Shown here: positions 1 to 64,000 of the stretch, one piece after another
Layout of the letters: each line of letters begins with the position of its first letter
Position numbering within the stretch: the stretch's first letter is position 1
Assembly (NCBI GenBank): GCA_032622095.1
Contig: CP136062.1
Coordinates: forward strand, 224,890,578-224,954,577
Direction: 5' to 3'
Length of the DNA stretch: 64,000 nucleotides
Source of the DNA: Siphonodentalium dalli
Taxonomy: Eukaryota; Mollusca; Scaphopoda; Gadilida; Siphonodentaliidae
Notes under the pieces: model-generated
Database searches by the model: none
The model's input: only the letters and a program-made list of their open reading frames with translations
Told to the model about the DNA's origin: nothing
Program-made: the position numbers and the translations under genes

Positions 1-2406
1 CCATTTAGGGCCTCATTGTCTATGGAGACGCGCACGTGTTCAGCTGTTTGATGTTTACCGACAATTTACTTTGTATTAATCAGTGACGAATATGTGTCTA
101 GGTCTTTGCACTGCATTGTTATCTGCATTGTTGTCTAATCGGATCGCTGGAAATGGCTGAGCCTTTTTTCATCGAGTCGTATTAGACTAATCGGTGAATT
201 AAAAATATTTTATCCCCAAAAAATTTGGTTTATATGTCACAATGAAGACATTCATATTTATTCCACTTTGACGTCACGCATGGTTATTCTATAGCTGTAA
301 AATGCTAGGTATATACTTTATTTTTAGTTTATACTTATTTTCACTAACATTACTTGCAATCAACCCGATTGTTTAATAATCCAGATTGTTCAATAATCCG
401 AGGTTTCCATAGTCCGATGGTCTGAATCCTCGACTGTCCCGCTTAAAGATACGGGCGACGTCGGCGGTGGGTATGCTATTAAAATATTCAGCTAGGCCGA
501 AAAACAGCCATAAACAGAACTATCAGTAAAATATAGACAAACTTTGTTCTTATGCCAATCATAAATATGGTATAAAAGGTATGTTATTGGCAAAAGTTTT
601 CCTTTGTCATGTAAACAAAAGCAAAAAAAAAACCGTTACAGAACTTGGCGTTTGTTTAGATCCGGATAAAGAGCGTTATTGTTACTGTTTTCCTGATATG
701 GGAATAATAAAGAGCGTTTATATCATTTGTGTGTACAAAACTTCTGCAATGTGAGAAGGTTCTTGTTTTCGTATACCATCGTACGTCTTGACGACAATAT
801 ACTATTTACGCGCCGATTTTGTTTTGACATATATTTTAATATTTCTTCCGTTAATTGATTGGAACAAATATTTTTATTTGTGCAACGAACGCCACCCGTG
901 CCTTTAAGACTAAAAATCGGACTATTACTAATGCACCGTCCCCGCTTGTTTCGACCAAATTCAGATAAATGGCAGATTTACTTTTCCCATTTTATAAGAA
1001 ATTTAGACTTCGGAAACACACACATTTATTTTCGCGTAAGTGGAAACCGATATAGGAATCGGGTGCGTAAATCATTTGACGACATGTAAGATAGATGCTA
1101 ACCACAAACATATTACTCCACGATGCTTTGCGTAATCGCCGTAATTAACTATGGCTGATTTAAAAACCGCCGACGTGGTTAAAAACAATTATAATAATCT
1201 GATCTTCTGTTACAAATATTTCTTATATATATGCATGAAATGAAATAAATTTGTAATATGTTACAGGTAAACCAGACATGTTTATGTAGTTTGTCTATGT
1301 AGTTTGCCCGTATGCTCTCCGATTGCATTATTATTCATATATATATTCATATATACTCATTACTTATGCATAATTAAGTGCAGCTTACATGTATCCATTC
1401 AAAACAGAATTAAGTTATTCATAATCATTTACCCACCGTGTGACGCCTTGTTTCAGGCATGTTTTTTCTCCGCGGTGGAGGGCCGTTAGCGGTAAATTGT
1501 ACGCGGTCACGAAAAATATAACGCGGTGTACGGCGGTAACGAACACCAATAACGCGGTGACCTGCGGTATCCAACGGTAAAAATACCGTCACAGTACCGC
1601 GGGTCAACCGCACACCGCCGCGGTACTAAAAGATGACCGCGATATTTTGGCGGTAAGTAACGGCCCATAACCTCGTTAAACAGGTCGCTTACTGAGAGCA
1701 TAGCTGTAAGTCTATCTTAAGTCGAACTTGACCTGTGTTTTCTGATCTGTAACCATTTATAAAATAAAAAGATATTCTGTTGAATATTAATCATCTGGAC
1801 AACCCAAAAATAATATATTTTTAGTTCGAAAAGGCGCATAACTCGGTCAAAAATCATTGAACCGTGACCAAAATCAAATTTGGCCTGTGTTTTCTTAAAG
1901 GTGCACTACAAACCAGATATAACAAATTTCTATTGATTAATTGCTCAAGTTATCATCTGGACAACATAAAAACTTACTTCTAAGTAATAAAGAGGGCATA
2001 ACTCAGTTACAAATCATCGGACCATGACCGAAATCTAACTTGACATTGATTGTGACTTTCTCATATGAAGGCAACAAAAATACAAAGTTTCATAAAATTC
2101 GTTTTAATACTCATCAAGTTATCATCATGAAAGGGTTAACAAAATCTGAGATTTTAGTTGCATTAAAATGCTGAATTAAAAATTTCCAGCTTTCACCTAG
2201 CTTCTAGCTGGAAGCTGGGACATCAAATTTCTTGTTTTGTAATAAAGTCCTATGTTATAACAGGTTGTCCAAAGTTTGGAGAAAGGATAATCACTACACG
2301 TTTTTGAGTTCCACGATATACAAGCTTATCCCAGGTTCTATCATAGGAGTGCTCAAATAAACCTCAATTTTTGTTCTATGTTGGCCTTAGACATCCAAGG
2401 TTTACT
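1..2406. other. Intronic or flanking sequence with repeats, no gene seen
   Basis: No convincing exon on either strand. Positions about 444-857 hold a diverged relative of the MITE at 2407-2810 (shared 'ggtgggtatgct', 'aaatatagacaaa' and 'atgttattg' blocks). Positions about 1470-1665 are rich in 'cggtaac/gcggt' repeats. Positions about 1830-2130 are copies of the dispersed 'gggcataactc...atcatnggaccatgac' repeat common in this window. Confidence 0.6.
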
Positions 2407-2810
2407 TAAAGGGATGGATGGCCTTTATGGTGGGTATGCTGTTAAAATAGTCACACCCATTAAAACTGCCATAAACAGAAAGAATATTAAAATATAGACA
2501 TATTTTGTTCTTATACCAATCATAAATATCGCGTAAATAGTATGTTATTGTCATACACTGTCACTACAGTCCCTACACATTGTCATTATTTGTACACTGT
2601 GTCATGTAAACAAAAGCAAGGATTTATAACATTTTTGCCTTTGTTTACATAACAAAGTGTCCGAACTTGACAATAACATACTATTGCGATAATTATGGTC
2701 GGAACAAGAAAAAGTATGTCTATATTTTAATATTCTTTCTGTTTATGGTGGTTTTAACGGATGTGACTATTTTAACAGCATACCCACCGTGAAGGCCATC
2801 CATGTCTTTA
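2407..2810. mobile_element. Long-TIR MITE-like element
   Basis: About 400 bp with long terminal inverted repeats: the left end reads taaagggatggatggcc, continuing through ggtgggtatgctgttaaaat, and the right end is its reverse complement with few changes. The inverted repeats extend more than 100 bp per side. No coding capacity. The right end lies about 40 bp beyond the donor of the CTLD5 N-half exon. Confidence 0.75.
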
Positions 2811-2851
2811 TATTTATAATCTGGAATTTAATTCTGCATGGGCATACTCAC

Positions 2852-3035
2852 AAGTTCTTTAGGAAGTTTTTAGTCTTATAATCATAGATGTTTGAAAGAT
2901 GACCCTCAAACCGCTGACAGATATCTTCACCAATTCTGTTTATAACAGATTCTCCCGGTAATGATACCCAAAAACATCTCCGTAATCTATCATCAAAACT
3001 TGCATAGATGTTCAAGCAGTGTCGTGCAATTGGTG
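2852..3035 (-). CDS. CTLD5 N-half exon (last exon seen)
   Basis: N-terminal half of a C-type lectin-like domain, 184 bp, phase 1 to phase 2 (two bases, 60 codons, two bases). Acceptor is catttcag, donor gtgagt. The translation has IARHCLNIYASFDDRLRRC, FWVSLPGES, then DICQRFEGHLSNIYDYKTKN. It keeps the Cys pair, the aromatic strand and the C-x3-F-EGHLSNI motif, closest in this window to the CTLD3 N half. Its C-half partner must lie beyond the left edge, or in the first 2.8 kb, where I found none. A 20-bp tandem array lies about 100 bp upstream in the preceding intron. Confidence 0.83.
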
Positions 3036-3125
3036 CTGAAATGAACAAAAATTAGTCAAAAATATTTCATTTATGTACATGTTAAACACAGATTTAAGAA
3101 ATTTTACAGCATGTTCTATAATTTT

Positions 3126-3385
3126 TAACATATGTCCAAGACAGCCTGTATAAATAATTCAAGCATGTTATAAATAACTCAAGGCATGTTATAAATAACT
3201 CAAGGCGTGTTATAAATAACTCATGGCATGTTATAAATAACTCAAGGCATGTTATAAATAACTCAAGGCAAGTTATAAATAACTCATGGCATGTTATAAA
3301 TAACTCAAGGCATGTTATAAATAACTGAAGGTGTGTTATAAATAACTCAAGGCATGTTATAAATAACTCAAGGTATGTTAATATG
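3126..3385. repeat. 20-bp minisatellite
   Basis: Around a dozen copies of a 20-bp unit (ataactcaaggcatgttata with small variants such as catggc and gcgtg). It lies in the intron about 100 bp upstream of the CTLD5 N-half exon. The reading frame across it is an artefact of the period. Confidence 0.92.
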
Positions 3386-3847
3386 ATCATGTACGTAAAC
3401 GTAATTTGCGCTCGCTTGTTACTGTTCATGGGATTATCGGATGAATTGTTATCTTTATAGAAGGATTTGATGATAAACCCTAAGGGTGGATACACACATG
3501 CATGTAATCTCTGTAATTATCGTATATTTGGCGTTTTACATGGATCATACAGACGATGTAATATGTGTCCACCGACAACCCAATCATTGCCTACGTGTTG
3601 AACGCACTGAGTTCTAGTTCCAATTAAGTCGGAATGTAGATAAGCCGTTATCTTGGACCGAGTCGCCAGGCCACTTAAAATAATTGTTCGTGTGATAACC
3701 CATATGGTAGACTTTCTATTTAAATAATTACCAGTCCTCTCTTATTTATAGCAGTGGTGGATCAGGATTTCCCCGACGCATGCAGGGGCTATATGTGACC
3801 CCGAAAGCTACCAAGCGGGGGTGGCTAACTCTGAGCTATAAACATAT

Positions 3848-4817
3848 CATATTGTACCTTCTTGCCTAGTCCAAGTCTTCTTGTTTTAAAACCAGCTAAG
3901 ATATTGGTATGGCGAGATGCTGGTGTTTAGTCCAAGCCAGCCTGCATAGGCTTCTTATAACACGACTTAAGCGTTAGTGACCCGCTCAAATAAAACCACA
4001 ATTATATGAAATAAAATATCACAATTGCGACAATAAACGGATATTTTCCTCAGAAGACATGCTATTTGATCTGAAACCCACATCAGTTGTGAATTGAAAG
4101 CGGTAATTTAATGTGAAAAGAGACATTTGCCGCATTGTTTACAAATTTTTAAAAGTATGCGAACTCAGTTGACCTCGCGAACTCAGTTGACCTCGCGAAC
4201 TGCGTTCGTCATTTTCCGGTGAAAATATTCCGTAGATTTTCGGTCAACCACGCACGATGAATTATCCATTGTAATCGTAATTATACGTGTCAATAAATAA
4301 ATAAATACATAGATAACGTACATATTGAAGATATAAATGTAATACATTAAATAAATTACGGGAATTAAAACCATCTCACAGTTTAAAACAGTGTAAACAC
4401 AACCAGCATTAGAATAATATGGGGGCTGCCATTTTGTTTCGTCTCGGCCAAAACAAACTTCGGAATATGACGAGGTTCTTTGTAACTCTTCGGGTTTAAG
4501 TTAAAACGTAAACAAAATATAAAAACAGCGATGTCGGTGACAATCAACCGGAATATTCTATGCGTAATTTAACATGAAAGTTAGATTATAATACACCATT
4601 ATGACCATAAGATGTCACTCTTTCCGATGTATATAGCATCATGTATTGATTTGTTAGGTAAATCGAGTAAAATACACCACAAATTCCCGCCACAGATCCT
4701 GGGCGTAAGTCGTGTCATAGGAATGCTATGCAGGCGGGCTTGGACTAAGCACCAACATCTCGCCATACCAATATCTTAGCTGGTTTTAGTACAAGAAGAC
4801 TTGGACTACTTCTTGCC
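3848..4817. mobile_element. Inverted-repeat element (about 120-bp arms)
   Basis: The arm at 3855-3965 (cttcttgcctagtccaagtc ... ggtatggcgagatgctggtg) is repeated inverted at 4688-4812. The enclosed roughly 0.7 kb has no gene; it includes a short direct repeat 'gaactcagttgacctcgc' at 4159-4200. Likely a non-autonomous DNA transposon; exact ends and target duplication are not resolved. Confidence 0.6.
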
Positions 4818-6606
4818 CAGATTATTCCGACCGATACATTCAACTAAGTCCCTTAGCGATAGGAAGCTTTCGAGACCCCCCCCAAACAAGCATCGTGGTT
4901 GAAAATGTTCTACACCAAGCCTGTATATGCCAGACGTATGGCTTCTGGTGGTCGTGCATTAATACAATGCCAGATATCACACAGACTTGACTAATTTCCT
5001 CATCCGTGAGAGAAGACATGTTTTGGACTGGCCTTAAATGTACTGATAGAAGACAATTTGACTTCCCTCAGCACTGCTCACTTGTCTGGCCTGTTAACAA
5101 TGAACCGCTCGCGCGCAGGTGATTAATGTTGTCAATTATTGGTGTGGCCATGTAAAATACATGTACAGAAATTACATGCAATTGTGTATCCACCCTAATT
5201 ATAATGGGACACAAGAAAATGATACTATATATACAATGTATGTAAATAATCACATATAACGTAAATGTGGATATTTAGCCTGCCATGTAATACGAGTCTC
5301 AGCTGTCTGGCCATCGACGCAGTCCTGTCAGGAGTTTTGCGCGCCGGTGTAGGTAGTGACATCATGATGTACGTCTTGATGTCATGACGCCTTTACTGGT
5401 TTCCCAAGAAGCAATCTTAAAATGACTCTGCGATCTTTCAATCGGAACTTTGAGAATATTTCATCAATTTTTTAGGCGGAAATACCGTTAGAAAATTGAA
5501 GATAATATGTAAACGGCCAGCAAGGTTGCTAGATTCCTCTTTCGGTGTAAATATTTTTAATAATTTTATGAAATATGTAAACAAAACTTTTTCATGCAAT
5601 TTAACTTTTTTTGTTAACCAGAGCTTTTGTTCAATTTACATTCACTTTTTGAAAATATATTTGGCTTTAGGAGCATGATGTTCCTACATATGATGAAGTA
5701 TAGCTAACAGTTGCTAGATCAAAGTTTTTTATTTTTGCCCTGGAACATTTTGCCCAATTACACATTTCGAGGTGGCATTAATCAATACAAAATGGCGACC
5801 GTTGCCAACAATAGAATTTTGGACTCCGCTGACCCTGGCTGACCCTTCAGTTATGAATAAATTATCCTATTTTAGGTGATTTCAATTTATTTTTAGATTG
5901 GGCCGAAAAAGTCGATTGGTATATATCTCATATTCGCATACGTATACCCTGGTCGCTTCGCTTCCGCGGCTTTGCCGCGGGAGAGCGGGCGCTATAATAA
6001 ATTAAAGGCGTGTTATTCCAAGGGCCATATGCCTATCCATGGTAGTCCTTCAATTTTGAAGTGCACAATTGCTCTGGCACAACATAGCACACCTGTAATT
6101 GAAAAGTAGTGCGCAAAAAGTTGCATGTCCCACAATCTTAGTTGAGTTGACTAATTAAGTGCAACACAGGAAGGGATGAGTTAACAAAGATTGTCCGGGG
6201 AAATCATAGAATCAAATGTTATACAAAAAGTGTTTTTTTAACCTTCCACGTTCAGTTAGTACTGTTCACTGTGTGTGTGTCACAGAAAACCAAAGAGACA
6301 ACAATGTCAAATTTAACATTGCGGCATCATCAATCACTACTAGCAAAGAGATTCTGACTCCAAGTCACAATGGAACAGACAGACACTCTGTATGAAATGG
6401 GAAAGAGGAAATGGTATGGGATACCCAAATGGTAATTCACCACAATGACTTATCAGTGATACCACTCCCAGAGGGAGTCGGCACAGTACAAAATGTTGCC
6501 AGTATTCCATAATCGAGGACTAATCCATGAGATATGAAATACAAGGAATTTTCATAGAAAATAATTTTCAACTCAAAGAAAGTAAAGATATTAGGATCAG
6601 GCCTTA
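4818..6606. other. Intron sequence, nothing recognised
   Basis: No supported exon. Contains a poly-C tract near 4874, ordinary AT-rich sequence, and a GC-rich hairpin at about 5950-5995 (gcttccgcggctttgccgcgg). Confidence 0.5.
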
Positions 6607-6667
6607 TTAAACCTTTTCATGATGGGAACTGTGCTGTGCAGAATTAAAGATCCTGAACCAGTGCATT

Positions 6668-6709
<42 letters not shown>

Positions 6710-6859
6710 AGTCTCCCATATGAAGCCTTGCATATATAATACTTGCTTACAAGGTCAATGTAAATATTGTTAAGCCAATGTATTCTCTTATATATGTGAG
6801 CATGCATTGGCACACGTTTTTTGCAAAATTTCAAGAAGCTCCAGTCATGGAAGACTTAA
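6607..6859. mobile_element. TTAA-flanked MITE, 'CCTTTTCATGA' family
   Basis: Begins TTAAACCTTTTCATGATGGG and ends ...CCAGTCATGGAAGACTTAA, an imperfect inverted terminal repeat bounded by TTAA on both sides, the piggyBac-type target. The interior carries the recurrent hairpin sequence 'attctcttatatatg...gag' and an (AT)n microsatellite at about 6669-6706. Confidence 0.7.
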
Positions 6860-7588
6860 CACATTTTAACCTATAATTTCAACTCAAAGAAAGTCAAGAT
6901 ATTAGGACCAGGCCTTCTTAAAACATATGTACAGCTATGATCTAATTAATCTACCTTCATTAATGATGTTGACCACTGATATTACTGCGTTACTCGACCG
7001 TATTGATGCAATCAGCATTATCACCACCACAGAGAGTGTATATTTCTGGCATGATGTGACGCTGCATTGATGATGCAATTGTGAATGCTGGTCAGTGACC
7101 AATATCGAATGTTGATTAAACCGTAAAAACATTCTTAATTGAAATATTGTTTTGTGTATAGTTAATATATAGTGCATGGCTTTCATGGAAAAACTGGACT
7201 GGGTGTAAGGCAGCCATGTGAAATATTAATGCGGAGTACAGCAGTCGCAAAAACTTATTAACTAGTACTGCAGTAAGATTTAATACACATGGATGCAGCA
7301 TGCCAACCACTTGACCATGGTTGAATGGCAGTAGAACTGCTATATTCTTGTTAGAGGGGTTTATTAATTAGAGCATAGCTTTAAATGCGTAAAGCAATCG
7401 GAAACCCAACTACTATATATATGTAATTGCTTGTCAAATTATAGTTGAACTTATACCACTGTTCATGGTGATGATAAGGCATGTGTCAAAATGGCTCAAG
7501 TGTCCAGGGTACTAAATCAAAATGTGCATTGAACACCTTATAGCCACTAAATACGCATGAATTAGGGGCTAGGTCAACATATACTCAC
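6860..7588. other. Intron sequence, nothing recognised
   Basis: No exon or clear repeat family beyond a repeated 'caactcaaagaaagt..agatattaggaccaggcctt' block (about 6573-6604 and 6883-6920) that flanks the preceding MITE. Confidence 0.45.
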
Positions 7589-7662
7589 GAATTGATTCAC
7601 AGAAGTAAGGGTAGCTAGACGCGACACCTGTCTGGCATGTTAGATATGTGTAAGTCCCCATC
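7589..7662 (-). CDS. Short C-terminal CTLD4 exon (candidate)
   Basis: A 74-bp candidate exon with a ctctctgcag acceptor and a gtgagt donor, phase 2 to phase 1 (one base, 24 codons, one base), the phases needed between the N-half exons at 8731-8902 and 2852-3035. The translation runs MGTYTYLTCQTGVASSYPYF then CES. The PYFCES ending matches the terminal F-I-C-E-S of the other C-half exons and an upstream Cys sits where the partner Cys is expected. It lacks the WIGL strand and long-loop region that the 206-242 bp sister exons carry. Either CTLD4 is truncated, or its C half is split and I have not seen a middle phase 2-2 exon in 7.7-8.7 kb. Confidence 0.6.
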
Positions 7663-8730
7663 CTGCAGAGAGAAAATATATTTATTGATGTTCACCAAAG
7701 ATTGCAGGGCTGGTGTAACAGGATATCTCCCCCTGGATATCTTCCACCCCCCCCCCATGTATGACTAAAAACAAAAATCCACTCATTTGACCCTGAAATG
7801 GCCAGAACAATTTTATTTGAGATTTAATTAATATTTTTTTTAGATTTCAATCATTTTTTTTCTTCTTTCAAATGAAATGGAAAATAATTATATATATACT
7901 TCCACCTGTCATTTTCACAAATGACACAATTTGCTGCAATTTCCGCTCAAAACACTTGATATTCTTTTTATTATACGAGATTCCAGTGAAATTCGCCATT
8001 TACAATGATAAATGTTCTCATGATCACATTCAATCAATGTAACAAAGCCAACAGCTTATTGCTGCCTCTTCACTTCACCATTCTGAATAGAGAAAATAGT
8101 TCCTGTATTCATCCATTTAACTCCCCAATAATTGTGTCAAATTTCAACATAAAATAGATTTTTATTATAACTATAATAATAACAGTAATAGATCAATCTA
8201 CTGATTTGTGAGGATTTTGAAATATTGCTGAAGCGCATTGGTACACACAAGTGAATCAGTGGCACACTTGAACTAGTGTGAAAGTGAAAACTTCTATAAC
8301 CCCTTCTGTGGGATATCAAAATTTATTTAACTGCGATGTTTTCGATAAATCACTGTTAAGCATATAATCTATCTATATAAAAGCCAGGTGTTTGTATGTG
8401 TGGGCGGAGGCAGGGGAATATCATGGGATAGGTGACATCGACCTGAGATGACTTAAACCGGGACTGATAAATTGAATGATTAGTAAAGAGCATTTATTAT
8501 CAGCTCAGAAAATATGTGGGAAAATTGATGCACAGAGATAACAAGACACAGGAAATGTCACGGGATAGGTGCCGTTGTCCTCAAATGACTTAAAGGTACA
8601 TGTACTAATAATTAGCAATCAAGAGCGTTTATTATCCGCTTAAGTAATTCTTCACACGATGATCCTACATGTCATGTTTATCACCCGTCATTTTTGACAG
8701 GCAATCCCCTAGTAAATACTATATACTCAC
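7663..8730. other. Intron between the CTLD4 exons
   Basis: A poly-C tract at about 7740-7760 and AT-rich sequence. I looked here for the missing middle part of the CTLD4 C half (WIGL and long loop) and found no open, splice-bounded match. Positions about 8370-8680 contain two related blocks ('cagggg/aggaaat...gggataggtg..', '..gcatttattatcagct'). Confidence 0.45.
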
Positions 8731-8902
8731 AAACTATCCAGAATAATAGGGCTCACACCACTAACAGATGTCTTAAGCACTCCGCCATATCTCTTACAGT
8801 CATCTGCAGCTTTAGCATTTCCTTCATCTTTGTAAACAAACCATAAACACGTCCCTGTATTAAAGATGGCATCGTCATGGAAACAAGCTTCTTCTGGAAT
8901 AT
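8731..8902 (-). CDS. CTLD4 N-half exon
   Basis: N-terminal half of a C-type lectin-like domain, 172 bp, phase 1 to phase 2 (two bases, 56 codons, two bases). Acceptor is cattccag, donor gtgagt. The translation includes EEACFHDDAIFNTGTCLWFVYKD split as EEACFHDDAIF and GTCLWFVYKDEG, then ADDCKRYGGVLKTSVSG. The leading Cys pair, the LWF strand and C-x3-GG-x-L are all present. It should be followed by a C-half exon, but only a short 74-bp phase-compatible exon (7589-7662) is recognisable before the next N-half exon. Confidence 0.85.
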
Positions 8903-9353
8903 CTGGAATGAAACACAATTCATTTATCACACCTTAATCAGCCGTCAATCAATGTAACTTGTTCAATCAGGTCCAGCTAATGGCCTGGTAATGTCTATTT
9001 TTGGCAACATATCCAATAAAAATTGACCAATAATTAGGTCTCAAAATAAGGTGCCGGACATTTGCAGAATGAGCTAGGTCCCCAGAGGGTGAACCTGTAG
9101 CATCACCAAATTCACCCTCTGGGGACCTCATTCTGATGGCCTCATCTTCTATGGGAGACCTAAACTCAGATTTAAGTTCCCAGATGAAGATGGTGATGTG
9201 CCCCCATTGGGCACCTCGATTATACATTATATAATTGTGTCGTCTGCCAATTTGATGATATATAGAAACTAAACTGAAAAAAAGAATAAACTATGTGAAG
9301 ACTTTCTCAAGAAACTAAAAAATCCATTAACAAGTATTCAGTTATCAAAGGGT

Positions 9354-9743
9354 TTAACCCTTTACCCAACAGAACGGCCCTGTGCCAATGCATTCTCTTA
9401 TATATGCGAGTCGACCATAGGTCGCCTCGCATATATAAGAGAATGCATTGGCTTAACACATTAAAAATTATAAAATTGTTAAAGAATGTAAGAAAAAATG
9501 GTAAAAAAAGTTTTTTTTTAGGCCAATGCATTCTCTTATATATGCGAGGCGACCTATGGTCGACTCGCATATATAAGAGAATGCATTGGCACAGGGCATA
9601 ACTGTAACTATCACAATGTGGTCAAGGAGCCGATTCCAATGATATCCATATTTGTATGGTGTTATTGAGACAGACCGAAGATATTTTAGGCTGTTGAAGC
9701 TTTATTTGGCCGGTTTTGGCCAGTTTGTTGGGTAAAGGGTTAA
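9354..9743. mobile_element. TTAA-flanked MITE, 'CCCTTTACCCAACA' family, copy 1
   Basis: 390 bp including TTAA at both ends. Terminal inverted repeats read CCCTTTACCCAACA (left) and TGTTGGGTAAAGGG (right). The TTAA target and CCC-start TIR fit a piggyBac-like non-autonomous element. The interior has two perfect or near-perfect palindromes built from 'caatgcattctcttatatat' and 'gcgagtcgaccatagg'. It has no coding sequence. It is inserted about 10 bp into the intron after the 9754-9867 EGF exon. Confidence 0.85.
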
Positions 9744-9753
9744 TAAGACTTAC

Positions 9754-9867
9754 AGTTTTCACAATTGTCGCCCTGGTAACGAGCATGACATTTACATGTA
9801 TAGTTGTGTATCATCTCCACACATGTTCCTCCATTCAAGCACAGGTTTGGGTAACAGTTCTCTATAA
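9754..9867 (-). CDS. EGF-like domain exon between CTLD3 and CTLD4
   Basis: A complete EGF-like module of 114 bp, phase 1 at both ends. The acceptor is gttccag and the donor gtaagt. The translation has ENCYPNLCLNGGTC, then YTCKCHARYQGDNCEN, with all six cysteines in EGF spacing. It is clearly homologous to the EGF exon at 48638-48751 with the same length, phase and C-Y-x-N-L-C start. Phase-1 symmetry means it could be skipped without breaking the frame. A TTAA-flanked MITE (9354-9743) ends only about 10 bp into the following intron, so the donor has almost no native intronic flank. Confidence 0.87.
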
Positions 9868-9958
9868 CTGGAACAAATAAAGATATCATATGAGTATATG
9901 ACATGCCGTATAATTCTCTGAAAGCATTATATCACAAGCTTCAAAAAATATATAAAAG

Positions 9959-10170
9959 TACAGTAATGCCCTAAATAAATGACTCCTTAACCACAGCAGA
10001 ATTATGGGTAACTTTTCAGGATTTAGTCGGAAATATGGCTTGTTGCCATTCATCGGAAAGCTCTCAGTGAGAGCTTTCCGATGAATGGCAACAAGCCATA
10101 TTTCCGATTAAATCCTGAAAAGTTGCCCATAATTGTGGTTAAAGAGTCAATTATTTATTGCATTACTGTA
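9959..10170. mobile_element. TA-flanked foldback MITE
   Basis: 212 bp that is almost one continuous palindrome: TACAGTAATGCCCTAAATAA at the left and its reverse complement ending GCATTACTGTA at the right, with arms of about 100 bp meeting at 'aaagctctcagtgagagcttt'. TA termini suggest Tc1/mariner-type insertion. Same arms as the element at 16896-17495 and half of one at 25711-25806. Confidence 0.85.
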
Positions 10171-10575
10171 TGTCAAAACATCACCACTAAGAAGAACATG
10201 GAGAAGTTTGTTCTTGTATTCATTATTGATAGTTCTCCAATAACGAAAGTTTGATTGTTGAAACCGATATGTAAACAAAAGTGTTGCAGTGATTTGTCAA
10301 CACACATCACTAAACATTAATAAGTTCAAATATCTTAGCTTAATTAGGCCATTTATGGGACCATCTCCTATTAGAGCCCGAAGCCGGCATCGCACGCCGC
10401 CGCCAGCCATATTGGCCACAAGCCGCCGCCAGCCATATTATCACTAACGCCAGCCACATTTAAAAATCTCCACCGCGGGAATTGTAAAATGGTTGAGCCG
10501 TGTGCATGGGCTTATATGGACACGGCATGGTTGTTATATTATCAGAACACTGCGGGGCCCTTAATGTGGAATAGA

Positions 10576-10995
10576 CTATCCCAATGCATGCTTTCATATA
10601 ACTGAATGGGCGCATCCATTCGGTATTGAAATGGTTAAAACATAAATTGTTTATATCGACACGACCCAGTCTCAGACATCGCTGGCGTTTGTCAATATAT
10701 ACACATAAGAATAGAAAATAGTTTAAAATATTATATATCATTACTATCGGGTTCACCATTCAATGATGCATGCATATATCGCAAGATGCCAGTGATGATA
10801 GCAGTCTGAAGTCGACAGAAGTCCCAATGTAACTTATACCGATTAGATGGGAAACTACATAGTATATCCATGCCAGTCCTTCGTGTATTTTCGACATAAT
10901 GGAAAAGCCCAACATCAAAAGATTACGTGTGGTCTGGAATTCTACGGGTTAACCACATGCAAACGATAAAACAAACGGGATCTATAACCGGGGAT
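10576..10995. repeat. Dispersed repeat, copy 1
   Basis: Near-identical to 24487-24860 in the same orientation (shared blocks 'aatgcatgctttcat', 'gatgccagtgatgatagcag', 'gaagtcgacagaagtcccaa'). No coding sequence. Class unknown. Confidence 0.75.
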
Positions 10996-10999
10996 TAGG

Positions 11000-12043
11000 A
11001 ACATTTCGGAAACGAAAATAAGCTGAATGATAACATCTCAGCCAGCTGAGCCGCCATATTTCGTCAGCCACGAACGTCGCGACTGAGCCAGCTTAGCTAG
11101 CGGTTGATTTGGCGATTTTCTTGTTTAGATTTCAAAATTTTCTCACACCGGGCCGAACAACCATGGTCTATTGCCCATAGTCGTGTGCATTTGACTGGAG
11201 TTAGACCACTAGATGTTAGGATTTGTGCAACAGTGAATATACACCTGTACACATAATGTGAATATGATTAGAAAGATATATTGCGGGACTCATTCATTAA
11301 CCTCATTCTGCTTAGGCATCAACTGCTATGGGAGATCTGAATGGATCAGATTGAAGTTCCCCAGTTGAAGTTGGTGATGTTCACCCATTAGTCACCCCGA
11401 TTATGCATTTTATCTTCTGCAAATTAGGGAATATAGAAACTTCCCAGAAGGGAAAAAGTAACTGAAGACAATGTTAATTTGAGACTATTGATACTTCCCA
11501 GAAGATGAGGCCTAAGCAGAATAAGGCACCCAGAGGGTGAATTTGGTGATGCTAGCCCACCATGTGGGATAGCATCACTAAATTCACCCTCTGGGGACAT
11601 CATTCTGCAAATGACAGACACACTATTTCAAGGCTTGATATGAGAATATATAAAAAATATTGAACTGTTCTGAGTAGGGTATGGTTCTTCTCCTCGGGTG
11701 AGATGCAAAGGTTTATTTTTAACGAGAGGAGAAAAACCATATACTATTCAGAACAGTTAACTGTCGTTGTGTTTATTTTATTTTCTATACAAGTTTGGTA
11801 CAACAAAGACCACAATGAAACACACAGTTAGACATAAAACCTTCTTAAAGCTACAATATCACAAGCCATGTCTGTTAAATTAACGTGCAAGGATACCGAA
11901 TGATGCAAAAATATGACGTCATGATGCAGTGCTGAGAGTGGGATAACAGCTTGAGAGTGGAATAACACGTTCGGTCTTCTGGGAGTGGGGATATGATTAA
12001 AATTTTGACGTAAAAAGTCTATGGAAATATAATAAAGTAAAAT
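11000..12043. other. Intron sequence with hairpin repeats
   Basis: No exon recognised. About 11527-11607 holds an inverted repeat around 'ccagagggtgaatttggtga' and its complement, also found at about 9080-9125 and 22507-22575. About 11660-11752 holds a second inverted pair ('actgttctgagtagggtatggttcttctcctc'). Confidence 0.55.
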
Positions 12044-12410
12044 ACTCACACACTGATTGGCAGAGAGCCGGGTAGAGAGATGATGAAGTAAAATACTCAC
12101 ACACTGATTGGCAGAGAGACGATGAAATAAAATACTCACACACTGATTGGCAGAGAGCCAGGTAGAGAGACGATGAAGTAAAATACTAACACACTGATTG
12201 GCAGAGAGACGATGAAATAAAATACTCACACACTGATTGGCAGAGAGACGATGAAATAAAATACTCACACACTGATTGGCAGAGAGCCAGGTAGAGAGAC
12301 GATGAAGTAAAATACTAACACACTGATTGGCAGAGAGACGATGAAATAAAATACTCACACACTGATTGGCAGAGAGACGATGAAATAAAATACTCACACA
12401 CTGATTGGCA
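12044..12410 (-). repeat. Tandem array of CTLD3 exon end plus 5' splice site (39/51 bp units)
   Basis: Nine units contain the exon's last bases (tctctgccaatcagtgt on the minus strand) followed by a donor. The donors lie at 12044, 12095, 12134, 12185, 12224, 12263, 12314, 12353 and 12392, giving spacings of 51, 39, 51, 39, 39, 51, 39 and 39 bp, with the 51-bp units holding an extra 12 bp. Seven donors are GTGAGT; those at 12185 and 12314 are GTTAGT. The first unit at the exon side is the genuine exon boundary. All spacings are multiples of three. Confidence 0.93.
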
Positions 12411-12603
12411 GAGAGCAGGAAATGGCATTATTGGATCAGCACTCATCCAATACTTATCAGATCTCAGGAGACCTGCATTTCTACCAGACGGTTGATTAGG
12501 CGCCCAGTTAGTGTAACTGAGTGGCTCTCCATCGTAGTTAGTCCATCCTGTGCCTAAATCATGAGCTCCAAAATAATGGCCATTCATATTATTGTTATTC
12601 AAC
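12398..12603 (-). CDS. CTLD3 C-half exon with amplified donor
   Basis: C-terminal half of a C-type lectin-like domain, 206 bp, phase 2 to phase 1 (one base, 68 codons, one base). Acceptor is cttttccag, donor gtgagt. The translation includes NGHYFGAHDLGTGWTNYDG, SYTNWAPNQPSGRN, DKYWMSADP and FPALCQSV. YFGAHDL is the equivalent of WIGLxD, NWAPNQPSG fits the EPN/QPD loop region with a QPS triplet, and ALCQS replaces FICE. Two of the usual C-half cysteines are not present; only the last Cys is seen. The last codons, the donor and some intron form a nine-copy tandem array that includes this exon end. Several array donors could be used instead, adding in-frame residues (see findings). Confidence 0.83.
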
Positions 12604-12630
12604 CTGGAAAAGTATGATTACTGTATGTAT

Positions 12631-12877
12631 TTAACCCTTTCATGATGGGAGCTGCGTTGGTGCAGCATTAAATATCCTGTGCCAATGCATTCTCTTATAC
12701 ATGCAAGTCTCCTATAGGGAGCCTCGCATATATAAGAGAATTCACTGGCTGTCAAGGTTAATATTGTTTGGTCAATGTATGCTCTTGGGAGTCTATGGGA
12801 GACTCGCATATATATCAGAATACATTGGCACAGGGTATTCGTAATATTTCAGGAAGGTCCAGTCATGAAAGGATTAA
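12631..12877. mobile_element. TTAA-flanked MITE, 'CCCTTTCATGA' family, copy 2
   Basis: Starts TTAACCCTTTCATGATGGGA and ends TCATGAAAGGATTAA. The interior holds the 'ccaatgcattctctta' hairpin blocks. Its near end is 28 bp upstream of the acceptor-side boundary of the 12398-12603 exon, so it lies where a branch point would be expected. Confidence 0.78.
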
Positions 12878-13009
12878 GTATAGTTCAAGTTTCTTTTGCT
12901 AGCCAGTGAGCAGGTAGATATATATATGTTGAGTATATTAACCCTTTATATAGTAAAAGGATTATCCCATGGAGTCAGTTATAAAGTGTACATCAGAATG
13001 GTCCATTAT

Positions 13010-13217
13010 TTATTGGCAGAGAGCCGGGTAGAAGGCTGCTGAAACGACATTCATCCAATACTGATCAGATTTCAGCAGACTTGCATTTCTAAAAGAGGCC
13101 GGTTGAGTGGGAGCCCAGTTAGTGTAATTGAGTGGCTCTCAATAGTAGTTTGTCCATCCTGATCGTGAATCATAAGCTCCAATTAATATACGCTTGATCT
13201 GTATTGATATTATTCAA
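13010..13217 (-). pseudogene. Decayed duplicate of the CTLD3 C-half exon
   Basis: This stretch aligns along its whole length with the exon at 12398-12603. It retains the attccag acceptor followed by the same opening bases, the TNY, NYTNWAPTQP-like and DQYWMN-like segments, and the PALCQ ending. It carries a frameshift near its start, an in-frame TGA where the intact exon has GAT-GGA, and no gtgagt donor, its end running into caataaataatgg. It lies about 400 bp upstream of the intact exon in transcription order, separated by a TTAA MITE. The simplest reading is a local exon duplication that has since decayed; it should be skipped in the mRNA, though its acceptor could still be recognised. Confidence 0.8.
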
Positions 13218-13263
13218 CCTGGAATCGTATGATTATGACATACTGGTATAAGTATAACATTTA

Positions 13264-13510
13264 GCAAATGACCCAGTGAATGATCCAGCTAGTGACCCAG
13301 CGAATGACTCAGCTAGTGACCCAGCGAATGACCCAGCAAATATCCCAGTAAATGACCCAGCGAATGACCCAGCAAGTGACCCAGCGAATGTCCCAGCAAA
13401 TGACCCAGTGAATGACCCAGCAAATGACCCAGTGAATGACCCAGCAAATGACCCATTGAATGACCCAGTGACTGACCCAGTGACTGACCCAGCAAATGAC
13501 CCAGCGAATG
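13264..13510. repeat. 10-bp-based minisatellite (gacccagcaaat-type)
   Basis: Tandem copies of a degenerate 10-bp core (gacccagcRa/atgacccagt). It opens reading frames on both strands (DPAN-type and GSFA-type peptides), which follow from the repeat period and base composition and are not evidence of a gene. It lies upstream of the decayed CTLD3 exon copy. Confidence 0.9.
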
Positions 13511-13587
13511 ACCTTATAAACTCATTAACACAATTTACGCAACACATGTGCTATCAATTATGTGTAAGAAGATGGTTCAAGGAACAG

Positions 13588-13818
13588 ATATAACTAGACA
13601 TGTGACTGTCCCTAATGATACCCCCCCCATGTTTTAAAAACACTAAGATATGTCACATGTCTGTAAACATTAAGTTAAATAAACATTTTCTAAGTCAAAA
13701 AAGTGGGATAACTCCAGAAAAAAATCACAGTTGCACAGGTTCCCATGGTGGAACGGAAAATTATTTTAAAAAGACTGAGTTCCAGTATACCCCCCCCCAC
13801 AACTATGTTGCAGGGGTA
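13588..13818. repeat. Dispersed 'ggataactcc / ggttcccatgg' repeat
   Basis: Begins 'ctagacatgtgactgtccc', contains 'gggataactcc' and 'cacaggttcccatggtgg', and ends in a poly-C tract. Same family as 22700-22990, 25007-25080 (fragment) and 28405-29035. Confidence 0.7.
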
Positions 13819-14006
13819 TAATTAACTGTATAATATACATGGGTTATAAGTTCCTAAAGTATTTAAACCAAGATTTCATCCAAAGCACTTCCTAAAGGTT
13901 GGGTCCATCCATAGAGGCGTTTTGAGATGATTCGTGATTTAGCGACTATGGGCAGCTAATTGATAATTCCAATCACCAACCACCTACACCTGATTTAAAG
14001 ATTATA

Positions 14007-14253
14007 TTAACCATTTCATGACGGGAGCTGCGCTGGTGCAGCATTAAAATCATGTACCAGTGCATTTTCTTATATATGCGAGTCTCCCATTGGAAGCCTC
14101 GCATATATAAACGATTGCACTGGGTTACAAGGTCAAGGTAAATATTGTTAGGCAAATGTATTCTCTTATATATGAGAGACTCGTATATATAAGTGAATGC
14201 ATCGGCACGTGCTTTGCGCAAAATTTCAGGATGATCCAGTCATGGAAGGGTTA
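14007..14253. mobile_element. TTAA-flanked MITE, 'CC(A/C)TTTCATGA' family, copy 3
   Basis: Starts TTAACCATTTCATGACGGGA and ends TCCAGTCATGGAAGGGTTA(C), with the same internal 'tatatatgcgagtctccc' hairpin blocks as copies at 6607 and 12631. The final TTAA is mutated to TTAC. Confidence 0.72.
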
Positions 14254-15755
14254 CAGATCATTTCCACAAGACTGTGCAGTTTCATTAACCCATTGCCAAC
14301 ATCACTGCATGTTTTGCACTTTGACGGGGCCTACAGTCCCAAGCCACGCAAACAGCCGGGCCTTTTTATCAGCCCTGTAAAACCCACGGCCCCAGTATGG
14401 AGGCAAACCAACTAACGAGAGATAAAAGTTTAATGGGGAACATGCAAACAGTAAGCAGAAATAAGTTCCAAATCATTCATGAAGACATGAACTTGTTAAG
14501 TTGTTCAATGTTCAACAAGTAGTTGAATTGTGTTTGAGTTAAATTTTAATATGAGTTTAAGCTTTATGACATTGAGTTTATTATTTTTGAATATTTTATG
14601 AAAAACATATTGTTTATGCATAACATAATAAAAAAACATGAAACAGAGACATTACAAAACAATCCCATTGGTTACTGACAATTTAAACAGCAACAGTAAA
14701 ATGTGATTTAAGTTTTTATTACAAATCTACAATATTTATATAGCTTCTTAAATCAGCCCTGTGCAGGCCCCGTCATATAAAAAACAACGCTTTTTTTAGG
14801 CCCCGTGCCATTTACAAACCGCGAAGACTGGCCAACAACTGCAAATTTTTCTAACTGCTAGGTTCTCACAGAGTCAATGTATTGTAGTTTCAGTTTGATC
14901 ATCAGCTTCAGTTGTATTTAAATTTACTTGTATTATATGTTTTATTTCTCTATGGAATTTGCAACAGGGAAATAATTCACTAGCAACTTTGCACACTCAT
15001 AAAATAACAATTTACTATCCAATGTAGTCATGTTTAAACTGTTCAATCTCAAATGAAATCTAACGACATTGGATACTCATATTGTCGCTATAAAAAGTTA
15101 TGTTTGGCATGTTTACTGCTCAATGCCACATGATATACAACAACGACATTGGACACTCATATTGTCGCGAAGTTATGTTTGTATTTTGTAATTCGTGAAA
15201 ACAGGAAGGAGAATTCTGTTATTCGTGAAAGTATTTTCAATGCAGAATATAGCATTTTTTTTTCATCTTTCTTTTTTTATATAAACATGCACACTCCTTT
15301 CACTCTGTCTTGTACTCTCTGCAGACACACCAGCTTCCATACAAGCCTTACATACAACCCAAAGAACTAGGTTGGATACGTCCCGACTGAGGATATGTTC
15401 ACACACCAGGGAAAACTTGGTCAGGCAAATTCGCAGTAATTGACAAATTAAAGGTTTCTTATTGAGATCGCAGAAGCAATAAATCATGTGTTTTTTAATC
15501 AGAAAACGGGAATGTTTGTACAAACAAGAGCATTGCTGGGGCATGGCTAAATATGCACGTTAGTTTTCAAGTAAAATTGTTATTAAATGAAAGTGTCAGT
15601 GACACTGCAGGTCAACTTGGAAAGGGAATAATTTTGTATGTTACAGTCAATGGAGTGATTAGAAATGCGGAAAGTTGAAAGGTCTAAGTAATACTAGATT
15701 ATCAACATGGAGTGATTAGGAATGTGGAAATTTGAAAGGTCTAGTTATGCAAGGA
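14254..15755. other. Intron sequence, no gene
   Basis: No exon. About 14290-14840 carries inverted 'ggggcct...' / 'aggccccgtc' blocks suggestive of another non-autonomous element. About 15060-15180 has a direct repeat of 'aacgacattggayactcatattgtcgc'. Confidence 0.45.
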
Positions 15756-16615
15756 GTAAAATCCAAGAAGGCCACTGGCAGCCATGTTTTTTTGATGAAT
15801 GATCCCAAAATGAGACATTCCCATCTACATGTCAATATTAACTTCTACTACAAATTTCATGATGATCAGACGAACACTCCGCCTGTAGTCTGTGCTTAAA
15901 TGGATTGAATTTGAAATCCAAGATGGCCGCATTTTTTGCCATATGACTCGTTCCCATCTACATGTCAACAGCCATGACAAATTTCATAAAGATCCGATCA
16001 AATGTACGACCTGTAGCCTGTGCCAAAGGATTTAGTCACGCAAAGAGTAAAATACAAGATGGCTGCTGGGGGCCATGTTTTTTGGCCAATTGACCCCAAA
16101 ATTACTCATTCCCATCTATATGTCAATGTCAAATTTCATGATGTCCGACCAAAGCTACGACCTGTAGCCCATGCTAAAGGATTTAGTCATACAAAGAGTA
16201 AAATCCAAGATGGCTGCCAGCTGCCATGTTTTATCGCTGAATGACCCCAAAATGACTCGTTCCCATCTACATGTCAATATTAACGTCCATAACAAAATTT
16301 ATGATGATCAGACAAACACTCTGATCTGTGGCCCATGCTAATGGATTGAATTTTGAAATCCAAGATGGCCACTGGCAGCCATGTTTTTTTGCAGAATGAA
16401 CCAAAAATGACTCGTTTTTATCCCGAATGACCCCAAAATTACTCATTCCCATCTACATGTCAATGTCAATAGCTATGACAAATTTCATAATGATCCGACC
16501 AAAGGTACAACCTGTAGCCTGTATTGTTGACGCCTCACACACACACACACGGATGACGGATACCAAGCCATGGCAATAGCTCAAACTTTACAATGTAAAG
16601 TTGAGCTAAAAATGA
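15756..16615. repeat. Degenerate tandem repeat of about 150 bp, mollusc-type
   Basis: Five or six degraded units with 'ccaagatggcygc..ccatgtttt', 'actcattcccatctacatgt', 'acaaatttcatgatgatc' and 'acctgtagcc', ending in an (AC)n run and 'gacggataccaagccatggc'. No coding potential. This repeat style is one reason for suggesting a mollusc. Confidence 0.75.
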
Positions 16616-16678
16616 TAAAAAATTGTTAAGCCAAATGCATTCTCTTATAAATGTGAGGCCATGAGATGAGATACTTAC

Positions 16679-16859
16679 ACGTAATCAGTAATGAACACAG
16701 CTGTCTCATTATCAGGAATGTTAGAAAGATGACCCTCATATGTATCGCAGGCGATGTTGCCATCTGTGTAGTTTAGTGGTATTGTGTTGAGCCAATAGTA
16801 AGCCTTGTTCGGTGAGTAGAATCTTGCGTACAATGGAAACACACCAGACTCAATTCTCG
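16679..16859 (-). CDS. CTLD3 N-half exon (first cysteines missing)
   Basis: N-terminal half of a C-type lectin-like domain, 181 bp, phase 1 to phase 2, found by reading the strand directly. The acceptor is gtttag and the donor gtaagt. The translation runs RIESGVFPLYARFYSPNK, AYYWLNTIPLNYTDG, then ACDTYEGHLSNIPDNETAVF. The helix Cys and EGHLSNI strand are retained and resemble the 2852-3035 exon (EGHLSNIYD). The first two cysteines seen in sister exons are replaced (V and A/Y), so one N-terminal disulfide should be absent. There is no stop or frameshift, and length and phases are identical to the sister exons. A TA-flanked foldback element of 600 bp begins 37 bp upstream of the exon. Confidence 0.83.
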
Positions 16860-16895
16860 CTAAACAGAAAAGAATGAAATGAAATTATTATGGAA

Positions 16896-17495
16896 TACAG
16901 TAATGCTCTAATTAATCGACTGCTTAACCACAGCAGAATTATGGGTAACTTTTCAGGATTTAGTCGGAAATATGACTTGTTGCCATTCATCGGAAAGCTC
17001 TCCCCGAGTTTTTATTTTGAAGAGATGAATGTATAAAACATGTAATTTAATGATAACAATTTAATGAAGGACAGAAGAACAATCCAGGGGGAAAAACGCT
17101 TTCTATGAACGTCTAAGATAAAACATGTAATTTATACACTTTATAACTTAATGATTTCGCAGCTATAAACCAGAAGAGATCTCTGAGAGGGTAATAATAT
17201 TGTGTTATCTATTGCTTTAGTCCGCCTTGACAATCGCCTCGGTCCAAGCGATTGATAGAACATTCTACGCCACAACAATTTCCCACTATTTGAAGTGGAA
17301 GCAATTAAGATAATTTTTCCTATAAGATTCCAAAACACTGAACTGAATGGATTGTATCTCTGCTCCTATACCATCTGAAGGACTGCGGGAGAGCTTTCCG
17401 ATGAATGGCAACAAGCCATATTTCCGACTAAATCCTGAAAAGTTACCCATAATTCTGCTGTGGTTAAGCAGTCGATTAATTAGGACATTACTGTA
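16896..17495. mobile_element. TA-flanked foldback element with interior
   Basis: TACAGTAATGC left end and GCATTACTGTA-type right end (here ...GACATTACTGTA), with about 100-bp inverted arms matching the palindrome at 9959-10170. The arms here are separated by about 390 bp, and this interior is also found without arms at about 21090-21470. It lies 37 bp upstream of the CTLD3 N-half exon. Confidence 0.8.
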
Positions 17496-17768
17496 TTTAG
17501 GTATCTTTGTAAATATTAATATTATTTATTATTATTATTATGTTTATTTGACTTTTGTCCACTCTCAAGGAGGATATAAGTAGGTTTGTATTGACTGTCA
17601 GTTAAAACCGTAACAATACAACCTAATCTGTCTCCATAGATGTTACCTTTCTGAGGGTTCTCGATGTTCCAAGTAGGGCTGTTTTTTGTAAGTGTCCAAT
17701 CTATTATTATTATTATTTATCCATTTGAAATGCATTCCACAGTAAATCAGTTTTAACGCGAGTACAAA

Positions 17769-18155
17769 TCTACTATATATTATGGAACTTCTGTCTGTCT
17801 GTGACTGTGTGTGTGTGTGTGTGTTATAGACTCGAAAACTGCTTGAACAATCAGACTCAAATTTGGTATGTAGGCCTACTTTGATCCGGGGAACAATATG
17901 GGCAGATCCAATTTCATGTGTGACCCGAGTCCTTGACCATATACGCTCATATAGGTATGTTTCTGGACCTCGACCGATCCCACTCAAATTTGGTATGTAG
18001 GCCTACTTTGATCCCGAGAACAATATGGGCAGATCCAATTTCATGTGCGACCGTGTCCTTGACCTTGATGTTGCTCATATAGGAATATTTCTGGACCGAT
18101 TGAACAACAGTTTTTTTCCATAAATAGCCCAGACAAAGTCGGGCACATCAGCTAG
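17769..18155 (+). mobile_element. Non-autonomous Helitron-like element A
   Basis: Begins TCTACTATATATTATGG after an A and ends with a GC hairpin (gcccagacaaagtcgggc) followed by CTAG and a T. TC start, terminal hairpin, CTRR end and A/T insertion site are Helitron hallmarks. The interior has repeated 'caaatttggtatgtaggcct' blocks and a GT run. No Rep/helicase coding. Confidence 0.78.
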
Positions 18156-18159
18156 TATA

Positions 18160-19273
18160 ATATAAAATCTACTGTAACAAGAAACGATTTACATTGACAC
18201 AAGTGAAGTGCTTAGATATAACATACATAATTATGCATGATGATATGATGTACACAAGTATCTATCAGTTGCATCAAATTAAAAATTGAACTGTAAACTG
18301 CATATTCGTTAGCTGATCAAACATCAATCAATAAAGCACAGATTATACCTACAGTTTTTGTTTGAATACCAAAATATCTCACAAGTGTCTGGAGAGAAAA
18401 ATTGGATTTTCACGAACAGCTGCAAGCCGCAAGTGAAAATTCAATATTTCTTTCCAGACACGAATGAGATGTGTTTATATTATATGGGCATTATTAATGC
18501 TCAAAGGTGCTAAATAATGTGGCATTTTCACTTTTATTAGTACAACAAATTGAACAATACTGGTTGACCCAAATTTCTGACACCGATCAGCCAATCAATA
18601 AAAAAAAAGCTACAATGAAATAATGAAAGCTACAGTGAATTAACGAAATTGTATTTCACTGTTGCTTCTAAGAGATTAATATTATCCATCATGACCTGGG
18701 GGTATGGGATGGAAAAATCTCACCCGAGGGGCCAGATATTTGGGCCGGACACAAGGCTTGCCGAGTGTCCGGACCAAAAAGCTGGTCCCGAGGAATACAT
18801 GTATACGTCACATCATTAGACCTGCACAGATTCCGAGAAACGCATATATTGATATCAAGTATATTTTTAACTAGACTAATCATGTTTTTCATGGGAAATG
18901 TCCACATCAGTACCATTGGAAAAGGAAACATGTTTATATATGACAGACAAATGTCAGTTTGACGTGTTCGACGATTTATTGCAATGATGACAATTATTTG
19001 AATGTGGAACTATTTTGTTAGTCATTTGTTCGTCACATTGTTTATGTGTTACAATTATGCAAGTAATGCCAGTTTCGCATTGGGGCCTTCCGTTTGATGG
19101 AATATGTTTGCACATTTAGTCATTTATAGTGCATGTTATGCAACTCTGCATTTGCAAGTGATCTTCTGTTAAAGGTTCTTCGTGTTTTCGTGGAGGCATA
19201 TCTCCATTGTATTATCGTCAACAAATTTGTCCGTATTAATTTGGTTGAAATGTGAAGCGTAACTGGTTAGTCA
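18160..19273. other. Intron sequence, nothing coding
   Basis: AT-rich; one imperfect inverted repeat at about 18365-18475 ('tatctcacaagtgtctggagag' and its complement). No exon recognised. Confidence 0.4.
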
Positions 19274-20498
19274 CAGGCCTGGAAATCTCAAAGCGGGCTG
19301 GCAGGCGGCCCGCCTACAGCCAACCTACAGCTCGCCTAGAATTTCCGAAGGCAGGCTTTTTATAGCCCGCCTCGTCCCGATAGATAAAATATGCTTTGAT
19401 CACAAATATGACATTGTATGACGTTGAAACGCTCCATTGGGAGAGATAATGTCGTCCATGTGCCATGATGTGTTAAATTATGGGCAAGCTTCCAAACTCT
19501 TAACTGTGTCAAGACATTCTATAATGGACATGATCGAATGTAAATGTGCCGAGATATATCGTAGTTAACAGGGTCAAGTTCAAAGTACTTTATGTATGCA
19601 TTACGTTTGTGGGGTTCACGGATGGGGTTGTTGTCAGCGCTGAATATTTTGTTCTTGTGGGATTAATAAAGTTCATTTTCACTGCGTGTTATTTTCGGGA
19701 TATACTCTGGTAAATTCGCCAAATTTTGATGTGGAGAATCACATAGATGACCACATAAAACTTGATTTATGTTTTATTTGTATTATATATGCTCATATCA
19801 ATGCTTTGTGCGATGAAAATGCGCACAACGTGGTGTGCCATTTAAAAAAATCATGATTCAATGCATTTAGTTATCTTCATTTTAATAACTATCTTACCAA
19901 TTTTATATTGATTATTATTGATAAAATTATACTGGGAGAAATTACATTTCTTGGACATAATACATACGAGGGATTGTTTTAATTTATTCAGTTTACGTGA
20001 GATGTTTATCAGCTGATCGTAGTGTGAAGGTGATATAGCTGCTGCTCAAAAATAAATAGAACAAATAGATCTACAATGTACTTGTGGTGTTGTCGATTTG
20101 TTATCATTGATGGAATATGGATTACTTTGACAAATAAAGCAGTCAATTGTAACTGTATTCAAGTGTACATATACTGGATTTAATACTTGATTTGTGTATT
20201 TTATGTAACATTACACAACATAGAAATTACTCTAAACATTGACAAACTCACCCATTTCCGTTGCATGGGGTTTGACACCAATTGATACAAACACACTTAG
20301 ATTCTGTTTGTGGTTCACATTAATTATCATAACATATAAAACATAACAAAATGAATTTAGATGAAGTTAAACAACATCAAAAATAGACAAACTAAGGGCA
20401 GTATCTCAGGTAAAATAAATCATAAATGTAAAAGTTGAGGAGGGAAATCTAGGAGGGCTATTAATAGCCCTCCTGGATTTTATAGACCGCCAGGCCTG
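19274..20498. mobile_element. Candidate hAT-like TIR element
   Basis: Ends are CAGGCCTGG (left) and CCAGGCCTG (right), with further pairing of GC-rich 'gcccgcctcg / gagggctatt..agccctcc' blocks nearby. CAGGCCTG termini resemble hAT ends. An 8-bp target duplication is not convincing (gttagtca versus tgatgatc), so ends or class could be wrong. No transposase. Confidence 0.45.
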
Positions 20499-20567
20499 TG
20501 ATGATCTACGTTTTGGTGATTTTCTGCTATTTTATAGGCAAGTATATAATAAAATTGTATTGCTCAC

Positions 20568-20809
20568 CCTGTGATTCACAGATAAAGCCAGCAGATGGTG
20601 TGGTTTGATAACACCGAGCGTTCTCGAAGAGACATTTGTTATTCAGCGCCACACACTCCTTCAGGGTGTCTGATGAATCTGGCTGTGAACTGTCCCATCG
20701 AGTGTAGTCAACTGTCCAATCTTCCCGTGTTGTCCAGTTTGCTGCCAGAAGTCCATCAAGTTTGTCATCTTTCAACCCAATCCAGACACTCTTGCATCTA
20801 GCTTTGAGT
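20568..20809 (-). CDS. CTLD2 C-half exon, QPD-type motif
   Basis: C-terminal half of a C-type lectin-like domain, 242 bp, phase 2 to phase 1 (one base, 80 codons, one base). Acceptor is catcccag, donor gtgagc. The translation has SVWIGLKDD, LAANWTTREDWTVDYTRWD, SSQPDSSD, ECVALNNKC and AGFICES. This is the most canonical CTLD half in the window: WIGL, a QPD triplet in the long-loop position, and the closing Cys pattern. In characterised C-type lectins QPD goes with galactose-type specificity, but the WND motif that normally completes the Ca site is absent (sequence there is CLFENARC), so sugar binding is only a possibility. A TIR element of about 1.2 kb (19274-20498) ends 70 bp into the following intron. 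Confidence 0.9.
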
Positions 20810-21084
20810 CTGGGATGAAATAAATAGAGAATACCTACAGGTTTTGGCTGAAAGCCCTGAGTGGAAATTCTGAATTTCCTTGTAGTCATGAATGAGATAA
20901 TCCAGGTATTCAACCAAAACAAGTAAAGTGTTCTTCTCATTATATGTGCTACGTTATAAAATTCCTCAAAACAGGTATTTTAGCTCTACAGTTCAAGGCA
21001 AATTGTTAGAAAACTTCGACATTAGCAATGTTTAAAATAAAATGCATCACCACTAAATTACAAATATCGAGCATATCCGCCAAA

Positions 21085-21470
21085 GGAAATAGTCCCCATT
21101 GTTTTATTCTGAAGAGAGATGAATGTATAAAACATGTAATTTAATGATAAAAATTTAATGTAGGTCAGAAGAACAATTCAGGGGGAAAAACGCTTTCTAT
21201 AAACATCAAATGCAAAAATAGTCCACCTGTTTTATTGATACACGTTAAAACTAAATGATACTAAACCAGAAGAAATCGCTGAGAGGGTAATAATATTGTG
21301 TTATCCATCGCCTCGGTCCAAGCGACTGATAGAACATTCTACACCATGGCAATTCCCACTATTTGAAGTACTGGAAGCATATAATATAATTTTTTCCTAT
21401 AAGATTCCAAAACACTGAACTGTATGGATTGTATGGATCTCCGCTCCTGTACCGTCTGAAGGACTCATGT
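21085..21470. repeat. Armless copy of the 16.9-17.5 kb element interior
   Basis: Same order of blocks as 17000-17385 (gatgaatgtataaaacatgt, caggggg(a)aaaacgctttct, agaacattctac, aaacactgaactg...ggattgta) but without the long inverted arms. Confidence 0.75.
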
Positions 21471-21545
21471 GTTCAAACTTTTTGTTGCAATCATCCACAC
21501 ACCCCAATCCATACATTCTTGCATAAAGTCTCAAGCCCAGTGAAA
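21463..21545 (-). pseudogene. Relic of a CTLD C-half exon 5' end
   Basis: On the minus strand this segment (ttgagac...atgcaagaatgtatggattgggg) resembles the opening of the 20568-20809 exon (ctcaaagctagatgcaagagtgtctggattggg), the part encoding the WIG strand. The AG acceptor is not preserved and homology fades after about 60-80 bases. It sits roughly 650 bp upstream of the intact exon, next to a copy of the sequence also found inside the foldback element at 16.9-17.5 kb. Probably a decayed partial duplication; the match is by eye only. Confidence 0.4.
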
Positions 21546-22079
21546 CAAGTGCAATGCCAGGCCTGCAGATTTCAAAATTATGTGTAACCTATTTTTCGTT
21601 CACTTGGTTTGTGCTCAGGTAACCACCCATGCCATAGGTTAGCAGAAGAGTTACACAAACTGTTATAATCACTACAACTGGTATTATTAACTACACATAA
21701 CTCATTGAACTACGGTAATAATATTGAATGTCTCATTTTGGGACTTGATTGAGCCAAAATTAAGGTGAGAATCAGTCATCGCGAGACCTACATAAAAATT
21801 TGGTGCGAACTGTTTTTCGTTAGCGGCATTTTAATTTTAGACAAAATCCAGGAGAACTGAACGGTTGTTTGCCTCAAATTTGCATGCCTGAATGCCAAGT
21901 GTGGTATATGCCCCTGATGCTCAGTTTATAGAGTGGGCAATATTAAATATTTGTATGAATGGAATTTTTTTTTTATATTCTAAATCCAAGAAGTGTGTAT
22001 ATCATTTCCCCCTAAACTGGGCTAACAACACACTAAAGCATAACCAAACTTGACGATTCATGCCCAAGTTACAAGCTGA

Positions 22080-22500
22080 AATTTTCATGACACAAAATTC
22101 TAATTCCAAAGTCAAACAAGGGCTGTAACTCTGCTAAAATGAATGGATGAAATCCGAAGAATGTGGGTATCCTGTACCGTATTCTGGGCTATCACTATAC
22201 CAAAGCACAACTGTATCTGATTATCCAAACCCGAATTACAAGCTGAAATGTTTGTACAGAGACAAAATTCACAAATTTGAAAGTCAAACAAGGGCCGTAA
22301 CTCTGGTAAAAATTAATGGACGAAAGCTGTACAAGTCGGTATCCTTTCCTTCGAACTGTGCTATCACCATGCCAAAGGACAACTGAATCCGATGATCCTT
22401 CTTGCCCAAGTTACAAGCTGAAGTGTTCTTTTGGAAACAAATTTCCAAGTCAAACAAGGGCCGTAACACTGATATAAATAAGTGGATGAAACTCGTAGTA
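22080..22500. repeat. Dispersed 'agggc(c)gtaactct' tandem-type repeat
   Basis: Three to four units of about 120 bp with 'caaacaagggccgtaactct', 'ttacaagctgaaatg' and 'ctatcacyatgccaaa'. Open frames here are incidental. Confidence 0.7.
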
Positions 22501-22699
22501 TGTGGGTATCTTGTGATGAATTTGGTGATGCTAGCCCACCGTGCAGATAGCATCACTAAATTCACCCTCTGGGGACCTCATTCTGCAAATGACAGACACT
22601 ATTTCAAGGCTTGGTGGGGGAAGCAAAGATCGAACTTGACCAGAACTAAAGTTATCATCCGGAAAAGAAATATGAATGGACGGCTGGATGATGGATGAA

Positions 22700-22990
22700 C
22701 AGACAGACCAAAATAGAGGTGGGCTGTTCCAATGGAACTAAGGGATACCCCCCATGGCAGCCAGCCTTCTGTTATGAATAAGGGGGATAACTCCACAAAA
22801 GAGTTTGGTGGACCTCATAATGGCAGATGCACAGGTTCCCATGGTACTAAATATCTGTGCCAAGTTTTTAAAAAATTGACTGAAAAATGTAAGAACAAAA
22901 GCTCGCACAAAGTTACATCTATGGACGGATTATCAGACGGACTGACGAGCTGATTCCTATATACCTCCCATAAATCGTTACAGGGTATAA
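22700..22990. repeat. Dispersed 'ggataactcc / ggttcccatgg' repeat
   Basis: Starts 'aaatagaggtgggctgttcc', with 'gggggataactccac', 'gcacaggttcccatggtac' and 'gacggactgacgagctgattcc'. Ends about 50 bp from the donor of the CTLD2 N-half exon. Confidence 0.7.
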
Positions 22991-23042
22991 AAAAAATAAG
23001 TCCAGTCCAGCGCATATACAAATAATATTTATGCCAACTTAC

Positions 23043-23223
23043 ACATAATCATACACAAAATAAGTTGAATCCATGTCGTAGAATGTCGCCAAGTTTCCTT
23101 CAAATATTTGACATCTGGCTTGGGCGGGGTTTGCTTTCATAGACTCGTCATCCCACCAGTAACAGCGACGGAGTGGATGATAATACTGTGCTTCCGGGTG
23201 AAGGCAATAACTGCTACCTCTCT
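23043..23223 (-). CDS. CTLD2 N-half exon
   Basis: N-terminal half of a C-type lectin-like domain, 181 bp, phase 1 to phase 2. Acceptor is gtttcag, donor gtaagt. The translation includes SSYCLHPEAQYYHPLRRCYWW, then ARCQIFEGNLATFYDMDSTY, which matches the leading Cys pair and the C-x3-F/Y-G/E-G-x-L helix-to-strand motif of the family. It pairs with the C-half exon at 20568-20809 across a 2.2-kb intron. The reading frame is open and key cysteines are present. A mollusc-type dispersed repeat lies directly downstream in the intron. Confidence 0.85.
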
Positions 23224-23819
23224 CTGAAACAAACAATGTATGTTCACGATCTGAGTGGTCCATTAACACTTTCAGTGCCAAGTCCGATTGAAGGGTTAAG
23301 TCCAAGGGAGATAACTGTCAAATGGACAATGAATCTGTTCATTTGTTTGTTTGTTTGTTGATAGTTGAAATCGGGAAAAGGTTAGTAAAAGAAGAAAAAA
23401 AAGAGATAGAGTGTGGAAAAATACATTTTAAAAGATAATATTTTGGTTTTCCTATTGCTGTTTGTCATGTGCCTAGAATGATAAAATATGGGTGAGCTAC
23501 TTTCAGTTTTTATTTCTATATCAAGGCTCTAGGATTGGCTTTGAGTTTTTATCAGATTTGTAATATTGTTGATTAGAATTCTGATTTATTCAGGGGGTTG
23601 TTGTTCTCAGTTAAACTCCATACAGTATATTGACCAATATTTTATGTTGAATTATGTAAAGATAAATTAATTAAGGACAATTTACTGTATGAGGCAGAAC
23701 TGGAACTTAGGCATTCTATATTTATTTTAATCCAAAAGATCAATTCATAAAGGCTCAGCCAAGCTAACAGTAGGAGCAATCCATCATATATTATAATTTA
23801 GTACCTCTTGATTCTCCTA

Positions 23820-24368
23820 TTATTTGATTAAGTGCTCCCAGCCAGTCCAACGATCTCTAAATTTTTCATAAAGACATTGATTGAAAAAATCTATTTTTTC
23901 AGCATTATAATAGAATTTTAAATCTATTTTAAACTCATTCAAATCAGGAATTTTTTCCCTCATTTTTGATTTGAATATATAGAACTTAGCAAAAATTATC
24001 AGAAATTGGGCTAGGTCAAAGCGTTCAGAGTTTCCAAGAATTAAATTTTTTGGTGACAAATCTATTGTATATCCAGTTTGTCTCAAAACCCACATTTGAA
24101 TTTCATGCCAAAAAAGATGTTTTATTGTTTCCTTGGCTTTACTACAGAAAAAGCATGCATCCGAGTTTTTTACATTCATCTTTTTCAAAATTTCATTAGT
24201 TCCTAGAATTCTTGTGTTAATTCGGTATTGAAACCATTTGTATTTGGTTTCCACGCAACAGTGAAATGGAGAAATCAAAATCTTAGCCCATTCATCTGTA
24301 AGCCTATCATTTAATTCAAATTCCCATTTCTTCATGAAAGGTTTAACTGTTTTATCTTGTCCACACAT
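23820..24368 (-). pseudogene. 5'-truncated LINE: ORF2 C-terminus with zinc-binding motif
   Basis: A 182-codon open frame whose sequence is the C-terminal tail of a LINE ORF2. It contains WFQYRINTRILGTNEILKKM, then DACFFCSKAKETIKHLFWH, the C-x2-C...H-x3-WH pattern of the zf-RVT region found after reverse transcriptase domains of L1/Tx1-type elements. No reverse transcriptase motifs precede it: upstream sequence ends in unrelated AT-rich DNA, so this is a 5'-truncated insertion. A CAAA-type tail on the minus strand (tttg repeats at about 23341-23358) may mark its 3' end, putting the insertion at roughly 23340-24400. It lies in the intron between CTLD1 and CTLD2. The open frame suggests fairly recent insertion. 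Confidence 0.72.
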
Positions 24369-24486
24369 TTTAATATATATGTTTTTTTATGAAGATTGTT
24401 GAAGAACACTCAACTGAAAAGGCATTATTGGGTGTTGAAGCTTTCTTGCATGGAACAATAAGCCAAATTTATCTATAAAATGTTTT

Positions 24487-24960
24487 ACCAATGCATGCTT
24501 TCATTTAACTGAATGGGAGCATCCATTCAGTATTTAAACTTGAAAGGTTTAAAATATAAATTGTTTATTTCGACTCAGTCTCGAACATTGCTGGCATTTG
24601 TCAATATATATTATACACAAAACCTGTTGAATAGAATGGAAAATAGTGAATTATGATATATCATATCTATCGGATTCATGCATGCATATATCGCAAGATG
24701 CCAGTGATGATAGCAGTCTGAAGTCGACAGAAGTCCCAATGTAACTTATACAGATTAGGTGGAAAACTACATAGTACATTCTTGCAGAGTTTTTTAGCGT
24801 TTGTGGTGAACCCATAGAATTCCAGACCACACATATTCTTTTGGTGTTGGGGTTTTCCATGATGGCGAAAATAAATGAAGGACTTGCGGTTTATAATCGT
24901 GGATTATGACATTTTAGTCGCGACTGAGCCGGTTTAGCTAGCTGACTAGCCACGAAATTG
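24487..24960. repeat. Dispersed repeat, copy 2
   Basis: Second copy of the sequence at 10576-10995, same orientation, extending into 'gcgactgagccggtttagctagc' (compare 11080-11102). Together the two copies define a family of at least 0.45 kb of unknown class. Confidence 0.72.
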
Positions 24961-25183
24961 GTTGAGCCAACCACGAAAACTATTAGGCGTGGCTTCTGGG
25001 TCTAAGCTAGAGGTGGGACTGTCCCAATGGAGACCCCCCTGGCAGTTGAATTGGGTTACATTAAGGGTAGTCATATTAAATAGCATTTCAGAAATATTCC
25101 ATAACTTGGGAGTTATATCAGCTGAAAACCAATAAAATCTATGTTAAAAGTAAGAGCTTTCTGAATTTTTGTGAAAACCCTGT

Positions 25184-25321
25184 GCCAATGCATTCTCTTA
25201 TAAATGCAAGTCTCATATAGGGAGTCTCAGATATATAAGAGAAAACATTGGCCTAACAAAATTTACCTTGACCTTGTAAGACAGTGGGAGACTCGCATAT
25301 ATAAAAAAAATGCACTGGCAA
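25184..25321. mobile_element. Fragment of the TTAA MITE hairpin region
   Basis: Contains 'ctgtgccaatgcattctctt', 'gagtctcagatatataagag' and 'gactcgcatatata' blocks shared with the MITEs at 12631 and 14007, without their TTAA ends. Confidence 0.6.
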
Positions 25322-25699
25322 TTGATCTTTAGCAATGAACTTAGACATCTGAGCGATTTGGCGCAAGTGAATCTGGACCAGTGGCAGATTATGGAGTTAA
25401 CAGATTGCGGCTTGTGGATACCCATAATTGGACTCTACACCAGACTAAGGGAGGCTTCCAGCATCTGTCTTGGACTGAAGCAGCTGGAAAACCCAAGGCC
25501 CACGGTTCTGATCAGCGATGTGAGCAGGGAAGGGGATGAAGAAGACAAAGGCCCCTTCATGAAGACGCAGCTTGAAGTGCTGAGTGGTGAAGAAGAAGGC
25601 AGCTGTAGATCGACCGGCTGTCCCTTCCCACTCGGCCAAGATGACCGATGGTCACCAGCCCTCTACCACGAAAGCTGCCAGCAGAGAGGAGCTATCTGA
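25310..25699 (+). other. Unrecognised 129-codon open frame
   Basis: An open frame with more coding-like composition than its surroundings and an acidic middle (DVSREGDEEDKGPF). I recognise no domain, and no splice-bounded homologue is seen elsewhere in the window. It begins inside a MITE fragment and is followed by a half foldback element at 25711-25806. It may be a remnant of a transposon or host sequence, or chance. Confidence 0.2.
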
Positions 25700-25710
25700 G
25701 AGATGCCCAG

Positions 25711-25806
25711 ATACAGTAATGCCCTAAGTAATCGACTCCTTAAACACAGAAGAATTATGGGTAACTTTTCAGGATTTAGTCGGAAATAGGGCTTGTTGCC
25801 ATTGAT
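25711..25806. mobile_element. Single arm of the TA-flanked foldback MITE
   Basis: TACAGTAATGCCCTAAGTAA...GGCTTGTTGCCATTGAT matches one arm of 9959-10170. The partner arm is missing. Confidence 0.75.
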
Positions 25807-26029
25807 GTAAAGATGGATTCTTTACCGACACCAATATCCGAATACCATTAAAACCTGGTGTCCCCCTCTCTACCAGTTGCAACGCCAACAACAACAACAG
25901 CCTAGGGTCCTCCATCTCAGCGGTGGAGCTAGCCGAAATAGTTAGGTCCACCAACGAGCTGATGGATTGATCCAAAATTGTCACTGAGAATACAAAATAG
26001 CAGCATCCCAACAAATCTCACCTGAAGCC

Positions 26030-27080
26030 ACCAGACCCCTAACAGCAACAACAACTACAACAACAACAGCAACAGAAAGAAAAAAGAAACCAAACAGAAG
26101 AATGTGCAGATATTTTTTCATCATTTTTCACCCTCATGTTAAATTAAAAAAAATTTCATTATCATCTCAAAACATCCAAAGTGGGTTGTAGGGGAGGGGG
26201 ACACCCCTTCCAAATCCTCCCGGATCCACTGCCAAATCCCTAATAAAAATAAAACATAAACAGATTCTTTAGAGGCGACAGCAGGGCAGCTCTCATCATG
26301 AAAGGGTTAAAACAAAAGCATTGGGATAGATAAATTAAAGTGATATGAAACATTCCGGAAGGGTGGTCAAATAGAAATGGAGAATAGTCTTGCTCAAAGT
26401 AGTTATTTTTAGAAATATTAATCCAAATTTACAGCACACACAAATATAATTCTGATATATTAACTAAATGACTCAATGGTGAAATTATTTGTTTGTTTAT
26501 CACCGATATTATTGCGTCCCAAATCCGGATGTAAGTATTTACAATTCAGAGAAGTTCAGACGATATTTACTATGGAGTGGTATGGTCGATTTCCTTCAAA
26601 TTTTCAGAGGTGTTAGTAGAATGCTGCATTCCACAGATTGGCATAGCATCTGAGTACTGACCTATCAGTTTCACGCACCCAAACAAGTCCATAATATGTC
26701 TTTAAGTAAAGTTATTAATTTGATGAAATATTTCCATCCTGCACATTGCTTATTTGGGTCTACCTGTTCACCCTATAGATCCCACACCGGGAAATTGTGT
26801 CTACCAGGAAATTGAGTTTAACAAAAATATTTGTGTTACCATGCTCAGGAAAATCATTCTTTAAAATATTTTGGTTTGTCGTGATGGCGAGGTATTTGCA
26901 AATCAAAATAGAAGAATGATGACAGATAACAGAAGCCGAAAGGACCACAGGCTTATAGATATTATTGGTAGTTTTATTGCATCAAAATAAAAACTTCACT
27001 TCATTACATATCTTTTCAATTGTATTGACCAGACAGATCTATTATCTAACCCATACCTTGGTGATAGTGATCAGCTATTT
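26030..27080. other. Intron sequence, nothing coding
   Basis: A (CAA)n-rich stretch at about 26040-26075; a lone TTAA-MITE end (tcatgaaagggttaa) at about 26293-26308; otherwise AT-rich with no exon seen. Confidence 0.45.
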
Positions 27081-27089
27081 TCAGTCTGG

Positions 27090-28195
27090 ACGCGAAAATC
27101 TATAAGCCATAACTCCGTTTAAAAAAATGGATCAAACCCAAATTCGAACTCTATCTGTATTTTGGGCTGAGAAACTCACATACCAAATTTACATACATCT
27201 CAATAAAATGAGATATATCAGATGAAAGGTATTTCTACTAAGTATCAGGAATGTTGAGAAGGGTTAATTTTAGATACAAAAATCCATACCGAACAAGTGA
27301 AGGGAATATAATAGGGGAATGATTACATGAAAAATATACAAAAGCATAAAATTGATGACCAGGGTTAACAATTTTAACCTGTATAAAATTAGGGGACTGT
27401 ACAAGGTATGTCACTTGAACACTGCATTGATAGGCTAAACCAGAGAGCTGTGCTGGAGTTGATAAATAATGAGCCAACACTGTCCACACACTATGGAAAT
27501 GCAATAAACAACAGATGGCTATATGTGCAGCAGTGAGTATCAGATTTCATTATCAATAATACAGGTTAACTGAAGTCTCTCTCTTACTGATATCACAGGT
27601 AATTAATTGTAAGCTGCTATGGTTATATATTGTAAGCAAATCTCAAATCTGTTCAATTCTTAGTTTAAAACGGGCCATAACTCTGGTATAAAAAACAGGA
27701 TCTGACCCATATTCGAACTTGATCTGTATTTTGAGTTGTCAAACTCACATACCAAATTTGGTTCCTATCAGATGAAAACTGGTAGATTTATCAAAGCATG
27801 CATGAATTCTATGTCAAAGGGCCATAACTCCATTAAAAATAATCTGATCAACCCCATATTCGAACTCGAACTGTATTTTAGATGGAGAAACTGACATACC
27901 AAATTTGGTTCTGATAAAATAATTTTTTTTTTGTTATCATGGAATTCGTGAATTTTAAATCGAAAAAGGGCCATAACTCCATAAAAAAAACTCGGATCAA
28001 ACCCATATTCGAACTCGATCTGTATTTTGGTCTGAGAAACTCAAATACAAAATTTGGTTTCGATCAGATAGAATATATTTGAGTTGTCGCACCATGTGTA
28101 AAGTGTCTACGGACAGAGACAGACAGACGGACTGACAGACACACGACGAGTGGTCAATCCGGACGTCGACACTATGTTTACCATACTATGGTATG
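27090..28195. repeat. Dispersed 'gggccataactc' repeat, several units
   Basis: Four or more units of 100-200 bp with 'aaagggccataactcc', 'atcaaacccatattcgaact', 'cgatctgtattttg' and 'acaaatttggtt', ending in 'gacagacagacggactgac' and 'catactatggtatgggtaaac'. Related units occur at 1830-2130 and 33420-33900. Confidence 0.78.
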
Positions 28196-28404
28196 GGTAA
28201 ACATAAAATTTCATGGAAATGAATCAAGCTGTCCGTATGGGATCCAACATCAAGTTCATAACAGGTTAATTAGCATACATGTGGATACGTCAGAGCCGGG
28301 GCTTCGCTAAGTCAAAATTATCTGTCAATTTCGATGAACTGCAAAGTTTATAAAAAACACAAAGTGCTCTGTTGCTTATTTGAAGATCCAATGCAGTCGA
28401 ATGT

Positions 28405-29035
28405 ATGCTAGATATAACTAGAGGTGTGACTGTCCCAATGGGACTAAGGATACCTCCTCCTCCCCCATGTTTTTAAAATACTAAGATCTTTCACATGTCA
28501 GTAAATATTTAGTTAAAATAATAAAATAATAGTTCCCATTGCAGGTGCACAACCCTAACCCCAATCTTAAACCTATTGACCGAAAAATGTAGGAAAATAA
28601 AAGCTCGGACAAAATTATGCATGTTGCGAAAATATCGAAAAAGGGGAATAACTCCACAAAAAAAAGTTGGACAGACATCATAATCGCAGGTGCACAGGTT
28701 CCCATGGTACTAAATATCAGTGCCAAGATTAAAAAACATTGACCTAAAAATGTAGGAATAAAAGCTCCGACAAAATTATGCATGTTGCAAATAAATGTCT
28801 AAGTCGAAAAAGGGGGATAACTCCAACAAAAAATGTCGGACAGACGTCATAATCGCAGGTGCACAGGTTCCCATGGTGGTTGATGTCTGTGCCAAGTTTC
28901 ACGGAAATTGATCAAAAACGACTGAGAAAAACTCCGGACAAATTTGTGTCCACGGACGGACGATGGACAACAGACGGACGGACAACGGATGGACAAGCTG
29001 ATTCCAGTATACCCCCCCCCCCCCCAATTACTAGG
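28405..29035. repeat. Dispersed 'ggataactcc / ggttcccatgg' repeat, three units
   Basis: Starts 'ctagaggtgtgactgtccc' and repeats a block of about 160-180 bp with 'gggataactccacaaaaa', 'cataatcgcaggtgcacagg' and 'ttcccatggt'. It ends in 'gctgattccagtatac' plus a C run of about 14. Most complete copy of the family in the window. Confidence 0.8.
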
Positions 29036-29155
29036 CATGGAGCATTAGATTGCAATGCAATGATAACAGCCATAACATGTCAGTTTTCTTTCATGCGTGC
29101 TAAATATTATCGGCCAAGTGTCTGCTCAATGTCAAGGTAGACCCATTTTCACGGA

Positions 29156-30330
29156 AGGGTGTAATATCCTTATCTAGATATTCACAAAGAAATGGGGTCT
29201 ATAGGGTGTAATATACTTACCTAGAGATTCACAAAGAAATGGATCAGAACTATGACATGTATAAGGTGTCCATGTCTATAGGGTGTAATATCCTTACCAA
29301 GAGATTCACAAAGAAATGGGGTCTATAGGGTGTAATATTCTTACCTAGAGTTTCATAAAGAAATGGATCAGAACTATGACAAGTATAAGGTGTCCATGTC
29401 TATAGGGTGTAATATCCTTACCAAGAGATTCACAAAGAAATGGGGTCTATAGGGTGTAATATCCTTACCAAGAGATTCACAAAGAAATGGGATCTATAGG
29501 GTGTAATATCCTTACCAAGAGATTCACAAAGAAATGGATCAGAACTATGACATGTATAAGGTGTCCATGTCTATAGGGTGTAATATCCTTACCAAGAGAT
29601 TCACAAAGAAATGGGATCTATAGGGTGTAATATTCTTACCTAGAGATTCACAAAGAAATGGATCAGAACTATGACATGTATAAGGTGTCCATGTCTATAG
29701 GGTGTAATATCCTTACCAAGAGATTCACAAAGAAATGGGGTCTATAGGGTGTAATATCCTTACCAAGAGATTCACAAAGAAATGGGATCTATAGGGTGTA
29801 ATATCCTTACCAAGAGATTCACAAAGAAATGGATCAGAACTATGACAAGTATAAGGTGTCCATGTCTGATCTATAGGGTGTAATATCCTTACAAAGATAT
29901 TCACAAAGAAATGGGGTCTATAGGGTGTAATATTCTTACCTAGAGTATCATAAAGAAATGGATCAGAACTATGACATGTATAAGGAGTCCATGTCTATAG
30001 GGTGTAATATCCTTACCAAGAGATTCACAAAGAAATGGGATCTATAGGGTGTAATATCCTTACCAAGAGATTCACAAAGAAATGGGGTCTATAGGGTGTA
30101 ATATTCTTACCTAGAGTATCATAAAGAAATGGATCAGAACTATGACATGTATAAGGAGTCCATGTCTATAGGGTGTAATATCCTTACCAAGAGATTCACA
30201 AAGAAATGGGATTTATAGGGTGTAATATCCTTACCTAGATATTCACAAAGAAATGGGATCTATAGGGTGTAATATCCTTACCAAGAGATTCACAAAGAAA
30301 TGGATCAGAACTATAACATGTATAAGGAGT
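29156..30330 (-). repeat. Tandem array of CTLD1 exon end plus 5' splice site (about 20 units)
   Basis: About 20 units of roughly 46-49 or 75-81 bp contain, on the minus strand, the last codons of the 30282-30496 exon (...ttctttgtgaatctcttg), a gtaagg or close donor, and about 20 bp of intron. The longer units also copy the preceding codons (the WTPYTCYSS stretch). Short and long units alternate in higher-order blocks. The unit furthest from the exon (about 29160) has lost the GT of its donor; nearly all others keep GT. Confidence 0.93.
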
Positions 30331-30496
30331 CCATGTCAATGTAGCACCGTTGTTGATCATTCTAACACAATCTCTATCAGTGGTACCTCTGATGTTAAGC
30401 TGGTTCACTATCTTATTATCCCACGACATATGCAGTTGTTCCACCATCTTCTTGTTAACTCCAATCCAAAAGTGCAGCACACGGCTCCCTCTGAGA
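30282..30496 (-). CDS. CTLD1 C-half exon
   Basis: C-terminal half of a C-type lectin-like domain, 215 bp, phase 2 in and phase 1 out (one base, 71 codons, one base). It opens after tttatttcag and closes at a gtaagg donor. The translation has the conserved WIGV strand, then DRDCVRMINNGATLTW, then CYSSDPFLCES at the end, the equivalent of the family's usual F-I-C-E ending. No EPN or QPD sugar-binding triplet and no WND are visible, so classical Ca-dependent sugar binding is not supported for this domain. The exon is sandwiched between two tandem arrays. On its 3' side about 20 copies of its own last codons plus donor run to 29156; on its 5' side a roughly 41-44-bp intronic repeat begins next to the acceptor. 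Confidence 0.87.
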
Positions 30497-30501
30497 CTGA
30501 A

Positions 30502-30915
30502 ATAAACAACAAACACTCTGATCAAAATCACAGGTAAACAAACATGCTAAACAACAAACACTCGGATCAAAGTCACAGGTAAACATGTTAACCAACAAAC
30601 ACTCTAATTAAAATAATAGGTAAATATGTCAAACAACAAACACTCGGATCAAACTCATAGGTAAACATATTAAACAACAAACCCTCTGATTAAAATAATA
30701 GGTAAATATGTCAAACAACAAACACTCTGATCGAAATCATAGATAAACATATTAAACAACAAACCCTCTGATTAAAATAATAGGTAAATATGTTAAACAA
30801 CAAACACTCTGATCAAAATCATAGGTAAACATATTAAACAACAAACCCTCTGATTAAAATAATAGGTAAATATGTTAAACAACAAACACTCTGATCAAAA
30901 TCATAGGTAAACATG
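30502..30915 (-). repeat. Intronic tandem array abutting the CTLD1 C-half acceptor
   Basis: About nine or ten copies of a roughly 41-44-bp unit (plus-strand core aacaacaaacactctgatca followed by aaatcataggtaaacatgtt). Two subtypes alternate: one with 'cactctgatcaaaatcat' and one with 'ccctctgattaaaataat'. The first copy begins within a few bases of the splice acceptor of the 30282-30496 exon, so the T-rich minus-strand version supplies its polypyrimidine region. Confidence 0.88.
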
Positions 30916-30989
30916 TTGCTTGATATTTGTACAGTTTGAAAACCAGAGCATCCCTGGGGTCGTGGTTAAAAACGTCAGCTCTTTCAACA

Positions 30990-31062
30990 CTGCCGCCCGC
31001 TTTAGCGGGCTTAACGTAATTTACATTCACCGCCGCAGCCCGCTTTAGCGGGCAGAGAATAA
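30990..31062. repeat. Paired GC hairpins
   Basis: Two copies of the palindrome gcccgctttagcgggc about 45 bp apart in otherwise AT-rich DNA. Possibly termini of a Helitron-like or other non-autonomous element. Confidence 0.6.
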
Positions 31063-31304
31063 TTATCGAGAATAACAGGCAATAATACCATGTTTACGGG
31101 GATATGCTAATGATTTTATTGGTTGGCAACTTAGACATCATTTGGGTGATATTCTGTATCAATTAATACTAATTGATTGTTGAACACCTGACAAATACGG
31201 CCATACTGAGATGTTCCCGGCCTAAATATAGACAGCACATGTATGACATCACAATTACTATTTTGGGGTTTTCCCAAAAATGTTGATGAAAGAATGCCGA
31301 CATG

Positions 31305-32527
31305 TAGGGCTGCCACGATGCATCGAGATTTCGATGCATCGAGATTTCGATGCATCGCGATGCGCTTGCTTCGATTCGAGTTTCGATTTATCCAAAACCA
31401 TAATCGAATAGTTTCGATGCGGACTGTACCGCACCGGCCGGTGCATAAGTCGATCTTTTGTGATTTACTAGTGTATAAAGACACCCCTATTTTATGTACG
31501 AATTATGAAGGTATCTGTGTATCGGTAAGTATAGCCATATGATGAAATTTTTGTGAAACGAGATCTGTTTTATTTGTTTGGAATAGGCGTTGCGATACGG
31601 TAACTGTCGCCATTTTCATTGGAATTTCCCACTCTAAATATAGATGCAGTTTCGTTTGCTATCTAATTACCGCAGTGTGCAGACGAAAGCTAACATGAGA
31701 AGAATGATTTGATAGGCTGATTTCGGTAATGCGCATACTATTGACCAATGACCTGCCCTGTTTTAAAAGTTGACCGGGTAATCGGGGTCAAACACGTGAC
31801 ACACTCAAAATCTTTTGCGAGCGGAGCTCTGATAGGTCAAAAGCTCAAAGTTCACACTCGATAAACCAATGGTTATGCGTGTTGTTTTACTATCTGCGGT
31901 CACAGTGTGCGATATCAAAATGTCTGCTGAAAATAAGCCTGAAATATCTATCATTCAATAAAATTCGAATAAAAAATGAGGATTTACATTTATCAATTGC
32001 AAAAAATTAAAATCTGGACCTCACTTTCATGGCTTTCTTTGAAAGTTGGCACTTGCACAATGTACAGTATGGTTTAATTTAATATTGGATCCCAGAAGTA
32101 CATGTACATGTTATTCAGAGATATTGACCTGTCGACTCGCACATACTCAGTCCCAAGTATAGGCATATGGCCATTATGGGGTAAATTCCGGGTAATACGT
32201 GAACATTGAACAACATCTCTAAAAGTAAATGGTACCATTGGAAATGCTTTTGGTAATTGATTTATTAACAGTGTTTAGAAACTTGAGTGCTGTTTAGTAT
32301 TTACATATTGGATACATACATAGCAGTATAGATGACAGTATCATGACACAATACATGAATGGTATTTAATTTTTTAAATAGACTTTCTGGGATACAGTGC
32401 CGCTGTCATGACTCTGAATCAGCAGACCTGTTTTTGCCGGTAACTTGCATCGCGATGCGCATCGCATCGTGGACAAATAATCGCGATTCGCATCGCATCG
32501 TGACCCCTCCGCATCGTGGCAGCCCTA
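31305..32527. mobile_element. Non-autonomous hAT element with perfect 8-bp target duplication
   Basis: 1,223 bp bounded by TAGGGCTGCCACGATGC and its reverse complement, with ccgacatg duplicated directly outside both ends (31297-31304 and 32528-32535). The 8-bp duplication and TAGGGCTGC-type ends are diagnostic of hAT. Subterminal 'gatgcatcgagatttc / catcgcgatgcg' repeats occur at both ends, as expected for transposase binding. No transposase frame. Confidence 0.93.
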
Positions 32528-32535
32528 CCGACATG

Positions 32536-34044
32536 TGTGGTACTTTTAATCAGATACACATGTACCGATTGATTTAGTTTGTTATTGTTTATCACAATCA
32601 CATATTGATAACACACATTTATGGAATAAAGAAGATTGTTGCCCTTTCTAAAGACGTTTTCTTTGTGGTAGTGTCTCTTATTTTCGACGCAATGTTACGA
32701 AATTCACCGTGCGGCGCAATAGTGTGACTTCACAAATAATAGCTGTGATTGCATGTTGTAAGCATGACATTAACATGCATAAATATTTTGGGAATACATT
32801 GAGATCATTGGCAGTTGTTTTTGGAAAGTTACTCAAGAGTTACTCATAATTCATTAGCATAATCACAGTTGAATATACACATGGGCCTAAATGCGGGAGT
32901 CTATTTCAATTAAATAGCGCCTTCTTGGGCAAACTGTTGGTTTGTTCTCATCATAATGCTCATTATGTACGCCTTCTAATTACATTCTTAATCAACACAT
33001 AAGCTAAAATTACGAAATGTGTTGGATATAATGCTAACTATTTGAATGTGAGTTTGGTGAATATAGTTTGTGTGGTGAAATATTGCAAATAAAGTTAACT
33101 GTAACAGTATATATTGAGTTCAAATGTATTTACGCAACAGTTCACGCATGGCATGCGTTACCATGGTGATATAATCACAATTATATGATGTCATCCATCG
33201 GCAGGTATTGCAAATTAATGGGCATGCAGTTGCCACTGGTCATGACAAAATGTGGGTGTCCACAGCTAACACTTCTATAAATACCAGTATGAATGCCACA
33301 CATGTGAGACATAGAATTTCCATATAAACTGCTGAAATCCCGGTGTGCTGGATAACTTACCTCTGTCAATTCGGTAGTGAAAAAGTTAATTTAGTTGAAA
33401 AATGGTTATGAAATTGTGCAAATTCTTGTTGAAAAAAGGCCATAACTCATCTAAAAATATTTGGAATGAACCCATATTAGAACTTGGCCCATTTCGTTGG
33501 CTGAGAAACACATACCGACTTTGGTTCTGATAAAATAATCCAATCTGGAGTTATCGGACAAAAACCAAAATGTTATGAAATGGGCAAATAATTCTAAGTT
33601 GAATAAAAGGTCGCGGAGCCCACATCCCAAAATCGGGGTTGCTTTTTGAGACATTTGGGATTTTTTAAGAACAAAGAACTAAATTTGGCAAAATTTGACT
33701 CCAACTTGACAATGACCTGTGTGTTCTTAAAGTGAGCCCCACACACCAAATATCAAGCGATTCTATTAAAGATTGCTCAATTAAGTTACCATGCAGACAA
33801 CATGAAAACAGCGATTTCTAAGTCTAAAAAGGGGCATAACTCAGTGAAAAATCATCAGATTGTGACCAAATTCAAACTTTGCTGCCATTTGGTCTGAAAT
33901 ATAAACAATATACTGTATACACCAGTCACTAAGCACATCTCTGAGGATAAGCCCAGTTTTTTGCTCCCAAAAAAGAGGTGGTCCTCACAGATAAGCTCAC
34001 CTGCATTTTTAGAACTTAGAGGTCAAGTATACATTGATGTTTGG
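32536..34044. other. Intron sequence with 'ggcataactc' repeats
   Basis: No exon recognised. About 33420-33900 holds degraded units of the dispersed 'aaaaggccataactc...gaacccatattagaact' repeat. Confidence 0.5.
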
Positions 34045-34428
34045 TTAACCCTTTACCCAACAGAACGGCCCTGTGCCAATGCATTCTCTTATATATGCGA
34101 GTCGACCATAGGTCGCCTCGCATATATAAGAGAATGCATTGGCTTAACACATATTAAAAATGATAAAATTGTCAAAGAATGTAGAAAAATATTATAATTT
34201 TTTTTAGGCCAATGCATTCTCTTATATATGCGAGGCGACCTATGGTCGACTCGCATATATAAGAAAATGCTTTGGCACAGGGCATAACTGTAACCATCAC
34301 AATGTGGTCAATGAACCGGTTCCAATGATATCCATATTTGTATGGTGTTATTAAGACAGACCGAAGATATTTTAGGCTGTTGAAGCTTTATTTGGGCGTT
34401 TTGGCCGCTTTGTTGTGTAAAGGGTTAA
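34045..34428. mobile_element. TTAA-flanked MITE, 'CCCTTTACCCAACA' family, copy 2
   Basis: 384 bp including TTAA at each end; same TIRs (right end TGTTGTGTAAAGGG with one change) and same two internal palindromes as 9354-9743, with high identity and the same orientation. Confidence 0.87.
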
Positions 34429-34572
34429 CTCTGAATTAAGATGACAAAAACTCATGCAAAAAAAAAATAGATAACTCATGGTAATTCCCATTGCAAACTC
34501 ATTAATACTACATGCCCCATTGTGTTTCACAAAATGCTGTATTACAATATATAAGATGACCTTTGTGTCTTA

Positions 34573-37268
34573 TCTCATATATATTTTTGAAGACCTCTGT
34601 CTGTATGTCTGTCTGTCTGTCTGTATGTCATTAATACAAATCTACGATTCTCGACGAAACTTGGTACGTGTGTGTAGTTTGACCAGGCGGTGGACATTGT
34701 CGTATTGGCGAGCCCGTGCGGCGCCCGCTTCGCGCATGCGCAGACGAGATCTCAGAAACGGGTCGAGCTATCGACTTGAAATTTGGTATGTGAATGTATC
34801 TTGCCCCGGATACAAATTTTATCGGGTCGCCGAGCCTGTGCGACGCCAGCTTCGCGCATGCGCAGACCAGATCTCGGAAACGGGTGGAGCTATCGACTTG
34901 AAATTTGGTGTGTGAATGTATCTTGTCCCGGATACGAATTTTATCGGGTCGCCGAGCCCGTGCGACGTCAGCTTCGCGCATGCGCAGACCAGATCTCGGA
35001 AACGGGTAGAGCTATTGTGGCGGTGGTAAAATATGTAATATTATCAATATTTTATTAGATCAGAATTATTATGAATATTTATTATTAACAACCTTTTTAG
35101 ATATTTCAGGTTACAAAGTGAGAGAATGTAAAACATACAATAATTTACTTTCAGCTTTGAGACTGATTGAGCAGTTCGAGAGAAGAAAGCCCCACCGTGG
35201 AAAGCATCCGGTGATTACGTGCAGTCGTTGCAGCCTGAAAATGATTTTGTTAGCAAGACAGATCTAATGAGAAAGCTGACTAACAGAAATTTATTAGCCA
35301 GCATGTCTCCAGATGCTCTTCATGAGTTATTTTCTTCTGTACTGAATTGATAAATTTCAGGACATTGTTCTTCCAGTCTCATGCAGTCTCATGTACACAT
35401 TTTGTGTGTCATTTCAGTAATGTGATATCATATACTTGTATATAAAATTTTATTTTGCATATGGTTAGTAATAATCTTTGTGTTACAGTATATCTATTAT
35501 TAAGGAAACTTCTGTATAATAATAATTTTTCAGCTGAAGACCCGGTGCCGTTAAATGTTAACCCCGATGTGCCAGCTTGTAGCAGTTTTCCTGCATATTT
35601 ACAGAATGTTTACCTCCCAGATATTACTGTAATTCATATCTAATCAACAAGTCAATTTTGTTTATTAATATTTCAGATATATTTCCTTTATCAGGTTATT
35701 GGTCTGGCTTCTGGTCCATGTACTAATTTTGTTTCTATTTCAGAAACACTGGATTGAGTAGCAAATATTTGTTTTGCTGTTGATGGAGTTAGCCATAGTG
35801 GTTAATCAATGGCGATAATTATATGTAACCTTTTTCAGGTTATAAAATATGGAGTGGTATTTTGCTGAAAAGAGAATAAATTTTCTCTGTGTACATGTGT
35901 TTTGATATTTTCAGAGATAAATTTTATATATCCTCAGATTCTGGGAAAGGATGTTAGTTTATTAACTTTATTGTAGCAGTATTAACTACCACAGAAAGTG
36001 AGGATTGGGCTCGGTGAAATTATTATTGTTATGGGTGCTAGTACATTTCAGGATATAATCATCCTATTTGAGTATTACGGAGTTAGGTTATTCGACTCGA
36101 CAGTCAAATACAGGTACGGTTTTAGTTTTACAACAGTCATTTCAGATAATGGTGCACCCCAGTGCTAATCTTGATGAATTTACAAGGATGTAAATTTTTC
36201 CTCAAGAGGGGGGAGAATGTGGCGGTGGTAAAATATGTAATATTATCAATATTTTATTAGATCAGAATTATTATGAATATTTATTATTAACAACCTTTTT
36301 AACAATAATTACTAAACCATCATTTGTTAATCTACACTGCACGCAAATCTTTGCGACCCTCTCCCTCTTAATTTCTATCTGCTGCCTTACCTCTTTTAAC
36401 TTTAGCCCAATCCCACCGTGAGTACTTCTCACTCACGTTTGCCGCCATTGCTATAGTTAGTTTTCTCATATAAACACAATGGAGCGGTTGGGTTATCTCC
36501 AACTTAAACTTAAATAAATAAATACTTAATATATATATAAACAATGTAAAAGCTTCTTAAAGTTATATCATAAAGGATATAAATATTCATCCGGACTCAA
36601 ATCATTCCGAATTGGTGAGCTGATATTATTTATTATCTCTGATCATTTTACTTGTCATGTTTGTATTGTCTTGTTACATGTATTGTTTTATCATCCATTT
36701 ATATTTATAAGTCAGTTGTGACCATCCACATCTGTAAAGATGATTTTAGAGTAGTTTGGAATGGAAATCCCTTTGTTATCACGGTGCTGTAAATAGTTAT
36801 AATTGTTGGAAGTCTCCATGTTGGAGCGTTAATGGTATTTCTACTCTTTTATATATTCATACCCTAGTTCTATATTATATAGAATATACACATTCTAGAT
36901 TAGGTATCATCTATCTTTCTAGGGTCTAGTTTCCAGACTTCACATTTAGCTTATTCAATATGATATTCTTCGGATCCATAGACGTTATCATATATTACAT
37001 GTCGCATGTGATTCATCATCATCGATGTATTGTATCGTGCAGTATGTTATTTTGAGAGAGAAGAGAACATTGTAATGTATACAACTTTTCTTATTCTGCA
37101 CCCCAACCAGCCCACCTGCAACTTTCAAGAGTAAAGTTAAATATATGGCCTTAAGTCTTATAGTCTATATGTAGACTGCTAGCTGGGAATGTAATAGACA
37201 TAGGGCTATACTATCGACTTGAAATTTGGTTTTTGAATAGCCCGGACAACGTCGGGCTCATCGGCTAG
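34573..37268 (+). mobile_element. Helitron-like element B, interrupted by an LTR retrotransposon
   Basis: Starts TCTCATATATATTTTTGAAG after an A and ends with the hairpin gcccggacaacgtcgggc plus tcatcggCTAG and T. Its interior has three copies of a roughly 120-bp block with 'cgagcccgtgcg', 'gcttcgcgcatgcgcaga' and 'gagctatcgacttgaaattt'. An LTR element (35016-37210) splits the third copy at 'gagctat'. Without that insertion it would be about 0.5 kb. Confidence 0.75.
35016..37210 (+). mobile_element. Degenerate LTR retrotransposon nested in Helitron B
   Basis: A 3' LTR-like sequence (about 36218-37210) starts TGTGGCGGTGGTAAAATATG directly after a polypurine tract (aagaggggggagaa, 36204-36217). 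The first 83 bp of the same sequence recur at 35016-35098 as the remains of a 5' LTR. The target 'ctat' is present on both sides (35012-35015 and 37211-37214), and the flanks rejoin to the sequence of intact neighbouring blocks. The 1.1-kb interior has no gag-pol; it holds one 59-codon open stretch at 35171-35350. Truncation of the 5' LTR would remove the promoter's downstream part and probably the primer site. Confidence 0.78.
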
Positions 37269-38088
37269 TCTATTATATATTTTGGAACTTCTGTCTGAAT
37301 ATATGTGTGTATGTGTGTTATAGACTCGTAAACTGCTTGACCGATCCGACTTAACTCTTTCAGTGCCAGGCTTATTTTGTAGGTTTAGTGCCAGGGAATC
37401 TTACGTTTTTCATGGGCATAAAAATTATTACTATGAATACTTGGTGATAGTTTTGAGTTACAACAGGCCCCTAAGGTTTTATCCAGTTTGTTTTTAAATT
37501 CGCTATAGCATGCTTAAGCATACCCAAAAAAAAATTCAACCCAAAAACTAAAAAATCTATTTTTTGTTTTAAATTTTTTTTAGGGCTGATTTTATTGGCC
37601 CCTGGCACTCTACAGACCGTAAATTATGGCTGATGAGATCAGCTCCCGGCACCGAAAGAGTTAAATTTGGTATGTATAGGCCTACTTTGATCCGGGGAAC
37701 AATATGGGTGGGTCCAATTTCACGTGCGACTGTCCTTGACCTCGCTTATATAATGCTCATATAGGCATGTTTCTGGACCTCGACCGAACCGACTCAAATT
37801 TGGTATGTAGGCCTGCTTTGATCCCAGGAACAATATGGGGGGGTCCAAAACACATGCAACCGTGTCCTTGACCTTGACTTCGCTCATATATGCTCATATA
37901 GGCATGTTTCGATCTGGACCTCGACCGATCCGACTCAAATTTGGTATGTAGGCCTACTGTGATGCCGGGAACAATATGGCGGGTCCAATTTCACATGTGA
38001 CCGTGTCCTTTACTTTGACCTCACTCATACAGAGGGGATCACAAAGAAATCCCTAAATAGCCTGGACAAAGTTGGGCACATCGGCTAG
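37269..38088 (+). mobile_element. Helitron-like element C, head-to-tail with B
   Basis: Begins TCTATTATATATTTTGG directly after the CTAG of element B and ends with hairpin-like 'gcctggacaaagttgggc' plus CTAG. The interior has the 'actcaaatttggtatgtagg' blocks seen in element A. It is interrupted by a TTAA MITE at 37351-37664. Confidence 0.75.
37351..37664. mobile_element. TTAA-flanked MITE, 'CTCTTTCAGTGCC' family, nested in Helitron C
   Basis: 314 bp with TTAA at both ends and TIRs CTCTTTCAGTGCC and GGCACCGAAAGAG. The host sequence 'gatccgact|aaatttggtatg' is rejoined when it is removed, matching uninterrupted copies at 37920-37945 and 38160-38180 apart from the TTAA change. A related end occurs at about 23266-23300. 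Confidence 0.88.
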
Positions 38089-38315
38089 TATATTATATAT
38101 TTTGGAACTTCTGTCTGTATGCGTGTACGTGTCTTATAGACTCGAAAACTGCTCGATTGATCCAACTCAAATTTGGTATGTAGGCCTACTTTGATCCGGG
38201 AACAATATGGGTGGGTCCAATTTCATGTGCGACTGTGTCCTTGATCTTGACCTCACTCATATACGCTCATATAGGCATGTTTCTGGACTTATCAAACAAG
38301 AGTTTAATCAGCTAG
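38089..38315 (+). mobile_element. Truncated Helitron-like element D
   Basis: Third head-to-tail unit: 'tattatatattttggaactt' right after element C's CTAG, shorter interior, and an end at CTAG (38312-38315) without the GC hairpin. Confidence 0.65.
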
Positions 38316-38429
38316 TTTAGAATATTTATCTAACATAATAAACACACAAAAAATATTTTCATTAAATAAAATAATCCTCAACATGATTCATATAAAACAT
38401 GACATTAATTTAGCAATATTAATGGAAAC

Positions 38430-39715
38430 TGAGATTTTGAATGTGGGGGCTGTGCAGTGTAGAATCACTAAATTCATCCCCTGGGGACCTCATTCTGTAA
38501 ATAACAGACTCACTATGTCAAGGCTTGTATATTTTTTTATTCTTAAACGGACATGGCTCATTCGAACCTCCAAATGTTTTGCTATATGTTATTTGGATTG
38601 ACGGATATGAAAGGTCGATAAATAAACAAACTATTGTTATACCGGCTTCATATGCTCTGAAAAACACTTGCCAAAGTCACAGCCATTTTTCAGCCGTTTT
38701 CAACTTTTCGCCAGAAGTAAGATAAATGCTCTTTATTGCAACCATATCAGGAATAGACTACCACTAGACGCTGCTCTTTTCTGTTCCATGTCGCGCAAAT
38801 GAATGTTATGTGTTTGGGACCCAAAAACCATATTCGCAGTGGTATTTTTCATTACTTCAATGCGTATTTTTGGGTTACATAATGGTCGTAGAAAGGTAGT
38901 TCAGAATGTTATCGACATATTTCGATACTGAGAAAAATTCAAAAATGAATAATATAAATATGTGTATTTTGGAACGCAAAGTGCCATGTGGCTTTAAAGA
39001 TGCAGCCACGGTTCAAAACCAATTTTGAAAGGGACTGAATACCTTTGAGGTGCGTTCGTGCGAAATAACAGATTTGATATAAGTCTGTAAAACAACTATC
39101 ATAAAAAATACGTGTTTAAAATAGGTCTACTTTGTACTTATTTTCATCATTAATAACTCTCCATTAATGAAATTTCACATATTGAAACCATTGTTATATA
39201 AACATTACTGTTACAGTGGCATTACTGAACAAAGTCCAATAAGATAATCAAAACTTGACATTAACATGGAAAAAGTCAAAGCATTGACATATATTCTGAA
39301 ATTTATATTTAGACTAAAATATTTGAACTTACTACGCGATCAGCAATGTTTGTTGACAAATAACTGTAACACATTTGTTTACATAACAATATTTTCAATG
39401 AGAACTATCAATAATTAATATCAGAACAAATTTTATGTAATTTGAAGTCAATATTAATTTTTTTTTAACCCCAGCCATTTCAAGATCATTTTCCTTATTT
39501 AAAATGTGATAAAATGGATCTCAAATTGGTTGTAATTCTATACAAAATTTATTAACCTCGTCCACTAAATTTGAATCGAGCCTCGCAAATTTTGAGCACA
39601 CGATTAATAAATTTTGTTTAGAATTGCGATGAATAGGAGATCCTCTATATAGTTCATGAGTAAATGGCAAATCTTTTCAGTTCCCATTTTTGTTTAAATA
39701 TCAATTTGAACTCAC
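38430..39715. other. Intron sequence downstream of the CTLD1 N-half exon
   Basis: About 38450-38525 is a copy of the 'tcactaaattcacc(c)tctggggacctcattctg' repeat. Inverted 'aaatttattaacctcgtcca' and its complement occur at about 39540-39630. No additional exon seen. Confidence 0.5.
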
Positions 39716-39896
39716 ATTGAATTGAAAACAAAATCACCAATTGTATCCGTGTCTACTGTTGCAAGCTGGCCTCCGTATATTCCACATTGAGTGTTTGCAG
39801 TGATTGTACTCTTGTCTTGATACACCATCCAGAAGCATGAATCTGTGTCACTGTTGTATACCCCATCTGGATGAAGGCACGCTCCACTGGGAGAAT
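39716..39896 (-). CDS. CTLD1 N-half exon
   Basis: N-terminal half of a C-type lectin-like domain, 181 bp, phase 1 in and phase 2 out (two bases, 59 codons, two bases). The acceptor is tacag and the donor gtgagt. The translation contains GACLHPDGVYNS, CFWMVYQDKST, then TQCGIYGGQLATVD. That gives the pattern expected of this half: a leading Cys, an aromatic second strand after the next Cys, a helix with Cys, then GG-x-L. It pairs by phase with the C-half exon at 30282-30496, making a complete CTLD across a roughly 9.2-kb intron full of transposons. The reading frame is open throughout. Assigned to the gene because length and phases match the 23043-23223 and 16679-16859 exons. Confidence 0.85.
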
Positions 39897-40644
39897 CTGT
39901 AATGTAATTCTATTATGTGAGTGCTATAATATAGTTGACTCTACATGAAATAATATCGGTTTATATGATATCATTAGTATGAAAGCCCTTCCCAGGAGAC
40001 GGGAGCGATTGCTCTTGCACCCATACACTCGCAATTTTCAGTTCACAGGTGGTAAAATGTGCACTCGTTCCTCTTGTCAAAATGATTATGATGACTGTAA
40101 TCGTTGATTCACTATTGAACTATTTGAAGGTTTATTTTGATCCTTTTCTGTTTCAATTCAATTATGGGCATGTGAAGGTGTGACTAGATGTAGACAGACA
40201 TGTAGGTGTATGTCCTAGCTATTATGACATTTTGTTTGAGAAACACCCAAATTATGATTATATTACAGGGTGCAATTACACCTGTCTTATGAATTACGGG
40301 AGCAAATAAGTTCTCTTGTCGTGTTTTCCTCCTGGGAAGAACTGGTATGATGTTGGTTTATATGACATCGGTTTATATTAGGGTTCTGTGAATGTTCGAG
40401 ATTCAATTTGATGTAAAATCACACAAAAGGTTTGATTCGAAATGATAGCGATGATTTGATAAATTTTCGAACCATCCCGCACCGGGAGTCTCGTGTGACT
40501 TTCTCTAATATGAACACGTAAGATTGTAGAACATGTCCTTAAAACTGTATGTCGTATAACATATAATAGATAACCAGCTACGTATTCATCTGGACTCATC
40601 GACACTTGATCTCCAGTTTATATATAGAGGATCTCACATGAGTT

Positions 40645-41440
40645 TCTATTTTATACGGAATTTATCAACCGAGTTCACTAAATTCGATTTGAGCCGAGGT
40701 TTACCGAGGCTCAAATAGAATTTAGTGGACAAGGTTGATAAATTACGTATAAAATAGGACGAGTGTGAGATACTTTTTATCACATGATCAAATAAACGCG
40801 AAGCAATGCGAAATATCCATCGAAAACAACGATAAAAACCGCAGCGATCGCAAGTCATTTGAAGAACGATGTGACGTCATCGCACGCGCTGATATTAAAC
40901 GTGTCTCTTATCGATAATTATGAAACTGCTTTTATGGGCAAATTGTGTGATAAATTGGTTATATGATATCGGTTCATATGATATTATACATTTATTGCAT
41001 TGTTTCGAGGTTGACATGAGGATTTATTAACCCGAGGAAGTTAATATTCACTGAGGCTGCAGGCCGAGGTGAATACTAACTTCCAAGGGTTGATAAATCC
41101 TCATGTCAACCACGAAACAATGCAATAAGTGTTTTATTATATGATCTGCCAATGTTACGAAGCCCATTAGGACCGAAATACCTTGCTGACCCATGTATAT
41201 ATGCACATGGATCCATCAAATGCACAACAATGTGATTAAAGAATTCAAAATTTAATAAACAGGATTATATTATACATTTGTTGCATGGTTTCGAGGTTGA
41301 CATGAGGATTTATTAACCCGAGGAAGTTAATAATTCACCAAGGCCACAGGCCGATATGAATATTAACTTCCAAGGGTTGATAAATCCTCAGGTCAACCTC
41401 GAAACCATGCAACAAGTGTTTTATTATATGAACTAGCGGC
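40645..41440. repeat. Cluster of long palindromes
   Basis: Three separate foldback sequences. At about 40645-40785 the arms are 'ctattttatacggaatttatc'-type; at about 40985-41143 and about 41265-41435 the arms are 'gttgacatgaggatttatta' and its complement. Each is near-perfect over 60-75 bp per arm; the last two are homologous. Arms end in AT-rich sequence including 'gttttattatatga'. Probably non-autonomous DNA elements. Confidence 0.78.
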
Positions 41441-42770
41441 ATTCTTTACCTGGTAGCCAATTACAGTATTACTGTAGTTGAACAGACAAATGAAACTGAA
41501 ACTCTCTTCCGAAAATCAACGACAAATGAGTTATGTGTAAGCAATTTTGATTGGCTGGACAGCCACCTCTTACGCAACACATATTTTGTTATTAACCCTG
41601 CTCCGGGTTAATATCGTGATTTATCAACCCGGCCACGCCAATCAATTACTATAGGGTTCGCGGGAGAAAATTAATGATCATATAATAATTCCTATTAATA
41701 TCTCATGACGTCGCGTGATCTTGTTATTAACCCATCTGTCCTATTTATAGGACAATCCAGTAAATATCATGATTTATCAACTTATTTTCAGTATCATTTA
41801 GTATGGGACTTTGAGTAGAAAGTTTGTGATCATATAATAACTGTTTATATCATATTGGTTTATATGATATTGGTTTATATGTCGGTTTCTACGATATCGA
41901 GTTGTATTTATACAGACCATCTGTGTTACACTAAATCCTGTTCCGTGATTGGTCAACTGCCAAATGGGTCACCTGTTTCATACTCCAATAACACAGACCG
42001 TAACACGAACATGATGTCACAAATTGTCAACCTAATCCGACCTTATCACTAAAAGCAGTCAGCAGAATAATTGGGCGTGCTTTTCACAGTTCAGCCGAAT
42101 TGCATCTGAAGCCAGTTATTTATATTGATCACGTTATTGTTGTTGAGTGCTTGGAAATATTATTTTGGGCCCACTTAATGTGCTGCGTGGGCTAGTCTAA
42201 AATTCTCGTAAGATTTTGTGAAAATTATTAAGAATACATCAGCTATTTTATGAAAATAAATCATCAAAAAGCTATATAAATATAATAAATTAATGTAGTA
42301 GGTGTGTTTTATTGGGGGACACAGCGCTGTGGTTGTTGGTGGAACATTTAGTGAAAACTGCTTCGCGGTTTAAACAATATGCTCCATCCCCGAATAACAC
42401 ATACCAGTGGCGTAGGAGCGGGTACGGCCAGACGGTTTTGGCCGTACCAATATTCGCACCAGTGAAGTTTTTTGTTGTTACACACATGGGAATGGTGCGA
42501 TTGGGGACAGTCATAAAACACGGAATGTGGAACTTCTACGATGCCATGCTGCTTAATTTATAGTTCTTATCGAAGAAACGTCGTTGACTATATCATGTTA
42601 TCCGTCTTCGATAATTAAGAGCCCTATAAATTCCCAGCAGCACATATCTTATCTTATATGTATCTCAAATTCCCTTTCCCCGCTTCTCCCAGAATTTAAT
42701 TTAACTTTATTTATTTATATTGTACTGCTCTTTTACTATCTTAAGTTAGCAGATATGTGACTGTAAAGTT

Positions 42771-44106
42771 TAGAGCTGAAACGGTTAGACGGATAACCGG
42801 TTAGCATCCGGTTAGCGACGTAACCGGTTAGAAAAAAATGAACCGGACATAACCGCATCCCGTTGTCAGTTGAATGTGAATAATCCTCAAAATATTAGGT
42901 TAAATGATGCAAAACTAATACTAAATCCTGTGTCACCGATAGTAGAGTGCAATGCAAGCATTAATTGGTACACGCGGTAGTATCAGATACTTAGTAGCAA
43001 TTCTCGAACTGTCTGGAAGTGTCGGCGACCTTCAATCAATTCCGACCCTTTGAAGTTTTCTCTGATCTTCCGACAAAAGCACGTGTGCAGTCACTGTGTA
43101 TCAAGTCTGAATGCACACAAGGAAGTGACAACGTAAAAGTGGCGTTGTGTGGCAATGCGTGCTTTCGTAACTTAATAGTTAATACTGCACGAAGCAACAT
43201 CGATTCAAATTGGAATGACACCACGACATACTAAAACTGTTTAACAGTGGGGTTTATAAAAACTATGTAAGTCGACAAAGTTTGATGATTGAGATCAGCT
43301 GCACAATGTCTTCACTCTTCCCGTTCTTCCTCCCTGTTGTGATCTAATATGATCAATTCAATTGAGTGACCAAACAGACATTGTAGTTGAAGCAACCCAA
43401 AACTTCTTCAATGATCTTCCCTTTTATCAAGTAAATTGATGCTCCATGCTACTCTGTAACTAGTTGTGCCTGTGGGACTAATTGACACTCAATTTGGCAG
43501 TAATTTCTATATGTTAAGTGATTGCATACTAAAACCGAAAAAACCAAAACGTAAATCTATAACCTTCCAACACTAGTGTCCGCGATCATGATACAGACGA
43601 ATAGCTCGAATACTGAACAGGACTGCGAGTCTGACCGAACTGACCTTCCTTTTTGTTCTATAGTTATTACTTTCTTGTCTTTATATATAATTCATTGGAG
43701 GATATACCAATGATAATGATATATTACAGATCTTTAATATATAGTTTTTTTACTCGTTTTACCAATACCCATACTATTGTTACTCGTTTTACAAATGCCC
43801 AAACATATGCTGATCACGGCAAATAAGCGATCCCCCCTGCCATTCACAAATTTCACTTGCTCATTCCCCATCACAAGAGCCAGCAAAAGAACAGTGAATG
43901 CGTGTTTTTGAATATCGTTAAATGCCGTGAATAAGGTCTTTATTTCAGCTACTATTTCTCACCTAGGTTTGTCCCTGGAGCATGGGCATAATGTGGATAT
44001 AATTAGTGTGAGAGAAGTCCGCTAGAAATTAGCGGTTAACCGGTTGAAATCCGGCTAACCCCGATGGTTAACCGGTTAGAAGAATGGGTCAACCGTTTCA
44101 GCTCTA
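42771..44106. mobile_element. Non-autonomous hAT nested in the larger hAT, perfect target duplication
   Basis: 1,336 bp bounded by TAGAGCTGAAACGGTT and its reverse complement AACCGTTTCAGCTCTA, with gtaaagtt duplicated at 42763-42770 and 44107-44114. Subterminal 'aaccggttag' motifs are repeated many times at both ends. No transposase. It is inserted 190 bp upstream of the start codon of the host hAT's transposase gene, likely separating it from its promoter. Confidence 0.92.
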
Positions 44107-44295
44107 GTAAAGTTAATAAAAATGTCAAGATTAAGATAGAAGACAGGTGTACCACTTTGCGACCAAGATGTCTGGAACCACCATCTCGTGCCTGGATATC
44201 ACCACAGTTGTCGACAGATACAGACAGTGCTTGGTGGATGCTGTATTTCTGGACATGGACATCGATATCGAAGGCGAAGAACACTATAACGAACA

Positions 44296-46849
44296 ATGTC
44301 AATCTTGAATTATTTTAAGAGACCGAGGTAAGTTCTTCCAATAATTATTATTCTTCGTTCGTCGTATTATGGTTCGAGCACAGCTTTAAACGTTTCGTCC
44401 TAAAGTTATATATGTATATCAACATTTAACATAACATGCCAACACATTTATTTCTATTTCTTCAGTAGCCATGGCACATCAGATGGTGGACAAGATGAAC
44501 CTCCCGCGAAAATCCTCCAACAGGACAGCCACACAGCAAGCTCAGTTCCTTATTCATCTCACAATATAACCAGCTCAACAGGGGTTAGCTCCACAATTCA
44601 GACCCCACCGACGACAGCAACATATTCGACTGCGGTCATCAATATAGGTGATGTGGGATTGGAGCCAAATCAACCAAACAATATTGAATTTCCTAAGCGG
44701 ACATTTGGAAAGAAAAAGCCAGTACTCCGTTCATTCCAAGGGTCTTGGTTCGAAAGATGGTCTTGGATTCATTGCTCACAAGAACATGACTTGGCTTTCT
44801 GCCATGTCTGTGTTAGAGCTTTCAGGGAGAAAAAACTCTCATCGCACAAAATGGAGCCCACTTTCGTGACAAGGGGATTCAGTAACTGGAAAGAGGCGCG
44901 TAGAAACAGGCAGGGATTTCACGCTCACGAAATTTCTGATTGTCATCGCGAGGCAGTAGAACGGGTTGTTACCCCTTCACGTGATGTTGGGGAGGAATTA
45001 TCAATAATTCATAGGGACGAGAAGTTCCAAAACAGAAGGAATATGTTAAAAGTGATTTCCTGTTTGAGATTTTTGAGCCAACAGGGGCTTGCTCTCCGTG
45101 GTCACGATGATGAGGAATCCAATTTCCAACAACTATGTCTTCTTCGAGCTGAGGACGACTCTCAGTTAGCTGGGTGGCTCGCAAATAAGCGTGATGCTTA
45201 CACGTCCCCACAGATCCAAAACGAAATACTGGGAATTTTTGCCAACACAATTTTGCGCAATATAGCAAATGATATTCAAAATTGCGACTTTTTCGGAATA
45301 TTGGCTGATGAATGTACGGACCTGTCCAACTTGCAACAGTTGGTTATATGCCTCAGATGGATTGACAACGAACTTGTAGCGCACGATGAATTTATTGGAC
45401 TGTGCGATCTTGATGCTGCGTATGCTCCGTCAATTGCCAGTAGAATAAAGGATGTTTTGTTGAGACTTATGCTGCCGCTCTCGAAAGCAAGGAGTCAATG
45501 CTATGATGGATGTGGCATGATGGCAGGAAAGAAACGAGGAGTGGCACAGCTGATTAAGAATGAAGAATCTAGGTGCCTCTATCTCCACTGCTATGGACAT
45601 GCGTTGAACTTAGCATGCGCAGATTCTATCAAACAAAATCCATTGATGAAAAATGCATTGGACATAACGTACGAAATAACAAAGCTCGTAAAAAAAGTCA
45701 CCTAAACGGGATGCGAAGTTGAAGTTAATAAAAAAACAGTTAGAGAAAGACGACGATAACTTGTCGCCTAATGTACGTCTACTTTGTCCAACAAGGTGGA
45801 CCGTCAGAGCAGACTCTCTGAAGAGTATCATCGAAAATTACGATCAGCTCAGAGAGCTCTGGGAGTGGGCTAAGATTAATACGATGGACACCAAAATGAA
45901 GGCTCGCATTATAGGTGTACATTCCTACATGTCAAGGTTCGATTTTTACTTCGGATTACACCTTGGACAGATGTTACTTCGTCACGCTGACAAAGTGAGT
46001 GCTACACTTCAGAAGAGGGATATTTCTGCTGCTGAAGGGAAGTCACTGGCCAACATGACCATCAAAACATTACAGCGTATCCGCACCGATGAGGAGTTCT
46101 CTCTGTTCTGGGAGTATGTGAACAAACGAGCTAAGAATGCAAGAATCAATGAACCAGTGCTGGAGAGACAGCGCAAGGTCCCACATAGATATGAAGAAGG
46201 CACCGCTAACCCAGAGTACCCTGAAACCCCAGAACGCTTTAAGAAGGTTTACATTAACGTAATGGACTTTCTTATAAATACAATTAAAGACAGGTTCGAC
46301 CAAGAAGATTACCATACATATTCAATGTGCGAGCTGCTGTTAATGAAAGCTGCACAGGGGGGAGATTATAAATCAGAATTAGAAGCTGTGATAAATTTTT
46401 ATGGGGCAGACTTCGAATATGACACCTTATATTCACATTTAATGACTCTGAAATCGAACAAACCAGCTGGATGCCACAGTCTGCACGATCTTCTGGTCTA
46501 CCTACGTTCCTTAACAGAGCACCAGCGATCGCTGATATCACAAGCTGTCAAACTAGTGAAGTTAGTGCTTGTTATGCCAGCTACAAATGCTACCAGCGAG
46601 CGTTCATTTAGTGCTCTCAGACGACTCAAAACTTTTCTAAGAACAACGATGTCACAGAACCGCCTTAACCATCTGATGGTGACATATGTACAATAAGAAA
46701 GGGCACAGCAGCTGAATCTGATTGATGCCGGGAATGTATTTGTGTCAAACTCCGAGCAGTATCGCTCTGCTGTCTTCGGTAAATTCAGCAAATATGACAA
46801 ATCCAAGGCATCGGTACCAAGCAGAGACAAATCAGTTCAAACAATCTGA
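44296..46849 (+). pseudogene. hAT transposase (ZMYM1-like), one frameshift and one in-frame stop
   Basis: Two coding exons. Exon 1 (44296-44327) gives MSILNYFKRP, the usual ILNYF/FF start of such proteins, and ends at a gtaagt donor. Exon 2 starts at 44466 after ttcttcag in the matching phase. Exon 2 encodes a TTF-type zinc-finger region (FQGSWFERWSWIHC, then FCHVCVRAF), a DUF4371-like catalytic region (FGILADECTDLSNLQQL, YDGCGMM, YLHCYGHALNLAC), and the C-terminal hAT dimerisation motif (ATNATSERSFSALRRLK). The frame is broken at an A7 run (45690-45696), after which coding resumes in another frame. A TAA at 46694-46696 interrupts the tail, which stays codable to a stop at 46847-46849. So the transposase is probably inactive but recently so; the A7 break could also be a sequencing error. 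Confidence 0.88.
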
Positions 46850-47416
46850 TGCTGAATTTGTGCTCCCGAAAACGACTGTAAATATGTATCCTCTATTGTT
46901 CAAGCTCTATATATTCATTGGTATGATATATATCTCTTCCATTCAGCAACATTAATTATCCATCGTCGTTCCTGTATTCGTATGATGGAATTTTCTTTTG
47001 GAGGAGTAATTTTATCGTGGAAAACCGCTTTAAGTTTTGCAGAACATTGGTGATTAATTTGTACAGCAACATTGTTTGTCTTATTTGTGTTACACGTACG
47101 TCGGGATATGATTAATTCAGATGCTTTTCATGCATGGTTGTTATACCGGTGAGTATTGATGCATGTTTCATTCTTTTCTCCCAGCATGTGTAATGTAACA
47201 TTGGTTACGCCAAAATGCACCAGAAAGCGCCATTTCAATTTCCATACCATCCCCCCTTCTCGGCGCTCCACGCGCCTCGGACCCGCGCAAGCGTAGCTAT
47301 GGAATTATACCTGTGGGCCGTAGGAATAATTATAACCTTCCTACGCCACTGCATACACCCACTACATTAATTTCTTAAATATGAAATTTGTTTATATGGT
47401 ATAGATTTATATGATA

Positions 47417-48068
47417 CTAGCAGATTTGCCCGCCACTGGCGGGATTGGTCCCATGGCTTTTGTCGATCCATTAATTTTTGTTTTTCAAGGTAACCCTGTA
47501 TGTCGCTGCCACTGCTGATGCCCGAAATATCGCCTAAGGTCATTTGCGGGTACCCGTGTCAAGGTCATGTTGGGTGGACAAAATAACCCGACAAAAATAT
47601 TTCCCGTCCCGAGTTGACAATACATAACAAATTTCACATCGATGTCACCGCTGACTACCGAGATATCGCCCAAGGTCATTTGTGGGTACCCGTTTCAAGG
47701 TCAAGGTCACCTCGGGCGGACAAACTGACCCGACGAAATCTCCCTCATCCCTTAGAACCCCGAAGTATGAAATTTCGTCTCGATATCCCCAGTTTCCGAG
47801 ACGGTCAAATGCTGTATATTTTCACTAAAGTAGATAAACGCTCTTTAATAGCGACGCCTCATATACAAACGCTCATTAATTATCACGCGATTAACGTGAT
47901 TACGGTGGCAGTTGAAGGGTGAAGGAGTGGTCGTACAGGCTCGCGAATGGTCTGAGTTTACTGCCTGTGGCTTTTTACCCTTACACAGCAAGTTTGGGCT
48001 CAATCGGTCGAGCCGTTTTTCGAGTCTATAAAGGACATACACACGGAAGTCTCAAAATATATAGTAGA
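47417..48068 (-). mobile_element. Helitron-like element E (minus orientation)
   Basis: On the minus strand it starts TCTACTATATATTTTGAG and ends with hairpin cccgccagtggcggg, then caaatctgCTAG and T. The interior has two copies of 'gatatcgcc(c)aaggtcattt' with 'gggtacccgtntcaaggtca'. It ends about 50 bp from the EGF-donor tandem array. Confidence 0.78.
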
Positions 48069-48109
48069 TCAGTTAATATGATACAAGTTCAGGATGACAT
48101 GAATATGTG

Positions 48110-48680
48110 TAAACTATATCCTTACAGTTTCACAGTGAATGCCTGTGTATTGAGGATGAAGACATGTGTAAACTATTCATATACTTACATGTTTCACAAT
48201 GAATGTCTGTGTATTGAGGATGATGGCATGTGTAAACTATTCATATACTTACATGTTTCACAATGAATGTCTGTGTATATGAGGATGATGGCATGTGTAA
48301 ACTATTCATATACTTACATGTTTCACAGTGAATGTCTGTATATTGAGGATGAAGACATGTGTAAACTATTCATATACTTACATGTTTCACAGTGAATGTC
48401 TGTATATTGAGGATGAAGACATGTGTAAACTATTCATATACTTACATGTTTCACAATGAATGTCTGTGTATTGAGGATGATGGCATGTGTAAACTATTCA
48501 TATACTTACATGTTTCACAGTGAATGTCTGTATATTGAGGATGAAGACATGTGTAAACTATTCATATACTTACATGTTTCACAATGAATGTCTGTGTATT
48601 GAGGATGATGACATGTGTAAACTATTCATATACTTACATGTTTCACAGTGAATGCCTGTGTATTGAGGATGACATGAACA
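48110..48680 (-). repeat. Tandem array of EGF exon end plus 5' splice site (64 bp units)
   Basis: The 64-bp unit comprises, on the minus strand, the last roughly 40 bases of the EGF exon (through the final two cysteines), a gtaagt donor and about 20 bp of intron. Intact donors lie at 48183, 48247, 48312, 48376, 48440, 48504, 48568 and 48632, plus a degenerate unit near 48119. Period is 64 bp with one 65-bp step, so copies shift frame relative to each other. The copy at 48632 is the genuine exon boundary. Confidence 0.93.
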
Positions 48681-48751
48681 TGTGTAGTTATTGATTCCAT
48701 CCAAGCACGTACCACCATTCTGACAAAGATTACTGTAGCAGTTAACGTTCT
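48638..48751 (-). CDS. EGF-like domain exon of the multi-CTLD/EGF gene (most 5' exon seen)
   Basis: One complete EGF-like module. It has six cysteines in EGF spacing, including the segments [13 protein letters not shown] and [13 protein letters not shown]. The exon is 114 bp, phase 1 at both ends (two bases, 37 codons, one base). It opens after a pyrimidine-rich tttacag acceptor and closes at a gtaagt donor. EGF modules of this kind are extracellular, disulfide-bonded and often mediate protein contacts; no Ca-binding EGF consensus (D-x-D/N-E) is evident at the start. It shares length, phase and layout with the second EGF exon at 9754-9867, so both belong to the same modular gene by inference. 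Its 3' end and donor are the seed of a 64-bp tandem array on the intron side. A TTAA-flanked MITE lies 48 bp upstream of the acceptor side. Upstream exons and the start codon were not found; the LINE region occupies the next 14 kb. Confidence 0.85.
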
Positions 48752-48799
48752 CTGTAAAACAAATGAGCAAAAAGTAAAAAGGGGAGTCTAAATTAACAA

Positions 48800-49196
48800 T
48801 TAACCCTTTACCCAACAAAACGGCCAAAAACGCCCAAATAAAGCTTCAACAGCCTAAAATATCTTCGGTCTGTCTCAATAACACCATACAAATATGGATA
48901 TCATTGGAACCGGTTCATTGACCACATTGTGATGGTTACAGTTATGCCCTGTGCCAATGCATTCTCTTATATATGCGAGTCGACCATAGGTCGCCTCGCA
49001 TATATAAGAGAATGCATTGGCCTAAAAAACATTTTTTAACAATTTTTATAATATTTTTCTACATTCTTTAACAATTTTATCATTTTTAATATGTTAAGCC
49101 AATGCATTCTCTTATATATGCGAGGCGACCTATGGTCGACTCGCATATATAAGAGAATGCATTGGCACAGGGCCGTTCTGTTGGGTAAAGGGTTAA
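48800..49196. mobile_element. TTAA-flanked MITE, 'CCCTTTACCCAACA' family, copy 3
   Basis: 397 bp with TTAA ends and TIRs CCCTTTACCCAACA / TGTTGGGTAAAGGG, inverted relative to copies 1 and 2 (left part here matches their right part). Contains the same two internal palindromes. It lies 48 bp upstream of the 48638-48751 EGF exon. Confidence 0.88.
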
Positions 49197-49199
49197 TAT

Positions 49200-50785
49200 G
49201 TGAACAGAAAAAGGAATCTCGCCCAAGAACCCTTATGATTGATAACATCCAAGCTGGCCACTGACGACCATGTTCATGTTTTTTTTAAATGAAATTCAGA
49301 AAAATTTGATAGCTCCCATCTGGTGATCTACCTGAAGGTCCGTATTAAGTTAGGTGCCAATTGGGTGAGAGATGAGGTCTGCAAGGTGTGCAGAAGGATT
49401 TAATTATGCAATAATGCAAACTAAGGTCCAGACCTTATTTAATGGACTCATTTGGTAAATTTCTCTATAAACTGGGGGTGAGTTTTAGATTATATTTCGT
49501 ACTTGATCCAAAACCTCCATAAAAACATACTTAAATCAATAAATGGGATGTGAAACTAATAGCGGCTTCTATAAGGCCTGCGATGAAGTTTCACGTAACT
49601 ATGCATAATGTCTGCCCGCGTAAATAAGACTCTTTGACATATTTAATGGCATAAATTAAATAAACTATTTATTCAAACTAAATCAACAATATAGTCACAG
49701 ACAACAAGACTGAAGTTAAAGGTCACGTATGCACAACAATAATACATTAGGTACACCTGGCAATATTTACTGTTGTACAATGCCTGTTGTATATCATTAT
49801 TATAGAATGGGTTTAATGAATGGAATAAGGGTCGGATCATGTAATATATAAGATATTGTGACTGATCTCATAAAGATGTCTGAGGAAAGAGATATGCCTA
49901 TGAGGTTATGATGTTTACTTAAATTAGCGTGGAAAAAATGGACCAGTTTAAATGCAATGTTCTAAATGTGACCAGGTGTGTGCTTCTCATTATTTAATAG
50001 TAAGGCCATTAAAAAAAAATACCCGTGTTCTCAGGCAATTTTCCATAAAATGTCAGACGAGGCAGGGAGGCTGTTTTTGTTTTTGTTTTTGTTTTTTATA
50101 AATCTCAAAAAGATACCCCAAAATGACATATTTAAATATGTAATTTTATATGAATCCATGATATATTTCCATTCATCTTGTTTATTTGTATACATGTATT
50201 ATGTAGTGTTCTTTTACACATGTACCACTTTCAGTTATGGCTCAGCCTCATTTTGGTGTAAACAATATTTATTCCCAATACAAAACAAGATGAATATTTT
50301 ACAAAAATGCTAATGGATGAGTATGGGTGATTGGAAAGGGATGAGACAACAAGCCTATTGTGGCTTTTTTGTAAGTCCTCTCCCAGATCGCTTAAATTTT
50401 CCGAACTACATAAGGCCGTTCGGGCGTGTCAGACGGGAATTTTTCTGGTTTGTACTTTAAATAACTTATTGGTGATTTTGATATAGATCGCACTCAACAA
50501 AAGATAACAAGAGATAAGATAAGAACTGGAGTGGGGTGTGATTAGGGAATTAAAGGTAACCAATGGGACGAAAGGAGAGTAGTTAGGTTTAAGAAAGGTC
50601 AGAAAGATAGGATGGTCAATGGGGGCGGGGTAGTTTAACATTCGGCTGTAGAATTATATGTCAATTGTGTATAACTTGGCGTACAGAGACTACATGAGTT
50701 AGCTGGGCAGTCAGGCTTTCCGAATTATGACATTATGTATGACTTTATATATGACTCAATGGCAGAAGACATGTGACATAGTATT
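49200..50785. other. Sequence between the EGF exon and the LINE
   Basis: No exon recognised. The lower-coordinate part may include the 3' UTR of the LINE whose ORF2 ends at 50790; I cannot place the LINE's 3' end, since no clear poly-A or short tandem tail is visible. Confidence 0.4.
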
Positions 50786-50789
50786 ACGT

Positions 50790-51470
50790 TTAGAATCGTT
50801 TTGTACTAATTATGTATCTTTGTGCGGCCTCGAAAATACTATGATTTTCCCTAATGGAACTTTCGGGTGAACCCTCGAGTAGGGTTCTTTCTGATAATAT
50901 TATGTTTGGTAGAGATGATAGCAATTCCAATCTTGATGCCTGGTATAAATGGCATTCTAACAGGTAATGGTGGGCTGTTTCAACAGCACCGCATGCACAA
51001 TATGGGTCGGGCCTAACAAAATTGGTCATGAGGTCGAAATTCAAATTACTACATTTCAGTCTCAATCGTGTGTGGTATACTTGGGATTTGCGACTATGGC
51101 AATGATAGTAGTATGGATGTGTGTATATACGATCGTCAGCAAGTGACTCTTTAAACTTGTCCAGGTTGGTACAATTTTTTACACACTCTGGCAGTCTATT
51201 CCAATCGCTTATTGTAGAGGGTAAAAATGTATCTTTATAAATATCCTTTGTGGCGTCCAATGGTAGTCGTATTGCATGATGTCTAAGATTATAACCGGTT
51301 TGGTTTTCAGAGTGACAAATATAATTTCGTAGGTACACGGGTGCTGTACTATTAACTATTTTGTGGAATTGTATAAGCTTTTGTTTTTTCCTCCTTGATG
51401 CCAGGGTCTCCCAACCAGTATCTAATAGTAGGCTCTCTTTACTGGCGCTGTTCGATCCTTGCCATTTCAA
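50790..51470 (-). pseudogene. LINE ORF2 C-terminus after a frameshift
   Basis: Continues the ORF2 product in a different frame after the main frame ends at 51439. The sequence SKESLLLDTGWETLASRRKK, then HHAIRLPLDATKD, is typical of the region after the reverse transcriptase thumb, and CACGAVETAHHYLLEC is a zinc-knuckle-like motif near the end. The two frames overlap around 51439-51470, and the natural junction lies just after FEMARI in the main frame, where a few bases appear to be missing. The element is therefore interrupted near codon 955 of ORF2. Confidence 0.82.
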
Positions 51471-54324
51471 ATTGTATTTTCTCTATATCATTGCTGAGAT
51501 AATTAGGACAATTATCCCATACTGGTGATGCATATTCAAGCACTGGTCTTACATAGGCAAAGTATATTCTTTCCAGTGTTTTACAGTTCAATGTAAATCT
51601 GTGTTTCCTAACTAGATTAACCCGTTTCCATGCCTTTTCGATCGTGATGCGGATGTGTGTGCACCACGTACCTCGGTTATTGAAGATCAGTCCGAGGTGT
51701 TTATGAAAAGGAACTTCGATTAAGGTGGTAGTTCCCATAGTTAGTGGGGGCTGGTGGACGTCTGTATCCTTTCTTGCTATTAACATTGATTCGGTTTTTA
51801 GTGGATTGAACTCGACAAGCCATTTTTTTGACCATTGATCGAGCGTATATAGGTCATCATTTAGTACATTAGCGGCTAGCGCAGGACTTTCAACTGTCAG
51901 GTATATTGAGGTATCATCGGCAAAGAGGCGGATGTTACTTGTTATGTTTACTGCAATATCGTTTATGTAGACCAAAAATAAAAGAGGGCCAAGCACAGAT
52001 CCCTGGGGTACACCGGCGGTTACTTGTTGCCATTCGGAAAAACTTCCTTCAATCCCTACTCTCTGCTTCCTGTTAGCAAGGTATGATTTGATGAGGTTAA
52101 GCAAATTCCCAGATACTCCGACTTTTTCGAGTTTATGGATTAGTCCCAAGTGCCAGACCTTATCGAATGCTTTGCTGATATCACAAAATATGCATCGGAC
52201 TACTTTACCCTCGTTTAAAGAAATGCTTATGTAATCGTATATGTCTGTTAGCTGGAATACAGTTGAGTCACCCTTCATAAACCCTGATTGATAATTAGAT
52301 AAGATATTGTTTTCTTTAAGAAATTCCGAGAGATATTTGTGAATGCACTTCTCGAATACTTTTGATACACAACTCAAAAGAGAGATTGGGCGGTAGTTGT
52401 TCACAAGACTGGTATCACCAGTTTTAAATATCGGCGTGACATTTGATATTTTCCATTCTGGTGGATAATAGCTATTCTTGATAAAAGAATTGAAATAAAA
52501 TGATAATGGTTCACACAATGATGATGCACAATTCTTCAGGACTTTTGGGCTTACACAGTCTGGTCCGCTGGATTTTGCCACCTTGAGGCCCCTCAGTGCG
52601 GTATACACGTCGACAGATGTAAGTTTTATAAAAGATATTTGTGGGCGGTCAGGGTCAAGTACGGATTGGGGTAGGCTCTTCCCAGTATCATCAACTGACG
52701 AAATAGTAGAGAAGTATGTATTAAATGCGTTGGCTTTGTCAGTTGATGAGATCAGGAATTCGCCATTTGACGCGATCGGGGGAATAGATCTACTATCATT
52801 AGAAAAGAGATAGCTCTGGAGTGTTTTCCACCAGGATGATTGGTCAGTTGTATGATCATTGAGCAGCTTTTCATTTTTGCTATCAAATTGTCTCTTGCTT
52901 TTTCGAATAGCTGAAATGACCTCGTTACGTTTGTTTTTAAAGTTTACCCACGCGTGTGGAGTATTCTTTCCTTTAGCTAACCTATGTAGTCTATTCCTTT
53001 GTCTCATTAGTTTTCGGATATTGCATGTAAGCCAGGGTGGTAGTCCCTTACGGACGGTCACATTTTTGTTCGGGATATATTCTCGGCATGTCGTAATAAG
53101 TTTATCTGTTAAGATTTCAACATGTTTTGAAACTGGGGAGTTGCAAGGCTCCTTATAATTCCAATCGCTAAAAGTTTTATTCATATCATTGTAATTCGCC
53201 ATATTATAATTCCATATCTTTCGCATTAGAGTTGTTGATGTATTAAACGTTTCTAGAGTTAGTCGCAGGACAACCGGACAGTGGTATCTCACGGTATTGT
53301 CGAAAAAGTTTCCATGTACATTACAAGATTCAATAATACTCTTATTATTTGTCAAGAAAAGATCTAACATGGTTGATGTCCTCTCCGTATAATGGGTTTT
53401 GTCGCTAACTAGTTGGGTAAATCCCCGCTCGCTGCAGAGTTCATTAATTTTTCCATTACCGTCTACAAAATAGTTTTCATTAAAATCGCCATCTATTACA
53501 ATGTCAAGGTCTTCGTCGCGTGCAACTGTTATACTCTTGTCAATTTTTTTCCATATACTCACGGGTGTGTTTGGTGGTCTATAGAAACAGCCGATTAATA
53601 ACCTTTTTTTCTTAACCGTGGCATCTATCCATAATGCTTCAATGTCTGGGGAAAAGAGGTCATTTCTGATGTGGAATGGAATCGAGTCGCGCACATATAT
53701 ACAAACCCCACCCCCTGTTCTTCCATCGTCCCTATCATGGCGTACGGGGTCATGGTATCCAGGAAGTTTGATATCGCTGTCGGGTATAGACCGACTAAGC
53801 CAGGTTTCGGTGAATAAACAGAAATCATATTTGCCTTCAGTCGTTTCGACGGCAATAGTGTCAATTTTACGACGTATACTCTGAGTATTGAGAAGCATGA
53901 AAGAACAATTGGGTTCGGTATTAGTTGTGTTAAGTGGCCCTGGGTGAGTTTCCACATCACCCGCAAGTAATAAGAGCATAGACATGGCCCCAGCCAGTAT
54001 CACTGTCATACAAAAGACCGTATAATTTGAATTGGAAATGGGAATATTTTTAACGTTTTTTGGCATTGACACACGTTTCTGTGTGCTCAAATCCCTAATT
54101 CTAAGTAATGATTCCGACAAGTTTAGGTAGTTCCACATGACAAAGCACAATAATATGATACTCAGTGCTACATGGGGTCTTATTTTATTTGCCATCAGGA
54201 TAGAAAGTACAAGAAGAGTATAGGACTGTCTCAAATCGAGGCGGCCCTTACTGGAAAGCCTGACTGCGATCCCATGAAAGACACCAACTTTGGCCCTATA
54301 TATAGCAATTTCAATCATTTTCAA
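51439..54324 (-). CDS. LINE ORF2: AP endonuclease and reverse transcriptase
   Basis: 961 codons. Residues 1-121 hold several hydrophobic stretches (about 34-45, 51-68, 102-121). A 2A-like motif, GDVETHPGP, is at 122-130. The apurinic-type endonuclease follows: LLNTQSI (144-150), FTETWLS with the catalytic Glu (171-177), and DGDFNEN (278-284). Reverse transcriptase motifs are GVPQGSVLGP (about 770-779), YINDI (about 785) and the catalytic FADDTS (about 800). The endonuclease type and 2A-like motif suggest the CR1/L2/Rex-like part of the non-LTR tree; the clade is not certain. The frame shifts near its end, with the C-terminus in the adjacent frame at 50790-51470. The first 216 codons lie inside a 2,355-bp segment repeated twice more upstream. 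Confidence 0.92.
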   Translation of the reverse strand: MKMIEIAIYRAKVGVFHGIAVRLSSKGRLDLRQSYTLLVLSILMANKIRPHVALSIILLCFVMWNYLNLSESLLRIRDLSTQKRVSMPKNVKNIPISNSNYTVFCMTVILAGAMSMLLLLAGDVETHPGPLNTTNTEPNCSFMLLNTQSIRRKIDTIAVETTEGKYDFCLFTETWLSRSIPDSDIKLPGYHDPVRHDRDDGRTGGGVCIYVRDSIPFHIRNDLFSPDIEALWIDATVKKKRLLIGCFYRPPNTPVSIWKKIDKSITVARDEDLDIVIDGDFNENYFVDGNGKINELCSERGFTQLVSDKTHYTERTSTMLDLFLTNNKSIIESCNVHGNFFDNTVRYHCPVVLRLTLETFNTSTTLMRKIWNYNMANYNDMNKTFSDWNYKEPCNSPVSKHVEILTDKLITTCREYIPNKNVTVRKGLPPWLTCNIRKLMRQRNRLHRLAKGKNTPHAWVNFKNKRNEVISAIRKSKRQFDSKNEKLLNDHTTDQSSWWKTLQSYLFSNDSRSIPPIASNGEFLISSTDKANAFNTYFSTISSVDDTGKSLPQSVLDPDRPQISFIKLTSVDVYTALRGLKVAKSSGPDCVSPKVLKNCASSLCEPLSFYFNSFIKNSYYPPEWKISNVTPIFKTGDTSLVNNYRPISLLSCVSKVFEKCIHKYLSEFLKENNILSNYQSGFMKGDSTVFQLTDIYDYISISLNEGKVVRCIFCDISKAFDKVWHLGLIHKLEKVGVSGNLLNLIKSYLANRKQRVGIEGSFSEWQQVTAGVPQGSVLGPLLFLVYINDIAVNITSNIRLFADDTSIYLTVESPALAANVLNDDLYTLDQWSKKWLVEFNPLKTESMLIARKDTDVHQPPLTMGTTTLIEVPFHKHLGLIFNNRGTWCTHIRITIEKAWKRVNLVRKHRFTLNCKTLERIYFAYVRPVLEYASPVWDNCPNYLSNDIEKIQFEMARIEQRQ

Positions 54325-55965
54325 AGTGGGGAAATAAGTAGTGTATTTGTCCCGAGAATGGGCACTGTGGGTGTCTCATAGTGACTTCACAGAAAACTTT
54401 TGTCTGTACCTGTACAACTTTACAGCCCTCTAACATAGTTATAGAAATTCTGGTGTTTGGGTTGGGAGCAGAAGAGAGAAATGGAAGTGAAAGAAAAAGG
54501 AAATGAAAGATAGGTTGAATGAACAAAGGCATTTTAAAAAAAACATCACAGAATCAGTACCAGTGAGTGGGGTTGGGAGTTTGCAGCCTTACTTAGGGAT
54601 AAATGGATGTTCACAAACATTGAACTAGTTCACATTATTTATTTGTGTTATATATACTGCGCGTCAAGCATCTATATGAACCTTACTACCTATTGACAAT
54701 TGTAACGTTTACCAAGTTGCGTAAATATGTACACAGACTATACTATAGGCCGAAATTATAAATATGTATGGATTATTTGTCTCATCCAGTTCCGGGTCAA
54801 ACACGTATAGATACAGTGCAATGAAGTGAAAAAAGTGCATGTATTACATTATTTGAAGACACGTGCACCGTTCCTCAGTGCTTTAAATCGAAAGTAAATT
54901 TAGTAAAGAAAATGATAATACATGTAAAAAAAGAAAAACATCCAATGGTATGGGCCCGCATCGTAATTAGTATAGGAGTGAAGATATACAAGATAAGTTA
55001 TCAGAAGACAGTAGAGTTGATGAATTGTCATTGTACGTAACTCCGGCATACACAATCTTGACGGTCGGTCCAGCAAAGACTATAAAGATGGTTAGCACGA
55101 AGCTAGCAAAAGAAGGTTAACTTAATTTTACCAGGCTAGTTGAATGTTGCGCGTGTGAGATTCAGTGCCGGCTGAATGGTTAACAAGGGAAAAATATCTT
55201 ACGGTGGCTACGCAAACACGAAGGGTTATTACGAGGACGTCAGCATCATTGAATTGTCGAATTGTCAACTTAAATATAGAAACACTCTTTTGAACACTAA
55301 ATTTTTTTATATGTTTTGTATTTATTGTATGTAATTATGTTCTGTATTAGTTCAAATTAAATATTGTTTAAACCAAATATAGAAACGGTATACAAGAACC
55401 GTGTGATGATAGGTTCATCGGAGACTAAGTTATCAACATGAAGCTAACGAAGCAGGGTTAACGTGACATATTGTATGTTGAGCAAAAAATAATTGTCTTG
55501 GCGACTGCTGTGGTAACAACGTCTAAGTGCGCGAATGACATGAAGCCATACAATGGAACTATAGAAGGGTTAACAAATCGGGATATACAATATGGGGAAT
55601 GCAACGTTGGTATGGTTAATTTGGGACCAACGAGAGTATAGTTCATAAACAGCGAGAACTGTAATAATAGGTTAACTTATATATACAGTGGTACCAAGTC
55701 GTATGTATATGTCTAAACTGTATATGTATATAGTATAGGGTACTAACTTCGGTAAAGTTTTATAACATACTGGTTTGTGCAGATCTTGTGGGAAAACTCC
55801 ACCATACACTTACACTTACACACTCGTGGGGGTTAAAGTGAGGCCAGCGGAGAGGGTGGTGTGATTGTATATTAAACGAGAAGGTATATCTGTGGTGGTT
55901 GATATATATGTTCGTTATCACGATAATATATACTTACTATTCGATGTTTAAGGTATTGCAGGTAG

Positions 55966-56679
55966 TTAAAACTTTAAACAGACGAGTTTAACCAAAACAA
56001 ATAAAAACCAGCGATGACTGCGAATTATCTGCGGAATCGAGTCGCGCACATATATACAAACCCCACCCCCTGTTCTTCCATCGTCCCTATCATGGCGTAC
56101 GGGGTCATGGTATCCAGGAAGTTTGATACCGCTGTCGGGTATAGACCGACTAAGCCAGGTTTCGGTGAATAAACAGAAATCATATTTGCCTTCAGTCGTT
56201 TCGACGGCAATAGTGTCAATTTTACGACGTATACTCTGAGTATTGAGAAGCATGAAAGAACAATTGGGTTCGGTATTAGTTGTGTTAAGTGGCCCTGGGT
56301 GAGTTTCCACATCACCCGCAAGTAATAAGAGCATAGACATGGCCCCAGCCAGTATCACTGTCATACATAAGACCGTATAATTTGAATTGGAAATGGGAAT
56401 ATTTTTAACGTTTTTTGGCATTGACACACGTTTCTGTGTGCTCAAATCCCTAATTCTAAGTAATGATTCCGACAAGTTTAGGTAGTTCCACATGACAAAG
56501 CACAATAATATGATACTCAGTGCTACATGGGGTCTTATTTTATTTGCCATCAGGATAGAAAGTACAAGAAGAGTATAGGACTGTCTCAAATCGAGGCGGC
56601 CCTTACTGGAAAGCCTGACTGCGATCCCATGAAAGACACCAACTTTGGCCCTATATATAGCAATTTCAATCATTTTCAA
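55966..56679 (-). pseudogene. Duplicated ORF2 N-terminus (second unit)
   Basis: 237 codons: the first 216 are those of LINE ORF2, including the 2A-like GDVETHPGP and the endonuclease start. After RDSIP it reads 21 codons of the neighbouring unit's leader (QIIRSHRWFLF...) and stops. It cannot encode reverse transcriptase. If translated it would give a hydrophobic leader and a fragment of the endonuclease. Confidence 0.85.
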
Positions 56680-58320
56680 AGTGGGGAAATAAGTAGTGTA
56701 TTTGTCCCGAGAATGGGCACTGTGGGTGTCTCATAGTGACTTCACAGAAAACTTTTGTCTGTACCTGTACAACTTTACAGCCCTCTAACATAGTTATAGA
56801 AATTCTGGTGTTTGGGTTGGGAGCAGAAGAGAGAAATGGAAGTGAAAGAAAAAGGAAATGAAAGATAGGTTGAATGAACAAAGGCATTTTAAAAAAAACA
56901 TCACAGAATCAGTACCAGTGAGTGGGGTTGGGAGTTTGCAGCCTTACTTAGGGATAAATGGATGTTCACAAACATTGAACTAGTTCACATTATTTATTTG
57001 TGTTATATATACTGCGCGTCAAGCATCTATATGAACCTTACTACCTATTGACAATTGTAACGTTTACCAAGTTGCGTAAATATGTACACAGACTATACTA
57101 TAGGCCGAAATTATAAATATGTATGGATTATTTGTCTCATCCAGTTCCGGGTCAAACACGTATAGATACAGTGCAATGAAGTGAAAAAAGTGCGTGTATT
57201 ACATTATTTGAAGACACGTGCACCGTTCCTCAGTGCTTTAAATCGAAAGTAAATTTAGTAAAGAAAATGATAATACATGTAAAAAAAGAAAAACATCCAA
57301 TGGTATGGGCCCGCATCGTAATTAGTATAGGAGTGAAGATATACAAGATAAGTTATCAGAAGACAGTAGAGTTGATGAATTGTCATTGTACGTAACTCCG
57401 GCATACACAATCTTGACGGTCGGTCCAGCAAAGACTATAAAGATGGTTAGCACGAAGCTAGCAAAAGAAGGTTAACTTAATTTTACCAGGCTAGTTGAAT
57501 GTTGCGCGTGTGAGATTCAGTGCCGGCTGAATGGTTAACAAGGGAAAAATATCTTACGGTGGCTACGCAAACACGAAGGGTTATTACGAGGACGTCAGCA
57601 TCATTGAATTGTCGAATTGTCAACTTAAATATAGAAACACTCTTTTGAACACTAAATTTTTTTATATGTTTTGTATTTATTGTATGTAATTATGTTCTGT
57701 ATTAGTTCAAATTAAATATTGTTTAAACCAAATATAGAAACGGTATACAAGAACCGTGTGATGATAGGTTCATCGGAGACTAAGTTATCAACATGAAGCT
57801 AACGAAGCAGGGTTAACGTGACATATTGTATGTTGAGCAAAAAATAATTGTCTTGGCGACTGCTGTGGTAACAACGTCTAAGTGCGCGAATGACATGAAG
57901 CCATACAATGGAACTATAGAAGGGTTAACAAATCGGGATATACAATATGGGGAATGCAACGTTGGTATGGTTAATTTGGGACCAACGAGAGTATAGTTCA
58001 TAAACAGTGAGAACTGTAATAATAGGTTAACTTATATATACAGTGGTACCAAGTCGTATGTATATGTCTAAACTGTATATGTATATAGTATAGGGTACTA
58101 ACTTCGGTAAAGTTTTATAACATACTGGTTTGTGCAGATCTTGTGGGAAAACTCCACCATACACTTACACTTACACACTCGTGGGGGTTAAAGTGAGGCC
58201 AGCGGAGAGGGTGGTGTGATTGTATATTAAACGAGAAGGTATATCTGTGGTGGTTGATATATATGTTCGTTATCACGATAATATATACTTACTATTCGAT
58301 GTTTAAGGTATTGCAGGTAG

Positions 58321-59034
58321 TTAAAACTTTAAACAGACGAGTTTAACCAAAACAAATAAAAACCAGCGATGACTGCGAATTATCTGCGGAATCGAGTCGC
58401 GCACATATATACAAACCCCACCCCCTGTTCTTCCATCGTCCCTATCATGGCGTACGGGGTCATGGTATCCAGGAAGTTTGATATCGCTGTCGGGTATAGA
58501 CCGACTAAGCCAGGTTTCGGTGAATAAACAGAAATCATAATTGCCTTCAGTCGTTTCGACGGCAATAGTGTCAATTTTACGACGTATACTCTGAGTATTG
58601 AGAAGCATGAAAGAACAATTGGGTTCGGTATTAGTTGTGTTAAGTGGCCCTGGGTGAGTTTCCACATCACCCGCAAGTAATAAGAGCATAGACATGGCCC
58701 CAGCCAGTATCACTGTCATACATAAGACCGTATAATTTGAATTGGAAATGGGAATATTTTTAACGTTTTTTGGCATTGACACACGTTTCTGTGTGCTCAA
58801 ATCCCTAATTCTAAGTAATGATTCCGACAAGTTTAGGTAGTTCCACATGACAAAGCACAATAATATGATACTCAGTGCTACATGGGGTCTTATTTTATTT
58901 GCCATCAGGATAGAAAGTACAAGAAGAGTATAGGACTGTCTCAAATCGAGGCGGCCCTGACTGGAAAGCCTGACTGCGATCCCATGAAAGACACCAACTT
59001 TGGCCCTATATATAGCAATTTCAATCATTTTCAA
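58321..59034 (-). pseudogene. Duplicated ORF2 N-terminus (third unit, nearest ORF1)
   Basis: Same 237-codon arrangement as 55966-56679, with minor changes (for example SSQGRLD for SSKGRLD and EGNYDF for EGKYDF). As the copy nearest the LINE's 5' end, it would be the first ORF2 start met by a ribosome reinitiating after ORF1, so it would compete with the true ORF2. Confidence 0.85.
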
Positions 59035-60742
59035 AGTGGGGAAATAAGTAGTGTATTTGTCCCGAGAATGGGCACTGTGGGTGTCTCATAGTGACTTCAC
59101 AGAAAACTTTTGTCTGTACCTGTACAACTTTACAGCCCTCTAACATAGTTATAGAAATTCTGGTGTTTGGGTTGGGAGCAGAAGAGAGAAATGGAAGTGA
59201 AAGAAAAAGGAAATGAAAGATAGGTTGAATGAACAAAGGCATTTTAAAAAAAACATCACAGAATCAGTACCAGTGAGTGGGGTTGGGAGTTTGCAGCCTT
59301 ACTTAGGGATAAATGGATGTTCACAAACATTGAACTAGTTCACATTATTTATTTGTGTTATATATACTGCGCGTCAAGCATCTATATGAACCTTACTACC
59401 TATTGACAATTGTAACGTTTACCAAGTTGCGTAAATATGTACACAGACTATACTATAGGCCGAAATTATAAATATGTATGGATTATTTGTCTCATCCAGT
59501 TCCGGGTCAAACACGTATAGATACAGTGCAATGAAGTGAAAAAAGTGCGTGTATTACATTATTTGAAGACACGTGCACCGTTCCTCAGTGCTTTAAATCG
59601 AAAGTAAATTTAGTAAAGAAAATGATAATACATGTAAAAAAAGAAAAACATCCAATGGTATGGGCCCGCATCGTAATTAGTATAGGAGTGAAGATATACA
59701 AGATAAGTTATCAGAAGACAGTAGAGTTGATGAATTGTCATTGTACGTAACTCCGGCATACACAATCTTGACGGTCGGTCCAGCAAAGACTATAAAGATG
59801 GTTAGCACGAAGCTAGCAAAAGAAGGTTAACTTAATTTTACCAGGCTAGTTGAATGTTGCGCGTGTGAGATTCAGTGCCGGCTGAATGGTTAACAAGGGA
59901 AAAATATCTTACGGTGGCTACGCAAACACGAAGGGTTATTACGAGGACGTCAGCATCATTGAATTGTCGAATTGTCAACTTAAATATAGAAACACTCTTT
60001 TGAACACTAAATTTTTTTATATGTTTTGTATTTATTGTATGTAATTATGTTCTGTATTAGTTCAAATTAAATATTGTTTAAACCAAATATAGAAACGGTA
60101 TACAAGAACCGTGTGATGATAGGTTCATCGGAGACTAAGTTATCAACATGAAGCTAACGAAGCAGGGTTAACGTGACATATTGTATGTTGAGCAAAAAAT
60201 AATTGTCTTGGCGACTGCTGTGGTAACAACGTCTAAGTGCGCGAATGACATGAAGCCATACAATGGAACTATAGAAGGGTTAACAAATCGGGATATACAA
60301 TATGGGGAATGCAACGTTGGTATGGTTAATTTGGGACCAACGAGAGTATAGTTCATAAACAGCGAGAACTGTAATAATAGGTTAACTTATATATACAGTG
60401 GTACCAAGTCGTATGTATATGTCTAAACTGTATATGTATATAGTATAGGGTACTAACTTCGGTAAAGTTTTATAACATACTGGTTTGTGCAGATCTTGTG
60501 GGAAAACTCCACCATACACTTACACTTACACACTCGTGGGGGTTAAAGTGAGGCCAGCGGAGAGGGTGGTGTGATTGTATATTAAACGAGAAGGTATATC
60601 TGTGGTGGTTGATATATATGTTCGTTATCACGATAATATATACTTACTATTCGATGTTTAAGGTATTGCAGGTAGTTAAAACTTTAAACAGACGAGTTTA
60701 ACCAAAACAAATAAAAACCAGCGATGACTGCGAATTATCTGC

Positions 60743-61546
60743 GTGTGGCAGACAGTTGTATTTAATCTGGACAGACATCTCGCCGAAATCGCTCGCATGA
60801 GCTACACGGTCGATTGGACAGACGTTCATAACAATACTACAACGGGAAGGTGAGTGGGTCAGGCATGCATTTATGTTGGTGTGTGACATTGATATTTAGG
60901 ACAATTGATATTTAGGACAATATGTGACCACAGGTCGGATTAGTGTTTATGATTGGGAGTCGGCGCAGAATCACGGTATTTGGATAAGTGCAATTATTGA
61001 TCGAGCATAATGTGTTTGAATACGACGATAAACTATATATGGATCACGAAACTGAACATAGCCGATCTTTTGTATGGCTCCTTATGCACTGACATTTTCT
61101 TAATATTATGCGAGAATTGGTTCAGAGCTGCTATGTACACGGGGGAATACATGCAAGGTTTGCATAAAAACCGTTAGCCGACTGTTAAAAAACGCCATGT
61201 CACCAACCCGCGGCCACACCGGATCCACCAGACCCGGGTCCGCGGCCCCAGACATTCATTCAGCGGCTCTAGTACCACAGGTCAAGGATCGGGAGCAGCA
61301 CCGCCATGTGTGGAGCTTTTGAATGTTCATGACTTTCACACATGGAAATGCCACTCCAGAACCCCGGCCCACGGCATCAGACCACGGAACCGGACCCAGC
61401 GGGCACAACATGGCCGCGAGCTAGTGGCAGGGCCAATTGAAACAAAATAATGTCGATATTATGTTATTGAAGGGTCCGAAATGTTTTCGAATACGACCAA
61501 ACTGTACACTGATCACGAAACTGATCATAGTGGATCAGCTGTCTCC
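60743..61546 (-). other. LINE segment between ORF1 and the tandem units
   Basis: Non-coding, with a GC-rich block at about 61195-61430 (ccgcggccacacc, ccagacccgggtccgcgg) unlike its surroundings. No recognisable gene. Its end joins the 2,355-bp unit at 60742/60743. Confidence 0.5.
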
Positions 61547-62698
61547 TTAGGATCGGAGCGATGCATCGAGGTCCTCAATCTGCTCCATTTTTGTGAAGCG
61601 ATATGGTTTTTTGTCCGACTCCCTCACACGAACATATACAACGCCATCTCGTGTCCATGTTTCAAAGATAAATCCATCTTTGCGGAGATCCCTGGCTTTT
61701 TTGTACATCCGGGCTCTGGTTGCCGTTAAGTCCTCGTTGATGTAGATCCTATTGTGACAGTTTTGTAGCCTCACCTTTCCCGTCTCCACTCGTCGACCAT
61801 ATACTTCTCTCCGGATCTTATAAGAAGGGAGGCGGAATATTATAGATCTCGGTTGGGGTGCTTTTCCACGAGCCAAGTTGGAATTAGCCGCTGATTTTGG
61901 TATGGTAGAATCTGGATCCACGGGTGTCTGAGTGTCATGGTTTGTTTTACTGGCGAGTGGTGGAGGGCCCACCCTATGACTACGGTGTACATCATATGGT
62001 CCAATGCCTATACCAAGCTGGTTAACCACGTCTAACACTACCTGGTCTGTATCTTCTCCCTTGTTTTCTGGGACCCCAGATATCCTTAGATTGGTCCTCC
62101 TACCATATTGCTGCAAGTCGTCAATTTCTGCTTTTAGCTCCCGTACTTCGGTTTGCCTTGCTTCCTTTTCCAATTGAAGCTCTCGTCGAAGGTCTGCAAC
62201 GTCGCCCCTAATTTGTCGCATTTCCGACGCATATTTATCCTGAGTAACCAGTTTGTCCTTGGCCATGTTGTCAAATTCACATTTGGTCAATTTAGCAATT
62301 ACTGTTTCAAAGGTCATGGTTAACATTTGGCCAAAAGAATTTTGGACGCGGGGACTGCTTAGTGCCTTGATTAAGCTGTCTTCGAAATATACATCCGCAT
62401 TAACCGACATTTCGTGCTCTTTTTCACCATCAGAAGTTGCCGAGTAGTTGAATGATTCATCAAGCAAAGATTCCTGATATTTTGGCTGCGTCACGGTTTT
62501 TTTCTTATAGTCGATATATTCCGATGGGGATGATGGAGAGGTCAAGTCCCTCTTCGGATTTGATTTACGATACGTGCCGGATGCATTCGCAGGAGATTCC
62601 TCTGAGACAGAATGAAGAACATTTTCCTTTTCCGTAGATTTTAGAATTGTATCGTGGTTGTCCCGGTTGGGCGGCTTAAAGCTGATCGGGTCACTCAT
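61547..62698 (-). CDS. LINE ORF1: coiled-coil RNA-binding protein
   Basis: 383 codons from an ATG followed by SDPISFKPP. The first roughly 120 residues are polar and low-complexity (Ser/Lys-rich). About 150-200 is a charged heptad-like coiled coil (RGDVADLRRELQLEKEARQ, VRELKAEIDDLQQ). Then comes YGRRTNLRISGVPE, the start of an RRM-like nucleic-acid-binding fold seen in L1-type ORF1 proteins, and RSIIFRLPSYKIRREVYGRR with INEDLTATRARMYKKARDLR near the end. This order (coiled coil, RRM-like, C-terminal domain) is that of ORF1 proteins that bind LINE RNA and form trimers. It lies upstream of ORF2 in the same orientation, so I take it as the same element, though the separation is unusually long. 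Frame intact. Confidence 0.82.
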   Translation of the reverse strand: MSDPISFKPPNRDNHDTILKSTEKENVLHSVSEESPANASGTYRKSNPKRDLTSPSSPSEYIDYKKKTVTQPKYQESLLDESFNYSATSDGEKEHEMSVNADVYFEDSLIKALSSPRVQNSFGQMLTMTFETVIAKLTKCEFDNMAKDKLVTQDKYASEMRQIRGDVADLRRELQLEKEARQTEVRELKAEIDDLQQYGRRTNLRISGVPENKGEDTDQVVLDVVNQLGIGIGPYDVHRSHRVGPPPLASKTNHDTQTPVDPDSTIPKSAANSNLARGKAPQPRSIIFRLPSYKIRREVYGRRVETGKVRLQNCHNRIYINEDLTATRARMYKKARDLRKDGFIFETWTRDGVVYVRVRESDKKPYRFTKMEQIEDLDASLRS

Positions 62699-64000
62699 TG
62701 CGGATAATTGGGACAGATTATATTATTATCTGTATTAGTTATCAGTGAGCAATCACACGTTCGCGCGGTTGTCCACAAAACGTAATGTTTGTTCGATATA
62801 ATGTATGTTAAACTGACTTTTAGAACAAGGGTGATTGGAAATGTATATTGATATTAAGTTTGGAACGTTCTCACCATAAGGTCTTCGGGTCTAGCGTTGT
62901 TGATAGAATATTTTCAAGAATCCAATATGGCCGTCGTGTTGACAAAGAAATATTCGTCACTTCAGAACTTGACATCAAAGTTATCTTCAAACGGTTATTT
63001 TTTCAGTCCAGTAATTTTACACAAACATTGCACATTGATTAAGGAATAACACAGTACATTTATAATAGTAGTTGCAGGCTGTTTATCATGGAATTTTAAC
63101 TTAATTCCCCGTCCACTAGCACACCGGAGAAAAAACTATCTTCCCGCCATTGATGACATCACGTTTTTTCTTTGTTAATCAGTCAGGTTTATAGCTCATT
63201 AAATAGCCTATTAATAAAAGGTCACCATGCACTGACCATCACTGGGGTCTGTGAATTTTACATTCAATGGTGTCATTTACAATTCTAAGTTAACCCATGC
63301 ATGGTCTTCCCTCCAACACTATAATTGTCAGCATTGCGATAAAATCCCCCCCACAAATATTCATGCTATTAATTAACTTGTCTTACCACTACCAACAGTG
63401 ATTTCACACAGTTGTCCATTGATAGTGTGTTATCAAAACAATTAACACATTTATTGATCCAAACTGGAAACATATATCACACCTGAGTCTTGCTTGCTGA
63501 CAGCTGTGAAATCAATGTTAGGTGTCTTAATTCAACTGTGAGACTGACAGTTGAGATTATCACACCTTACAATGAAGATTACAACTTATATACATCTCAA
63601 AATGTGTCAGTTCACCACTCCCTGTGTTTGGTAAAAGATCTTTTGAAAACAAATTCAATTGTGCAGCATATTCAAATCTGAACCGGACTTCGAGCGTATA
63701 AATGAGTATGCGCTTTTAGGATTTCATTTGGTTATGGTTATTGTTGGCATTTTTAAACCGTTGATAAAAAAAAATACAAAAATAATTGCTGCCATTCTAC
63801 CAAAACGATGCTATTAAATACTGCCATTCTCTCAATTGTGTTTGGGTGTTATTCATAGTTATCAGGGTGATGATGTGAACACAAAGACTCCATATCTGAA
63901 CCATTATTTCATAATTTTAATTTACACATTCCAGCTCTCCTATTTTCGTTGTATAGTGTCGATATCAATTTAAACTTTGTAACACCAACTTTGCCTTATT
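62699..64000. other. Right-edge sequence upstream of the LINE ORF1
   Basis: The first 100-300 bases may be the LINE 5' UTR; I cannot place its start. The remainder is AT-rich with no exon, RNA gene or repeat array that I can support. Confidence 0.4.

Follow-up and report, generated by a model that had tools for sequence, protein, structure and literature searches.

Minisatellites built from exon ends and 5' splice sites recur in a C-type-lectin/EGF gene family of Siphonodentalium dalli

In one C-type-lectin/EGF gene family of Siphonodentalium dalli, minisatellites were found whose repeated unit combines an exon end with the 5' splice site of that exon. Such arrays, in which the first copy is the exon end itself, were present at three donors of a gene in the window (the whole stretch of 64,000 nucleotides analysed here), at two donors of its paralogue, at 8 of 43 further exons of the family, and at 1 of 133 exons of other genes. 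Among the genes sampled, the enrichment is specific to the lectin family. We favour, with somewhat better than even confidence, recurrent tandem duplication spanning the junction at permissive exon borders. The analysis is based on the DNA sequence of one assembly.

The gene lies on the minus strand, and its C-type-lectin exons alternate with EGF exons (Table 1). Both Pfam domains exceeded their curated cut-offs (Lectin_C, 96.8 bits across three stretches, cut-off 22.6; EGF, 23.0 bits, cut-off 21.5), as expected for a modular gene of this type. TRF detected three arrays, and reading of the minus strand placed each of them across an exon end and its 5' splice site, at the EGF exon A and the lectin exons B and C. 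An earlier note on this DNA had described the same three expansions, with unrelated unit sequences, among about eleven exons. The expansions were confirmed, whereas the exon count was corrected to nine intact exons and one decayed copy. The units also differ as described, because each array is built from the end and the 5' splice site of its own exon. When arrays with a period of at least 8 and at least 2.5 copies were counted, 3 of the 11 starting in the gene span began in the last 60 nt of an exon, against 0.13 expected (p = 2.5e-4, a post hoc value, as the gene was chosen for these arrays).

Table 1 Exons and tandem arrays of the lectin/EGF gene, in positions of the window
Feature	Position	Strand	Remarks
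Exon A, EGF-like domain	48638..48751	-	phase-1 donor AAACAT|GTAAGT at 48637; conserved in paralogue
Exon X1, lectin domain 1, first half	39716..39896	-	no array at donor; conserved in paralogue
Exon B, lectin domain 1, second half	30282..30496	-	donor CTCTTG|GTAAGG at 30281
Exon E, lectin domain 2, first half	23043..23223	-	array-free donor in both gene copies
Exon D, lectin domain 2, second half	20568..20809	-	array-free donor in both gene copies
Exon G, lectin domain 3, first half	16679..16859	-	array-free donor
Exon C, lectin domain 3, second half	12398..12603	-	donor CAGTGT|GTGAGT at 12397
Decayed duplicate of exon C	13012..13218	-	in-frame stops; homologous place without donor
Second EGF exon	9755..9859 (ends approximate)	-	protein match; array-free donor
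Exon F, lectin domain 4, first half	2852..3035	-	array-free donor
Array A, 64-bp unit, about 9 copies	48116..48686	-	begins 49 nt inside exon A; nine donor copies
Array B, 47-bp unit, higher-order repeat	29156..30337	-	begins 56 nt inside exon B
Array C, 39-bp unit, 129-bp higher order	12038..12416	-	begins 19 nt inside exon C
41-bp array adjoining exon B acceptor	30503..30917	-	confined to the intron; present once in paralogue (L002)

The paralogue lies in inverted orientation. Array A is common to both copies (paralogue L001, 94% over 612 nt of the query) and therefore predates the gene duplication. Array B was missing from the corresponding donor B' of the paralogue, and donor C carried arrays in both copies, with a 39-bp unit in the gene and an 84-bp unit in the paralogue. 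The independence of the three events, as previously proposed, must therefore be corrected for the greater age of A. The dN/dS between the two copies was 0.41 (416 codons scored), indicating that the exons are constrained. Per exon, with exon D and the second EGF exon left out, dN/dS was 1.02 for C, 0.51 for X1, 0.50 for B, and 0.00 for A. Fast exon evolution was rejected as a cause, since no trend was observed: X1 is array-free, B has nearly the same value, and A, with the lowest, carries the shared array. Intron length likewise seemed an unlikely cause, because A and B precede long introns, as does the array-free X1, and C precedes a short one.

The 43 further exons, beyond the gene and its paralogue, form three clusters on one contig (C2, at 16.8, 28.8, and 224-225 Mb). 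Every cluster contributed arrays, so that an effect of one chromosome region was not supported. Arrays spanned 8 of the 43 family donors and 1 of the 133 donors of other genes (p = 5.5e-5), the latter being that of exon L034. The enrichment persisted with seven events, the arrays of L174 and L186 being counted once (p = 2.3e-4), and against the 51 lectin controls alone (p = 0.010). Acceptors were spanned at 3 of 43 and 0 of 133 exons, respectively (p = 0.014). In this strict count L183 was excluded, L165 was retained in the denominator with a poor exon match, and L119, an I-set control whose array stops just before the match, was not scored as spanning. The donor of L180 was placed at 669 by the automatic finder and at 574 by reading, and the array covers both. 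TRF coverage around the 51 lectin controls was higher on the donor side, an excess due in part to the copies of one cluster (L019/L020, L025/L027/L028).

The comparison of donors with acceptors, suggested in the earlier note, gave a significant difference only in the larger sample: 8 against 3 within the 43 exons (p = 0.20), and 13 against 3 of 61 when the window gene and the paralogue were added (p = 0.014). Against an assumed background of 10%, donor coverage was borderline in the 43 exons (p = 0.06), and 13 of 61 gave p = 0.007.

Sister exons were found to differ in their donor arrays: L182 carries one and L176 does not, and the same holds for L034 and L057. The copy number at the exon-intron boundary accordingly differs within the paralogous pairs B/B', C/C', L182/L176, and L034/L057. 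On a tree of first-half exons (28 rows, 6 labelled, L183 included), in which many inner branches are weak, the donor-array label required four changes, three of them forced by well supported branches; hence the donor arrays have more than one origin. In L183, which groups with L180 in this tree, a related array begins just past the donor and its later copies contain the donor.

The positions of the array starts were also compared. Of the starts between -60 and +330 of the donor, those inside the exon end numbered 7 of 11 for the family but 1 of 16 for other genes (p = 0.0025; family against a uniform distribution, p = 3.8e-4). With seven starts in 43 x 60 nt of exon end and four in 43 x 330 nt of intron, the density in the last 60 nt of the exon was about ten times that in the adjacent intron. 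By estimate, the repeated unit reaches roughly 8-49 nt back into the exon, or about 80 nt in L180; in 12 of 14 arrays it also includes 6-32 nt of intron. In 237 base readings, the GT of the extra donors was mismatched once, where 11.4 mismatches would be expected of a random dinucleotide (p = 0.011; independent arrays only, p = 0.019); with some array ends overrun, the count became 3 of 245. For other GTs in the same units, 14.6 mismatches were expected and none of 20000 draws was as low as 1. This near-invariance hints at constraint. The wider donor context was not conserved in the extra copies (5.7% against 4.9% mismatches, p = 0.26). Their per-position profile was donor-like in appearance; it was given no weight because it comes mostly from arrays B and L160, whose copies share changes by descent.

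These observations bear on a reading in which selection retains arrays of U1-binding sites at the starts of introns, for exon definition, for tuning of expression by unproductive splicing, or for suppression of premature polyadenylation in long transposon-filled introns. The concentration of starts at donors and the nearly invariant GT agree with it, as do the two paralogues that carry different units at one donor. However, the GT alone is conserved, acceptors are spanned too, some sister exons lack arrays, and X1, which precedes the longest intron of the gene, is array-free. We consider this reading rather unlikely.

Plain relaxed constraint, under which minisatellites overlapping exon borders would persist in a rapidly turning-over family and be purged elsewhere, also seems improbable. 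It is consistent with array coverage in other genes, where donors (1 of 133) fell below the 4-8% of sampled intron positions, and in the family, where 5-26% of intron positions were covered (38 of the 43 exons measured). Furthermore, mariner-like termini occurred more often near family exon borders on both sides (downstream, 6 of 38 against 5 of 133; upstream, 6 of 38 against 2 of 133). Against it stand the exons, which are intact and constrained, and the roughly tenfold denser starts at family exon ends than in the adjacent intron.

The extra donors might also serve as alternative exon ends, thereby varying the protein or keeping splice sites in reserve, as in human IFI6 (6-16, G1P3). The IFI6 minisatellite has multiple splice donor sites (Turri, Cuin and Porter 1995, NAR 23:1854), and two downstream repeat units act as donor sites, yielding three mRNA species (PMC4526556). 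A minisatellite thus supplies several donors in both systems. In those accounts, however, IFI6 is one gene whose extra donors lead to isoforms, whereas in the lectin family many exons are involved and the extra donors are mostly unproductive. Indeed, 11 of 13 arrays have no extra donor in frame ahead of a stop and so give no full-length product, and the stop comes immediately at four of five phase-2 donors. Only the remaining two permit an in-frame, stop-free extension as in IFI6, namely array C, with two open extra donors, and L034, with 13. Moreover, unit lengths were not biased toward multiples of 3 (5 of 12 separate arrays against 4 expected; units of 64, 47, 39, 84, 36, 47, 51, 58, 55, 134, 31, and 54), so that in-frame selection on unit length was not seen. 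Because 11 of 13 arrays give no full-length extra product, isoforms or backup donors are very unlikely, and the proposal that redundant donors are selected for is not supported in its simple sense.

The earlier note had further suggested a shared cause, such as a mutational mechanism focused on exon/intron borders. At the level of the family, the enrichment and the starts at exon ends support a shared cause, but a focus on donors throughout the genome was not supported, as donors of the other genes sampled are covered less than their introns. In addition, AGGTAAGT in three tandem copies (gaps of 12-42) gave 2014 matches in the 2.2-billion-base genome against 2199 for the reversed control, which gives no support to a genome-wide donor hot spot at the level testable; this count is one of matches, so that large arrays weigh heavily, and the first places, those listed, were all on C1. 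Coincidence in a minisatellite-rich genome, with which this lack of excess and the several per cent of sampled intron positions occupied by arrays would agree, is scarcely credible given the replication in 43 exons outside the view of that note.

According to the explanation that we favour, recurrent duplication at permissive borders, the minisatellites would arise from small tandem duplications straddling the exon/intron junction and would afterwards grow as ordinary minisatellites do. They recur within a single fast-evolving family of tandem duplicates, and the exon borders of this family may suffer, or tolerate, insertions and duplications to an unusual degree. The first, exon-proximal donor is expected to stay in use, the extra donors riding along in the intron; with the first donor in use, the protein would be unchanged. 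The arrays, their anatomy, recurrence and enrichment in the family against the genes sampled, and the inability of most extra donors to yield a full-length product are observed directly; that splicing takes the first donor, that duplication is the mechanism, and that permissiveness rather than benefit keeps the arrays, we infer from the sequence. Permissiveness alone leaves the approximately tenfold density of starts at exon ends unexplained. More tentatively, and with limited confidence, a heritable process, either mutational (germ-line transcription or splicing) or selective (U1-site arrays), might multiply the 5' splice sites of the family exon by exon, the arrays being non-coding controls of splicing or expression and not alternative ends.

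Related systems have been reported, although the earlier note knew of no named one: besides the IFI6 minisatellite, genes in human segmental duplications carry internal tandem repeats at boundaries between exon and intron, with 27 intron modifications (De Grassi and Ciccarelli 2009, PMC2812944). Minisatellite expansion at such boundaries among recent paralogues is common to these genes and the lectins. In that report, as far as its available text goes, the repeats are interpreted as novel-intron formation and alternative splicing, unlike our reading, and donor-focused recurrence in one family, as in the lectins, is not described. Splice signals are also copied by tandem duplication in the Rogers 1989 model, which derives new introns from duplicated exon segments that carry AGGT; one such segment, of 24 bp, has been multiplied in fission yeasts (PMC4974935). 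As presented there, the model creates a new intron within an exon, complete with a donor and an acceptor of its own, whereas the lectin units hold a donor and multiply it into an existing intron. Prawn C-type lectins are likewise a multigene family with varying tandem repeats, but those described are coding repeats inside exon 2 and do not cross splice sites (PMC7536079). Single cases were already on record in humans, and the recurrence of donor arrays within one gene family looks new.

The lectin family provides many replicates of a process otherwise recorded in isolated cases, and its array-free sister exons serve as natural controls. Questions that can be put to it are whether mutation is concentrated at splice donors, whether surplus donors do no harm, take part in splicing, or bind U1, and whether such arrays supply material from which exons are extended and introns altered. 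The recurrence of donor arrays could thus reveal how splice sites change.

The minus-strand gene of the window was found to consist of EGF exons alternating with C-type lectin exons, and the conceptual protein from eight exons matched Pfam Lectin_C at 96.8 bits (three stretches) and EGF at 23.0 bits. The earlier note had claimed that three exons carry tandem arrays precisely spanning the end of the exon together with its 5' splice site (donor). TRF and sequence reading confirmed this for exons A, B, and C, whose arrays (arrays A, B, and C) contain nine, 19, and nine donor copies, respectively. Among the 11 arrays beginning within the span of the gene (nine exons), three begin within the final 60 nt of an exon, where 0.13 were expected; this p-value of 2.5e-4 is a post hoc figure, and independent replication was therefore sought in the genome (2.2 Gb in nine contigs, with the window at C2:224890578-224954577).

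Features of the window (window positions, exons in transcription order) and loci elsewhere in the genome
Feature	Position	Strand
Exon A, EGF (first)	48751-48638	minus
Exon X1 (second)	39896-39716	minus
Exon B (third)	30496-30282	minus
Exon E (fourth)	23223-23043	minus
Exon D (fifth)	20809-20568	minus
Exon G (sixth)	16859-16679	minus
Exon C (seventh)	12603-12398	minus
Second EGF exon (eighth)	about 9859-9755	minus
Exon F (ninth)	3035-2852	minus
Decayed duplicate of exon C	13218-13012	
12-bp array	13263-13513	
hAT-type transposase remnant, A-X1 intron	44404-46696	plus (both frames)
LINE-like element	53678-58687	
Inverted paralogue	C2:224408300-224475000	
Exon L034	C5:70834296	

A protein search for the family of tandemly duplicated lectin/EGF genes listed 88 matches, most of them on contig C2 at 16.75-16.88, 28.76-28.91, and 224.33-225.12 Mb. 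The family sample of 43 exons comprised 40 of the 88 listed matches minus L166 and L167, plus L005-L009; L166 and L167 lie outside the C2 clusters and were counted among the other genes. The 133 controls were 51 lectin exons (of 150 PF00059 matches listed), 40 of 149 Sushi and 40 of 150 I-set matches, and L166 and L167. Arrays spanned the donor in 8 of the 43 family exons (L148, L159, L160, L174, L180, L182, L184, and L186) against 1/133 controls, and the acceptor in three against none (Fisher, p = 5.5e-5 and p = 0.014); because exons within one family are not independent, these and all other family-versus-control p-values are guides. The arrays of L174 and L186 are related, and counting seven events rather than eight gave p = 2.3e-4. 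The acceptor arrays of L153, L176, and L009 (units of 166, 41, and 88 bp) each copy the intron end, the AG, and the exon start. The single control with a donor array, L034, belongs to a lectin gene outside the family and has a 36-bp unit in at least 14 copies. Against the lectin controls alone, the donor excess remained (p = 0.010); since these controls also include several clusters of neighbouring matches, recent tandem duplication by itself does not seem enough to explain the donor arrays.

Array starts also set the family apart. Of those lying from -60 to +330 relative to the donor, 7 of 11 in the family fell inside the exon, versus 1 of 16 for other genes (p = 0.0025), and starts per base in family genes were about ten times as dense at the exon end as in the adjacent intron. 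Intronic starts were similar in both groups (4 in 43 family flanks and 15 in 133 other flanks). The difference in coverage was less marked. Donors of other genes were covered less often (1/133) than intron positions (4-8%), whereas the family value of 8/43 was somewhat above the share of intron positions, 5-16% in the 38 of 43 exons measured, that lie under arrays not spanning a donor. Against an assumed background of 10%, 8/43 gave p = 0.06, and 13/61, with the window gene and its paralogue included, p = 0.007. Acceptors were spanned less often than donors in the latter set (3 versus 13 of 61, p = 0.014; 3 versus 8 in the 43 family exons alone, p = 0.20), and this deficit may arise because a decoy acceptor lying upstream is more harmful to splicing than a decoy donor lying downstream. 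Genome-wide, three copies of AGGTAAGT at gaps of 12-42 gave 2014 matches versus 2199 for the reversed control, with no donor excess; therefore, tandem arrays in general are not donor-rich.

The inverted paralogue of the window gene (dN 0.096 and dS 0.234 over 416 codons scored; dN/dS of 1.02, 0.51, 0.50, and 0.00 for exons C, X1, B, and A) also carries array A (94% over 612 nt). No array is present at the donor of its exon B, and the 41-bp sequence that is repeated as a second array adjoining the exon B acceptor in the window occurs only once in the paralogue; hence, both exon B arrays most simply originated in the window copy. At the exon C donor, the paralogue has an array with an 84-bp unit; its exonic part matches that of the window unit and the intronic part differs, suggesting that the two arrays at this donor arose in separate events. 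Of the paralogue's 13 arrays, 2 begin within the final 60 nt of an exon (p = 0.005), one being the shared array A. Exon-level tandem duplication was also observed within the window gene, where a stop-bearing, decayed copy of exon C lies just downstream of a 12-bp array with an open frame of more than 100 aa on each strand.

The arrays in general are unlikely to exist as alternative ends for exons or as backup donors, because in 11 of 13 arrays checked only the first donor is in frame ahead of a stop, and read-through from phase 2 donors inside the lectin domain meets an immediate stop in 4 of 5 arrays. The exceptions are array C, with two extra in-frame donors, and L034, where the frame is kept through all 14 donors seen, giving 13 possible in-frame exon extensions. 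Across 237 base readings, the GT of the extra copies was mismatched once, whereas a random dinucleotide would be expected to give 11.4 mismatches (p = 0.011; p = 0.019 for independent arrays only) and other GTs within the same units 14.6. This near constancy is a hint of constraint, not a demonstration; no conservation of donor context beyond the GT was found in the extra copies.

Other changes were observed at the family borders. Termini that match TACAGTAATGCYCTAA, allowing at most two substitutions, and are probably mariner-like judging from the TA and the inverted termini, occurred no more than 120-130 nt from the exon match, downstream of 6/38 family exons versus 5/133 controls (p = 0.016) and upstream of 6/38 versus 2/133 (p = 0.0017); in L156, L157, L158, L168, L171, L175, and others they lie from a few to about 100 nt from the border. 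Furthermore, the final copy of array C leads into sequence with 15 other matches in the genome. These findings support the view that, on either side, family exon borders are tolerant of insertions or attract them. Elsewhere in the window, the LINE-like element has a reverse-transcriptase reading frame, judged by eye, and part of it has two more copies at 2355-bp spacing with 300-nt stretches 100% identical, a tandem duplication of long units; the hAT-type remnant has two overlapping frames (DUF4371 and Dimer_Tnp_hAT).

Relatives are described in the literature: a minisatellite supplying multiple splice donors in human interferon-induced IFI6 (Turri, Cuin and Porter 1995), boundary minisatellites with 27 intron modifications in human segmental-duplication genes (PMC2812944), new introns via tandem duplication (PMC4974935), and one minisatellite over-represented close to alternative splicing regions in C. 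elegans (PMC4039745). Among the listed titles and abstract openings of open-licence papers, no report of recurrent donor arrays within one gene family was found.

The counts establish that donor arrays recur in this family and start at exon ends; their cause is what we infer. The anatomy of the arrays shows tandem duplication across the junction and then minisatellite growth, so each would have begun as a duplication straddling the exon/intron junction and later expanded as a minisatellite. Permissive exon borders explain part of this pattern. The dense starts at exon ends need, in addition, either a benefit from many U1 sites or a focused mutational input, for instance duplications linked to transcription or splicing in the germ line.
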